The notes beneath the pieces were generated by a model, which had not been told where the DNA came from, made no database searches, and saw only the letters and a list, made by a program, of their open reading frames with translations. A stretch of DNA of 64,000 nt from Gautieria morchelliformis (taxonomy: Eukaryota > Basidiomycota > Agaricomycetes > Gomphales > Gomphaceae), in the NCBI GenBank assembly GCA_015179125.1, contig WHVA01000406.1, forward strand, positions 1-64,000. Reading direction: 5' to 3'. This document shows, one piece after another, positions 1 to 64,000 of this stretch. Numbering within the stretch: the first letter of the stretch is position 1; each line of letters opens with the position of its first letter. The translations under genes and the position numbers were made by a program.

Positions 1-139
1 ATGGTTAGTTCTGTATGGGTGGGAGTGTGGGATGGGATGAATCAATTGTGTGAATGGGGGCAGGGGGGCGGGGGAGGGGGGGAGGGAGAGGGAGGGGCAG
101 GGGAGGGGCAGGGGAGGGGGGAGGGGGTTGTAGGTGGAA

Positions 140-580
140 TCATTTTGTTGCATTTACATAATCGAGCATGTATTCTACACAAACAGGGTCTGAGAGGAGT
201 TTGGACATATCAAGTGCATCTGGTCTAAGCACATTTATCATTGGCTGGTGGTGGTAGGCATATGCTGTGCACAACATCAGGGAGTGTCAGATGGATTCCT
301 CATGTTGATTGCAGGCTGGGCAGAGAGGGGAGTCAGTGGATCCTATCTTGTGCAAGTGTCACTGGAGCTGGACATGGCCTGTGTGGAGTTGGATGAGAAT
401 GCTGGATTGGCATCGTGGGAGTCCTCCTGCCATCTTGAGGTAGTCTGCGGATGGGGCTGTCATGACTTGTTTATTTCTTGTATCCAATAACTCCATTCTC
501 CCTTTCATCACTCCACTTCTATGTTCGCTCCCTTCACTCTTCGCCAGATTCGCTGAAATGTTATTCGCTACTCGCATCAT
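140..580 (-). pseudogene. LINE (non-LTR retrotransposon) ORF2, C-terminal end
   Basis: On the minus strand one frame, running to the TGA at 142-140, gives a typical C-terminus of a fungal LINE polyprotein downstream of its RNase H domain. It has a region reading IQLHTGHVQL, then a cysteine/histidine cluster (SPLCPACNQHEE), then the tail RPDALDMSKLLS...VNATK. Two in-frame stops interrupt the frame, one just after VQLQ and one after NQHEESI, so this copy is dead. The upstream part of the same element is probably the RNase H block at 1906-2460; about 1.3 kb of unrelated DNA now separates the two. The 75 bp just downstream (61-127) is almost pure G with some A. Confidence 0.7.
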
Positions 581-1075
581 TCGCCAGTAGGCACGCCATC
601 AAACCCAATCAACATCCTTTACCCAGCTCAATGGTTCATCACTAGTCCTATCATCTCCTCGACTCAGCCCCCTCTGAGTGTTCCTATGGCCGGAATGCAT
701 TCACCAGACGTCCTACCCGTAGATCGTGTGGGATCAACCTGTCATGACCCGTTTGTTTCCCTTACCCAACTATCCCTACTTTCTCCTTCACCGCACCTCC
801 TGCATGTTTGCCTGAGTTCAACCTTCCCTTCGACCACTCCTCCTCTATGTTCGCTCCATTCACTCTTCGCCAAACTTGCCGAACGGTTGTTCGCTACTCA
901 CATCATTCGCTAGCAGGCACACCATCAAACACGATTGACATCCTTTACCCGGCATGATGGTTCATCACTGGCCCCATCATCTTCTCGACTCAACCCCCTT
1001 TGGGTGTTCCTATGGCCGGAATACATTCATGGGACATCCTACCCATACATCCTGTGGGATCAACCCAGCAGATGA
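471..1075. repeat. diverged direct duplication (about 290 bp per copy)
   Basis: Two consecutive copies share long stretches: 525-750 and 845-1065 both run from 'tatgttcgctcc' through 'ttcgctactc', 'catcaaac', 'ggttcatcact', 'ttcctatggccggaat' and 'tgtgggatcaacc'. No coding frame is conserved. It may derive from an LTR, since both copies are preceded by TGTCATGAC (458 and 741), but a matching LTR end was not found. Confidence 0.6.
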
Positions 1076-1905
1076 AGAGTCCATGCAGGGTAACATGTAT
1101 GCAAGTCTCAAGGCGTGTTTTCTTACTTAGGTGCCTTCATCCTCTCTCCCTCCATTGTTTCATGTTCACACTCCTCCCTCTTCCATTGTATATGTGTTTC
1201 ACCTATTTTGTATCCTGACTGCGCACCCCTATCCAACCCTGACTCATGACGGCCTCTTTCCTATTCACTGATATCATATGAGCATTCGATATAAGTAGTC
1301 TACATTCGCATGTATATTCCCCAGTTCAATTATCATATGTCTATCTTGTGCAAAAATTGACCTCGCTGTGACTATCGTCTTGAGCCCTCTCCTATAGATT
1401 TCTATCTTTGACCAGAGGAAGACTTAAGCACCACTGGTGAGTTTTTGTACTTCACCTTCATTACCTTAGCCTTCATACTATTATTGGCGCTGTCGGCTAA
1501 GGGCTCCGAAGGAGCGCCTTCACCGGGGAAAGAATTGTTGCTGCTTCAACAACCTTTCTGTGACACCTTGCACCTTACATTGTCAAGTGTCATGGGCTAC
1601 TTCGCTATGACTGTAGATAGGGTGAGCCCTGTTCGGGCATCCCTCTTACTTTCTGAACATTTATTGGTTCACCTTATTCGCTGAATGGCACACTTCTTCG
1701 CACAGGCTCTTCGGGCATTCACTGTGTTCACTAATACACGATATTAACGCCTAAAATCCAATCTTGACAGGGGTGTTCTTGTCAATTGCATGGAACCTCT
1801 GGTACCTTGGAGACTCTGAGAATAGATGTTTTGCAGTCAACTTCAGCTGCTTCTTATGCACCATTTTGAGAGCGGGTTTGCTGCATGGGAGAGGGGATCA
1901 CGGTT
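1076..1905. other. no gene seen; insertion inside the LINE remnant
   Basis: This AT/CT-rich stretch contains short open frames only, none resembling a known protein. It lies between the two halves of a minus-strand LINE, so it is probably, together with the preceding duplication, the decayed body of a later insertion. Confidence 0.4.
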
Positions 1906-2460
1906 TCATGGGGAGTTCTTGGGGCTGGCTGCTGTGCCCTTTGTCACCTCCTTGGCTAACTCATCAGCCTTTTCATTCCCCTTAACCCCCCACCCTGGCA
2001 CCCAGTGCACTTCCAGTGGTGTCCCTTCATGTTGTTTTGCGATGCAACACATTTGCTCTAGAAAATGATCAACCAGATGTTGTCCCAGGCTACTCTGGCA
2101 GCTATTGAGCGCCTTTATCACCTCCTGGTTATCGATGGCTATGGCTACTCCATCTAGATAATTGAATTCATGCAACATAGTGGCGGTGAGGATGAGCCCA
2201 ACTATTTCCGCTTCGTATACTGTGTGGGTCTGGTCAGTACTGAGATTGTATTGCAGAACTTTCCTCTGTGTGCCATTGATGTATAGTCTGGCTGCAGCCC
2301 CCACACCCCCTTCACTACTGGACCCATCCATGTATATTTGGACAGTAGATGTGTCCTTCCTGTCATAAATGATCACCTCCTTCTTGTTGCTCACTATTCT
2401 TATGTGCACTGGCAGATTCCAACAATGACTGACACTACATAATGGCCTCTCTACTAGTTG
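1906..2460 (-). pseudogene. LINE RNase H domain fragment
   Basis: The minus-strand frame encodes an RNase HI domain as found in fungal LINE polyproteins. The four acidic catalytic positions are all visible: D in IYMDGS, E in VYEAEIVGL, D in AIAIDNQEV and D in GNEKADELA. The sequence HWVPGW...GNEKADE is the usual C-terminal RNase H signature. The reverse transcriptase that should lie upstream (plus-strand side beyond 2460) is missing and replaced by a copia gag in the opposite direction. The domain is intact but not part of a functional element. Confidence 0.8.
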
Positions 2461-2508
2461 AGAAGGACCTATGGGATGTCGTTGATGGCACTGAGACTCA
2501 ACCCCCAG

Positions 2509-3120
2509 CTCTGCGAACTCAAAAGCCATCTGTGCATTTGCAAAGAAGCAGCAACTCACTTGTGCGAAAATCATCCTAAACATCGACAAGTCCCAGCTCC
2601 CGCACACACACTACAATGACCCAAAGGAGATATGGGAGAGCCTGCAGAAGGTCCACCAAGTGCATGGATTTGCGACTCGCCTCTTGCTTGCTGCCACTTC
2701 CTTTACATGCGCAAGGGTGATGACCAGCCAATGGCTTCATGGATCTCTGATGTCAAGAATGCCACTTTTCAGCTTGAAGCCACTGGAGTCACCATTATAG
2801 ATGAGGATGTGATCCTTGCATTGACTGCACCATTCATCGTTGCACTCAACAGCATTCTGGCCAACAATCTCACCCTCAACATCGTTATCACCCGCCTATT
2901 GAACAAGGAGGTGCGCCAAATCCAGGCAGCCAAGTCGGAGACTGAGTGAATGGAGGGTGCTCTCACTGCTATTTCCAAGAAGAAGAAAAAGCTGATAGAG
3001 GAGATTACCTGTTATAACTGTGACAGTAAAGGCCACTATCAGAATGACTGTCCTTCCCCAAGGCATGGCATGGCCAATTTGGCAGATGGAGGAGAGGATG
3101 ATGAAGGGTTTGCATTCTAA
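2509..3120 (+). pseudogene. Ty1/copia gag polyprotein fragment
   Basis: A Gag of the copia type (UBN2-like region followed by one zinc knuckle). Frame 2 reads from just after a TGA near 2506 (KIILNIDKSQLP ... PKEIWESLQKVHQVHGFATR). The reading then switches to frame 1 around 2690-2700 (FLYMRKGDDQPMASWI). A TGA at 2947-2949 interrupts it, and the same frame continues through the zinc knuckle CYNCDSKGHYQNDC at 3010-3051 (C-x2-C-x4-H-x4-C) to the stop at 3120. One frameshift and one nonsense codon therefore disable it. Protease, integrase and reverse transcriptase are absent; 42 bp after the stop a terminal repeat begins, so the whole pol region appears deleted. Confidence 0.8.
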
Positions 3121-3162
3121 GTTTCAGGAGGTGCATCAGACTCTCTCCTGCTCGAGGAGGTG

Positions 3163-3333
3163 TGTTGATATTTCTGGATTTGCGAGGGGCATCGAGTGAC
3201 CACAATACCAAACATAACACGTAGCTTGCAAATACGCAGTAGTTTACTTGTATTTACTCATCCATTTGTAACTCGCAACAACACCCAGTGCTATCCTCTT
3301 CCTCTGCATTCTCTCTCCCTGAAAATTCCAACA
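3163..3333 (+). mobile_element. 3' LTR of the deleted copia element
   Basis: A 171-bp block starting TGTTGATATTTC and ending GAAAATTCCAACA has the TG...CA ends and short inverted termini (TGTTG/CAACA) of an LTR. A purine-rich tract (GAGGAGG at 3154-3160) immediately precedes it, as expected next to a 3' LTR, and it follows the gag remnant directly. No 5' partner LTR was found in the window. The size is at the small end for copia elements. Confidence 0.6.
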
Positions 3334-4228
3334 AGTGCATCTGGTTAGATTAGTAATAGAGGGTAACTCTCTCCCCATCTACTGCCTCACCATTGTATGG
3401 CTGACAATCACCTTACATTTGGGGTGCACTCAGACAGTGGTGACCAGGGCCAAGCTCAGAAATGGTCTCGGAAGGGGGTTCCCCTGACAATTAGTTCCAA
3501 CCTGTACAAAGACGATGGGGCTGAATCCCTTGGTATCTTCTTCATCTTGAGTCCGCATTTCACTGCAGCTTGTCAACCGATTTGCACATACTAGGTAAGC
3601 GCTCGAGCCGCGGCTTAGGCTTAGCTCCGATCGGGCTCTCTTACACCCAGGCCGAGCCCTAGCTCCCAGGACGGTTTTGGCCCGGCCTGGATTTTGGCGG
3701 CTCTGCTCCGGCTAGCCGAGCTTTGCAGAACACTACTCGTTCGGTTCAGGCTTGCGTTTCACAGGGAAATCCACTTTTTCGTGTAACATCATGAAGGATC
3801 GGTATAGTGGAATTACTAACTGAGCTTCCGATCACCGTAAAGCTCTCAGAAGCCCGAAGCGTCCTGCAGCCCGCGTCGGTATAAACGCGAGGCTTCTTCG
3901 CGCGGCAATTGCAAGCTTATCAGTGTCACACGTCATTATGCTGCCGGTGACATCCATCTCCGGTGTGCGAGCGCTCGGATCGAATACGTATTCATTACCA
4001 TTGAAATGTCACTCAGCAAGAGCTCATTAGGGAAAGAACAACGTCGATCATCCGAATCGCGTACTTATGCAAGGGCCGCCACCCTTAGCTTCATTCCCGC
4101 CCATTGCTCCCAGTCAAAGAATGTAGTCGAGACTTGACGTAAAAAAAACAGGTGACTTACCCAGTGATGACCCAAGAAACCACCCACCCACCTCAAAGGA
4201 CTTTCCCAAGCTCAAGCCCAGTCCAATA
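3334..4228. other. no gene seen
   Basis: Nothing resembling a gene is visible. A GC-rich patch around 3600-3740 is rich in repeated GGC/GCC-type words and is not coding. The last 100 bp may be the old promoter of the NRPS-like pseudogene that follows. Confidence 0.4.
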
Positions 4229-6676
4229 ATGGCGAACGTTTCTAACACATTTTCGCGTCCCCCGGTCGATGGCACGTTGACAGTCGACCAGTTGTGTGAT
4301 TGGCATCGTGTCCTTTCCTCTAGGGCTGCTGCATTCGTGTTCCCTTAGGAGAATGGCCTTCAGGTATCTTGCCGTCTAGCATTAAAATACGACCATGCTC
4401 GTGAGACTGTCTCTCTCGACCAACCTGCGCTGATTTTGCACTCTTCACGCGAGTTTCGTTTCCCCCTCCTTCAGGTGTTTTGTGTCTGAATATGACTCGT
4501 GTCTGTTCTTACGATAGGATCAACTGCCTTTCCTAAACCTCGGACATTGACACATCGCTATCTCCTTGACATTTCACAATACTTCGGTAATATTATCAAG
4601 CAGCCAATAATTCTTCGCTAACCGGAACGACAAATTAGATTATGGCGGTCTTAAGCTTCAAGGAGAAATCCTGGTCGTACACGGCTCACCTTTACATCGT
4701 TCGTTTACTCGTATCGTCTCGTTTATATACGAGAGGAACATAAACACTCAAAGCCGCGAAAAGATACCCATAGCATCTGAGGATGTGTGGAGATTGGTCA
4801 GGTGTGTTATTAAGTGACCGTAATTATCAACCTTGGACTTGAAAGGTTTCCGGCTCCATTAGCACCTGAACCTGGAGTTGCCCAGGCTCCTTTGACTCCG
4901 GAACTGTTCCTTGAGAAGATCATCGAAAGCAACGCCACAACGCTGTTTTGTGTGCCCAGCTTCTTGGAAGTGAGCCTCATAGTTCCCAGCATTGGTTTCG
5001 CGGATGTTGACGTTGCCTCAGGCTTGGTCCACTGAGCCGAGTAGTCTCAAAACACTTAAGGGATCAAAGGAAATAGTATGTGTAGATTTTTTCAGTATTT
5101 TAAGCATATCGTTGATGCATATCGATTAGTTCTGGGCAGGCGCGCCCCTACGAGGAATCCCAATCCACCCTGTGTACGGAGCCACTGAATTTGGTCTCGC
5201 CTCTTTGGGATCAGGTTAGAGGCGATATTTTCAGATGCTGTTGCCAGGTCCCGTCTGATGCATCACTCGATCTTACTCTCATTCAGGGAAAACGTATGCA
5301 GAAGGATACGAGTGGTTCGAATTTTTGCCACTTGTCATGCCTGAATTAGTTCCTGAGGCAGATGGAGATGTCTATGAAGTCGTGTTCAAGGTGCAAATCT
5401 GATTTGTCCTACTGTCAATATGTCCTTACGTGCCTTCCTCAGGAGTGCGGGGGGACACCACCTGGCGGCTCACAACACAGAAGTCAATGGCATCCCTGCC
5501 TATTCTTCCAGCGACCTCCCTGAGCGGCACAAGTCGAATCCTGGCTTATTCAAGGTTGTTGGTCGTAAGGACGACCAAATCATGTTGAGCACAGGAGAGA
5601 AGGTGACCTACATTCATATGAACTATTGTGTCACTCTAACGTTGTTTCGAATTACACAAACCCAGGGCCACTTGGTATATTGGACATCCTTATCCATTCT
5701 CGCTAGCACTTACCGGTGATCGATACAGAAACCATTATAATAGCGAATCCTCATGTGAAGAATGCAATCATGTTTGGGCGAGGCCGTCAGTCAAATGGTG
5801 TCCTCGTCGAGCCTGCATCCTACGAAGAAGCTGAAAACCTGGGTGTTGAGAAATTTGGGCGTCTTATTTGGTTTGTCGCTCCTACTAGGCTCTAAGCATG
5901 CTTCTGTTAACCGGCTACATGGGAATTCAGGCCCAGCATCGAGACTGCAAATGACTTTGCTCCAGCACATTCGAGGATATTCAAAGCGGTGACTACAATA
6001 CCATAGATTTGGCGTCCTGTGTTATGCTTATCCTTGGATATTTCAAGATGATACCTGCTTTCAAGCCATTCTCATATACGGCGAAGAACACGACCAGAAG
6101 AGGTGTTGTTCTTAAGGATTACGCTGAAGAAATCGAGGCTATACACTGAAGGAGACCCTGAAATTCGTTTGCGACGTGGTTCATTCCATCGTGAACGGTG
6201 CCGAAGCAATGGGGGATGAGGACGACCTATTCGCCTTTGGTTGTGACAGGTTCGCTAGACCAGGAATCCTATTTGCGCAGCCTTGAAGCGACTTGCATCC
6301 GCAACACACTACTGCATGCGTTGCGCCAGGTTGCTCCCCTTACCAGCGTCCAGAACGTTCCGTCCAATGTTGTATATCAGCACTACAATCCATCAATTGG
6401 CGGCGGTCGCTGCCCAAGTGTCTCGTTCCGCGATGGCTTCCGTGGACCTATGCACTAACAAGGAAAGGAGTCGACGTCTTCTCAAACTCGTGGCCAAGTA
6501 TATGCATAACTGGCCAAAGCATCAACCCGCCGACGATGCCACCAACCCTACGGACGAGACCATTCTTCTCACGGGAAGTACTGGCGGTTTGGGGTCTCAA
6601 ATACTGGCACAGCTGGTGGCCATGCTGAGTGTCTCTCGCATCTTCGCGTTCAACAGACCCGCGCGAATTATACAGT
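4229..6676 (+). pseudogene. NRPS-like adenylation-thiolation-reductase enzyme, decayed and truncated
   Basis: Remnants in the order of basidiomycete NRPS-like carboxylic acid reductases (adenylation, carrier, thioester reductase). The ATG at 4229 opens VSNTFSRPPVDGTLTVDQLCDWH, then meets a TAG in AFVFP*ENG. Later blocks are a conserved ATTLFCVPSFLE stretch near 4935, the A5-like motif VYGATEFG near 5172-5195, the hinge VVGRKDDQIMLSTGEK near 5551-5602, the carrier motif GCDS...LEA near 6240-6290, and the NAD(P)-binding TGSTGGLG at 6571-6594. Recognisable sequence stops around 6676, losing most of the reductase. Several introns still have GT-AG ends (for example 5399-5442). Stops and frameshifts throughout exclude function. 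The substrate cannot be inferred. Confidence 0.75.
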
Positions 6677-7193
6677 CTCACTTAGATAGCACAAACAGAG
6701 CGGGTATCAATTATTTCTACACATCTAGCACTCCTTTGCTCTTCCAGTATCCAATCCAACTCTCCACCTCATCCCTTCCCAATCGTGTCAAACGGGATGC
6801 ACTTAGAGACGGAGCTTCGGCCGCAATTACAGTAGTCGCGTACATCGCCATCGCCATCACCCCTCTGTCCTGCACTGCTTCGATATCCCCCGGAACGGCT
6901 GATACGTTGAGAAAGACATATTCAAACGAACCTCTGCAAGCAGTTCGGGCTTGATGTTGAACCCCATCACGGATGCATCACCTTCAACGTAGACGATTTT
7001 CTCCGAGTCCAAGAGAGTAACATCGTTGCCCCGGTCCAGGAAGGCCTCTGAATGCCTCTCCCGAGAAAATATTATTAGTGCTCATGAAACCAGCAGCATC
7101 AGCCACTAAACTGGGCCTGTCGAAGCAATTACGAAGTCAGACTAAACCACACACGGAACAGCAAACAACGAGGGGCACTTTCTCATAATCTCA
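6677..7193. other. no gene seen
   Basis: The open frame running from the reductase remnant to 6954 loses all resemblance to the family after about 6676, so it is probably chance. No other feature is visible. Confidence 0.4.
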
Positions 7194-7602
7194 TTGTGGA
7201 CAGAGCTCCTCGAGACGCCTGTGCAACCGCGTACCCAGGAACGCCCAGGGAGTGAGAGGGGACGCCCTCCAAATTCTCAGGTACAATACTTGCACCAACA
7301 ACGGCGATATAGTCCAATAAACCCAGTGACTACCGTGGCTGGTCAAGGCCCAGGAGAGACACGAGGTACGTATACTATCAGCTGGGAAGCGTAGAATACA
7401 CACATTGTGGACAGAGCTCCTCAGACACATGTGCAACCGCCTACCCAGGAACGCAGAGTCATGCCAGTCTGCCAGGAAGTGAGGGGACGCGCCAACAAAT
7501 GCGCAGGTACAATACTTGCACCAACAGCGACCATACGGACCGACTACCGTGGCTGGTCGAGGCCCAAGAGAGACGCGAGGTACGTATACTATCACCTGGG
7601 CA
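7194..7602. repeat. tandem duplication, about 205 bp x 2
   Basis: Copies at about 7194-7385 and 7404-7600 share 'ttgtggacagagctcctc', 'gtgcaaccgc', 'acccaggaacgc', 'aggtacaatacttgcacc' and 'acgaggtacgtatactatca' in the same order, with small indels between them. Neither strand gives a conserved reading frame, and the function is unknown. Confidence 0.75.
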
Positions 7603-8008
7603 GTGTATTGCACTCTGGCTGCGCCGGTGGCTCATCAGACGGGGTGTCGTCTGCAGTGTATGCATGGGTGTAACACCGGACCCATGTGTCATCTCTGAAT
7701 GCTGAAATTTGAAACGGGCCCAACAGGCTTACCGTGCCAGATGACGAGAGTACTAGGTTTTAGCCAGGCGTGACACATTTGAGATGCCTCATGATGGATC
7801 CAGGAAGGGCGTTTGGGAAGGCGCGGTTTATTCTCTTTAAAGTTGGGACAGCCCTGCGTGTCGAGAAATGCGACTCCCAGGAAGGAAAGTGCTCTGTTAC
7901 GTTTGCAGCGCTGAGTCGCTTGTGTTCTATTCGGTGGGCTGGGTCGATTAGTCAAGCAGAAGACCCCCAGCTCACCTCGTTATAGTTAATTGTCGGATGA
8001 TTCCATAG
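7603..8008. other. no gene seen
   Basis: Mixed-composition DNA with only short open frames on both strands. Nothing recognisable. Confidence 0.4.
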
Positions 8009-8186
8009 CCGTGATGAAATATTCATATATTTAATCTTGCTGCAATCTCGGCTTTATGGCATGGCGCTGGGTGCTTCGATCCACGCACGGGCGATGTGTG
8101 CGCATGATAGATCGTGGCTGCATTGCCCCTCGATCCTAAGGTACGTGATGCATCAATATCTACGACCAGTTGCGCACCGAGTTCCG
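8009..8186 (-). repeat. dispersed about 175-bp repeat, copy A
   Basis: This segment is the near-perfect reverse complement of 32112-32290, just downstream of TIF11. Long runs such as 'ggcatggcgctgggtgct', 'tggctgcattgcccct' and 'atatctacgaccagttgc' are identical, with roughly 10% differences in between. It could be a small repeat family, an RNA-derived element, or a duplicated gene flank; no open frame is shared. Confidence 0.8.
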
Positions 8187-10213
8187 GGTCCGCCGCTGGG
8201 CATGGCACAGGAATAACGCGAGAGTCCGTACTTCGCGGTGGAGGCGGCCTGTGATAAGGCGTAACGGGAGTTGCCCAAATTAACTGGGTGCTGGAGCGAC
8301 TCACCACGTACGTGTCGCGCGCGCCTGCACAGCATGGCATGCATGCCTCGTCGACCGACGACCGGGGTTCATCATGGCAGGCACCACTGGCCGGTCAGCG
8401 CAGCCTTGAAGTGTTCCACAAACAATGCATCACGACATGCCAGGCACACCTGGCCGGGCAGCGCAGCCTATTACCGTATATGGCGCGTTCATAAGTCTCC
8501 CCGGGCCACAAACAATGCATCACGACAGCCTCGTTCCTGCCATGCAACCCGACCCCGAATCGGACTGGCGGTGGTAATCGGAATATCGCAGGTCGACGTC
8601 GAGCCGCCGGGACGCCTCGTGGATGAATTTCGCACGCGGATATCTAATCCGACACACTTGCATACCTAGCTGTCTTCACTGCGCAGCGATCTAGGTCGTT
8701 CGACTGCGTCGAGATGGGGATCGAGAGCTCGAGGCCGAGGCCAGGGCACGTCGTCGCTGCTCGCCCGTATAAGCTCCGCGACTCCGTTGTCCCTGTGGAT
8801 CATACCGATAGACGGGTTTATGCATGGCTTCCTCGACGGAGTCCGAGCTGGTCGGGCCATGAGACTGACATGATATATATATCGTGATTCGTGTGAATAC
8901 TGCAGCCATCCATGCACGAAAAACAATAAATCATAATGTCGACGATACACAGGCCTTGCCAGCGATATCAATCGCAGCGATGGGTGCTTCAAAGTGGCTG
9001 CTTGCGTCCGTGCTCTCGCGCCGCAACCGGCCCGGGGGGGGTCGCTCCTTCCATCGATCGGCCCCGCCCGAGCCCCAGAATAACTATAAGCTCACAAGAA
9101 CAAGCCGCAAATGAAGGCAAAAGAAGGCCAGAGAATGTGAATTAAGCCCGGACGGCTGCGAAGCTCGAACAAGATTCATTCATTAGTCAGCAGCTGGACT
9201 GACTGCCGATTCAGTATCCGACGCATACATAACACATGTCCGGTATACATACAGTAGAACAAACGTAATAAGAATACAATATTACATGTTTCGGGTAGGA
9301 AACACCGACGCCGACCCGGTTCGGCTCACGCTGAAGCCTCGAGTATGCAGTCTAATAGTAAACAGTAGAGGGCCTCCGTACTTTGTGTGAGCCTTGCATA
9401 GATGAGAGAGTTTGAAAGGCCACTGGGATTTAAACCCTTGTATTCCCAGAGCCAACTCACCCATCGCCCGAACAAGCCCTTGTTGCCCCCTCGTACGCTG
9501 CATGCCAGTTTCATGTTCCAAGTATAATCGGCTACTGCACTGGTACAGAAATAGATTATACTGGACATACTTACTGTATTAGTAGAACTTTTCGCGCACG
9601 TGCTAAAGTTCGTTTTCCAGAGGACTTAATGGGCGGCTTGGCGTCGGGGTTTTGAATCCGGCACCCCAGCCGCTGACTAACCGCTTTGTTCCAATTAATA
9701 AGCGGCATAAACGCTGACAAAGAGGCGAGGCGCCGGGCAAAAAAGAACAAGGAAAGCCGCACACCCAAAGCGGTCACAGTAAGTCACACGGTCACAGTCA
9801 CGAGACCCGCAGAGAGCGCGCGCACCGCACAAGCGCACACATCGCACACGCAAGTGGCCTTTGCAAAAGTTTACGGAAGGGGCGGTACCACTGCCCTATT
9901 GCGACAGACAACAGACAAACAAACGAACCGTTGAATTCTTGACGGCGACGGTTTTCCTTTTCCTTTCTATCGAAACGCTTGTGTGACTTCTGGGCTTGTT
10001 GGACTCTTTCGACTTTTGACTTTTGACTTTGGACGGCGCAGTGTACTGCTTACTGTACAGCCCTGAAGCACAGTTAAACGTTACATAAACGTTCGGACGG
10101 CAACTACTGCGACTGCGACACCGCGACATTCCAGGTTGCGAACGACAATCATAGGATTCTTGACGGCGACGACGGTTTTCTCTCTCCCTGTGCGGCTCGG
10201 GAATAAATACGGC
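8187..10213. other. no gene seen; small repeats and the upstream region of the co-chaperone gene
   Basis: Holds a short duplication ('acaaacaatgcatcacgaca' at about 8419 and 8509) and no convincing gene. In front of the following gene, the motif ATTCTTGACGGCGAC...GGTTTTC occurs twice (9935-9960 and 10153-10182), perhaps a regulatory repeat of that promoter. Open frames here do not resemble known proteins. Confidence 0.4.
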
Positions 10214-12409
10214 ATGCCATCCAAGAAATCGAAGCTGCATAAGAAGAAGCAGGAGGAGGGCGGGGCGGGTGCGGGTGCGGGTGCGGGTGTAGCAAAGTGA
10301 GCGTTTGTTTTCTAATTTAATATTTTTGTCGTGTTTGGTGCGGCTGGTCGTGGTCGTGGTTGTGCTGATGACTTTTTTTTTGTTTGCGTTGCGTGCGTGT
10401 GCGTGCGTGTAGCGGCCGGAGTGAGGGCGCGGGAGCGGGAGAAGGCGATGTGCGCGGCACGCCGCCCCCGGGCGCGGAAGAGGCGGACGCAGGTATCGGT
10501 CTCGCCCCGACCCCGCCCGCGGACGCGGAGCCGGACCCGCGCGCGGCGGCCGCCGCGCTCAAGGAGCAGGGCAACGCCGCATTCAAGGCCAAGCACTTCG
10601 GGGACGCTATCGACTTGTATACACGGGCTATCGGTGAGCACCCCGCCAATCAAACATCAAATCCACTCCACACGGCGTTTCCCGTTTTCTGACTGCCCCT
10701 CCCCGCCTCTTTTCTGACTGCCTCTCCTCTCCCCTTTTCTGACTGCCCCGCACCGCACAGACCTCCACCCCACGGAACCGACCTACCTCACCAACCGCGC
10801 CGCGTGCAACATGGCGCTGCACCGCTTCCGCCCCGCGCTGCACGACTGCCAGGCCGCCGCCGCGCTCCAAGCGCAGCAGGCCGACGCCGACGCGCCCGCG
10901 GCCGGCGCGGCGCCCAAGACGCTCGTGCGCCTCGCCAAGTGCCACCTCGCGCTCGGCGCGCCGGGCGCGGCGCTCGCGGCTGCGCGGTCCGCGCAGGCCG
11001 CCGCCGGTGCAGGTGCAGGCGCGGGGGGAAGGACGCGAAGGACGCGCGGGAGGTGGAGCACGCGGCGCAGCGCATGGAGGCGCACCTCGCGCGCGTGGCG
11101 GGGGCGCGGGCGCGGCGCGACTGGGGGCACGCGCGGCTCGCGCTGGACGCGGCGGCGCGCGAGTGCGCGGGGGGCGAGCCGCTGGAGTGGCGCTGCTGGC
11201 GCGTGGAGCTCGAGCTCGCACGGGGGCGGTGGGCGGCGGCGATGGATGCGGCGAAGTGAGCCGTCTCAAAAAATTTTTTATTTATTTATTTCTTTGCGCT
11301 GACTGGCGTTGTGCGCAGCGAGGCGTTCCAGCTGGACAAGACGGCGCCGGACGTGCTGTGCGCGCGCGGGCTGGTGCTGTTCCTCGCGGGGCGGCTGCCC
11401 GCGGCGGCGCAGCACGCGCAGCAGGCGCTCGCGTACGACCCGGACGACGCGCGGGCGCGGAAGCTGCTGCGGCGGGCGCGCGACGTGGAGCGGCTGAAGG
11501 AGGACGGGAACGCGCAGTTCAAGGCGGGGCGGCTCGCGGAGGCGGTGGAGCTGTACGGGGCGGCGCTCGGCACGGTGGAGGCGCGCGCGGAGGAGGGCGG
11601 CGGGGGCGCGATCCGCGCGAAGCTGCTGTCGAACCGGGCGATGGCGCTGCTGAAGGTGCGTGCGCATGGGATGCGAGGCTTGTTTTTTTTTCATATTTCG
11701 TTGCTGCAGCTCGGGCGGCGGGAGGCGGCGCTGGCGGACACGAACGCGTCGCTGGGGCTGGTGGGGACGTCGTACAAGGCGCTGCGGACGCGGGCGCGGA
11801 TCAGCATGGCGCAGGAGGAGTACGCGGGGGCGGTGACGGACCTGAACGCGGCGCTGGAGCACGCGCGGACGGAGGGCAGCGCGGCGGAGGAGCGCGGGCT
11901 GAAGGAGGAGCTGCGCGCGGCGGAGGTCGCGCTGAAGCGGAGCAAGACGAAGGACTACTACAAGATTCTGGGTGGGTCGGCACATTCATATTGATGGGCG
12001 CGGGTGCTGACGCGGGCGGGGAGATATACCGAAGGACAGCACGGAGCATGATATCAAGAAGGCGTACCGGAAGCAGAGTCTGGTGCATCACCCGGACAAG
12101 GGCGGGGACGAGGAGAAGTTCAAGCTGGCGTCGGAGGCGTACAACGTGCTGTCGGACCCGCAGAAGCGGGCGCGGTGAGTCGCGCGGGCCGCACCGAGAG
12201 CGACGCTGACAGACTGCAGGTACGACGCCGGGGAGGACGCGGAGCAGGGGATGGGGATGGGGCCGGGGGGCATGGGCGGGATGAGCCAGGCGGAGCTGTC
12301 GGAGATCCTCTCGCAGTTCGGCGGGGGCGGCGGCGGGTTCAGCTTTGGGTTTGGGGGCGGGCCGATGCCACGCGGGCACACGCACTCTGGTGGGGGGTTC
12401 CCGTTCTGA
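10214..12409 (+). CDS. TPR / J-domain co-chaperone (DNAJC7 type)
   Basis: Predicted cytosolic co-chaperone that binds Hsp70/Hsp90 through tetratricopeptide repeats and stimulates Hsp70 ATPase through its J domain. Seven exons fit: 10214-10296, 10413-10633, 10761-11255, 11319-11655, 11710-11971, 12024-12174 and 12220-12409. The start is the ATG opening a lysine-rich N-terminus ([12 protein letters not shown]). TPR signatures are [19 protein letters not shown] (exon 2), NRAACNMAL and [15 protein letters not shown] (exon 3), and [19 protein letters not shown] (exon 4). The J domain ([28 protein letters not shown]) contains the essential HPD in exon 6. A Gly/Phe-rich tail follows. The frame breaks once: exon 3 runs in frame 2 to the G6 run at 11023-11028 and continues in frame 1 ([12 protein letters not shown]), so one G is missing or the assembly is wrong. 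Codons are extremely GC-rich. Confidence 0.9.
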
Positions 12410-12817
12410 GAGGTACGGCATGGAGCGGGGCCTGTGTGTCATGCAGACAATGGAGCGATCAGCGGAGGTTCTGCGTGGGTATGATGCAAACAGACGAGCA
12501 CAGTCGTGCGGTGTATATAATTGAAGGGTGTGATGCGCACGCCATTCATCTCGGCGCCACATATAGAAGGGCCAAGTATAGCTCGGGTGCAGACGTCCCG
12601 ACGCCTGGATCGGCACGCATCATGTGAATCTGAAACGCTGGGTGATCGGCGGGGCCTGCATGCGCCCACATGGGCGTCGGCTAAGTGAATGGCCCAAGAT
12701 GGCATTCATACAGCAATGCTGCTGGGGACATATAATGCGGCATGTCCCTCTGCTCTCTCTCTCAGCCCCCGCCCCCTGCCCTCCCCCAGTGCCCGCCCCT
12801 CCCGCCTAAAAGTAGCC
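12410..12817. promoter_or_regulatory. intergenic region between two GC-rich genes
   Basis: A 408-bp spacer with AT-richer composition than the flanking genes. TATATAA-like sequences occur at about 12514 and 12729, and a pyrimidine-rich stretch (12745-12810) leads into the next ATG, a common layout for fungal promoters. No operator or terminator can be named. Confidence 0.3.
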
Positions 12818-14875
12818 ATGACAGCCTCCGAGGTTCACCCGGACGACGCCAAGAGCGTCTGCGCGTCCCCTGACGCCCCCGACTCGCCCTTCTCGCCCCC
12901 ATACCGCAGCGACGTCTGCATCGAGCACGTCCACGTCTCCCTCCCGCCCCACCGCAGGATGGCCCTCGACGCGTCCGTCCAGACCCTCCACCAGGCCGCC
13001 CTCGCCAAGCTCGTCCGCCAGGTCCACACCTGCCCCCAGCCCATCCCCGCCCTCCTCGCCCCGCGCTGCGCCCCGTGTGAGTTCGTCCTGTCCGTGCTGC
13101 GTCCGCGCTGACCGTCCCCAGGCACCTCCGAGGCGCTCCGCAGCGAGCGCATCCACGCCGTCCTGCAGGTCCGTCCCCGCTGACTCAGCCGTCCCGCGTC
13201 CACTGACCACCTCCAGCTCCTCGCCCAGATCCGGGAGAACCACCACCAGGCCCAGCTGCGCAAGGCGTACGCCACGTACGGCGCCGACCGCCGCCGCGCC
13301 GCCAAGGCCCTCTACGCGCGCGAGCAGTTCCCCGTCGCGTACACCCAGTACTGGGCCCTCTACACCTGTCTCGCCTGCGACACCTGCCGCCGCCTCCCCG
13401 CCCCCGAGCGCCACGCCCTCGCCGTCGACCTCCTCGAGAAGCTCGCCGTCACCTGTCTCCGCGCCGGCTGGCTCGCCGACGCCGAGAACTTCGCCCAGGA
13501 GGCCCTCGCCCGCGAGCCGCGCAGCACCCGCGCCCGCATCTGGCTCGCCACCGCCCAGCTCGGCCAGGCGAAGCTCCCCGCCGCGCGCACCAACCTCGCG
13601 CTGCTCCCGCGCCGCGGCCTCTTCCCCGAGGGCTTCCCCCGCTGGATCGAGGCCCGCGTCGCCGCCCAGCGCGAGCTCCTCGCCCGCCTCGAGCAGGAGG
13701 CCCGCGGCGTCTTCGACACCCGCGCCCTCGAGGAGGACGCCCCGGACACGACCCCCGACACCCCGCACTCGCCGGCGCTCTTCGCGCTCGAGGCGACCCC
13801 CGCCGGGTATCGCACTGTCGCCCGCGTAGCGGCCGGCGCGCTGCTCCTCGTCGCCGCGCCCCTCGTCTGCGCCCCGTGCTACACCACCGCCCCTGCCGCC
13901 CCCGACCCCGCCCCCGCACCCGCCGCGCCGACCCAGACCCAGACCCAGACGCCCACGCTCGGCGCACTCCCCCAGATCCTGCGCGACGACGACCCCGAGT
14001 CGCTCTTCTCCCTCGCGCTCGTCGCGAACACCGTCTTCGAGCAGGCGCGCCTGCACTCCTCCGAGCCGGCCGCCGCCCCCGACGCGGAGCTGTACCCCGC
14101 GCCGGCGCCCACGCCCCCGCCGGAGACGCTGCACGAGGAGGACCCGCCGCTCCTCACGCTCGCGCAGCTCGCGGACGCGCTGTACACCCAAGCGCGCGTC
14201 CTCCCGCGCGTGCGCGTCCCCGTGCGCGCCGCGGCCGCGCGCTGCAGGAAGGAGGGCGAGCGCGTCATCGACGTCGTGGGGAACGAGCTGCGCGCGGCGG
14301 CGATTCTGGTGGCGCAGACGTATGCGCTGAGCATCCCGCACGTGCATGCGCACGCGGGCGCGGGGAAGGGACCCGCGTGCGACCGGCCCGCGCACGCGGG
14401 GCACGCGCTGTACCTCCCCGCGCTCGCGCTCCTCGCCGCGCCGTCCCCCGCCGCCGCGAACACGCACGCCACGTTCCACGGCCCGCACCTCGTACGTCCC
14501 CCGCACATTTTCCCCTCCCCCACTTATATTGACGCTGACGCCCATTTTTGCATCCCGCAGTTCCTCCGCGCGCGCACCGACCTCCGCGCGGGCACGCTCC
14601 TCACGTTCGGCGGCTTCCCCGGCGTCGTGCGCCCGCCGCCGATCAGCACGCCCGGCGCCGCGCGCGCGCGCGTCACCGCGCTCGCGTCCTCGTCCACCCT
14701 GGCGCCCCCGTCCGCGTCGCACTCGCCCGCGCGGCGCATGTCCGCGCTCGCGTCCCCGCCGTCGGCGTCCTCGACGAGCAAGAGCGGGAGCGGGAGCAAG
14801 AGCGGGTGGGAGAGCGGGCTCGGGGGGTGGGCGCGCGCGGGGGCGGTGCCGTCGTCGTCGGCGTCGGCGGTGTAG
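12818..14875 (+). CDS. TPR-like protein with weak SET-like C-terminal region, function unknown
   Basis: Four exons fit in phase: 12818-13076, 13122-13168, 13217-14491 and 14561-14875. The long third exon has no stop, ATG or GTG for about 1 kb, with nearly all third positions G or C, which supports coding. The region around 13420-13600 (LLEKLAVTCLRAGWLADAENFAQEAL) resembles TPR helices. A hydrophobic stretch (VAAGALLLVAAPLVCAP) lies near 13830-13880. The end (ALYLPALALL... THATFHG... LRARTDLRAGTLLTF) has the spacing of the C-terminal part of SMYD-type SET domains, but the usual NHSC-type cysteine/histidine residues are absent, so methyltransferase activity is unlikely. The last exon ends in a Ser/Gly-rich tail. 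Its 3' end is reiterated downstream. I do not recognise a named family; the SET resemblance is an inference. Confidence 0.7.
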
Positions 14876-17800
14876 AGGACCGGAACGGGTGGGGGCGGCG
14901 GCGGCGGACGCTGTATGCCATGTGTTGTTGTTGTTGTTATCACTCATGTACCGCGTTGTGTCTTGTTCTCTGTTCTTGTTCCCACCACCACGCAACGCGA
15001 CGCGCTCTCCTCTCCGTCTCTCTTTCTCTCTTTTCACTCTCTCTTCTCCGTATTCTCTGTCTCTATCTCTCTTTCTGTTTCTCTCTGTCACTGTCACTGT
15101 CACTGTCCTGTCTCTCTATGTCTCTCTCTCTCTCACGTCCTGCCCTTCCCTTCCCTTTCCTGTCCCCCATGAAAATGAAATCATCCCTCCCACCCTCATC
15201 CTCCCCTCCAAATATTCTTGGACACTCCCGTGCCTGCCCCCCGCTTCCGCGCTCTCTCCCCACGTACACTCTAATACGCACGCACGCATGCTACTCTGTC
15301 TCTGTCTCTGCCTCCGTCTCTGTACTCCCCTGCGGTAATTACAATTTAATAAAAATTGTTATCCAACCAAACGGTGCCACTCGAGTCGTCGATAACTCAG
15401 TACTCAGTACTCAGTCGTCACGTGCGCACGTGCGTGCTACCGAGCGCCCGTCACATTGTTTTTTCTTGTGTTCTGTTACATAAAGAAAAAAAAAAGAAAG
15501 AAAGAAAGAACAAGGCGTTGCCATTAATATTAATATTGATCGACGATTTGGAATTTGGCATGCACTGCCACCGCCACCGCCACTGCCGTCGCACTGCAAT
15601 TGATTCGCGCGGCTTTTCGCTTTCGGTTTCTTTCGTTACCGAGAAATTCGACTCATGCCCCTTACGAGTGCGAGTCGCGCTCGTCACTGCACGACGTTTC
15701 ACTTGTTCTTGTCTGTACATAAAAAAAAAAAAAGAAGGAAAAAAAAGAAGGAAAACAACGTTAACGCGTTGCCATTGATCAATACCCATGATTGGCATCA
15801 CGGTGGCACCGCAGCCGCAGCCGCACTGCTACTAGTACCGCTACTGCACTACAACTTGCCATTTTAAATTTATGCGCGCGCGAAAAGTTTCGTTTTCTTT
15901 CGGTATCCACTTATCGTCATCGTTCATACTATTACTCTCCCGCGCGGCGCCCTCTCGCTTCCCGCCCGTCCCGCCCGCGCGCGGCCGCCCCCTACCCCCT
16001 CCTCCGAGTCCTTGGGCCTTTATAGTACTACCAGGCGATAGGCGGCCCGGGAGGCGGGCTGGTGGGAGGTGCGGTTGATCACGATCATTCCCACTACTCT
16101 GTACTCTATCCGCGTCGCGACTCTCCGGTGGGTACTTAAGACTTAGGAGCGGATCAGGATGCAATGGGCGCGCGCGCGCGCGGTGGCGTCGTCGTCTGCG
16201 TCGGCGTTCAAGTTATAAAAGCCGAGGCGGGAGCGGACGCTCGGGATGCTGATGTTGATGTTGATGCGGACGCTGTATGCTGTGTCCATACACTGATGTG
16301 TTGTTGTTTTTTTTTTTTTTTTCTTGTTGTTACTCAATGCATGATATGTACCGCTTGTTCCTTGGTCTTGTTCGCGACGCTCTCTCCTCTCCGTTTCTGT
16401 CTCTGTCGCTCTCCCGTCCCGTCCTGTCCCCCATGAGATGACAGCTCCCGCCATCCTGCCCTCCCTAGCTTCCCACCCATCGGACACTCCCGTGCCTCCC
16501 TCCGCTCCCCCTCCCCTCCGCTTCTCCTCCCGTCCCCCCTCTCTCCCCCACGTACGTTCTCTAATACGCACGCACGCATGTTACTCCGTCTCTGTACTCC
16601 CCTGCGATAATTACGACTTTGTTATCCAAATCCGTCAGTCGTCACCGTACGTGCGCGCCCCGAGTCGCGCTCGTCACTTGTTCTTCGTTCTGTTACACAT
16701 TTAAAATAAAAATAAAAATTAAGAAAAAAATAAGAAAAACAAGGCGTTTCGCCATTGTTATTGAATCAATGGTTGGCATGGCACCGCAACCCCCGCACCG
16801 GCACCGTGACAGTGCACTGCCACTGCCACAGCATCTTGCGCGCTTGAGTCGTTCTTCGTGCTTCGTTCCTTTCGTTATCACGTTATCGTTCATACTCTCC
16901 CGTGGCGCCCGTCCGTCCGACTCCGTCCGTCACCGTCCTGCCCCTTTTTATACTAGTAGGGTAGGTGATGGGCGGGCTGGTCAGGACTCAGTGGTGGGAG
17001 CTGCGTGGACTGCCACTTCACTGCACTAGGACTGCAATTCGCGCGCTTTCGTTTCTTTTCGTTGTCGTTCATACTCTCCCGCGTCACGGTGAGCGGCGTG
17101 GCGTCCCGCCCTGGCCCCCCTTGGGCCTTTATAGGCGATAGGCGGGGTGGTGGGCCATGGGAGGTGTGCGCATCATTCCTGGTACTCCTCTCTATACTCT
17201 ACAACTCTGGCACGCTATACCCTACTTACGCTACACTCGATACTCTATACTTTATACATTGATTTTTAATTTTGATTTTTGATTTTGATTTTTGATTGAC
17301 AGCCTGGTCTGGGACTGGGAGTCCCCCGTCCCAGTCCCGCTGATGGCGCCGAGGCTTCATGCATCACGGTCGGGAGGTGGGATCCCGGGAGGTGGGATGC
17401 GGGACGTGGGAGGTGGTGGGCGGCGGGAGGTGGGCGCGTGCCTTTCCGCCCTTTCCTCCCCTCCGGACGGGCCGGACCTCAGGCCTCAGGGCCCAGGCTA
17501 AGGCAGGGATGGGTCATCTGGGATGGATGGGTTGGGAGGTGGCGATCGAGGCGGGAGGTGGGCGCATTCCTTCCCTGCCGGACCCCAGCCTAAGGCGGGA
17601 TCATCGGGGATGGATGGATTGAAAGCCCCGGGGGGTGGCTCCGAGTCGTGGGTGTGAGTACTAATCGCGACTTGGTGATGGGGCAGTGTGCGTGGGTAAC
17701 CCATAACTTATTACATTATAGCGTGGGCGGGGCCGGCGCGCGGGGCCGCGTGCGTGGGATGCGGCGAGACGGAGCGCAGCATCACGGTTCGAGGACACGG

Positions 17801-18440
17801 GCACCCTTGGACACCGTGTCCGTGACTCCCGTGCCTGCCTCCGCTTCGCCTTCCTCTCCATCCGGTCCCCTCCACCACCGTGACGAACACTCTAATACGC
17901 ACGCACGCACGCTACTCTGTCTCTGTACTCCCCTGCGACAATTATACAATTGTTAATCCAAACCGTGCCACTCGTCAGTCGTCACTGGTTTGTACATAAA
18001 AAAACAAAAGCGTTGCCATTGATCCATGGTTGGCATGCACCGCACTGCAACTGCAATGTGCGCACTTCGTTCTTTTCGCTATCGTTCATACCTCCCGCGC
18101 GGCGTCCGTCCTCTCGTCCCGCCCAGGCGATGGGCGGGCCTCAGACTGGTGGGAGGTGCGTGGATCATTCCTACTAGTCTATACGCTACACGCTATATAT
18201 TGAATATTAAATATTGATTTTGATTGATAGCCTGGTCTGGTCTGGGACTGAGATAGTGGCGCCGCCGCATCTTGCATCAAGGTTCGGAGGTCCGGGGCGG
18301 TGGGCGGTGGGATGTCGGAGGTGGGAGGTCGGCGTTCCTTTCCTCCGGCAGGCTAAGGTGGGATCATCTGGGATGGATTGACGGCGGGGGGTGGCTCATG
18401 TGTGCGCGTGCGTGCGTGGGTAACGCATAACTTACACATT
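14830..18440 (+). repeat. decaying tandem copies of a gene 3' end and 3' flank
   Basis: The gene tail 'cgtcgtcgtcggcgtcggcg' near 14849-14870 returns at 16186-16206, followed in both places by 'gcggacgctgtatg', 'tgttgttgtt', 'tctcctctccgt' and 'cctgtcccccatga'. The block 'actctaatacgcacgcacgca' followed by 'ctctgtactcccctgcg' occurs near 15268, 16558 and 17888. 'gcgttgccattga' and 'ggttggcatg' recur near 15770, 16745 and 18012. The end of each copy carries 'gggcctttatag'-type words. Unit length is roughly 1.1-1.3 kb, and copies have drifted by indels, with A-runs and CT-rich microsatellites inside. No open frame is preserved. Confidence 0.7.
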
Positions 18441-18959
18441 ATAAATTACTGTATGTACTACTCACCGCGTTTTGTCGGGTCAAATTTGCCGTCCAAGTAG
18501 ATAAGCCCAGCCGGGTATTTAGTGCTGTATTACAGTTTGATTACCCCAACACCGAACACCCAGTAGCTCTGCCCCCATATCTTTGAGCTTAAAATCCAAA
18601 TTTATCCAATACTCTGGATACACAGTCCCACTGCCTTGTCAAGTATTTTAGCTCCCTGACATCTAATTAAGTTTGGAAGATGGCTACACTCAAATACCAA
18701 ATATTCTCGGCCATGTTATTTTTGGATATTTAGATGAAAATTTTATTCCACACACAGCTCATGATCACAGAGCAAATATGCTCCAACCTACACCTAGGTG
18801 GCACTTATGCATTTTGAAATTAGACTACCAATCACCACTTTCTATCAATTGGGCAACTCAAGCCATAGCGACATACAGCGGTATACACACAAAACACATA
18901 AACATATAGTCACTGCCCACATATAATAGTATCAATCCGAATTAAATACGACCTCAGCA
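18441..18959. other. no gene seen
   Basis: AT-rich DNA without repeats or a convincing reading frame. Confidence 0.4.
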
Positions 18960-19760
18960 CGTTGCGTCGTGCAGTGCGGCTGCAGGGTGCCGTTGGGGAA
19001 CGGCCACCGAGCCATGCTGCAGCTGCTGGTGCAGGAACTTCCCATACAGCTTCGGGGTGAGCATCGCGTCAACTGTCGCCGCGGGCGACGGGAGGAACAA
19101 CACTGTTCAGCCAAACACGCGCAGAAACTAAACGGCAGCCAACGCACCTGAGCAGAAATGCGCCACAGAACCCGCCCATCAAGAAGAAGCACTCGGGCAC
19201 ATACCGCAGGATCCACAGAGCCGTTTGCAGACACTAGCAAGACACGCGGTAGGCAAACTATCCATCCCGTCCGCATCACGCACCTCTGCGAAGAACATGT
19301 CCCCCGGTTCGACGCCGCAGCACGTCCACGCCGTCCAGAAGCCGAATGAGAATATCACCAGACGCATGTAGTCCTCGAATATTGGGACACCCTTGGTGTG
19401 GAATACGCACACCGCGTCTGTGCGGCGGCAGCGTCAGTACAGACCTTCTCGCGGAAGCGCGACACGAAGCGCAGCAGCCCCGTATACGCCACGAGGTGTA
19501 GGTCGTGTGCGTGGTTGTATCTGCCCGCCGGAATGCGCATCGTTAACATCGTGTGCCACACACAGTGCAGCAGCAGCCTCAGCACCGGAAGAAAGCCCCG
19601 CCGCAACACAGTGCTCCGCCGATACCATGCCTTCATGCTGTGGATCGCTGTATCCTCCTGTGCGCCTGTCGGCTTTCCCCACTGCGATGACAACGAGCGG
19701 TCCACGTTGTAGACAATCAGCCATAACATACCTCGTCCCAGCCGCTCCCAAGACCTAAGT
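18960..19760 (-). CDS. unrecognised multi-exon gene (partial model)
   Basis: The minus strand shows several adjacent open stretches bounded by splice-like signals. One runs WGKPTGAQEDTAIHSMKAWY ... RLLLHCVWHTMLTMRIPAG ... LVAYTGLLRFVSRFREK (about 19690-19445). A second is VFHTKGVPIFEDYMRLVIFS FGFWTAWTCCGVEPGDMFFAE (about 19405-19285). A third is LQTALWILRYVPECFFLMGGFCGAFLL (about 19230-19150). A last one is LTPKLYGKFLHQQLQHGS (about 19055-19000). Hydrophobic, tryptophan- and aromatic-rich segments suggest a membrane protein. Introns such as 19283-19235 (GTGCGT...GCTAG) fit, but the junction near 19440 would need a 27-nt intron and does not keep phase, so the gene may be damaged. I do not recognise the family. 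Confidence 0.4.
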
Positions 19761-20254
19761 CAACTCTCCCCAGTCCCATAACAGCCTGCATTAGCCCTTG
19801 GCATCACCTCCGTTCCGCTGCTTTTCTTTCCACCTCCAAGGTCATTCACGACCCCTGTGCGTCATCTGCTAACCTACGGGAGGCAATCTCAGAGAAAATG
19901 ACGCCCAGGCTGAGGCAATCATAGCCTGAGAATAGATGGCATATGCGAAGGTTTGGTGGGGTAAATATACATGCTTGTCAGCCAACAGTCTATGGCCAGA
20001 CACATTTGCTTTCAATCCAGTTTTCAACCCCCCACTGTAGAAACAATAGGCGCTGTATACCAGCGCTTTTCAAGCCAACGCCGCTGAGACGCTCCTTTTT
20101 GCACTTGCCAGGCGCCCCTTAAATTTCAAAAGCTAAGGTACTGATCCTAGGCTTGGATTAGGACTTGTACCAAGGTACAAAAATTTCAATGTACACAAAA
20201 TGAAATACAATTTATTTGCATACACAAGAAGTGAAAGTAAGCGGCCGTTTACCT
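19761..20254. other. no gene seen
   Basis: Nothing recognisable. The stretch is of average composition with short frames only. Confidence 0.4.
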
Positions 20255-21520
20255 ACTAGTATTAACCTCGTCGTCTACCGCATCAACAAACGCTGTAAGT
20301 GAATGAAAATAAAAATAAATAAAAATAAATCTTGTCGATGATCCCTCATTCGCTCCCACGTCGAACTCGGCCCACGACGCATTTGCTACCGATGCAATCA
20401 CGTGGGGGCGAGTGCGGCTCCGGAGGGCGAGCGCGCGAGTCCGAGTCCAGGTCCGGAGGGTGAGCTCGGGAAGAGCGAGGGAGTGTGAGGGGGAGTGCGG
20501 CATTGCGAGTCCGGGAGTCCGGGGAGTGGGAGTGGGAGTACAATGCGAGTGCAACGGGAGTTTGACAGCGTGTGGGCATGCGAGTGAGCATGCTTTGTTA
20601 CGCGATCGACGCGAGGCGTATGAAATGCAAATATACGCAGTGCACCCTTGGCCTCCCCAGCTAGTCTTCATCATCCACGGGGTCAACGAACACTGTGCGA
20701 GCAAAGTCGCCACTTCGGTCGATAATCCCCCACTCGTTCCCGCGTTGAACTCGGCCGACCACGCACTCCACTGTACGGAGATCAATTGCTATCGGCGTGG
20801 TGGTATTTGAATATGTCGTAACCTCGCACGTAGCGTCCCGTCCTCCAGTCGAACAAGGAATCACGACCGCGAGTAGGAAGCGGGTAGGTTCCGCGAGGTT
20901 GAGCGTGCGTGACGCCGGGAGTTCAAGGTCGAGAATACAGTCCAGCTGTCCGTAAAAAATCTGACGGCGTTGTGGCGGTTGATCGTGGCCACGATGGTTA
21001 TTGGCAACCATGAGTGTGTACTGATTATTGAGAAACTAAATTAGTCTCAAGTAACCTCAAAGAATGAATAGATGAGACGCACCCGGATAAATGAGGAGTC
21101 ACGAATTGATAGCGCTTGAGCAAGACTTACTGCACAACGTGCTCGTATTTTATCTCCACCGTTTGCAATGCGGACCTTCCCCCATCGTGTCATAGTGAGG
21201 GGAATCAGGTTCCTGATCTCTGCGGCATCCCGATCGTAGATCCGAGCAAAGTATAAAGATATGCGCCGTCGCAGATCCTGATCTGGTTGGAAGTTTTGCT
21301 TACGAGGGGAACGCAGTATAGTGCTTGGGACTTTTGTACCATGGAAATAATTAGCTGACAATAGACAAGTTGAACCAGTGTTTACTCACAAGCTTCGTAT
21401 TGCTTCTCAGTGGCTGTAAGTAGTGCAGCTTGCACCCGCTTCCGGTGACGTTCACGTTGAACTCGTCCCAGCGCCTTGGTGCAAGAGGGCACACAGAGGC
21501 ACGGTTCCTTGCCTGCCATG
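20255..21520 (-). pseudogene. internally deleted transposon-type gene with IIDRSG C-terminal motif
   Basis: Minus-strand pieces look like the two ends of a long basidiomycete transposon protein. The start near 21520 reads MAGKEPCLCVPSCTKALGRV followed by RERHRK, a cysteine/histidine cluster like an N-terminal zinc finger. The next piece (21330-21125) reads DLRRRISLYFARIYDRDAAEIR then LIPLTMTRWGKVRIANGGD. The third (20985-20661) has FYGQLDCILDLELPASRTLN and CVVGRVQRGNEWGIIDRSGD. Introns with GT-AG ends appear to separate them. The large central part expected between the first two pieces is missing, so this is a deletion derivative. A second, diverged copy of the last 100-140 bp lies at 20255-20395. 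I recall the IIDRSG tail from repeated basidiomycete proteins but cannot name the superfamily. Confidence 0.5.
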
Positions 21521-21677
21521 GAGGATGGTCCTGGTGTGGGATTAGAACGAGAACGCACTTCTGGGATTAGAACGCACTTACCTCTTACAGAATTTTCGAG
21601 CCCCGGAGTGAGTCAACCAGTTGTCCTGCATGCGGGACTAGAAAAAATTGCTAATGTCATTTCGACTTCCGCAGAGT

Positions 21678-21684
21678 TATATAA
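21678..21684 (+). promoter_or_regulatory. TATA box of the small spliced gene
   Basis: TATATAA lies 95 bp upstream of the ATG at 21779 and is followed by a C/T-rich leader (about 21700-21765), the usual arrangement in fungal genes. Confidence 0.5.
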
Positions 21685-21778
21685 GCACGTTCTTTCGCAC
21701 TCTCATCTTCATCACCAAACCAACCTCTCACCTTCATCACCTTCCTCGCTCCCCATACCTACATCTGGTGAAAAATAA

Positions 21779-22367
21779 ATGTCATCCAGCTCATGCTCGT
21801 ATTCCTCAGAACAGGTCGAGAGTGCGTATGCCAATCTCTTCGCGCCCCCACCTAATTTCCCTTTGTAGACCTTATGAAGGCGCTAGCCTCCAAAGGCCTT
21901 GGGCCTGATGATATTATCAAATCATTATCTAACGGTTAGCCCTTTCAATGTGCATATATTATTTATATATTATTTATAATTGGTCCTTCAGGCTCTGGGA
22001 CCTCACCTCGGGCTAGTGCGAAAGCTGGACTCTCATCACCACCAGACGACAGCACCTTTACCGACCGCTCATTTTCGGAGCTTATCCCCTCTCTCCGTCA
22101 AAGCTCCTCTTCCAATCCCCATTTCAAGCCGATCCGTGTGCCTCCTCCCCACATAACTATACAGAAGGTGCCGAAGGTAAACCTTTCATATTAATGAGAT
22201 CTCCTTTCTGACATTTTTTCAGGCCTCATCTTCCACCGCTCTCTCTGCGCCCGCTGTAAGGAAGTCCAAGCGGCAGGACATACCGGCCCCAGGTTATCCA
22301 TGTGCCGCATCCTCTTGTATGTTTGCTCACCTTCGTTCTCCTCTGCACAGCCCGATACCGCGACTAA
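21779..22367 (+). CDS. small serine/proline-rich protein of unknown function
   Basis: Five exons join in phase to a 126-residue protein: 21779-21821, 21869-21934, 21992-22176, 22223-22292 and 22351-22367. The introns have good ends (GTGCGT...TAG, GTTAGC...CAG, GTAAAC...CAG, GTTATC...CAG) and lengths of 46-58 bp, which supports a real transcript. The protein begins MSSSSCSYSSEQVENLMKAL, has a short helix-like segment ending GLGPDDIIKSL, and is then Ser/Pro/Lys-rich (APAVRKSKRQDIPAP). No domain is recognised. If the last intron is retained the frame extends to about 22699. It shares an upstream region with the divergent deleted transposon gene, so it may belong to the same element. Confidence 0.45.
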
Positions 22368-23087
22368 GTCAGCCGTCTCATCGTATTCCCATGCCTCTTT
22401 CGTGCAGCCAAGCTCGTCACTCATGCTTTATGCTTTCCACAGTGGTTCACTCTCACAGCCTCTCCCTGCCGTATCCACTCCCTGTTGCCCCTTCATCGCA
22501 TTTCGATATCTTTCATCGCTCTCGATTGCTGACACATTCTCGTTTTCTGCCACACGCGACTTGCTTTCGATATATTCCCTGCACGTACCACTTACCTAGA
22601 TGCCAAGCTCGCTCTCCCCATCTCAATTCCCTACTCGCTTCGATTCCCAGCACGTTCAACGATGCGCTCGACTCTGCACGCTACTATGGGTCCTCATGAT
22701 GTCTCGATGGTCTAGCTCTGTTTTTTGCTCTTTATTCCGTACATGTTCGCTCCTACGGTTTGCTATGTGATCGCCTGCCATGTATTTACAACCTGAAATC
22801 AAGTTCATTTGTGGCTATATAGAAGTCCCAAAAGCACTTGGATACCGCGCAAAAACCGCTGCCGGCAAGCCACAAATTGCGCTAAAATGTTCATGATCAC
22901 TACTGAATTTCAGGCCCTGCCGATCGGGGGAAAAAAACTTAAGGTAGCCGGTTCCAGGCTCCTTTTGAACTTCTTAGCAGTCCCTTATGGACTGATTCTC
23001 CAGGCGCCAATTGTACTGATTTTCAGGGGGCGCTCTTCCTGCAGTGCCCCAAAACGCGGTGACTTTGAAGATTCCCGCACGCGGAAG
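22368..23087. other. no gene seen
   Basis: Apart from a possible extension of the preceding gene to 22699, nothing recognisable lies here up to the target duplication of the large transposon. Confidence 0.4.
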
Positions 23088-23095
23088 CGGTCAGC
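23088..23095 (+). repeat. left 8-bp target site duplication (CGGTCAGC)
   Basis: CGGTCAGC here is repeated at 31091-31098 in the same orientation. Each copy lies exactly 6 nt outside the inverted motif GGCAACTGACGCC, so the two are positioned as a target duplication. Confidence 0.75.
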
Positions 23096-24720
23096 CGGAT
23101 AGGCAACTGACGCCGGTTGTATTTGGACCGTACAGCCGGCTGTAAATACATGTACGACCTGCTGTAATATACACGCGCGCTTATACCAAACGCGCATTTG
23201 CCTATGGTGCACAGGCCCCGTCTCCCAACTCCAAGGACACTACCGTGCACACGCACCGTCCCCGGCCTCCACGTACGGTGCACACGCACCATCCCCGGCG
23301 TCCCCGTACGGTGCACGACCACTGAAGCCGCCCCGCAGTACGGTGCACACGCCCCGAAGCCGGCCTCCACGTACGGTGCACACGCACCGTCCCCGGCGTT
23401 CATGTACGGTGCACGCGCCCTGATGCCGCCTCGCAAGTACGGTGCACGCGCACTGAAGCCGCCTCGACGTACGGTGCACACGCACTGAAACCACCTCGCC
23501 GTACGGTGCACACGCGCCGTACCCGGTGTCCACATACGGTGCACGCGCACGCCTCGCAGGACGGTGCACACGCGGCGTCCACGTGCGGTGCACACGCACC
23601 ATCCCCGGCGTCCACGTACGGTGCACCCGCACTGAAGCCGCCTCGCAGTACGGTGCACACGCCCCGCAGCCGGCCTCCACGTATGGTGCACACGCCCCGT
23701 CCCCGGTGTCCACATACGGTGCACGCGCACGCCTCGCAGGACGGTGCGCACGCGGCGTCCACGTGCGGTACACACGCACCATCCCGGGCGTCCACGTACG
23801 GTGCACCCGCACTGAAGCCGCCTCGCAGTACGGTGCACACGCCCCGCAGCCGGCCTCCACGTATGGTGCACACGCCCCGTTCCCGGTGTCCACATACGGT
23901 GCACGCGCACGCCTCGCAGGACGGTGCACACGCGGCGTCCACGTGCGGTGTACACGCACCGTCCCCGGCCTCCACGTACGGTGCACGACCACTGAAGCCG
24001 GCCTCCACGCGCACTGAAACCACCTCGCAGTACGGAGCACACGCACCATCCCCGGTGTTCACCTACCACGCACCCGTACCCGGCGTCCACGTACGGTGCA
24101 CGCGCACACTGAAGCCGCCTCGCACTACGGTGCACGCGCACCGTCCGCGGCATCCACGTTCGGTGCACACGCACTGAGGCCGCCTCGCAGTACGGTGCAC
24201 CCGCACCGTCCCCGGTGTCCACGTACGGTGCACGCGCACTGTCCTGGGTGAATGCGTGGTCCACCCCCTCCAGTGCACATGCACCGTATCTAGACCCAAA
24301 GTGGTGTCCCCAGGGGTTCCTCTTCGTCTGAGAGAGCGCGGAAAGGGCGGCGCTTGGGCAGACGAGTTCGGACCAGCCACGGATCCCGCCGCCTTCTGCT
24401 GCGCGAGGCGGAAGGGGCCAGCTAACGGACGTGAGGTCATTACCGAGGGGATGTCTCCTAAGGCGGGCATGCTCGTGCTCATTGGATTGATTGCGCCGTG
24501 GGGGTACATCCTTGTGGTCTGGCCCCTGAGGGATTTGACATATCCATCAAGAATCATAAATTAGTGAGTCCCCTTGGGTTTTACGGTCCTTGATTGAACT
24601 TGTCATACCGTTGACCGTACCAAAGACGGAGTGGAAGGCAAACATGCGACGCGTGTCGCTGAGGGATCACGTGATACCACGTGACACGTCCCCACCCGTG
24701 GGATAGCTAAAATGAATAAT
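23096..24720 (+). repeat. left inverted arm of the KDZ transposon
   Basis: Outer unique part 23096-23230; minisatellite about 23260-24260, with about 30 degenerate 33-bp units around CGTACGGTGCAC. A unique part 24290-24550 has no counterpart in the other arm. The inner inverted block 24555-24720 includes 'gaccgtacc', 'caaacatgcg' and CACGTG motifs. Because 33 is divisible by three, several long but meaningless open frames cross it on both strands. Confidence 0.8.
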
Positions 24721-25218
24721 GTCATTTCATATCGCATTTCGGTCGCCTACATCGCGTGTCTGTCCTGTGCAATTGACAGACTGTCAAGAGTATTAGTAGC
24801 TCCTTTCACACTGGCTCAAATTCTATCAACCAGGTCTTGTTTAGAAGCTATGAGCCTGTAGACACTCAGAAAAATGTCCAAACCATGATACCTCCATTGT
24901 ACGTACCAGGAGGTTGTGACGCTTTCCTGACCGTTGGTGGGTCACGTGCACGGTGGCACAGACAACAATACAACCAGAACTATTTATTATATTCTCGCTG
25001 TGATAAGCAACACCACCAAGTACCTGTGATTCATATTTGCAGCTTCTATCCTGCATGGTTGTGCATAATATATTATGGCAGGGGTTCGATGGCTGTGTCA
25101 ATTTAGTATTACTATTTGTCCATTTATTGAACTTCACAGGGTGTCAGAGTAGAAGACTGAGGAGAAGCCGGGATTTCAGTGGATTTCAGTCTTGACTGAC
25201 GTCCATGCGGATACCGTT
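24721..25218. other. interior of transposon, no gene seen
   Basis: AT-rich stretch inside the transposon, downstream of the minus-strand gene. It probably holds that gene's 3' untranslated region; no polyadenylation signal is clear. Confidence 0.35.
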
Positions 25219-26035
25219 TCAGCGCAGGGCGCCCTGGCCCTCTGCGCCCTCGTTGTCTCTGGGACATCTGAGCACGGTTCTTAGTTCTGGAGAGAAAGAT
25301 GAAATGCAGTCTGACATGTTATATGAACAGCGAGCCCCATTGTTCTCATGAGAGATGCAGCCATTGTCCACATGCTGGAATCAATGGTGCGTGGTCAAAT
25401 AAGGTAGACAAGCACATAAATTGAGTTGTCGTGTCAAAAAGCTGCGTAGATGATTTAACATACCCCCTGAGTATTTTTGAGCAGTTGATGACCCTCGACT
25501 GCCATGCTTCGTTGGTGCTGCCTGACTTCTTGCACTAAGGCAGTTGTATCACATCCAATCTCAGAAACTACTTGCGAGACTGCTGACGGTATAGGGGATG
25601 GAGGCAGTGGGGGGAGATTCGCACGCTCGAGTTCCGCTATGACTTTGGTGGTACTGTCATTTGGGGGAGGAGTTTTACGTGGAGCCTGCTGGCGTGAAAC
25701 TTTGCATGTGGACATTGTATGAACTCGATCATCATGATCTTCAGAAGACACAGAATTGGCGTCTTCTCTTACACTGTCCCACTGAGCATCAGGTCAAGGA
25801 CGAACGCATCCAAGGATGACTCACACCTACATTTGAGGCTGCACACTTCGTTTTCTAGTGCGTCCATATAGGCCGCCAACACAGCTACAGACAAAATGAG
25901 CCTCTGGTGCAATTAGGATGATGCAAGAGGGTACTCACTTTGAAAAACACTTTGACGGCCTCCAGCTATTGATAAGGCCGCGCGTTGCCTCCACATTGCG
26001 GTGGGGAGGCCCATGACATCATCAGAGAGAAACAT
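25219..26035 (-). CDS. accessory gene of the KDZ transposon, unknown function
   Basis: A four-exon model fits on the minus strand. It starts at the ATG at 26035 (MFLSDDVMGLPTAMWRQRAA), continues after an intron with VLAAYMDALENE, then WDSVREDANSVSSEDHDDRV through a Pro/Thr-rich stretch to ALVQEVRQHQRSMAVEGHQL, ending NTQG. After a further intron it reads HVDNGCISHENNGARCSYNM to the TGA at 25221-25219. All junctions have GT...AG ends and keep phase, although the second donor (GTGTGC) is weak. Residues around VQEVRQHQRSM look helical and charged. No domain is recognised. It is divergent from the transposase, as in two-gene DNA transposons, so a helper or DNA-binding role is possible but unproved. 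Confidence 0.4.
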
Positions 26036-26874
26036 GCCAGGGCAGGGATGGCCGAAAATTCAGGCCTGAGAACAATTGGATTTGCTTAAGAAAATTCTTG
26101 GGTTGGATCGAAGGTCTTTTGGTCACAATTAGAGTGATGCAACTCTGAGATCCAAGTATTGAGAAATAGCTAATTTACTCACCAACCAGGTCACCTACCT
26201 AGGATCTGACAATTATCCCCAACCCTCCTGGTTTTAGGGATGAGACCGAGCCCGCATATATAGAATTTGACGCAGCGGCTGGGTAGCAGCTAAAAGTCGG
26301 GACAGAAATGTGATAGTGGTGTGACAGAAACTCATCCACAGTGTGACAGAATTGGAGTTGCACAGGGACAGAAATAGAATAGTGGACTCGACACAAAAGC
26401 AATTTTTCAGGGACACTAGTGGTAAAACAAGGGGACACAAAAGGTATGTTCGGGACCGAAATGGGATATCAAGTGACATTATTAGGTCATGCTGTGGGAT
26501 AGGTCCCGACGGGCCGCCCCAGTTGGTCACACGCGGCCACAAGTTGCCTCTCAATGTCCTCGGGGCTATGTGAGGTGTTGGGTTGGGACATCTGGGAGAT
26601 GTCAAGGGGATGAAGACAGGCGGTGGACATGGGCGTATGGGGAGTGGGAGATGGCGCCAATGGGGCAGGCTCCTAGGCCACATTGGTCAGGTATGGAGCG
26701 GAAATTATATCTGCTTCTTTCAATGGTCTACAAACGCCGTTGCTCATCATTGTTTGTGGGATATGGAGCTACAACATATGCTATTTATGGAGGGGGATGA
26801 TGGGGGGCTTGTATGTCCATGGTCTGCAAAGGCCGCCAATCAAGCATGGCAGGCGAGTCCTGATCAGGCTCGCC
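26036..26874. other. interior of transposon, no gene seen
   Basis: The region 26290-26480 repeats words such as 'gggacagaaa' and 'gtgacagaa' (loose tandem repetition). Open frames on both strands show no coding character. Confidence 0.35.
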
Positions 26875-27093
26875 CTAGGCCCCATGAGGGCGCCTAGTGC
26901 ACATTGGGAGGTGGCCAAATTCGGCCTCGTAGGCCGAGACGAGAGCCTCAGTGCGGTCTTTTTCGAGCACCACTTGCTGGTGCTCACCCTCCAGCTGCCT
27001 CAGAGCCTTGCTGAGGTCCAGGGCCTCCCGCCGCCGGGATTGCGCTACCGCCCATGTCGTGACATCACGAACACGCGCGAGGTTCGGTACAAC
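26875..27093 (-). pseudogene. coiled-coil protein fragment inside the transposon
   Basis: A minus-strand frame ending in TAG at 26877-26875 reads ARVRDVTTWAVAQSRRREAL, DLSKALRQLEGEHQQVVLEK and EALVSAYEAEFGHLPMCTRR. The charged, heptad-like pattern suggests a coiled coil. It has no ATG and begins just after a stop near 27105, so it is either a 3' exon of a longer gene or a relic. It may be an upstream part of the same minus-strand transcription unit. No family name can be given. Confidence 0.35.
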
Positions 27094-27900
27094 ACAAACG
27101 CATCACCGCGCGCCCGCACCCGCTACACACGATGTGGCCATGGGCCAGGACTTAAAGGCCGGGCCTTATTCACACACCGAGGTGAGGAGGGAGACCCTGG
27201 GGTGTGGCACTGTGACCACCATGCCACCAGCGGGGATTGCCCTCACATTGCCCATGTAAGGGCAACCCTGGCTAGTTGTGGAGATCACACTACCACACAA
27301 CTGACAAGGGGAAATCCGAAGTCTGTATAACTGGACAGAGTATACAAGAGGGGGGATTCTCACCTGACAAGGGGAAATCCGAAGAGAAAAGTCTAAGGAC
27401 CCCCAATGTCAGTGACCCCGTATTATACTATGCTGCGCAGCCAGGGACAACACTTGGCACCCGCCATCAACCCTGCATCTCCCTGACCCTTGATCGACCA
27501 TTGATGCCACCTATTACGCGAGTTGCTTGATTTCCAACACTGTTCTGAGAGTGGAAGTCGGAAATTGGAGTGGAACTGGCAAGGCGAACAGAACTGGTGG
27601 AAGTTCTCCCAGAAGCGGAATCATTTCCGAAAGCGGAGGCGGAGATGGAATCGGAACCGGAAGCGGAGTCGGAAATGGAGTCGGAACTGGGTGTGGTGTC
27701 GGAACTGGAAATGGAAAACAGGGTGTCCCCTGACAGCCCAGACGTGGCAGCACTTGCACCTGCTGCGGGCCAGCGACCCCAAGCTCACTCAGGCAATGAC
27801 ACCCAAGCAAGGGGTGCCACTGATGGGCACTGCTGTACCTGGTGCGTGCGATGATACCTATGGTTGCAACCGCCTCGCCGCAATCTGATGCACAGATCGG
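27094..27900. other. possible 5' exons of the transposase gene; GGAA-rich low complexity
   Basis: The 27540-27720 segment is a degenerate hexanucleotide-like repeat (ggaag/cggaa words). The direct repeat 'gacaaggggaaatccgaag' occurs at 27303 and 27364. A frame from 27730 to 27841 followed by an intron-like GTGCGT...CACAG (27842-27895) would join in phase to the exon before the transposase, but the protein it gives is not recognisable. Confidence 0.3.
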
Positions 27901-29306
27901 GTCGACATGCCCCCCACAACGGGCAACCTCATCCCCATCCCTGATCTTGCCCCAGAGTTGACCTCCGCTGACTATGAGTGATCTGTGTCTTACCACACAG
28001 TCCCGCTCCCTGTGTGGGTGGCCCTCCCAGGCAAGGATAGCCGTGACTCACTCGCGCACACGGCGCTCTGTCCCCCGGCCCTGTTGGCACTCGAGGCAAG
28101 CTCACGGTGCGCATGGCACCCTCAGATAACAGTCATGCCGGGACACCAGGGCATCAAACCCCTTGAGTGCACGATTTACACCCTGACATGCACTTTGGAC
28201 CGTGTCATGCAGGTGGTGCGATGCACCAGTTTCCCTGCGCGCGGGTGGTGTTCTTGCGGCCCAGACCTGGGCACACTGGGCCTGTTTAATTACAACAATC
28301 ACTCCATGCTTATGCATGACCTCCTAGATGAATACACTAGTGCATACACACTCGCTGAAACCCCGTTCAGCATGTGGACACAAGGAGTCGTGAGAAGGTA
28401 CATGATACATGGTTCCAGCAGACCCTTTGTGTCAGTCGAAGTCTTCCATAACGTAGGGTTGATCACTGAAGGTGGTCACAACTCTGCATCCATTCTGTCC
28501 AGTGTCCCAGCAATCAGTAACCTCGTCACTGTGTGGCAGTCAGAGAATCCCATGTTGCCTTGTGTGGCATACAACGTGTTTGCATGGGTCCTCGTGCGCT
28601 CCCGAGAAGTGTGGCAGCTGGTCCTTGGTGCAGACCGCACGCAATCACCTTCTGCATCCATGGAGGCCTTGGACTGGTGCCAGGTGAGTCACTGCTCTAA
28701 CAGCCAGGGCGGCAGATGTTCACACAATGTCGCCAGACTGGGACATGGTACACACAGCGCCCCTCCTACCCACTGCTGCGCCATGACACCCGAAATGAGC
28801 CCTTAGGTGACCGCGGTGGGAAGTGCTCGAAGTTTTTCGGGAGCTACAAAACGCAGGGTCTAACCGGTGGCATCATGTGCTGCTGGTGCACGCACTCTGT
28901 CTGCTATGGTTTCCATTGCATCCCAAGTGGGGAGGGACGCAGCGATGTCTTTTCCGCGTTGTTCATGAGGTGGGAGGCTGCCCCCAAACTCGTCGTGTAT
29001 GATTTCGCCTGCGCTCTCGCACCATATTGCATGACACGTGAGCCTGCCTTCTTTGGAGACACCCTCTTTGCCGTGGATTATTTTCACTCTGGAGGTCATA
29101 CCAAGTGCTCACCTTCCTCGTTCTTGTCAACTTACGCAGCTCCCGACCCATGCCTTGCTGCCGTGAACACGAGTGCGGCTGAGTGTGGTAACAGCGGGCT
29201 CAACCGCATACGCAAAGGGGTGAGCTACATGACGCAGGGACGGGCCATAGTATACACTCAGGGCTTTGTAAGTGTATGGAACAGGCTGAAATCCAGCGCA
29301 TGGTGA
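27901..29306 (+). CDS. KDZ-type transposase with CxC6-like cysteine cluster
   Basis: Two exons, 27901-28683 and 28737-29306, joined by a 53-bp intron (GTGAGT...CCAG), phase 0. The first exon has the cysteine-rich block found next to KDZ transposases: CPPALLALE, RCAWHP, LECTIYTLTC, VVRC, WCSCGPDLGTLGLFNYNNHS and DLLDEYTSAYTLAETPF. The second exon has GGIMCCWCTHSVCYGFHCIP, then YDFACALAPYCMTREPAFF (aspartate codon 29001-29003), DYFHSGGHTKC (29076-29078) and AAECGNSGLNRIRKGVSYM (glutamate codon 29181-29183). These fit the D-D-E catalytic order of an RNase H-fold transposase; that assignment is my inference. A TGA at 27979-27981 interrupts the upstream frame, and the open part from 27985 has no ATG, so either an intron is missed or this copy is inactive. 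The N-terminus is undefined. Confidence 0.7.
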
Positions 29307-29770
29307 TGGGATAGACCAATGGGGCCCATCCCCAACTGACAGACTCTCATTTGTTCTTACTCTGGATAGCTTAGTTGAATGTGATTCCTGCTCTATGAAT
29401 TATAGAGATTAATTTGTACTCCATGCCCACATGCACTGGACATGCGCCTCACCCGACGACCCAGGTGCTTTCATGGCTTAGAATACGCACACGCAGTGCA
29501 AGTGCGTGAATCTCAACTTGGTTCATCCATCCATTGCTTAAAATCCTAATGCGCACACCGCACACGTGCAGATGCTAACATGGATGCCATGTTAGAAAAG
29601 ACCTGATCCAGGTCCTTTCATTTCCCCCTTAGAGTGCTACCACACATGCAGACCAGTTCCAAGACATTAATAAATATATATTCATGCCAAAGAGATATAC
29701 ATCAATCTCAATGGCATTGGTGGTACACCTGAGGACCAGTACCGCGTGGATGAGGCCCAGGTGAACGTGG
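29307..29770. other. interior of transposon, 3' flank of the transposase
   Basis: No gene seen. Short repeated words ('gcacacgcagtgcaagtgcg', 'aatcctaatgcgcacacc') occur at 29480-29570. Confidence 0.35.
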
Positions 29771-31090
29771 GCATCCCCCTCGGAACGCACGTGATCAGGA
29801 TGCCACGCGTGTCTCCAGCGTGTCACGTGATCAACGCGTCGCACGCCACGCATGTTTGCTTCTCACTGCGTCTTGGGTACGGTCACCGGTGAGCAAAGTT
29901 CATTGCGGGTCCATAAATAATCAGGGGGACTGACTATATTCACGAAATGTCCAGTCACTGTCTACCTCTCATCTTGCCGCAGGGAGAACGGCCATCGATT
30001 CAACCCCCACAGCGCAAGCTGATGACCTTGAGTGTGGCCGCCTGAGGTGCCGTTCACTGGCTCATGCTTTCACGCCTATTACCTACCACCTTCTAACTAC
30101 CGCCTTCTACCTCAGGAGATGGCGGCGGAACCCGCGGCTTGTGCACCGTACGTTGGGGCCGGTAGGGTGCGTGTGCACGCTACGTGGAGCTGCGTTGGGC
30201 ACCGTACGTTGGGGCCAGGGATGGTGCGTGTGCACGGTACGTGGAGCCGGGTTGGGCACGGTACGTGGAGGCCGGCTTCGGTGCGTGTGCACGGTACGTG
30301 GAGGCCGGGGATGGTGCGGGTGCACCGTACGTGGACGCCGGGGATGGTGCGTGTGCACCGTACCCGGAGGCCGGCTTCGGTGTGCGAGATGGCGGCGGAA
30401 CCCGCGGCTTGTGCACCGTACGTGGAGGCCGGGGACGGTGCGTGTGCACCGCACGTGGACCCCGGTGATGGTGCGTGTGCACCGTACGTGGACGCCGGGG
30501 ATGGTGCGTGTGCACCGTACGTGGAGGCCGGGGATGGTGCGTGTGCACCGTACGTGGAGGCCGGGGATGGTGCGTGTGCACCGTACGTGGACGCCGGCTT
30601 CGGTGCGCGTGCACCGTATTGCGAGGCGGCTTCAGTGGTCGTGCACCGTACTTGGAGCCCAGGGATGGTGCGTGTGCACCGTACTGCGAGGCGGCTTCAG
30701 TGCGTGTGCACCGTACGTGGAGGCCGGGGATGGTGCGTGTCCACCGTACGTGGAGGCCGGCTTCGGTGGTCGTGCACCGTACTTGGAGCCCAGGGATGGT
30801 GCGTGTGCACCGTACTGCGAGGCGGCTTCAGTGCCTGGGCACCGTACGTGGAGGCCGGGGATGGTGCGGGTGCACCGTACGTGGAGGCCAGGGACGGTGC
30901 GGGTGCACCGTACGTGGACGCCGGCTTCGGTGCGCGCACACCGTACGTGGAGGCCGGTTGGGAGACGAGGCATGTGCACCATAGGCGAATGCGCGCTGTG
31001 TCTAAGCGCGCGTGTATATTACACCAGGTCGTACATGTATTTACAGCCGGCTGTACGGTCCAAATACAACCGGCGTCAGTTGCCTGCCCC
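29771..31090 (-). repeat. right inverted arm of the KDZ transposon
   Basis: Read backwards this repeats the left arm: outer part 30960-31090, minisatellite about 30145-30960 (about 25 units of 33 bp around GTGCACCGTACG), and inner block 29800-29935 with CACGTGATC and 'catgtttgc'. It also holds a 30-bp motif 'gagatggcggcggaacccgc' duplicated at 30116 and 30387 that the left arm lacks, so the two arms have evolved separately. Confidence 0.8.
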
Positions 31091-31098
31091 CGGTCAGC
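31091..31098 (+). repeat. right 8-bp target site duplication (CGGTCAGC)
   Basis: Partner of 23088-23095. It lies 160 bp before the TIF11 start codon. Confidence 0.75.
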
Positions 31099-31258
31099 GC
31101 CGTGCACGGTTCGCGAGCAGGGCTGGCGCTCGAAATTTCAAACCCCTATTTACATAAGCCACCACCGCCAACGCTGGTTTCATACTTGCCTAGCCAACAA
31201 GCTACCACACAGCCTTGACCAGGCTCAACCTTGATTTCATACAACTCCATCGTCGGAT
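31099..31258 (+). promoter_or_regulatory. remaining promoter and leader of TIF11
   Basis: Only 160 bp separate the transposon from the start codon. A CA/CT-rich stretch (31160-31250) resembles a fungal leader. No TATA box is evident, although 'ctatttacataa' at 31144 is AT-rich. Upstream control sequences would have been displaced by 8 kb. Confidence 0.4.
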
Positions 31259-31933
31259 ATGCCGAAGGTAAGTGGGATGCACATTCTTGAATGTTGACCT
31301 GAGCACCTACCTGATCGTGACCTCCACTTATGTCGTAGAATAAGGGAAAGGTACGGCGTTCCTAGTTCTTGTATTGGAGGGTGATGCTGACGATGTTTGG
31401 TAGGGAGGGAAGAATAGGCGGCGGGGTAAGAATGAAAATGACGATGATAAGCGAGAGTTAGTGTTTAGGGAAGACGGCCAAGGTATGTCCCTTCTGGGTC
31501 GCTGTTGCGAGGTCAAACTTGATGCGTGGGTTCGGATTGAAAAAGAATATGCGCAAGTCATTAAGATGTTGGGGAATGGTCGGCTGGAGGCACAGTGCTT
31601 CGATGGGGAGAAAAGACTAGCCCATATCCGTGGCAAGATGCGTAAAAAGGTGTGTATTCGCTCCTCGGGGTTTGCAAGAAGCTCATCATCTGCTGTATCG
31701 CCTAGGTGTGGATCAATCAAGGCGATATCATCTTACTTTCCCTGCGAGACTTTCAAGACGACAAAGGGGACGTCATAGTGAAATACACGGCAGACGAGGC
31801 ACGTTCGCTGAAGGCGTACGGGGAGCTCCCGGAGAACGCCAAAATTAACGAGACGGACACGTTTGGCGAGGAGGATGGGGAGTGTACATTCGAGTTTGGC
31901 GAAGAAGGCGAGGTGGACATTGATGAGATCTGA
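31259..31933 (+). CDS. TIF11: translation initiation factor eIF1A
   Basis: eIF1A binds the A site of the 40S subunit and promotes scanning and start-codon selection. Five exons fit: 31259-31267, 31339-31350, 31404-31482, 31546-31649 and 31706-31933, giving 143 residues, the usual eukaryotic length. The basic N-terminus [19 protein letters not shown] is followed by the OB fold ([60 protein letters not shown]), the helical part ([20 protein letters not shown]) and the acidic tail ending EVDIDEI. The reading frame is intact. The acceptor before exon 4 is AAAAG rather than the usual pyrimidine-AG, but the protein match leaves little choice. Two very short first exons (9 and 12 nt) are notable. 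It lies between the KDZ transposon and the Helitron array. Confidence 0.95.
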
Positions 31934-32111
31934 GGTAGAGGGTGGTCATTTTACGATAGAGTTGGTGCGTCGGTGCTTTTGGAGGCTGATACATGAAGCA
32001 TGGTCGCTGACTTTTGTCCATGAAGGATGCTACCGTGTGTGGCGTGAAAGTACATTCCTGACATGGTGTATTATTTATTGTAATCTGAGTGCGCATGGGT
32101 TCCTGTTCCTG

Positions 32112-32290
32112 ACAACTCGGTGCGCAACTGGTCGTAGATATTGATTCATCACGTACCTTAGGATCGAGGGGCAATGCAGCCACGAGCTATTATGCGCACA
32201 CATCGCCAATGCTTGGATCGAAGCACCCAGCGCCATGCCATAAACGCGAGATTGCAGTAAGGTTAAATAAATGAATGTTTCATCACGGGT
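32112..32290 (+). repeat. dispersed about 175-bp repeat, copy B
   Basis: Inverted partner of 8009-8186. It starts 178 bp after the TIF11 stop, probably within or next to its 3' untranslated region, and ends about 20 bp before the first Helitron terminus. Confidence 0.8.
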
Positions 32291-32518
32291 ATGAAATCAT
32301 CCGACATCTATCTAAGTCTAAGTCTAAGAGTTAAACGCGCTCAGTGGGTTGTGGGCGCTGCTGACCAATGCTTGGTCACCAGTTTGTCAGCGGAGCGCGC
32401 GAGCGGCGCAGCCGCGAGCCCCTGGCCCTATCACCGGTTTACGCCGGTCTGCCGGCTCCAGGGCTCTCTCTTTAGGTCAGCGGCGAGCGGCGCAGCCGCG
32501 AGCATGAACGCTGGTCAG

Positions 32519-32585
32519 CGGTCACGTGACCCGTTCGCGACAGCGTATGAGCATGGTCCGTGCACGACACGCGCGCGGTATAAAG
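32519..32585 (+). promoter_or_regulatory. conserved Helitron promoter: CACGTG palindrome, GTGCACGAC and TATA box
   Basis: A GGTCACGTGACC palindrome, then GGTCCGTGCACGAC, then TATAAAG at 32579-32585. The same order recurs in the other non-coding units (TATA at about 35298, 44265, 46997, 50274, 53228, 56660, 58643, 61605 and 63652) at near-constant spacing although surrounding sequence has diverged, which suggests that transcription from here was selected. Confidence 0.6.
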
Positions 32586-34249
32586 GCCGCACGGTAAGGA
32601 GGGAACGCTAGGAACCTGCCCCACCGGCGATTCCTCTGTCCGCTGTCTGCTCTGTGCTCTGTCTGCTCTGTGCTCTGTCTGCTCTGTGCTCTGTCTGCTC
32701 TGTGCTCTGTGCTCTGTGCTCTGTCCGCTGTCTGCTCTGTGCTCTGTCTGCTGTCTCCTCCTTTAGCTGGCTGCCTGTCTATTGCTTGGCTGGCCCTCTA
32801 TTGGTAGGTAATATGTTTTTTTTATGCATTGCCATGTATTTTATTTTATTTGTAGTGGTAATTTTATTGTTTTTTTTTTCATCATAGTATTGTCACATGT
32901 GCATTATATTTTTATGATTTTTTTCGAAAATAGTTTTAAATAACATCCAAAGACTGCTGAAAAAAATGTATTTTAATATCAATATTTTTCAGGGTTTTTT
33001 CGAAAATTGACATCAATAAGTTTCCTCTAAAATCAATGACAATAGATTCTGCTTTTAAATGTTGTTTGTTTTATTGTTTTATTTACTGTAAAGCTGCTTA
33101 CCAGGCACTCCTCTCTGGCTATACTGGTGGCTGGCTTACTATGGCTTTGGCTGGGCTCTGGGTTTGTCTGTCAGTCTCTGGGCTTCTCTGGCTTTGGCTG
33201 GGCATTAATAACAGCTTCTGCTTCAATGTACTGTACTTTTTTGACATTTTTTTGCAGATATATGTCAATAAATTATCCTGACTTTATGCAAATTGACGCT
33301 CCAGCTTAAATGTACAGTGCATTTTTTTGACAGATTTCAAAAAATAGATAATCCTAACTTTGCTAAAATTAATAACAGCTTCAGCTTACATGTACTGGAC
33401 AGTTTTTTGACACGAAAAATAGATAATCCTATAATCCTGACTTTGCTAAAATTAATGAGCAGCTGCTTAAATATGGTTTCCTTTACTATTTTATTTATGT
33501 CTGTAAAATAGATATTGATACATGTCCCTGAGTTTGCTAAAAGTTAATGATAAGTAAAAGCCTCTGCTTGCAATTATATCTCTAATATTCATTGTAAACC
33601 CTCTGTCATTTACTTATTTTGCTTGCATATACAATAATTTCACTTTGAGGCCCTTGGGGATATGCTACACTTGGGGGATGCATGTTATTCATGGGGCACT
33701 ACGCATGGGGGACAAGCTATACTCGGAGGACAAACAAGGGACATGCTACACACACTATACTTGAGGGATATGCTATGCACACTATACTTGGGGACACACT
33801 ACATGTGAGGACATGCCATGTGTGAGGACACGCCTTACATATCCTTTAAATTTTTCGATATTTTTTCGCAAATAGACATCAATAAATAAAACTTGCTAAC
33901 CTCAATAACACTTAAATATCCTGTACATTTTTTTGACATTTTTTCGAAATGGATCTCAGTAACTTCTTTGCTCAAGTTAATAACAACTTCTGTTTTAATG
34001 TAGTGTGTTTTTTTTTACCTTTTTTTGAAAAATAAATATAGATATCAATGAATTATCCTGACTTTGCTAAAATTAATACCAGCTTCAGGTTACATGTACT
34101 GTACATTTTTTGACATTTTTTTAAAAGGTAGATATCAATAAATTATCCAGGCTTTGCTAAAATTAATGACAACAGCTGCTTAAATGTGGTTTCTTTTGCT
34201 ATTTTATTTATGTCTATATATGTCACAAAATAGATACTGATACATGTCC

Positions 34250-34560
34250 CTGATATGTGTGAGGACATGTTACGTGTGAGGACATGTTACGTGTGAGGAC
34301 ACGCTACCTGTGGGGACACATTACATGTGAGGACACATTATGTGTGAGGACACGCTACCTGTGAGGACACGTTACGTGTGTGGACACGCTACCTGTAAGG
34401 ACACGTTATGTGTGGAGACACGCTACCTGTGAGGACACACTACCTGTGAGGACATGTTACATTTGGGGACACACTACCTGTGAGGACACATTACGTGTGG
34501 GGACATGCTACCTGTGAGGACACGCTACCTGTGAGGACACGTTATGTGTGAGGACATGCT
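34250..34560 (+). repeat. 17-bp minisatellite (unit 1)
   Basis: About 18 copies of GGACACGCTACCTGTGA and variants (GTTACGTGTG). The same minisatellite is in units 4, 8 and 10 with very different copy numbers (up to about 1.3 kb in unit 4). Confidence 0.9.
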
Positions 34561-34697
34561 ATCCAACTGCACTTTGGGTCTTCCCCCATTTCTGATTTTG
34601 GTATTGTTTCTGGTTCTGTGAGAGTGTCGTCATCGGAGGATCAGCTGGCATATCCATATAACCACATTGTCAAAATTCAGGATCCCCAAGATCACTA

Positions 34698-34898
34698 TTG
34701 GATCTATTTCACAATGCACAAGCTTTGAAACCTGTTGATTATGACAATAGGCGCAATCTTATAATCTCTGATGATTCAGTCAAGACCATTACCACTTTCA
34801 TGTCTAGAGTCGCTGGGAGGGCCAGCCCAGAGGTCGAGAGAGAGCTCTGCATGTTCGGCTGTTCCTTGGGTGCATACATGATTCATGATACTATATGA
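34698..34898 (+). pseudogene. conserved 66-codon open frame of type-X Helitron units, copy 1
   Basis: The frame reads ALKPVDYDNRRNLIISDDSV, KTITTFMSRVAG, then EVERELCMFGCS to YMIHDTI and a stop. Related copies are at 46397-46597, 58049-58231 (frameshifted near its end) and 63039-63239. It begins at a TTG, with no ATG upstream in frame, so it may be an exon of a captured host gene rather than a complete protein. No family is recognised. Confidence 0.45.
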
Positions 34899-36519
34899 AC
34901 AGGGATATATTTTGCATGATCCTATTTACCCCAATGCACTTGACCTTACTGATTCACTTGACCTTACTGATGCATTTGACCTTACCAAGGCGCTTGACCT
35001 ACACCCCCGCGCGAAGCGCGGGTACCCACCTAGTTCCTATAGGTGAAAGCAGCACGGTGGGAGGTTGTGGGCGCGCTGACAAATGCTGACCAATGCTTGG
35101 TCATTAGTTTGTCAGCGGAGCGCGCGAGCGGCGCAGCCGCGAGCCCCCGGCCCTATAACCGGTTCACGCCGGTCTGCCGGTTCCAGCGCTCGAAGCTGCA
35201 CGCTGGCAGCTGCGCAGCAGCGTTTCGCGGTCACGTGACCGGTTCACGCCGAATGCGTCCATATGCGAGGCTGGTCCGTGCACGACCCTTCGCGCGGTAT
35301 AAATACCAGGAACACTGCGTTGCCCTTCACACCACTCGCTGGTGTCTCTGGCTTTGGCTATACTGGGCTGTCATTCTTTTGCTGGGCTGTCTATTTCTTT
35401 AGCTGGGCTGCCAATTTCTTTAGCCTGGCCACCTATTTCTTTAGCTGTGCTGTCTACTTCTTTAGCTGCGCTGTCTGTTTCTGTAGCTGCGCTGTCTGTT
35501 TCTGTAGCTGCGCTGTCTATTTCTTTAGCTGGGCTGCCAATTTCTTTAGCTAGGCCGCCTATTTCTTTAGCTGCGCTGTCTGTTTCTTTAGCTGAGCTGT
35601 CTGTGCCTTGAGCTGCGCTGTCTGTGTCTTGAGCTGCGCTGTCTGTTGCTTTAGCTGCGCTATCAATGTCTTTAGCTGCGCTGTCTGTTTCTTCAGCTGT
35701 GCTGTCTTATTTCTTGAGCTGGCTGTCTATTGGCTTCACTGGCTTTGTATTGGTAGGTCATCATTTTTTTTTTTATCCCACTGAAATGTATTTTAAATTT
35801 TTTATTTGGAATTTTATTATTTTTCACTTTATAATTTTGTGAAATTTTTCTAAAATAGATTTAAATAATCCCAAGACTTTGCTGAAAGAAATGTATTTTA
35901 ATATAGATATTTTTCAGGTTTTTTTCGAAAATAGAAGTTTCTTCTAAAATTAATGACAATAAGTTCTGCTTTTAAATGTGGTTTGTTTTGTTGTTTTATT
36001 TACTGTAAAGCCCCTATACTGGTGGCTGGCTTACTATGGCTTTGGCTGGGCTCTGGGTTTCTCTGTCAGTCTCTGGGCTTCTCTGGCTTTGGCTGGGCAT
36101 TAATAACAGCTTCTGCTTCAATGTACTGTACTTTTTTGACATTTTTTTCGCAGATAGATTTCAATAAATTATCCTGACTTTATGAAAATTGACAACAGCT
36201 CCAGCTTAAATGTACAGTGCATTTTTTTGACATTTTTCGAAAAATAGATAATCTTGACTCTGCTAAAATTAATAACAACTTCAGCTTAAATGTACTGGAC
36301 ATTTGTTTTGACATTTTTCAAAAAATAGATAATCCTGACTTTGCTAAAATTAATGACAGCAGCTGCTTAAATATAGCTTCCTTTACTATTTTATTTATGT
36401 CTGTATATGTCACAAAATAGATATTGATACATGTCCCTGAGTTTGCGAAAAGTTAATGATAAGTAACAGCCTCTGCTTGCTTCACTTTGAAGCCCTTGGG
36501 GATATGCTACACATGCCAT

Positions 36520-36740
36520 TGGGACATGCATGTTATGCATGGGGACACGCATGTTATGCATGGGGACACGCATGTTATGCATGGGGACACGCATGTTATG
36601 CATGGGGACACGCATGTTATGCATGGAGACACGCATGGTATGCATGGGGACAAGCATGTTATGAGTGGAGACATGCATGTTATGCATGGGGACAAGCATG
36701 CTATGCATAGGGACACACAGGCTATGCATGGGGATGTGCA
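36520..36740 (+). repeat. 21-bp minisatellite (unit 2)
   Basis: About ten copies of CATGTTATGCATGGGGACACG. As 21 is divisible by three, open frames rich in Met-His-Gly-Asp or Cys-Tyr-Ala-Trp arise on both strands without meaning. Confidence 0.9.
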
Positions 36741-37418
36741 CACTATATGTGGTGACACACTATGCTTGGCGGACATGGTACGAACAAGGGACACACTACA
36801 GGGGAAAACACTACAAACAAGGGACATTCTACACATGCTATACTTGGGGGACATGCTACAAACAAAGGACATGCTATGCATTGGGGACACACTTTGCACA
36901 CTATATTTGAGGGAGATGCTACACACACTACATGTAGGGACATGCTACACATGTGGACACGCTATGCATGGGGGACACACATGCTATAATTTATGGACAC
37001 GCTATGTTTGGGGACATGCTACAAACCAGGGACATGCTATGCATGTGGGACATGCCATGCACACTGTACTTGGGGACATGCTACATGTGGAGACACACTA
37101 TGCATGGAGGACATGCTACGCACACTATACTTGGGGACATGTTATGTGTGGGGTCATGTTACAAACCAGGGACACAATAAGCATGCTATATTCGAGGCTA
37201 TGCATGGAGGACATGCTATGCACGCTATACTTGGGCACATGCAGACATGTGTAGAGACATTACCTATCTTGATGTGTTACTTATAGCTACTTTCAATTGC
37301 AATGAGATGTGTTTTACTTATCCCAAGTTTGATTTACCCAATGCGTTTGGCCTTGCTGATGCATTTGACCTTACCGAGGCGTTTGACCTACACCCCCGTG
37401 TGAAGCATGGGTATCCAC

Positions 37419-37422
37419 CTAG
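37419..37422 (+). other. internal degenerate Helitron 3' terminus in unit 2
   Basis: A decayed hairpin (CCCGTGTGAAGCATGGG) followed by CTAG is joined to interior type-Y sequence (AGGTAAGGGTTCAAG) rather than to a 5' end. Similar relics are at 49582-49585 and 56064-56067. They mark older unit ends now buried inside type-Y units. Confidence 0.6.
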
Positions 37423-38903
37423 AGGTAAGGGTTCAAGAATTGAGTTAAGTTGGATATCAGAAATCAAGTTGGAAGGCAGAGGTCAGAGAGACAGAGGCCT
37501 TGCAAGTACTTGCTATGCTAAGACAGGAAACAGTGCAAAGGGAGTCACATATCAAAGTCAATTATGTGATTGCAGAACAGAGGCACACATGACTGGGTTT
37601 TATACAAAGAGCTGAGACAACATGTCAGAAGGTAGAGGTAAGCAATTCCGGTGCAAGCAAAGTAACTTGATGCTCTGGACTTGCTATGCTAAGGGTCAAG
37701 TAGGGAAGGCCGGTGAATAGAGTCAAAAGGGGAAGTATGTGAATAGTAAAGAACAAGGGGATCAAAAGGTCAAAGTGTGGACATTGCGGAATAGAGCCAG
37801 AGGAGGCATGGAGGTACCAGAGTTGGTCGAGCAGCATGGTCATAACATTACCTACCTTCAATCAATAAGATGTGTTTTACTTATCTGAATGAAATTTTCT
37901 TATCTGAATGTGTTTGACTTATCCCAAGTTTGATTTACCCAAGGCATTTGACCTTGCTGGTGCGTTTGACCTTACCGAGGTGTTTGACTTGCACCCCCGC
38001 GCGAAGCGCGGGTATCCACCTAGTCTAAGAGTTAAACGCGCTCAGTGGGTTGTGGGCGCTGCTGACCAATGCTTGGTCATCAGTTTGTCAGCGGAGCGCG
38101 CGAGCGGTGCAGCCGCGAGCCCCTGGGCCCTACCGGCGGTTTGCGCCACTCTGCCGGCTCCAGCGCTGCGCAGCGTTCTGGAGCGTGCGAGCGGTTTACG
38201 CCGGTCTGCCAGCTCAGGCGCTCAAAGCAGCGCTGCGCTGGCAGATCGCTGCGCAGCCAGCCGCTTTGCGCACTCCACCACCACCCTCCTCTCCTCTCCT
38301 CTCTGCCCACTACTAGATAGAATAAAAATTGCGTGAGACTGAATTAATAGATAGCCTATATAGTGTAGTACACAAAAGATCTCTTCCCAGGGAGGTCTCT
38401 GCAGTGAACTATTGGGGTTGACCCCTTCATTGGGGCAGCTTTTTCTCTGCTAAGGAGCCAGGTAGTCATCCCAGGCTGCCTTAGAGGGAGCCACAATTGC
38501 ATTGCAGTTCTTTCAGTGTTGACTTGCACTACTGGTGGCTGAAGAAGACATCTCCCCAGGACCAGGACCAGGACCAGGACCTTTTACTGGAAGAATTATT
38601 CCAGTTGGATAGCCGAAGAAGACTTGGATATTTTCATCAAAAAAATTCCCCATCCCTTCCTTGGTACATATATTTCTCTGTGGTCTGGTGTGAGCCATCT
38701 GACAGTTTTTTTTTTTCTTTTAAATAGAAATTATTAAATTCCCTTGACTTTGCCTAACAAACAGACTCCCCATCCCTTCCTTGGTATGTATGTATTTCTC
38801 TGTGGTCTGGTGTGAGCTGTCTGACATTTATTTAATTAGAAATTAATAAATTCCCCTGACTTTGCCCAAGAAAAATTAACAACAACAGCATCTGCTTGCA
38901 AAT

Positions 38904-38960
38904 GTAAGTTGAAGTGGGGTAGCTTGATTGTTCCTCTAAGCTTATGCCTGCATTTCTCAG
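38904..38960 (+). other. probable intron at the start of the RepHel gene
   Basis: GTAAGT at 38904 and TTTCTCAG at 38951-38960 enclose 57 bp. If spliced, the ATG at 38944 lies inside the intron and the real start is in an upstream exon that I could not identify. Confidence 0.4.
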
Positions 38961-41900
38961 GGATCCATCTACTCCAGAGAGAAATCGTCAGCAGGAGCGT
39001 GAAAGGGCAAGGGAGGAGCAGGAGGGTCGTATGACGTCGCCTACTGATCGGAGAGTGCGTGCCCTTGCTGTGGCTGCTGGCAGAGCTCGGAACCAGCCAC
39101 CCCCTCCACCACCTCCTTTTGCCATCCCTCACCCTCCTCCTAGAAGCAATGCGGCTGATCCTTTTCAACAACCTGCTGCAGGGCCATTACGTCCTCCTGA
39201 TCCCAGTCCTGGACAGCAGGTGGCTGCCCTTCGTGCTCAGTTAGCAGCAATCCCAGCAGCACAGCCCGTGAGAAGATACAGGCAGGCGCCTATACAGCCA
39301 CCTCCCAATCTTCCGGTGGTTGGTTCTGCAGGAATTGCACAGTTGCGTGCTCAGGCTGCTGAGCAGTCTGCTATATTGCAGCAATTTGGAAGAGGTAGAC
39401 AGGCAGCTAATCCTCCTGTAGTAGGTTCTGCAGGAGTGGCAGCATTGCGTGCTCAGGCCAATGCAATAAGACCAATGCCTCCGCTACTCCCTGCGCTTCT
39501 GCGGCCTCTTCAGCGACTCCCTGCACCTCCTCAGCCTCCTCTGCCACTCCCTGCACCTCCTCAGCCTCCTCTGCCACTCCCTGCACCTCCACAGCCTCTT
39601 CTGCCACACCCTGCACCTCCTCAGCCTCCTCTGCCACTCCCTGCACCTCCACAGCCTCTTCTGCCACACCCTGTACCTCGGCAGCGTCCTCAGCGACTTC
39701 CTCCTTTTATTCCACTCGGTCGCTCTAGAATAATCGAGGCAGATGTGCTGCGTCATGATCTGGGTCCCATGGTTGTTGCCTGCCCTGACTGTGGAGCATT
39801 ACACTGGATGGCAGAACGCCTGCTGAGATCCTCAAATCGGCGGCCCAGATTTGGTGATTGCTGTTTAGAAGGCAAGGTGCAGCTTCCAGAGCTGCCAGTG
39901 CTCCCTCAGCCATTGAGACGGCTCTTAGAGGGCCAGGACCCTGAGGCCAAACAGTTTCGCAAGAACATCAGGCAGTACAATGCTGCATTTGCATTCACTT
40001 CCTTGGGAGCCGACTTTGACCAAGATTTGCTTCGGGAGGGTCATGGTCCATATGTCCTCAAGCTGCAGGGCGAACTGTATCATATTCATGGCTCTCTCAT
40101 CCCTAACCCTGGGAGGCGGATACAGTATGCCCAACTTTATATATATGATCCAGCATTGGCTTTGGCACAGAGGAACACGCGTAACCCAGGTCTGTCTCCA
40201 ACTATCATGGGAGACTTGCAGGAAATGCTCCTCTTATGCAATCCTCATGTTCCCATATATAGACAAGCGGCTGAGAGGCTCAGAGCTCAGGGACAGAATG
40301 GTGAGATCCGGGCTAGGCTCACATACAGGGAACACAGGGATCCTAGGAGGTATAATATCCCTACTGCGGATGAGATTGCGGTGGTTCTTCCTGGAGATGG
40401 CATCAACCCTGAACCTAGGGATGTTATTGTCCAGCTCAAAGGTGGACGCTTTCGAAGGGTATCCGATATGAATCCAAACTATGCCTCTCTTCACTATGTC
40501 TTGCTCTTTCCCAGGGGAGAGTTGGGGTGGCAACCTGGTATTCGCTATCGCCAATTACCAGACGGGCGTGAGCGAAGTGGGCATGTCACCCAAATTCAGT
40601 TCCATTCCTATCGTCTCTTCCAGAGAACAGAAGAACCTACAACACTCCTGCGCGCTGGCAAATTATTCCAGCAGTACATTGTAGACTCTTGGGCCGCTGC
40701 AGAGCAAAGCAGGCTGTGGTGGATCAGGACAAATCAACACACTCTCCGTGCTGAGATGTATAACCAGATGATGGATGCCTTTCATCGCAATGACAATGAC
40801 AGAGATCCAAACAACTTGGGCATAAGATCCATTCTGCCTGCCACATTTCAGAGGGGGACACGGGACATGCAGGAAAACCTGCAGAACTCTCTGGCCATTT
40901 CAAGGAAGTATGGTGTGGCAGATCTCTTTATTACCATGACTGCCAATCCCAACTGGCAGGAGGTATTGGATGCATTGTTGCCCGGACAAACTCCTCAGGA
41001 CAGGCCTGACCTGGTGTCGCGGGTGTTCCAGCTCAAAAAGAAATACCTCATTGACTTGATCGTCAAGGAAAAGATTTTTGGGGAAACTGTCGCTCGCGTG
41101 CACACCATTGAATTCCAGAAAAGGGGACTCCCACACATGCATATTCTTATCTGGTTTGAAAGAGATTCCAAGATCAGACATCCACATGAGGTGGATTCAA
41201 TGATTTCGGCAGAGTTCCCTGATCCAGAGACTCATCCTGTCCTCTACCGGTTGGTCTGTGAGCTGATGACACATGGTCCCTGTGGACAAATGAAACCAAA
41301 CTCACCCTGCATGGAAAATGGCAAGTGCAAGAAAAACTTCCCAAAGCCATTCTGTGAGGAAACCAGTCTGAATGAGGATGGATATCCAAAATATCGTCGT
41401 CGCAATGATGGAAGGCTGCACAATGTCAGAGGTGACATGCTGGACAACAGATGGGTTGTGCCATACTCTGCTCTGCTCTTGCTCAAATTCTGGTGTCACA
41501 TCAACCCTGAGCTCACCATCAATGTGAGGTGTATCAAGTATATCCACAAGTATCTCTACAAGGGCCATGATCGGACCACCATGGAGTTTGGTCGCACCCA
41601 GGATGAAATTAAGCAGTACCTGGACGCTCGCTATGTCAGTGCTCATGAGGCCTGTTGGAGGTTGCTGGAGCGGGAAATCCACACCCAGGTGCCTGCAGTC
41701 ATGGCACTGCCAGTCCATGAAAAGGACCATCACACAATCATCTTTGATCCCAACCAGGATGTGGACAACATCCTGGAAAGGGCTGAGGCGAAAAAGACAC
41801 CGCTCATGGCTTACTTTGAGGCCAATGATATCTACCCTGAAGCACGTGATCTGCTCTATGTGGAGTTTCCTGAGCATTTTACCTGGCAAGCACAGGAAAA

Positions 41901-43884
41901 GGTATGGACACCACGCCAAAGAAGCTTTAGCATCGGTCGCCTTCACTTTGCAAACCCTAAATCAGGAGAGAGATTTTTTGTGCGCACTCTCCTCACAGTG
42001 GTCAAGGGGGCTAGATCCTTTGAGGAGCTTAGGTCGGTGGATGGCATATAATATGCTACTTACAAGGAGGCCTGTCGTGCAAGGGGACTTCTGGATGATG
42101 ATCAGGAGTTGAGGTTGTGTCTCCAGGAAGCCAGTGGCATGAAAACAGGTGCTCAGCTCAGATATCTCTTTGCCACCATCCTTGGCCATTGCAATCCATC
42201 GGGCCCCGGCAGATTATGGGATGCCTTCAGGGAGCACATATGTGATGATCTCAGACATCAGCTCCAAATCAGACATGGTATGCAGAATCCACAGGACGAT
42301 CAGGTTTATGATTTTGGCCTCTTTCTCTTGGAAAAAATCCTCCAGCAGGGTGGAATGTCCTTGAGCAGCTTTGATGATATGCCTCGGGTGGCAGGCGAGT
42401 GGGAGGCCCTCATTGGAAACAGGTTCATAGCTGAGCAGAGGGACTATGACCCTGTTGCAGAGAGGGACATAGCTGATGAGGAGGTTCCCAGGCTGAATGA
42501 GGGGCAAAGGTCTGCGCATGATCAGATATTACGGTCGGCACTGACCAGAGATGCTCATGGGAAACCTGATGGACAAATGTTTTTTGTCACTGGCTCAGGT
42601 GGTGCTGGGAAATCATTCACATGGAACACTCTAATCCACTCCTGTAGAGCGGAGAGCCTTATTGTGATTGCAGTAGCCTCATCTGCAATGGCTGCCCTTA
42701 TCCTCACTAAGGGTACAACCTCTCATAGCATGCTTGGAATTCCCATTCCTGTCCATGAGCGCTCTCTCTCCTTCATCACAAAGAACTCTGACAAGGCTGA
42801 TATGCTGAGACTGGCCAGTCTCATCATTTGGGATGAGGCTGCAATGCAGCATCGCCATGCCATAGAGGCCATTGACAGGACACTGAGGGATTTCCTTGAC
42901 CAGCCTGACCGACCCTTTGGTGGCATCACGGTTGCCTTTGGAGGTGACTTTCAGCAGACTCTCCCAATTGTCCCCAAAGGCTCCAAGGAGGATATCGTGG
43001 GAGCTACCCTTCAGAAGTCATATCTGTGGCCAAAGATCAAGGTCCTCCATCTGACAGAGAACATGCGGGTGAGAAATGACCCTGACAGAGCCCGGTTTGC
43101 AGAATGGCTGCAGAATGTGGGTCAGGGAAAGGATCTCCCACTAGATCATACGTTCTCACTCCCTCCTCACATGGTTTGTGGCCCTGGAATTGAAGATCTG
43201 ATCCAGGAAATATACCCTGGCATTGGAAATGCAATCCCTGCCCAGGACAATTATTTCTTGGAGCGGGCCATCCTCTGTCCCAGAAATATTGAGGTCAATG
43301 AGATCAATTCCATGGTGTTGAGGCAGTTTCCAGGTGATGCTCAGGTCTTCCACTGTGCAGATTCTGTCAAGGAAACCGACTTTGCAGAGCAGTATCCTGT
43401 GGAGTATCTGAATTCCATAGAGATGAGCAGTCTTCCTCCTGCTCACTTGGAAGTCAAGCCTGGAGTGCCTCTGATGATGTTGCGCAATTTGGATAAGAAG
43501 CAAGGACTATGCAATGGGACAAGGTTGCGGTTGGTGAGGATGAGGAATAGAGTGTTGGAGGTCAGGATCATCTCAGGTCCACGTGCAGGAAATACTGCTT
43601 TCATCCCCAGGATCACTATTTCACCATCAGAGGGAGAATTACCATTTGTGCTGCAGAGGAGACAGTTTCCAGTGCGTGTGGCATTTGCAATGACCATCAA
43701 CAAGTCTCAGGGACAGTCTTTGGGTACGGTTGGGCTGGACCTGAGATATCCAGTGTTTGGACATGGTCAGTTGTATGTTGGTGTTTCAAGGGGAACAAGC
43801 TGGAACAAAGTGAAGGTCTTCCTTGAGGAGGGTTTGAACACAACCAACATTGTATATAAAGATGTATTACTTAGAGCTCCTTGA
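38944..43884 (+). pseudogene. Helitron Rep/helicase (RepHel) transposase, interrupted by one stop
   Basis: About 1,646 codons in one frame, broken only by TAA at 42049-42051 (VDGI*YATYKEAC). Order: a proline-rich N-terminus with six 10-residue LPAPPQPPLP repeats (39503-39690), a cysteine motif CPDCGALHW, a Helitron-like N region, and the Rep nuclease with HUH motif LPHMHIL (41131-41148) and the two-tyrosine motif KYIHKYLYKG (tyrosine codons 41539 and 41551). The Pif1-type helicase follows with Walker A GSGGAGKS (42592-42615), Walker B IIWDEA (42823-42840) and the C-terminal motif QLYVGVSRGTSW. The nuclease should nick and join the Helitron ends and the helicase unwinds them. All catalytic residues are present, so the stop is recent, a sequencing error, or read through. 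The nearby non-autonomous units presumably used such a protein. Confidence 0.9.
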
Positions 43885-44011
43885 TTTCTGATATCTACTT
43901 GATGCAAATTGATTACTTTGATTTTCCCCAATGCACTTGACCTTACTGATATGTTAGACTTACCGATGCATTAGACTTACTGATGTGTTTGACCTTGCCG
44001 AGGCGTTTGAC

Positions 44012-44046
44012 TTGCACCCCCGCGCGAAGCGCGGGTATCCACCTAG
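44012..44046 (+). terminator. Helitron 3' terminal hairpin and CTAG end (unit 3)
   Basis: CACCCCCGCGCGAAGCGCGGG folds into a 7-bp GC stem with a GAA loop, then TATCCAC, then CTAG at 44043-44046. This is the structure that ends rolling-circle transfer in Helitrons. It is given as the reference for identical ends in most other units. Confidence 0.9.
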
Positions 44047-44914
44047 TCTAAGAGTTAAACGCGCTCAGTGGGTGGTTGTGGGCGTCGCTTATGTCAGGTT
44101 TTAGGTCAGCATTGGTCAGCTGGCCAATCGGACGCGAGCGGCGCAGCCGCGAGCCCTAGGCCCCTGGCCCAGGCCAGACCATTGACGCTGCGCAGCAGCG
44201 TTCCAGGTCACGTGACCGGTTCACGCGACCATACGAGGGTGGTCCATGCACGACCCTTCGCTTGGTATAAAGAGAGTGATGCTGCAGAACCGCACTCCCC
44301 ACTGGTGTCTTCCTGTGTTCTGGCTGTACTGGTGGGCTTACTATTGCTTTGGCTGGGCTCTGGGTGTCTTTGTGTGTGTCTCTGGGTGTCTCTGGGCTTC
44401 TCTGGCTGTGAATTGACACCAGCTTCTGCTTCAATGTCCTGTATATTTTTTTGATATTTTTTCGCAAATACATATCAATAAACCTAACTTGCTAACCTTA
44501 ACAATAGCCAACTTACATATCCTGTACATTTTTCGATATTTTTTCCCAAATAGACATCAATAAATCTAACTGGCACCTATCCTGTAAATTTTTTTGACAT
44601 TTTTTCGCAAATGGATATCAATAACTTATACTGACTTTGCTCAAGTTGATAATAACATCTGTTTTAATGTAGTGTGTTTTTTTTTATCTTTTTTTGAAAA
44701 ATAAATATATATATCAATGAATTATCCTGACTTTGCTAAAATTAATACCAGCTTCAGGGTAAATGTACTGTACATTTTTTGACATTTTTTCAAAAGGTAG
44801 ATATCAATAAATCATCCAGGCTTTGCTAAAATTAATGACAACAGCTGCTTAAATGTGGTTTCTTTTGCTATTTTATTTATGTCTATATAAATAGATACTG
44901 ATACATGTCCCTGA

Positions 44915-46265
44915 TATGTGTGAGGACATGTTACGTGTGAGGACACGCTACCTGTGGGGACACATTACATGTGGGGACATGTTTGAGGACACGCTACCTG
45001 TGGGGACACCCTACCCGTGAGGACACGTTACCTGTGAGGACACGCTACCTGGGGGGACATGCTACCTGTGAGGACACGTTACGTGTGAGGACATGCTACC
45101 TTTGAGGACATGTTACGTGTGGGGACACACTACCTGTGAGGACACGTTAGGTGCGGGGACACACTACCTGTGAGGACACGTTAGGTGCGGGGACACACTA
45201 CCTGTGAGGACACGTTACGTGCGGGGACACACTACCTGTGAGGACACGTTACGTGCGGGGACACGCTACCTGTGAGGACACGTTACGTGTGGGGACATGC
45301 TACCTGTGAGGACACGTTATGTGTGGGGACACACTACCTGTGAGGACATGTTACGTGTGGGGAGTGGGGACATGTTATGTGTGGGGACATGCTACCTGTG
45401 AGGACACGTTACGTGTGGGGACACGCTACCTGTGAGGACATGTTACGTGTGGGGACACGCTGCCTGTGAGGACACGCTACCTGTGAGGACACGCTACCTG
45501 TGCGGACACGCTACCTGTGAGGACACGTTACGTGTGAGGACAGGCTACCTGTGAGGACACGTTACGTGTGGGGACACGCTACCTGTGAGGACACGTTACA
45601 TGTGGGGACACGCTACCTGTGAGGACACGTTACGTGTGGGGACGCGCTACCTGTGAGGACACGTTACATGTGGGGACATGGTACCTGTGAGGACACGTTA
45701 CGTGTGAGGACATGCTACCTGTGAGGACATGTTAGGTGTGAGGACACACTACCTGTGGGGACATGTCACCTGTGAGGACACGTTACGTGTAAGGACATGC
45801 TACCTTTGAGGACATGTTACATGTGGGGACACACTACCTGTGAGGACACGTTACATGCGGGGACACGCTACCTGTAAGGACATGTTACGTGGGGACATGC
45901 TACCTGTGGGGACAAGTTATGTGTGGGGACACACTACCTGTGAGGACACGTTATGTGTGGGGACACGCTGCCTGTGAGGACATGCTACCTGTGGGGACAT
46001 GTTATGTGTGAGGACACGCTACCTGTGAGGACACGTTATGTGTGGGGACATGCTACCTGTGGGGACACATTACGTGTGGGGACACGCTACCTGTGAGGAC
46101 ACGCTACGTGTGGGGACATGCTGCCTGTGAGGACACCCTACCTGTGAGGACATGCTACCTACCAGCGAGGACACATTACATGTGGGGACATGCTACCTGT
46201 GGGGACACATTATGTGTGGGGACACGCTACCTGTGAGGGCACGTTATGTGTGAGGACATGCTATC
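44915..46265 (+). repeat. 17-bp minisatellite (unit 4), about 80 copies
   Basis: Alternating variants GGACACGCTACCTGTGA and GGACACGTTACGTGTGG; the longest tract in the array. The alternation suggests a 34-bp higher-order period in places. Confidence 0.9.
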
Positions 46266-46396
46266 CAACTGCACTTTGGGTCTTCCCCCATTTCTGATTT
46301 TGGTATTGTTTCTGGTTCTGTGAGAGTGTCACCGGAGGATCAGCTGGCATATTGATATAACCACATTGTCAAAATTCAGGATCCCCAAGATCACTA

Positions 46397-46597
46397 TTGG
46401 GTCTATTTCACAATGCACGAGCTTTGAAACCTGTGGATTATGACAATAGGTGCAATCTTATAATCTCTGATGATTCAGTCAAGACTATTACCACTTTCAT
46501 GTCTAGAGTTGCTGGGAGGGCCATCCCAGAGGTTGAGAGAGAGCTCTGCATGTTCGGCTGTTCCATGGGTGCATACATGATTCATGATACTATATGA
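46397..46597 (+). pseudogene. conserved 66-codon frame, copy 2
   Basis: Open over the same span as copy 1, with substitutions such as R to C (DNRCNLIIS) and S to I (AGRAIPEVE). The stop position is the same. Confidence 0.45.
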
Positions 46598-46714
46598 ACA
46601 GGGATATATTTTGCATGATGCTATTTACCCCAATGCACTTGACCTTACTGATGCATTTGACCTTACTGAGGCGTTTGACCTGCACCCCCGTGCAAAGCAC
46701 GGGTACCCACCTAG

Positions 46715-49700
46715 TTCCTATAGGTGAAAGTAGCACGGTGGGAGGTTGTGGGCGTGCTTACAAATAATATTACGTAAAACTTATGTCAGCTACTTTCACC
46801 TATAGGAATTACGTAAAGCTTATGTCAGCGGCGAGCGGCGCAGCCGCGAGCACCAACGCTACGCAGCGGTCACGTGACCGGCAGACCGGCGTGAACCTGG
46901 AGCGTGAGCGGCGCCGCGAGCATGAACACTGAGCAGCGGTCACGTGACCCGTTTGCGACAGCGTACGAGCATGGTCCGTGCACGACGTGCGGGCTGTATA
47001 AAGGCCGCACGGTAAGGAGGGAACACTAGGAACCTGCCCAACCGGCGATTCCTCTTTCTGCTGTGTGCTCTGTCTGCTGTCCCCTCTGTGTGCTGGCTGC
47101 TCTGTGTGCTGTCTGCTCTGTGTGCTGTCTCCTCCTGTAGCTGGCTGGCTGTCTATTGCTTTGGCTGGCTGGCTATCTATTGGCTTGGCTGGCTTTCTAT
47201 TGCTAGGTAATATCTTTTTTTAATGCATTGCCATGTATTTTATTTTATTTGTGTTGGTAATTTTATTAGTTCCTTTTTTTCTCATCATATAGTATTGTCA
47301 CATTTGCATTATATTTTTGTGATCTTTTTCGAAAATAGATTTAAATAACATCCAAAGACTGCAGAAAAAAATGTATTTTAATATCAATATTATTCAGGTT
47401 TTTTTCGAAAATTGACATCAATAAGTTTCCTCTAAAATCAATGACAATAGATTCTGCTTTTAAATGTGGTTTGTTTTATTGTTTTATTTACTGTAAAGCT
47501 GCTTACCAGGCACTCCTCTCTGGCTATACTGGTGGCTGGCTTACTATGGGCTCTGGGTTTCTCTGTCAGTCTCTGGGCTTCTCTGGCTTTGGCTGGGCAT
47601 TAATAACAGCTTCTGGTTCAATGTACTGTACTTTTTTGACATTTTTTCGCAGATAGATGTCAATAAATTATCCTGACTTTATGAAAATTGACAACAACTC
47701 CAGCTTAAATGTACAGTGCATTTTTTTGACATTTTTCGAAAAATAGATAATCTTGACTCTGCTAAAAATTAATAACAACTTCAGCTTAAATGTACTGGAC
47801 ATTGGTTTTGAAATTTTTCAAAAAATAGATAATCCTGACTGTGCTAAAATTAATGACAGAAGCTGCTTAAATATGGCTTCCTTTACTATTTGTCTGTATA
47901 TGTCACAAAATAGATATTGATACATGTCCCTGAGTTTGCTAAAAGTTAATAAGTAGTAACAGCCTCTGCTTGCTTCACTTTGAGGCCCTTGGGGATATGC
48001 TACACATACCATTGGGACATGCTATGCATGCTATACTTGAGGGGCATGCTACACACACTATCCATGGGGACACACATGTTATGCATGGAGACACATATGT
48101 TATGCATGGAGACATGCATGTTATGCATGGGTACACGCATGTTATGCGTGGGGACACGCATGTTATGTGTGGGGACACGCACGCTATGCATGGGGATGTG
48201 CACACTATATGTGGGGACACACTATGCTTGGGGGACACGGTACGAACAAGGGACGCACTACAGGGGAAAACACTACAAAAAAGGGACATTCTACACATGC
48301 TATACTTGGGGGACACCCTACAAACAAAGGACATGCTATGCACACTATACTTGGGGGGCATGTTATGCATTGGGGACACACTTTGCACACTATACTTGAG
48401 GGAGATGCTACACACACTACATGTAGGGACATGCTACACATGTGGACACGCTATACAGATTTAGGGACATGCTACACACAAAATACTTGAGGGACATGTT
48501 ATGCATGTGGGACATGCCATGCACACTGTACTGCATGTGGGGACACACTACATATGGAGACATGCTACATGTGGAGACACACTACGCACACTATACTTGG
48601 GGACACGCTACGTGTGGGCACATGCCACATGTGAGGACATGCTACATGTGAGGATGCAATACGTGTGAGGACAGATAAAGTGTGATGACACACTACAGGC
48701 AAGGACACACTACATGTGAGGTAGGGGACATGAGACATGGGAGAAATGTGTAGAGTCATTACCTGTTATGTATCAGGTTTGGATCTAAAAGGACTGCAGC
48801 TTCAACTTATATGTTGCACCCCCAACTATCATCCTAAGTATTTTGGAGATCGGAGATTGGAAGTTGGAAGAGGTTGAGTATTGTAACTGAAGTAGTAAGG
48901 GTTCAAGAATTGAGTTAATTTGGATATGAGAAATCAAGTTGGAAGACGGAGGTCAGAGAGACAGAGGCCTTGCAGGTCTAAGAACCGGAGACAGTGCAAA
49001 GGGAGTGACGTATCAAAGTCGATTATCTGATTGCTGAACAGAGGCACACATGACTGGGTTGTATACAAAGAGCTGAGACAACATGTCAGAAGGTAGAGGT
49101 AAGCAGTTCCAGTGCAAGTAACTAGGATAAAAGTACCTAATGTGAAACAAGAGGAACTACAAGGGGGTGCAGTGTAGAACTAAGAACAATAGGCAAAAGA
49201 CCAAGGGTCTAATTGGTAGCGGAACAAATGGAACTCCTGACGCTCTGGACTTGCTGTGCCGAGGGTCAAGTATCGAATGCTGGTGAAAAGAGTCATAAGG
49301 GGAAATATGTGAAGAACAAGGGGATCACAAGGTTGAAGTGCAGACGTTATGGAATAGAGTCGGAGGTGCGGGGGTACCGGAGTTGGTTGAGCATGGTCAT
49401 AACATTACCTACCTTGATGTGTTATTTAGAGTTACTTTCAATCAATAAGAAGAGTTTTACTTATCTGAATGAAATTTTCTTATCCGAATGTGTTTGAATT
49501 ATCCCAAGTTTGATTCACCTAATGTGTTTGACCTTACCGATGTGTTTGACTTGCACCCCCATGCGAAGTGTGGGTACCCACCTAGCTAATTGATAGTGGA
49601 ACAATGGAAGTCCTGATGCTCCGGACTTGCTATGTTAAGGGTTAAGTAAGGAAGGCTGGTGAATAGAGTCATAAGGGGAAGTATGTGAATAGGAAAGAAC

Positions 49701-50099
49701 AAGGGGATCAAAAGGTCGAAGTGTGGACATTGCGGAATAGAGTCAGAGGAGGTGCAGAGGTACCAGAGTTGGTCAAGCAGCATGGTCATAACATTACCTA
49801 CCTCAATGTGTTACTTAGAGCTACTTTTAATCAATAAGATGTGTTTTACTTATCTGAATGTGTTTGACTTATCCCAAGTTTGATTTACCCAAGGTGTTTG
49901 ACTTTGCTGATGTGTTTGACCTTACCAAGGCGTTTGACCTTACCGAGGTGTTTGACCTTACCGAGGTGTTTGACCTTACCGAGGTGTTTGACCTTACCGA
50001 GGTGTTTGACCTTACCGAGGTGTTTGACCTTACCAAGGCGTTTGACCTTACCGAGGCATTTGACTTGCACCCCCACGCGAAGCGTGGGTATCCACCTAG
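46715..50099 (+). mobile_element. Helitron unit 5, non-autonomous type Y
   Basis: Starts TTCCTATAGGTGAAAGTAGC. Two CACGTG palindromes (46869, 46939), TATA near 46997, CTCTGTGTGCTG repeats 47060-47135, AT-rich repeats, 21-bp minisatellite 48060-48240. The type-Y 3' segment occurs twice (about 48890-49585 and 49585-50099), separated by the internal degenerate terminus at 49582-49585. Confidence 0.85.
49905..50065 (+). repeat. expanded 18-bp subterminal repeat (unit 5)
   Basis: Eight or nine tandem copies of GTGTTTGACCTTACCGAG directly before the terminal hairpin; other units have two to four. The 18-bp period gives frames such as VFDLTEVFDLTE, which are not proteins. Confidence 0.9.
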
Positions 50100-52978
50100 T
50101 TACACTATATGAAAGCGCCTCGGTGGGAGGTTGTGGGCACTGCTGACAAATAATATTATGTAAAAATTAGGTCAGCGGTGAGCGGCGCAGCCGCGAGCAA
50201 CACCCACAGCAGCGTCCGCGGTCACGTGACCCGTTCGCGCGTGGTCCGTGCACGACACGCGCGCGCGGTATATAAAGGCAGTTCGGTAGGGTGGAATGCC
50301 AGGAATCTGCCTGACCGGCAATTCCTCACTCTGCTGTGTGCTCTCTCTGCTGTGTGCTCTCTGCTGTGTCTGCGCTGTCTGTTCTCGGTTCTGTCTGCGC
50401 TGTCTGCTGCGCTCTCTGGTGTCTCCTCTTTTAGCTGGCTGGCTGTCTATGGCATTGGTTGGCTGGCTATCTATTGGCTTGGCTGGCTTTCTATTGGTAA
50501 GTAATATCTCTTTTTTAATGCATTCCCATGTATTTTATTTTATTTGTGTTTGTAATTTGATTGGTTCCATTTTTTTTTCATCATATTGTATTGTCACATG
50601 TGCTTTATATTTTTGTGAATTTTTCGAAAAATAGATTTAAATAAAATCCCAACACTGCTGAAAAAAAGTATTTTTATATATATATTTTTCAGGTTTTTTT
50701 TCGAAAATTGACATCAATAAGTTTCCTCTAAACTTTTAAATGTGGTTTGTTTTGTTGTTTTATTTACTGTAAAGCTACCAGGCACTCCTTCTCTGGCTAT
50801 ACTGGTGGCTGGCTTACTATGGCTTTGGCTGGGCTCTGGGTTTCTCTGTCAGTCTCTGGGCTTCTCTGGCTTGGGCTGGGCATTAATAACATCTTCTTCA
50901 ATGTACTGTACTTTTTTGGCATTTTTTCACAAATAGATGTCAATAAATTATCCTGACTTTGTGAAAATTGACAACGGCTCCAGCTTAAATGTACAGTGCA
51001 TTTTCTTTGACATTTTTCAAAAAATAGATAATCTTGACTCTGCTAAAATTAATAATAACTTCAGGTTAAATGTACTGGACATTTGTTTTGACATTTTTCA
51101 AAAAATAGATAATCCTGACTTTGCTAAAATTAATGACAGCAGCTGCTTAAATATGGCTTCCTTTACTATTTTATTTATATCTGTATGGCACAAAATAGAT
51201 ATTGATACATGTCCCTGAGTTTGCTAAAAGGTAATGAAAAGACAGCCTCTGCTTGCTTCACTTTGAGGCCCTTGGGATATGCTACACATGCCATTGGGAC
51301 ATGCTACACACACTATGCATGGGGACACGCACGCTATGCATGGAGACACATATGTTATGCATGGAGACATGCATGTTAGGCGTGAAGACATGCATGTTAG
51401 GCGTGAAGACATGCATGTTAGGCGTGGAGACATGCATGTTAGGCGTGGAGACATGCATGTTAGGCGTGGAGACATGCATGTTGTGCATGGGGACATGCAT
51501 GCTATGCTTGGGGACATGCATGTTATGCATAGAGACACACATGTTATGCATGGGGACAAGCATGCTATGCATGGGCACACACACACTATGCATGGGGATG
51601 TGCACACTATATGGTGGGATACACTATGCTTGGGGACATACTATGCTTGGGGACAGACACACTATGCTTGGGGGACACGGTACAAACAAGAGACACACTA
51701 CGCACACTATGCATGGGGAAAAACAAGGGACATTCTATACATGCTATCCTTGGGGGACATGTTATGGATGGGGGACACACTTTGCACACTATACTTGAGG
51801 GAGAGGCTACACACACTATGTGTAGGGAGATGCTACACATGTGGACACGCTATGCATGGGGGGACACACATGCTATAATTTAGGGACATGCTACATTTGG
51901 GGACACACTATGCACACTATACTTAGGGACATGTTACAAACAAGGGACACACTACACACACTATACTTGAGGGACACACTATGCACACTATACTTGGGGA
52001 CACAGTACATGTGGGGACATGCCACCTGTGAGGACAGGCTACATGTGAGGATGCGATATGTGTGAGGACAGATGAAGTGTGATGACAACTACAGGTGAGG
52101 ACATGCTACACGTGAGGTAGGGGACACACAGACATGGGAGAAATGTGTAGAGTCATTACCTGTTATGTATTGGGCTAGGCTCTAAAAGGACTGCAGCTTC
52201 AACTTATATGTTGCACCCCCAACTATCATCCTAAGTATTTTGGATATTGGAGATCGGAAGTTGGAAGAGGTCAAGTATTATAACTGAAGAGGTAAGGGTT
52301 CAAGAATTAAGTGAAGTTGGATATCAGAAATCGAGTTGGAAGATGGAGGTCAGAGAGGCAGAGGCCTTGCAAGCACTTGCTGTGCTAAGAATAGGAAACA
52401 GTGCAAAGGGAGTCACATATTAAAGTTGATTATCTGATTGTAGAACAGAGGCATACGTGACTGGGTTTTATACAAAGAGCTGAGACAAGATGTCAGAAGG
52501 TAGAGAGGTAAGCAATTCCAGTGCAAGCGAAAGTAACTAGGATACATGGAGTAAGTAACTAATGCAGAACAAGAGGAACTACCAGGGGGTGCAGGGTAGA
52601 ACTAAGAACAATGGGCAAAAGAACAAGGGGTGTGTAGGTCTAATTGATAGCAAAACAAATGGAACTTCTGATGATCCAGCCTTGCTGTGCTGACAGTTGA
52701 GTACGGAAGGCCGGTGAATAGAGGCATAGGGGGAAACATGTGAATAGGAAAGAGCAAGGGGATCAAAAGGTCAAAGTGCGGATGTTGCGGAATAGAGTTG
52801 GAGGAGGTGTGGAGGTACTGGAGTTGGTCAACCAGTATGGTCATAACATTACCTACCTTGGAATGTGTTTGACTTATCCCAAGTTTGATTTACCCAAGGC
52901 GTTTGACCTTGCTGATGCGTTTGACCTTACCGAGGCGTTTGACTTGCACCCCCGCGCGAAGCGCGGGTATCCACCTAG
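50100..52978 (+). mobile_element. Helitron unit 6, non-autonomous type Y
   Basis: Starts TTACACTATATGAAAGCGCC. Promoter TATATAAAG near 50272; splice-donor-like CTATTGGTAAGTAATATC at 50491; 21-bp minisatellite 51295-51600 dominated by the variant GTTAGGCGTGGAGACATGCAT. It ends with the intact hairpin and CTAG at 52975-52978 and has no internal degenerate terminus. Confidence 0.85.
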
Positions 52979-55900
52979 TTCCTATAGGTGAAAGCGGCTC
53001 GGTGGGTTGTGGGCGTCGAGCTTATGTCAGCTTTTAGGTCATCAGTTTGTCAGCGGAGCGCGCGAGCGGCGCAGCCGCGAGCCAAGAACGCTGCGCAGCA
53101 TGGTCACGTGACCGTTTGCGTTCCAAATTAGGTCAGCGGCGAGAGAACGCTGCGCAGTGGTCACGTGACCCGTTCGCGACCAGAGCGCGCATACGCGAGT
53201 GTGGTCCGTGCACGACACGCGCGCACGGTATAAAGGCCGAACGGTAAGGACATAACGCCAGGAACCTGCCCAACCGGCGATTCCTCTGTCTGCTGTCCGC
53301 TATGTGCTCTGTGCCCTGTGCTCTGTGCTCTGCGCTGTCTGCTCTGTCCGCTGTCAGCTCTGTGCTCTGTCTGATCTGGGTGCTGTCTGCTGTCAGCTCT
53401 GTCTGCTGTCTCCTCCTTTAGCTGGCTGGCTGTCTATGGCTTTGGTTGGCTGACTATCTATTGGCTTGGCTGGCTATCTATTGGTAAGTAATATCTCTTT
53501 TTTAATGCATTCCAATGTATTTTATTTGATTTGTGTTTATAATTTTATTGGTTCCTTTTTTTTTATCATATTGCATTCACATGTGCTTTATATTTTTGTG
53601 ATTTTTTTCGAAAATAGATTTAAATAAAATCCAAAGACTGCTGAAAAAAAAGTATTTTAATATCAATATTTTTCAGGTTTTTTTCGAAAATAGACATCAA
53701 TAAGTTCCCTCTAAAATTAATGAGATTCTGCTTTTAAATGTGGTTTGTTTTATTGTTTTATTTACTGTAAAGCCACTTACCAGCCACTCCTCTCTGGCTA
53801 TACTGGTGGCTGGCTTACTATGGCTTTGGCTGGGCTCTGGGTTTCTCTGTCAGTCTCTGGGCTTCTCTGGCTTTGGCTGGGCATTAATAACAGCTTCTGC
53901 TTCAATGTACTGTGCTTTTTTGACATTTTTTCGCAAATAGATATCAATAAATTATCCTGACTTTGTGAAAATTGACAACAGCTCCAGGTTAAATGTACAG
54001 TGCATTTTCTTGACATTTTTCGAAAAATAGATAATCCTAACTTTGCTAAAATTAATAACAGCTTCAGCTTACATGTACTGGACATTTTCTTGACATTTTT
54101 TCGAAAAATAGATAATCCTGACTTTGCTAAAAATTAATGACAGGAGCTGCTTAAATATAGATTCCTTGACTATTTTATTTATGTCTGTATATGTCACAAA
54201 ATAGATATTGATACATGTCCCTGAGCTTGCTAAAAGTTAATAAGTAGTAACAGCCTCTGCTTGCTTCACTTTGAGGCCCTTGGGGATATGCTACACATGC
54301 CATTGGGACATGCTATGCATGCTATACTTGAGGGGCATGCTACACACACTATGCATGGGGACATGCATATGCGTGGAGACATGCATGGGATGCGACACAC
54401 ACGCTATGCTTGGGGACACGCATGCTATGTGTGGAGACACTCATGGTATGCATGGAGACACTCATGTTATGCGTGGGGACACACACACTATGCTTGGGGA
54501 CACGCACGCTATGCATGGAGACATGCATGTTATGCGTGGGGACACGCACACTATGCATGGAGACATGCATGTTATGCGTGGGGACATGCACGCTATGCTT
54601 GGGGACACGCACACTATGCTTGGGGACACCCATGTTATGCGTGGAGACACACACACTATACTTGGGGACACTCATGTTATGCGTGGAGACACGCATGTTA
54701 TGCATGGGGACACACATGCTATGCATGGGGATGTGCACACTATATGTGGGGACACACTATGCTTGGGGGACATGGTACAAACAAGGGACACACTACAGGG
54801 GAAAACACTACAAACAAGGGACATTCTACACAAGCTATACTTGGGGGACACGCTACACACACTACATGTAGGGACATGCTAGACATGTGGACACGCTATG
54901 CATGGGGGACACACATGCTATAATTTAGGGACACGCTATGTTTGGGCACATGCTACAAACCAGGGACATGCTACACACAGAATACTTGAGGGACATGTTA
55001 TGCATGTGGGACATGCCATGCACACTGTACTGCATGTGGGGACACACTACATATGGAGACATGCTACATGTGGAGACACACTACGCACACTATGCTTTGG
55101 GACACACTACGTGTGGGGACATGCCACATGTGAGGATGCAATACGTGTGAGGACAGATAAAGTGTGATGACACACTACAGGCAAGGACACACTACATGTG
55201 AGGTAGGGGACATGAGACATGGGAGAAATGTGTAGAGTCATTACCTGTTATGTATCAGGTTTGGATCTAAAAGGACTGCAGCTCCAACTTATATGTTGCA
55301 CCCCCAACTATCATCCTAAGTATTTTGGAGATCTGAGATTGGAAGTTGGAAGAGGTTGAGTATTGTAACTGAAGTAGTAAGGGTTCAAGAATTGAGTTAA
55401 GTTGGATATGAGAAATCAAGTTGGAAGACGGAGGTCAGAGAGACAGAGGCCTTGCAGGTCTAAGAACCGGAGACAGTGTAAAGGGAGTGACATATCAAAG
55501 TCGATTATCTGATTGCTGAACAGAGGCACACATGACTGGGTTTTATACAAAGAGCTGAGACAACATGTCAGAAGGTAGAGGTAAGCAATTCCAGTGCAAG
55601 TAACTAGAATAAAAGTACCTAATGCGAAACAAGAGGAACTACAAGGGGGTGCAGTGTAGAACTAAGAACAATAGGCAAAAGACCAAGGGTCTAATTGGTA
55701 GCGGAACAAATGGAACTCCTGACGCTCTGGACTTGCTGTGCTGAGGGTCAAGTATGGAATGCTGGTGAAAAGAGTCATTAGGGGAAATATGTGAAGAACA
55801 AGGGGATCACAAGGTTGAAGTGCAGACATTGTGGAATAGAGTCAGAGGTGCGGGGGTACCGGAGTTGGTTGAGCATGGTCATAACATTACCTACCTTGAT

Positions 55901-56456
55901 GTGTTATTTAGAGTTACTTTCAATCAATAAGAAGGGTTTTACTTATCTGAATGAAATTTTCTTATCCGAATGTGTTTGACTTATCCCAAGTTTGATTCAC
56001 CCAATGCGTTTGACCTTACCGATGCATTTGACTTGCACCCCCATGTGAAGTGTGGGTACCCACCTAGGGAATTGATAGCGGAACAAATGGAACTCCTGAT
56101 GCTCCGGAATTGCTATGTTAAGGGTTAAGTAAGGAAGGCTGGTGAATAGAGTCATAAGGGGAAGTATGTGAATAGGAAAGAACAAGGAGATCAAAAGGTT
56201 GAAGTGTGGACATTGCGGAATAGAGTCAGAGGAGGTGCAGAGGTACCAGAGTTGGTCAAGCAGCATGGTCATAACATTACCTACCTCAATGTGTTACTTA
56301 GAGCTACTTTTAATCAATAAGATGCATTTTACTTATCTGAATGTGTTTGACTTATCCCAAGTTTGATTTACCCAAGGTGTTTGACTTTGCTGATGTGTTT
56401 GACCTTACCGAGGCGTTTGACTTGCACCCCCGCGCGAAGCGCGGGTATCCACCTAG
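52979..56456 (+). mobile_element. Helitron unit 7, non-autonomous type Y
   Basis: Starts TTCCTATAGGTGAAAGCGGC. The GC-rich head is duplicated (CACGTG at about 53104 and 53162). TATA near 53228; CTCTGTGCTCTG tract 53280-53410; 21-bp minisatellite 54350-54735. From about 55050 it closely follows unit 5, including the internal terminus at 56064-56067, so units 5 and 7 are probably recent duplicates. Confidence 0.85.
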
Positions 56457-57404
56457 TCTAAGAGTTAAACGCGCTCAGTGGGTGGTTGTGGGTGTCGCTT
56501 ATGTCAGGTTTTAGGTCAGCATTGGTCAGCTGGCCAATCGGACACGAGCCCTAGGCCCCTGGCCCAGGCCAGACCATTGACGCTGCGCAGCAGCGTTCCA
56601 GGTCACATGACCGGTTCACGCGACCATACGAGGGTGGTCCGTGCACGACCCTTCGCTTTGTATAAAGAGAGCGATGCTGCAGAACCGCACTCCCCACTGG
56701 TGTCCTCCTGTGTTCTGGCTGTGGTGGGCTTCCTACTTCTTTGGCTGGGGTCTTGGTGTCTTTCTGTGTGTCTCTGGATGTCTCTGGGCTTCTTTGGCTG
56801 TGAATTGACACCAGCTTCTGCTTCAATGTCCTGTATATTTTTTGATATTTTTTCGCAAATTGCTATCAATACACCTAACTTGCTAACCTTAATAATAGCC
56901 AACTTAAATATCCTGTACATTTTTTTCATATTTTTTCGCAAATAGCTATCAATAAACCTAACTTGGTAACCTTAACAATAGCCAACTTACATATCCTGTA
57001 CATTTTTGGATATTTTTTCGCAAATAGACATCAATAAATCAAACTTGCTAACCTCAATAACAGCCACCTTAACTATCCTGTAATTCTTTTGACATTTTTT
57101 CGCAAATGGATATCAATAACTTATACTGACTTTGCTCAAGTTGATAACAACTTCTGTTTTAATGTAGTGTGTTTTTTTATCTTTTTTTTGAAAAATAAAT
57201 ATAGATATCAATGAATTATCCTGACTTTGCTAAAATTAATACCAGCTTCAGGTTAAACGTACTGTACATTTTTTGACATTTTTTCAAAGGCAGATATCAA
57301 TAAATTATCCTGACTTTGCTAAAATTAATAAGAACAGCTGCTTAAATGTGGTTTCTTTTCCTATTTTATATATGTCACAAAATAGATACTAATACATGTC
57401 CCTG

Positions 57405-57915
57405 ATATGTGTGAGGACACGCTACCTGTGGGGACACGTTACCTGTGAGGACATGCTACGTTTGGGGAAACGCTACCTGTGAGGACACGTTACGTGTGGG
57501 GACACGCTACCTGTGAGGACACGCTACCTGTGGGGACATGCTACCTGTGAGGACACGCTACCTGTGAGGACGCGCTACCTGTGAGGACACGCTACCTGTG
57601 AGGACACGCTACCTGTGAGGACACGCTACCTGTGAGGACACGCTACCTGTGAGGACACGCTACCTGTGAGGACATGCTACCTGTGAGGACACGCTACCTG
57701 TGAGGACACGCTACCTGTGAGGACACGTTACGTGTGAGGTCATGTTACGTGTGAGGACACACTACCTGTGAGGACACGTTACGTGTGGGGACATGCTACC
57801 TGTGAGGACACGCTACCTGTGGGGACACGTTACCTGTGAGGGCACGCTACGTTTGGGGACACGCTACCTGTGCGGACATGCTACCTGTGAGGACACGTTA
57901 CGTGTGAGGACATGC
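57405..57915 (+). repeat. 17-bp minisatellite (unit 8)
   Basis: About 30 copies; the middle part (57540-57720) is almost homogeneous. Confidence 0.9.
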
Positions 57916-58048
57916 TATCCAACTGCACTTTGGGTCTTCCCCCATTTCTGATTTTGGCATTGTTTCTGGTTCTGTGAGTGTCACCAGAGGATCAGCTGGC
58001 ATATCGATGTAACCACATTGTCAAAATTCAGGATCCCCAAGGTCACTA

Positions 58049-58231
58049 TTGGATCTATTTCACAATGCACAAGCTTTGAAACCTGTGGATTGTGACAATA
58101 GGCGCAATCTTATAATCTCTGATGATTCAGTCAAGACCATTACCACTTTCATGTCTAGAGTCGCTGGGAGGGTCATCCCAGAGGTCGAGAGAGAGCTCTG
58201 CATGTTGGCTGTTCTATGGGTGCATACATGA
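58049..58231 (+). pseudogene. conserved 66-codon frame, copy 3, frameshifted
   Basis: Same as copies 1 and 2 up to ERELCM, then a single-base deletion near 58206 shifts the frame and ends it early. Confidence 0.45.
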
Positions 58232-58383
58232 TTCATGATACTATATGATCAGGGATATATTTTGCATGATCCTATTTACCCCAATGCACTTGACCTCACT
58301 GATTCACTTGACCTTATTGATGCATTTGACCTTACCAAGGCACTTGACCTACACCCCCGCGCGAAGCGCGGGTACCCACCTAG

Positions 58384-61300
58384 TATTACACTATATGAAA
58401 ACAGCTCGGTGGGTTGTGGGTGTCGAGCTTATGTCAGGTTTTAGGTCATCAATTTGTCAGCGGCATGCGAGCGGCGCAGCCGCAAGCTGCGCAGCATGGT
58501 CACGTGACCGTTTGCGTTCCAAATTAGGTCAGCGGCGAGCGGCGCAGCCGCGAGCATAGAACGCTGCGCAGCGGTCACGTGACCCGTTCGAGACCAGAGC
58601 GCGCATACGCGAGTGTGGTCCGTGCACGACACGCGCGCACGGTATAAAGGCCGAACGGTAAGGACATAACGCCAGGAACCTGCCCAACCGGCGATTCCTC
58701 TGTCTGCTGTCTGCTATGTGCTCTGTCTGCTCTGTGCTCTGTGCTCTGTGCTCTGTGCTGTCTGCTCTGTGCTCTGTGCTCTGTCCGCTGTCTGCTCTGT
58801 GCTCTGTCTGCTCTGGGTGCTGTCTGCTGTCAGCTCTGTCTGCTGTCAGCTCTGTCTGCTGTCAGCTCTGTCTGCTGTCAGCTCTGTCTGCTGTCACCTC
58901 CTCTAGCTGGCTGGCTGGCTATTGCTTTGGCTGGCTGGCTATCTATTGGTAGGTAATATCTTTTTGTTAATGCATTGCCATGTATTTTATTTTATTTGTG
59001 TTGGTAATTTTATTGGTTCCTTTTTTTTTTTCATCATATAGTATTGTCACATGTGCATTATATTTTTGTGATTTTTTTCGAAATTAGATTTAAATAACAT
59101 CCCAAGACTGCTGAAAAAAAATGTTTTAATATCAATAGTTTTTGGGTTTTTTTCGAAAATAGACATCAATAAGTTTCCTCTAAAATTAATGACAATATGT
59201 TCTACATTTAAATGTGGTTTGTTTTATTGTTTTATTTACTGTAAAGCTGCTTACCAGCCACTCCTCTCTGGCTATACTGGTGGCTGGCTTACTATGGCTT
59301 TGGCTGGGCTCTGGGTTTCTCTGTCAGTCTCTGGGCTTCTCTGGCTTTGGCTGGGCATTAATCACAGCTTCTGCTTCAATGTACTGTACTTTTTTGACAT
59401 TTTTTCGCAGATAGATATCAATAAATTATCCTGACTTTGTGAAGATTGACAACAGCTCCAGGTTAAATGTACAGTGCATTTTTTTGACATTTTTCGAAAA
59501 ATAGATAGTCCTAACTTTGCTAAAATTAATAACAGCTTCAGCTTACATGTACTGGACATTTTCTTGACATTTTTTCACAAAATAGATAATCCTGACTTTG
59601 CTAAAAATTAATGACAGCAGCTGCTTAAATATGGTTTCCTTGACTATTTTATTTATGTCTGTATATGTCACAAAATAGATATTGATACATGTCCCTGAGT
59701 TTGCTAAAAGTTAATAAGTAGTAACAGCCTCTGCTTGCTTCACTTTGAGGCCCTTGGGGATATGCTACACATGCTATACTTGAGGGGCATGCTACACACA
59801 CTATGCATGGGGACACGCATGTTCTGCGTGGAGACATGCATGTTATGTGTGGAGACATGCACGCTATGCTTGGGGACATGCATGCTGTGTGTGGAGACAC
59901 ATGTTATGCATGGGGACACACACGCTATGCTTGGGGACATGCATGCTATGCATGGTGACACACATGTTATGCTTGGAGACACACATTTTTTGCATGGGGA
60001 CATGCACCCTATGCTTGGGGACATGCATGCCACATGTGGGGACACACTATCCTTGGGGACAGACAGGCTATGCATGGGGACACACATGCTATGCGTGGAG
60101 ACACACATGTTATGCGTGGGGACAAGCATGCTATCCATGGGGACATACACGCTATGCTTGGGGACACGCATGTTATGCGTGGTAAGCAATTCCAGTGCAA
60201 GCAAAAGTAACTAGGATAAATGGAGTAAGTAACTAATACCAAACAAGAGGAACTACAAGGGGGTGCCGGGTAGAACTAAGAACAATCAATAGGCAAAAGA
60301 ACAAGGGGAATGTGGGTCTAATTGTTTGTTACGTATTGGAATTCCCAGAGGTCGGAACTGGAAAGGACAACGGCTTCAACTTATGTGTTGCGCCCCTGAT
60401 GAACTACCGTCCTAAGTATTTCGGGATTGACTTGCGGATATCGGAGAAGGCAGAAGTCAGGAACAGAGTACTGAGAGTCGAGGGTTGAGGGTTGGAGAAC
60501 AAAGGTCGGAAGAGGTGGAAGAGGCGGAGGACAGAGGGTTGAGAGCGGAAGGAGACAAGACTAGCAAAACTCACTGTGCTAAGAACAGGAGACAGTGCGA
60601 AGGGAATCACATATCGAAGTTGATTATCTGATTGCAGGAACGGAGACATACATGAGGGGGGTTTATACAAAGAGCTGAAGCAACAGGTAATGGTATGGTA
60701 CTAAGCAAATTCTGGAGAGTGCAGGAATCAGATAGACATACGGGGCAAGTAACTAATGCGGAACAATGGGATGACAAGGGGGGTGCAGGGTAGGGTAAGT
60801 AAAATGGCAAAGAACAAGGCGAGTAAGTACAATAGGCCTTGGAAGAAACGGAATTACGGAAATGGTATCTTGCTGTATTCAGGGTCGAGTACGGGGGCCA
60901 GTATCTGGAGGTGGCCAGGGGTACTGAAATCACAAGGGTCGAGGTAGAGGGTTGCAGATGGTGCGGATGTTGTGGAATAGAGTCGGAGGTGGTGCGGAGG
61001 ATATGCGGATATGGCGGAGATGGTTGAGCGGAACAGTCGTAACATTGATAGTGGAACAAATGGATCTCCTGATGCTCTGGACTTGCTATGCTAAGGGTCA
61101 AGTAGGGAAGGCCGGTGAATAGAGTCAAAAGGGGAAGTATGTGAATAGTAAAGAACAAGGGGATCAAAAGGTCAAAGTGTGGACATTGCGGAATAGAGCC
61201 AGAGGAGGCATGGAGGTACCAGAGTTGGTCGAGCAGCATGGTCATAACATTACCTACCTTCAATCAATAAGATGTGTTTTACTTATCCCAAGTTTGATTT

Positions 61301-61387
61301 ACCCAAGGCATTTGACCTTGCTGATGCGTTTGACCTTACCGAGGCGTTTGACTTGCACCCCCGCGCGAAGCGCGGGTATCCACCTAG
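58384..61387 (+). mobile_element. Helitron unit 9, non-autonomous type Y
   Basis: Starts TATTACACTATATGAAAACA. The head is duplicated with two CACGTG palindromes (58500, 58577). CTCTGTCTGCTGTCAG tract 58700-58900; 21-bp minisatellite 59800-60185. The 3' segment from about 61040 is nearly identical to that of unit 2 (37670-37900), which shows exchange between distant units. Confidence 0.85.
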
Positions 61388-62244
61388 TCTAAGAGTTAAA
61401 CGAGCACGGTGGGTTGTGGGCGCAACGCTGACAAATAATGTTACGTAAAAATTAGGTCAGCGGAGCGAGCGGCGCAGCCGCGAGCCCTAGGCCCCTGGCC
61501 CAGGCCAGACCATTGACGCTGCACAGCAGCGTCCCAGGTCACGTGACCCGTTCGTGTTCGTCGCAACCATATGCGAGGGTGGTCCGTGCACGACCCTTCG
61601 CTCGGTATAAAGAGAGCGATGCTCCAGCACCGCACTCCCCACTGGTGTCCTCCTGTGTTCTGGCTGTGGTGGGCTTACTACTGCTTTGGCTGGGGTCTTG
61701 GTGTCTTTCTGTTGGTCTCAGTGTGTCTCTGGGTGTCTTTCTGTGTGTCTCTGGGTGTCTTTCTGCGTGTCTCTGGGTGTCTCTGGGCTTCTTTGGCTGT
61801 AAATTGACACTAGCTTCTGCTTCAATGTCCTGTATATTTTTGATATTTTTTCGCAAATTGCTATCAATACACCTAACTTGCTAACCTTAATAATAGCCAA
61901 CTTAAATATCCTGTACATTTTTTTGATATTTTTTCGCAAATAGAAATCAATAAATCTAACTTCCTAACCTTAATAACAGCCAACTTAAATATCCTGTACA
62001 TTTTTTGATATTTTTTCGCAAATAGATATCAATAACTTATTCTGACTTTGCTAAAGTTAATAACAACTTCTGTTTTAATGTAGTGTGTTTTTTTTTGATC
62101 TTTTTTCAAAAAATAAATATAGATATCAATGAATTATCCTGACTTTGCTAAAATTAATGACAACAGCTGCTTAAATGTGGTTTCTTTTGCTATTTTATTT
62201 ATGTCTATATATGTCACAACATAGATACTGATACATGTCCCTTA

Positions 62245-62905
62245 TATGTGTGAGGACACGCTACCTGTGGGGACACATTACATGTGAGGACACGTTATGT
62301 GTGAGGACACGCTACCTGTGGGGACACGTTACGTGTGGGGACACATTACATGTGGGGACATGCTACCTGTGAGGCCATGCTACCTGTGGGGACACGCTAC
62401 CTGTGAGGCCATGCTACCTGTGGGGACACGCTACCTGTGGGGACACGTTACATGTTGGGACATGCTACCTGTGAGGACACGTTACGTGTGGGGACATGTT
62501 ATGTGGGGGGACAACCTGTGAGGACACGTTACGTGTGGGGACACGCTACCTGTGAGGACATGTTACGTGTGAGGACATGCTACCGGTGGGGACACGTTAC
62601 GTGTGGGGACACGCTACCAGTGGGGACACGCTACCGGTGGGGACACGCTACCTGTGGGGACACGCTACCTGTGGGGACACGTTACGTGTGGGGACACATT
62701 ACATGTGGGGACATGCTACCTGTGAGGACATGCTACCTGTGGGGACACGCTACCTGTGGGGACAGGTTACATGTTGGGACATGCTACCTGTGAGGACACG
62801 TTACGTGTGTGGACACGCTACCTGTGAGGACATGTTACGTGTGGGGACACGCTGCCTGTGAGGACACGCTACCTGTGAGGACACATTACGTGTGAGGACA
62901 TGCTA
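62245..62905 (+). repeat. 17-bp minisatellite (unit 10)
   Basis: About 38 copies with local duplication: the block 62290-62480 is repeated at about 62650-62810. Confidence 0.9.
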
Positions 62906-63038
62906 TCCAACTGCACTTTGGGTCTTCCCCCATTTCTGATTTTGGTATTGTTTCTGGTTCTGTGAGAGTGTCACTGGAGGATCAGCTGGCATATCGATAT
63001 AACCACATTCTCAAAATTCAGGGTCCCCAAAATCACTA

Positions 63039-63239
63039 TTGGATCTATCTCACAATACACGAGCTTTGAAACCTGTGGATTATGACAATAGGCGCAATCT
63101 TATAATCTCTGATGATTCAGTCAAGACTATTACCACTTTCATGTCTAGAGTCGCTGGGAGCCCCCCCCCAGAGGTCGAGAGAGAGTTCTGCATGTTCGGC
63201 TGTTCCATGGGTGCATATATGATTCATGATACTATATGA
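63039..63239 (+). pseudogene. conserved 66-codon frame, copy 4
   Basis: Open over the full span. A C-run at 63161-63169 replaces the GGCCAGC codons of other copies (GSPPPEVE), without loss of frame. Confidence 0.45.
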
Positions 63240-63356
63240 TCAGGGATATATTGTGCATGATCCTATTTACCCCAATGCACTTGACCTTACTGATGCATTT
63301 GACCTTACCAAGGTGCTTGACCTACACCCCCGCGCAAAGCGCGGGTACCCACCTAG

Positions 63357-63999
63357 TCCTATAGGTTAAAGCAGCTCGGTGGGAGGTTGTGGGCGCCGCT
63401 GACAAATAATATTACGTAAATATTAGGTCAGCGGCGAGCAGCGCAGCCGCGAGCAATGAATGCTGTGCAGCGGTCACGTGACCGGCATACCGGCGTGAAC
63501 CTGGAGTGCGAGCGGCGCAGCCGCAAGCCCCTGGCGGTTCACGCCGATATGCGGGCTCCAGCGCTCAACCCAGCGCTGCACTGGCAATGAACGCTGCGCA
63601 GCGGTCACATGACCCATTTGCGCGTGGTCCGTGCCCGACGCGCGCGCACGGTATAAAGGCAGAATGGTAAGGATGGAACACCAGGAATCTGCCCAACCGG
63701 CAATTCCTCTCTCTGCTGTCTGCTGTCTGCTGTCTGCTGTCTCCTCTGTCTGCTGTCTGCTCTCTCTGGTGCCTCCTCCTTTAGCTGGTTGGCTGTCTAT
63801 TGCTTTGGCTGGCTGGCTGTCTATTGCTTTGGCTGGCTGGGTATCTATTGGCTTGGCTGGCTGGCCATCTATTGGCTTGGCTGGCTTTCTATTGGTAGGT
63901 AATATCTTTTTTTTAATGCATTGCCATGTATTTTATTGTATTTGTGTTGGTTCCTTTGTTTTTCATTGTATAGTATGGTAACATGTGCATTATATTTTT
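63357..63999 (+). mobile_element. Helitron unit 11, start of a type-Y-like unit, cut by the window edge
   Basis: Starts TCCTATAGGTTAAAGCAGCT. It contains CACGTG at 63475, GGTCCGTGCCCGAC, TATAAAG near 63652, CTGTCTGCTG repeats 63710-63770 and the donor-like CTATTGGTAGGTAATATC at 63889, then runs off the window. Confidence 0.8.
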
Positions 64000-64000
64000 G

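Follow-up and report, generated by a model that had tools for sequence, protein, structure and literature searches.

Mixed head-to-tail arrays of Helitrons in the genome of Gautieria morchelliformis, with a model of their growth

The DNA analysed here, a stretch of 64,000 nucleotides from Gautieria morchelliformis (hereafter the window), carries an array of about 35.8 kb made up of 12 different Helitron units, in which the full units run from 32323 to contig position 68147, the right edge of the array, beyond the 64-kb window (Table 1). An earlier note on the window had recognized Helitrons in head-to-tail order, with the CTAG of one unit joined to the 5' end of the next and no host DNA between, and all of this is borne out. 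It had placed the start at 32311 and given a length of 31.7 kb to 63999; the array stands, although partial copies of the 5' end already start at 32307, the first full unit starts at 32323, and the array continues beyond the window. Its count of eleven units is correct up to the window edge, which cuts the eleventh, and becomes 12 for the whole array.

Table 1. Features of the Helitron array and of the related empty site (window positions unless stated otherwise)
Feature	Position	Strand	Remarks
Host-site paralogue without array (empty site), inverted	7545..8183	-	flanks meet at about 7990
Partial 5'-terminus copies, TCTA+TCTAAG+TCTAAG	32307..32322	+	boundary of host DNA and unit 1; direct reading; missing from empty paralogue
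Unit 1	32323..35033	+	type A 5' end; 2711 bp
Unit 2	35034..38023	+	type B 5' end (TTCC); 2990 bp; internal decoy 3' end at 37422
Unit 3	38024..44046	+	type A; 6023 bp; RepHel reading frame inside
Rep half of RepHel	38923..42048	+	Helitron_like_N, PF14214, 6.9e-57; matches Helraiser residues 104-899
PIF1-type helicase half of RepHel	42052..43881	+	frame shared with Rep half; PIF1, PF05970, 8.7e-66; Pif1_2B, 7.4e-17
Unit 4	44047..46714	+	type A; non-autonomous; 2668 bp
Unit 5	46715..50099	+	type B; 3385 bp; decoy 3' end at 49585
Unit 6	50100..52978	+	type C (TTACACTATATG); 2879 bp
Unit 7	52979..56456	+	type B; 3478 bp; decoy at 56067
Unit 8	56457..58383	+	type A; 1927 bp
Unit 9	58384..61387	+	type C; extra TA ahead of TTACAC; 3004 bp
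Example 3' terminator	61360..61387	+	7-bp stem CCCGCGC-GAA-GCGCGGG, then TATCCACCTAG
Unit 10	61388..63356	+	type A; 1969 bp
Unit 11	63357..64000	+	type B (TCC); start only in window; ends at contig position 66462
Unit 12	contig positions 66463-68147		beyond window; right array edge

The 5' ends fall into at least three types, A (TCTAAGAG), B (T(T)CCTATAGG) and C (TTACACTATATG). The 5'-TC terminus is present in type A, and types B (TTCC) and C (TTAC) mostly start with TT. The T previously described as an occasional extra base is read here as part of the B and C ends, which leaves true extra bases at one joint only in the window (TA, 58384); one B end in the window (63357) is without a T. The 3' end of a unit consists of a hairpin followed by CCACCTAG, and for the example in Table 1 the fold (48 nt as DNA) has an energy of -10 kcal/mol (z -1.79). 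The window contains 14 copies of this tail sequence, compared with an expectation of 1.81 in shuffles, and 13 of them are on the + strand, between 35026 and 63356; genome-wide, the tail pattern has 915 exact copies. Three of the 13 (ends 37422, 49585 and 56067) are read as internal decoys within single units, because the decoy-plus-tail arrangement recurs in place in other arrays. For the same reason, and because the second and third of these tails resemble the segment preceding their decoy, the short segments 37423-38023, 49586-50099 and 56068-56456 were rejected as units of their own. With the decoys merged, 11 units are counted as far as the window edge. An Rfam scan of the window gave no matches.

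Unit 3 contains the Rep (HUH) and PIF1 helicase domains in one reading frame, as is canonical for Helitrons, and an in-frame stop at 42049-42051 splits the two halves. The Rep half matches the Helraiser protein with a phmmer E-value of 5.3e-168 (564 bits). In each of the six units longer than 5.5 kb, one of which was scanned for domains, the long frame is in at least two pieces, and the breaks could include introns. A CxC4 cluster and a KDZ transposase match below the Pfam cut-off were also seen, as would suit a mushroom-forming fungus. The elements share with canonical Helitrons of the Helraiser/Helibat kind the RepHel protein, the CTAG (CTRR) 3' end with a hairpin about 10 nt upstream, and the A|T target without duplication. 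They differ in their B and C 5' ends, which mostly begin with TT and not TC, and in the end-to-end stacking of most type-A copies.

The target is seen both at the edges of arrays and at the empty paralogue. At the host left edges, 21 of 24 end in A (the other three being the G of the window, one T and one mutated joint), and all 18 host right edges start with T. The flanks of the empty paralogue correspond to those of the array with identities of 92.7% over 193 bp (left) and 93.3% over 431 bp (right); it shows one site and no duplication, which points to a single A|T target.

The genome-wide junction search called for earlier was strongly positive: the 122-Mb genome contains 367 copies of the joint CCACCTAG-N(0-4)-TCTAAGAG and none of the reversed pattern. 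Among 312 exact type-A 5' ends, 232 directly follow CTAG with zero gap, 72 follow A and 8 follow neither. Thus, head-to-tail units with directly joined ends, the trait of tandem Helitron arrays, are present throughout the genome; stacking is not peculiar to one locus, and the array cannot be called unusual, as the earlier note had it. Within 4 bases, neither type-A head-to-head joints nor tail-to-tail joints of any type were found genome-wide. Of 60 sampled 3' ends, 46 adjoin a Helitron 5' end (34 identified by script, including one after 7 bases, and 12 by eye, of which 10 were variant and 2 truncated) and 14 adjoin other DNA.

In our view, the array is probably a stack, built at a single host A|T site, of Helitrons that arrived separately, single copies having been inserted repeatedly and exactly at resident 5' ends. 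Direct support comes from the A|T target, the zero-gap joint of CTAG and 5' end, the strict head-to-tail order and the mixed content of non-sister units, and stacking across the genome apparently reflects the insertion of new copies precisely at the front of older ones. Transposition has to begin with a nick that the Rep nuclease makes in its own element, ahead of the 5' terminus; nicking of resident copies, also before their 5' terminus and on the same strand, is a step that we infer. The incoming 5' end would join the left side of the nick and the incoming CTAG 3' end would join the resident 5' end, a chemistry that would be that of Helitron circle closure, but between two copies. The Helraiser transposase is reported to cut single-stranded DNA at the border of flank and 5'-TC, relying on the terminal 40 bp and 10 bp of flank, and to yield circles with exact CTAG-TC joints; double-stranded DNA is left uncut by its Rep, which counts against the model (PMC4778049). 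The founder would be the rightmost unit, and the array would extend by additions at the left-edge and internal 5' ends. Since internal junctions are G|T and not A|T, internal insertion would need the 5' terminus itself as the cue. The partial 5' ends at 32307-32322 are perhaps aborted insertions.

A founder at the right would predict the oldest units there, and the right-edge units do look oldest. Their divergence from the nearest relative exceeds that of the others (median 4.6% versus 2.3%; n 17 and 80; p 0.005), and the same holds within the larger tail subtype (5.0% versus 3.9%; n 14 and 42; p 0.023); the effect was not seen in the smaller subtype (n 3 and 38; p 0.63). There is also a tendency for the leftmost 5' ends to be younger (1.1% versus 3.6%; n 22 and 23; p 0.024 by one-sided permutation and 0.057 by one-sided Mann-Whitney test), an effect not seen among RepHel-like heads (n 6 and 5; p 0.85). 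These are several tests of nearest-relative distance in a small sample, with uncorrected p values. No steady age trend along arrays was found (pooled rho -0.05, n 33, p 0.80; -0.58 in the array of contig C269 alone), and strict growth at the left edge only is thus unsupported.

Alternatively, different copies may have been joined before integration, as mixed circles or by read-through from one array into the unit that follows, and may have entered the genome as blocks; we regard this as unlikely. The joint chemistry would be the same, terminator bypass is known (PMC4778049), and the degenerate internal decoys suggest that terminators were passed over. However, among 25 pairs of near-identical 700-bp tails (at most 1% apart), the right-hand neighbours differ in 23. 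Two pairs do share a right neighbour, above the 2.9% background: one is C269 with contig C74 (both 100%), the other is formed by two ends of a single C135 array. Furthermore, in a sample of 44 units (against the 915 exact tails genome-wide), a two-unit block, defined by an identity of 93% or more in both units at a coverage of 0.6 or more, was shared by none of 36 joined pairs, and the 10 pair-of-pair matches of at least 88% lie at the mean within-type likeness. A C269-C204 match of 95.8% does span a joint, extending 1.2 kb to one side of it and 5.8 kb to the other, the first 60 bases past the joint being just 85% alike. This match and the two shared neighbours favour joining before integration and, together with the lack of an age trend, stand against insertion at resident 5' ends.

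Growth to the right, by insertion of new copies behind a resident CTAG 3' end, would leave the same joint, and the Helraiser Rep is described as cutting exactly at the 3' end as well (PMC4778049). It is nevertheless improbable, for it predicts the youngest units at the right, where they look oldest, and needs a G|T target, whereas the free host edges are A|T.

The earlier note attributed the whole array to one rolling-circle run past the terminator or to one multimeric circle. The zero-gap CTAG-TC joints do resemble circle junctions (PMC4778049), and terminator bypass is the cause given for tandem Helitrons of bat and Bombyx (PMC4067079). A single event, however, would leave sisters more alike than strangers, and the neighbours are not sisters and differ in type and length. 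For 40 of the 44 units the nearest relative lies in another array; unit 7, for example, is 98.7% identical to a unit of the C269 array over 98% coverage. Same-type neighbours average 88.3% identity (3 pairs), against 88.6% for pairs from different arrays (144 pairs; coverage at least 0.6); with the coverage limit removed the values are 91.9% (11 pairs) and 89.9% (353 pairs), on short matches. The adjacent sisters expected of a single-event concatemer were thus not found, and we consider such an origin very improbable. Hardly any weight remains for misjoined repeats in the assembly or for random A|T insertions that survived only within Helitron-rich DNA: several small contigs do carry several element ends (e.g. 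C48, C56 and C74), but 232 base-exact joints would hardly result from misjoining, and random insertion should produce head-to-head joints too, which are absent. With A|T at 5-6% of window positions, chance insertion on a resident 5' edge is expected of the order of once in 10,000 (a rough estimate).

Tandem Helitrons as such are already known; new here are the mixed content, the genome-wide regularity and the fixed orientation. Head-to-tail arrays are described in bat, Bombyx, Drosophila, rice and maize, and in bat and maize distantly related Helitrons may adjoin directly (PMC4067079, PMC5148889, PMC5876387). What differs, and is stated of this genome only, is that roughly three in four exact type-A 5' ends lie at a zero-gap joint, in arrays of mixed types and lengths with fixed orientation and a founder-like rightmost unit. 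In Fusarium, one FoHeli4 is reported to have inserted 2 bp upstream of the 5' end of another, and for three tandem copies in Metarhizium acridum repeated 5'-end insertion is one of two explanations offered; these are single cases of the Helitron2 type, with other ends, and not a genome-wide pattern (PMC5148889). Apart from this case and this remark, we found no report of stacking directed to 5' ends in the literature covered by our search, which missed most subscription journals.

The cited papers mostly ascribe tandem Helitrons to missed termination. Here, hundreds of base-exact joints between non-sisters, the empty site and edges of differing age point to self-directed insertion instead. We give about even chances to the broader proposal that this lineage has turned its own 5' end into a preferred target, at which Rep would nick residents and join incoming copies in one orientation, giving ordered heterogeneous stacks and largely sparing the rest of the genome. 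Self-directed insertion is a testable mechanism, and would be a means by which a transposon limits the damage done to its host, as well as a route by which Helitrons may seed satellite-like arrays and swap ends.

From the left edge of the array onward, each unit ends in a hairpin (a 7-bp stem on folding) and CCACCTAG, and the 5' end of the next unit follows immediately. The window covers bases 1-64000 of contig C456 (105,963 bases), and all counts below come from one assembly of a single strain (122 Mb, 1113 contigs). Of 13 plus-strand sites of CCACCTAG in the window, three are degenerate decoys within type B units (A, B and C being three classes of unit 5' end), and decoys of the same kind were found again in other arrays. 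The tails following the second and third decoys are 81-82% identical to the segment preceding the decoy, as if the type B 3' region had been duplicated and the first terminator given up. With the decoys merged, 12 units run up to the right edge, where other DNA begins with T. Internal minisatellites of 17, 21 and about 81 bp differ in length from copy to copy.

Features of the array and its surroundings
Feature	Contig	Position
Empty paralogue of the host flanks, inverted	C456	7545-8183
GC-rich 33-bp tandem repeats	C456	23101-24244; 30139-31085
CxC4 cysteine cluster and weak KDZ match	C456	27982-29306
Partial 5' ends	C456	32307-32322
Array of 12 units	C456	32323-68147
Decoys within type B units	C456	37422; 49585; 56067
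Unit 3 (Rep and PIF1 halves)	C456	38024-44046
Unit 7 (type B)	C456	52979-56456
Minisatellites (others also present)	C456	34258-34556; 44919-46263; 57410-57917
Pair of type A starts	C135	156914-157928
RepHel-sized type C unit	C204	331870-338668

The units are canonical Helitrons, save that types B and C mostly begin with TT. In unit 3, a Rep half, which matches Helraiser across 777 residues (564 bits), and a PIF1 half lie in a single frame with one in-frame stop between them. In each of the six units longer than 5.5 kb, the long frame is broken into at least two pieces at differing positions, although introns may lie between the pieces; thus, an active source copy may exist, although none was seen among these six by frame, or by domain scan of the window's unit. 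Over 85-94% of its length, a 6.8-kb type C unit on contig C204 shares 95.5% identity with a type A unit on C269, which indicates an exchange of 5' ends.

An inverted paralogue of the host DNA on either side of the array lies within the window. At the occupied site, the sequence runs ...CCGACA, 16 bases, the array and TTAATTATACC..., and the paralogue reads ...CCGACAATTAACTATAACG. Since both flanks meet directly in this empty site, which is a paralogue of about 93% identity and no allele, the 35.8 kb is best read as inserted at one A|T (CCGACAA|TTAAC). Between the two sites there is no target duplication, and the left edge of the occupied one has one A fewer. The 16 bases consist of partial 5' ends (TCTA, TCTAAG, TCTAAG), element-like and non-host, which are missing from the empty site. 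Such partial ends (TCT, TCTA, TCTAAG, TCTAAGA) also directly precede full 5' ends on C142, C53 and C191, and could be aborted insertions or slippage. Two otherwise dissimilar left edges, on C204 and C157, share a 32-bp sequence (93.8%) ahead of the 5' end, perhaps a captured 5' extension. The left edges on C181 and C210 lie at roughly equal position in copies of one host repeat (80% over 310 bp). Elsewhere in the window, the two long runs of 33-bp repeats are mutually inverted and about 78% alike; the cysteine cluster between them (1.4e-30) is accompanied by a KDZ transposase match below the Pfam cut-off, and the region is possibly a KDZ transposon with satellite-like inverted ends. Such a cluster next to a KDZ match may point to a mushroom-forming fungus.

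The type A 5' end, TCTAAGAGTTAAACG, occurs 312 times in the genome, directly behind CTAG in 232 cases, behind A in 72 and otherwise in 8. When 94 type A ends, among the matches listed up to contig C271, were cross-checked, 66 followed CCACCTAG with zero gap and one (C191) was joined with 4 bases between; 25 others stood behind A, those on C78 and C142 being 8 and 7 bases downstream of a 3' end, and two behind neither, one of them behind a mutated CCACTAG. In a sample of 60 3' ends, script classification placed 34 against an A, B or C 5' end. The other 26, read by eye, abut variant 5' ends in 10 cases (five of a further type, TC[T/A]ATAGTATAAAG), truncated 5' ends in 2 and other DNA in 14. The sample was drawn from the first 100 entries in the list of 915 exact tails and favoured arrays with at least two, so that the share of joined ends may be too high. 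No head-to-head (type A heads) or tail-to-tail joints within 4 bases were found in the genome. On C135, two type A starts are found on one strand about 1 kb apart; the downstream one has an A before it, and the arrangement resembles ordinary nesting of one element in another at an internal A|T.

Among 44 units from seven arrays, 2 had their nearest relative next to them, 2 had it at a non-adjacent place in their own array and 40 had it in another array (expected 1.7, 5.9 and 36.4, respectively). Same-type neighbours had a mean identity of 88.3% (3 pairs) versus 88.6% between arrays (144) at coverage of at least 0.6, and 91.9% (11) versus 89.9% (353) at any coverage. Unit 7 shares 98.7% identity with a C269 unit that has different neighbours. 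In this sample, no two-unit block was common to arrays at 93% or more with coverage 0.6, and pair-of-pair matches above 88% numbered 10. Tails of 700 bp that differed by no more than 1% formed 25 pairs, in which the right neighbour (next 60 bases) was different in 23 and the same in 2; the background among tail pairs more than 3% apart was 127/4380 (2.9%). In one of the two same-neighbour pairs, C269:150209 and C74:9463 (on a small contig), the 700-bp left and 60-bp right sides are identical; either a block of two units was copied or the contig is a duplicate. These comparisons suggest that units mostly come one at a time.

With distance to the nearest relative as a proxy of age (p values without correction for the number of tests), right-edge tails were at 4.6% and others at 2.3% (n = 17 and 80, p 0.005); the values were 5.0% versus 3.9% in the commoner tail subtype (n = 14 and 42, p 0.023) and 2.5% versus 2.0% in the other (n = 3 and 38, p 0.63). 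Left-edge heads, with the window's own left edge added by hand, were at 1.1% versus 3.6% (n = 22 and 23; p 0.024 by permutation and p 0.057 by Mann-Whitney, both one-sided). With heads beyond 0.2 left out (2 left-edge, 1 joined), this effect was limited to heads unlike RepHel units (n = 14 and 20, p 0.0095), and RepHel-like heads had no left-edge difference (n = 6 and 5, p 0.85). There was no age trend along arrays (33 units, rho -0.05). From the edge differences and the lack of a trend, we read the arrays as having a founder at the right, with later copies probably entering at any resident 5' end.

On single-stranded DNA carrying 40 terminal bp and 10 bp of flank, Helraiser Rep cuts the top strand between flank and 5'-TC and the bottom strand at an internal AT, and cuts the 3' end exactly on both strands; double-stranded DNA is left uncut (PMC4778049). 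The same source describes circles with an exact CTAG-TC joint and insertion preferring AT with AT-rich DNA on the 3' side. Thus, where A stands before a resident 5' end, the same site would be open to cutting by Rep and offer an A|T target, and confinement of the exact 5' cut to one strand fits the fixed orientation of the arrays. The proposed joining of an incoming 3' end to a resident 5' end would amount to closing a circle in trans.

Tandem Helitrons in bat and Bombyx have been attributed to bypass of the termination signal; in bat and maize, Helitrons that are only distantly related directly adjoin one another (PMC4067079). Arrays of plants and bat have been cited in favour of rolling-circle transposition (PMC5876387). 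A FoHeli4 of Fusarium is placed 2 bp upstream of the 5' end of another, and a Metarhizium triple was explained either by repeated insertion at the 5' end or by rolling circle (PMC5148889). Beside these cases, what seems new in G. morchelliformis is the scale, base-exact regularity, fixed orientation and mixed content of the arrays, together with the empty site.
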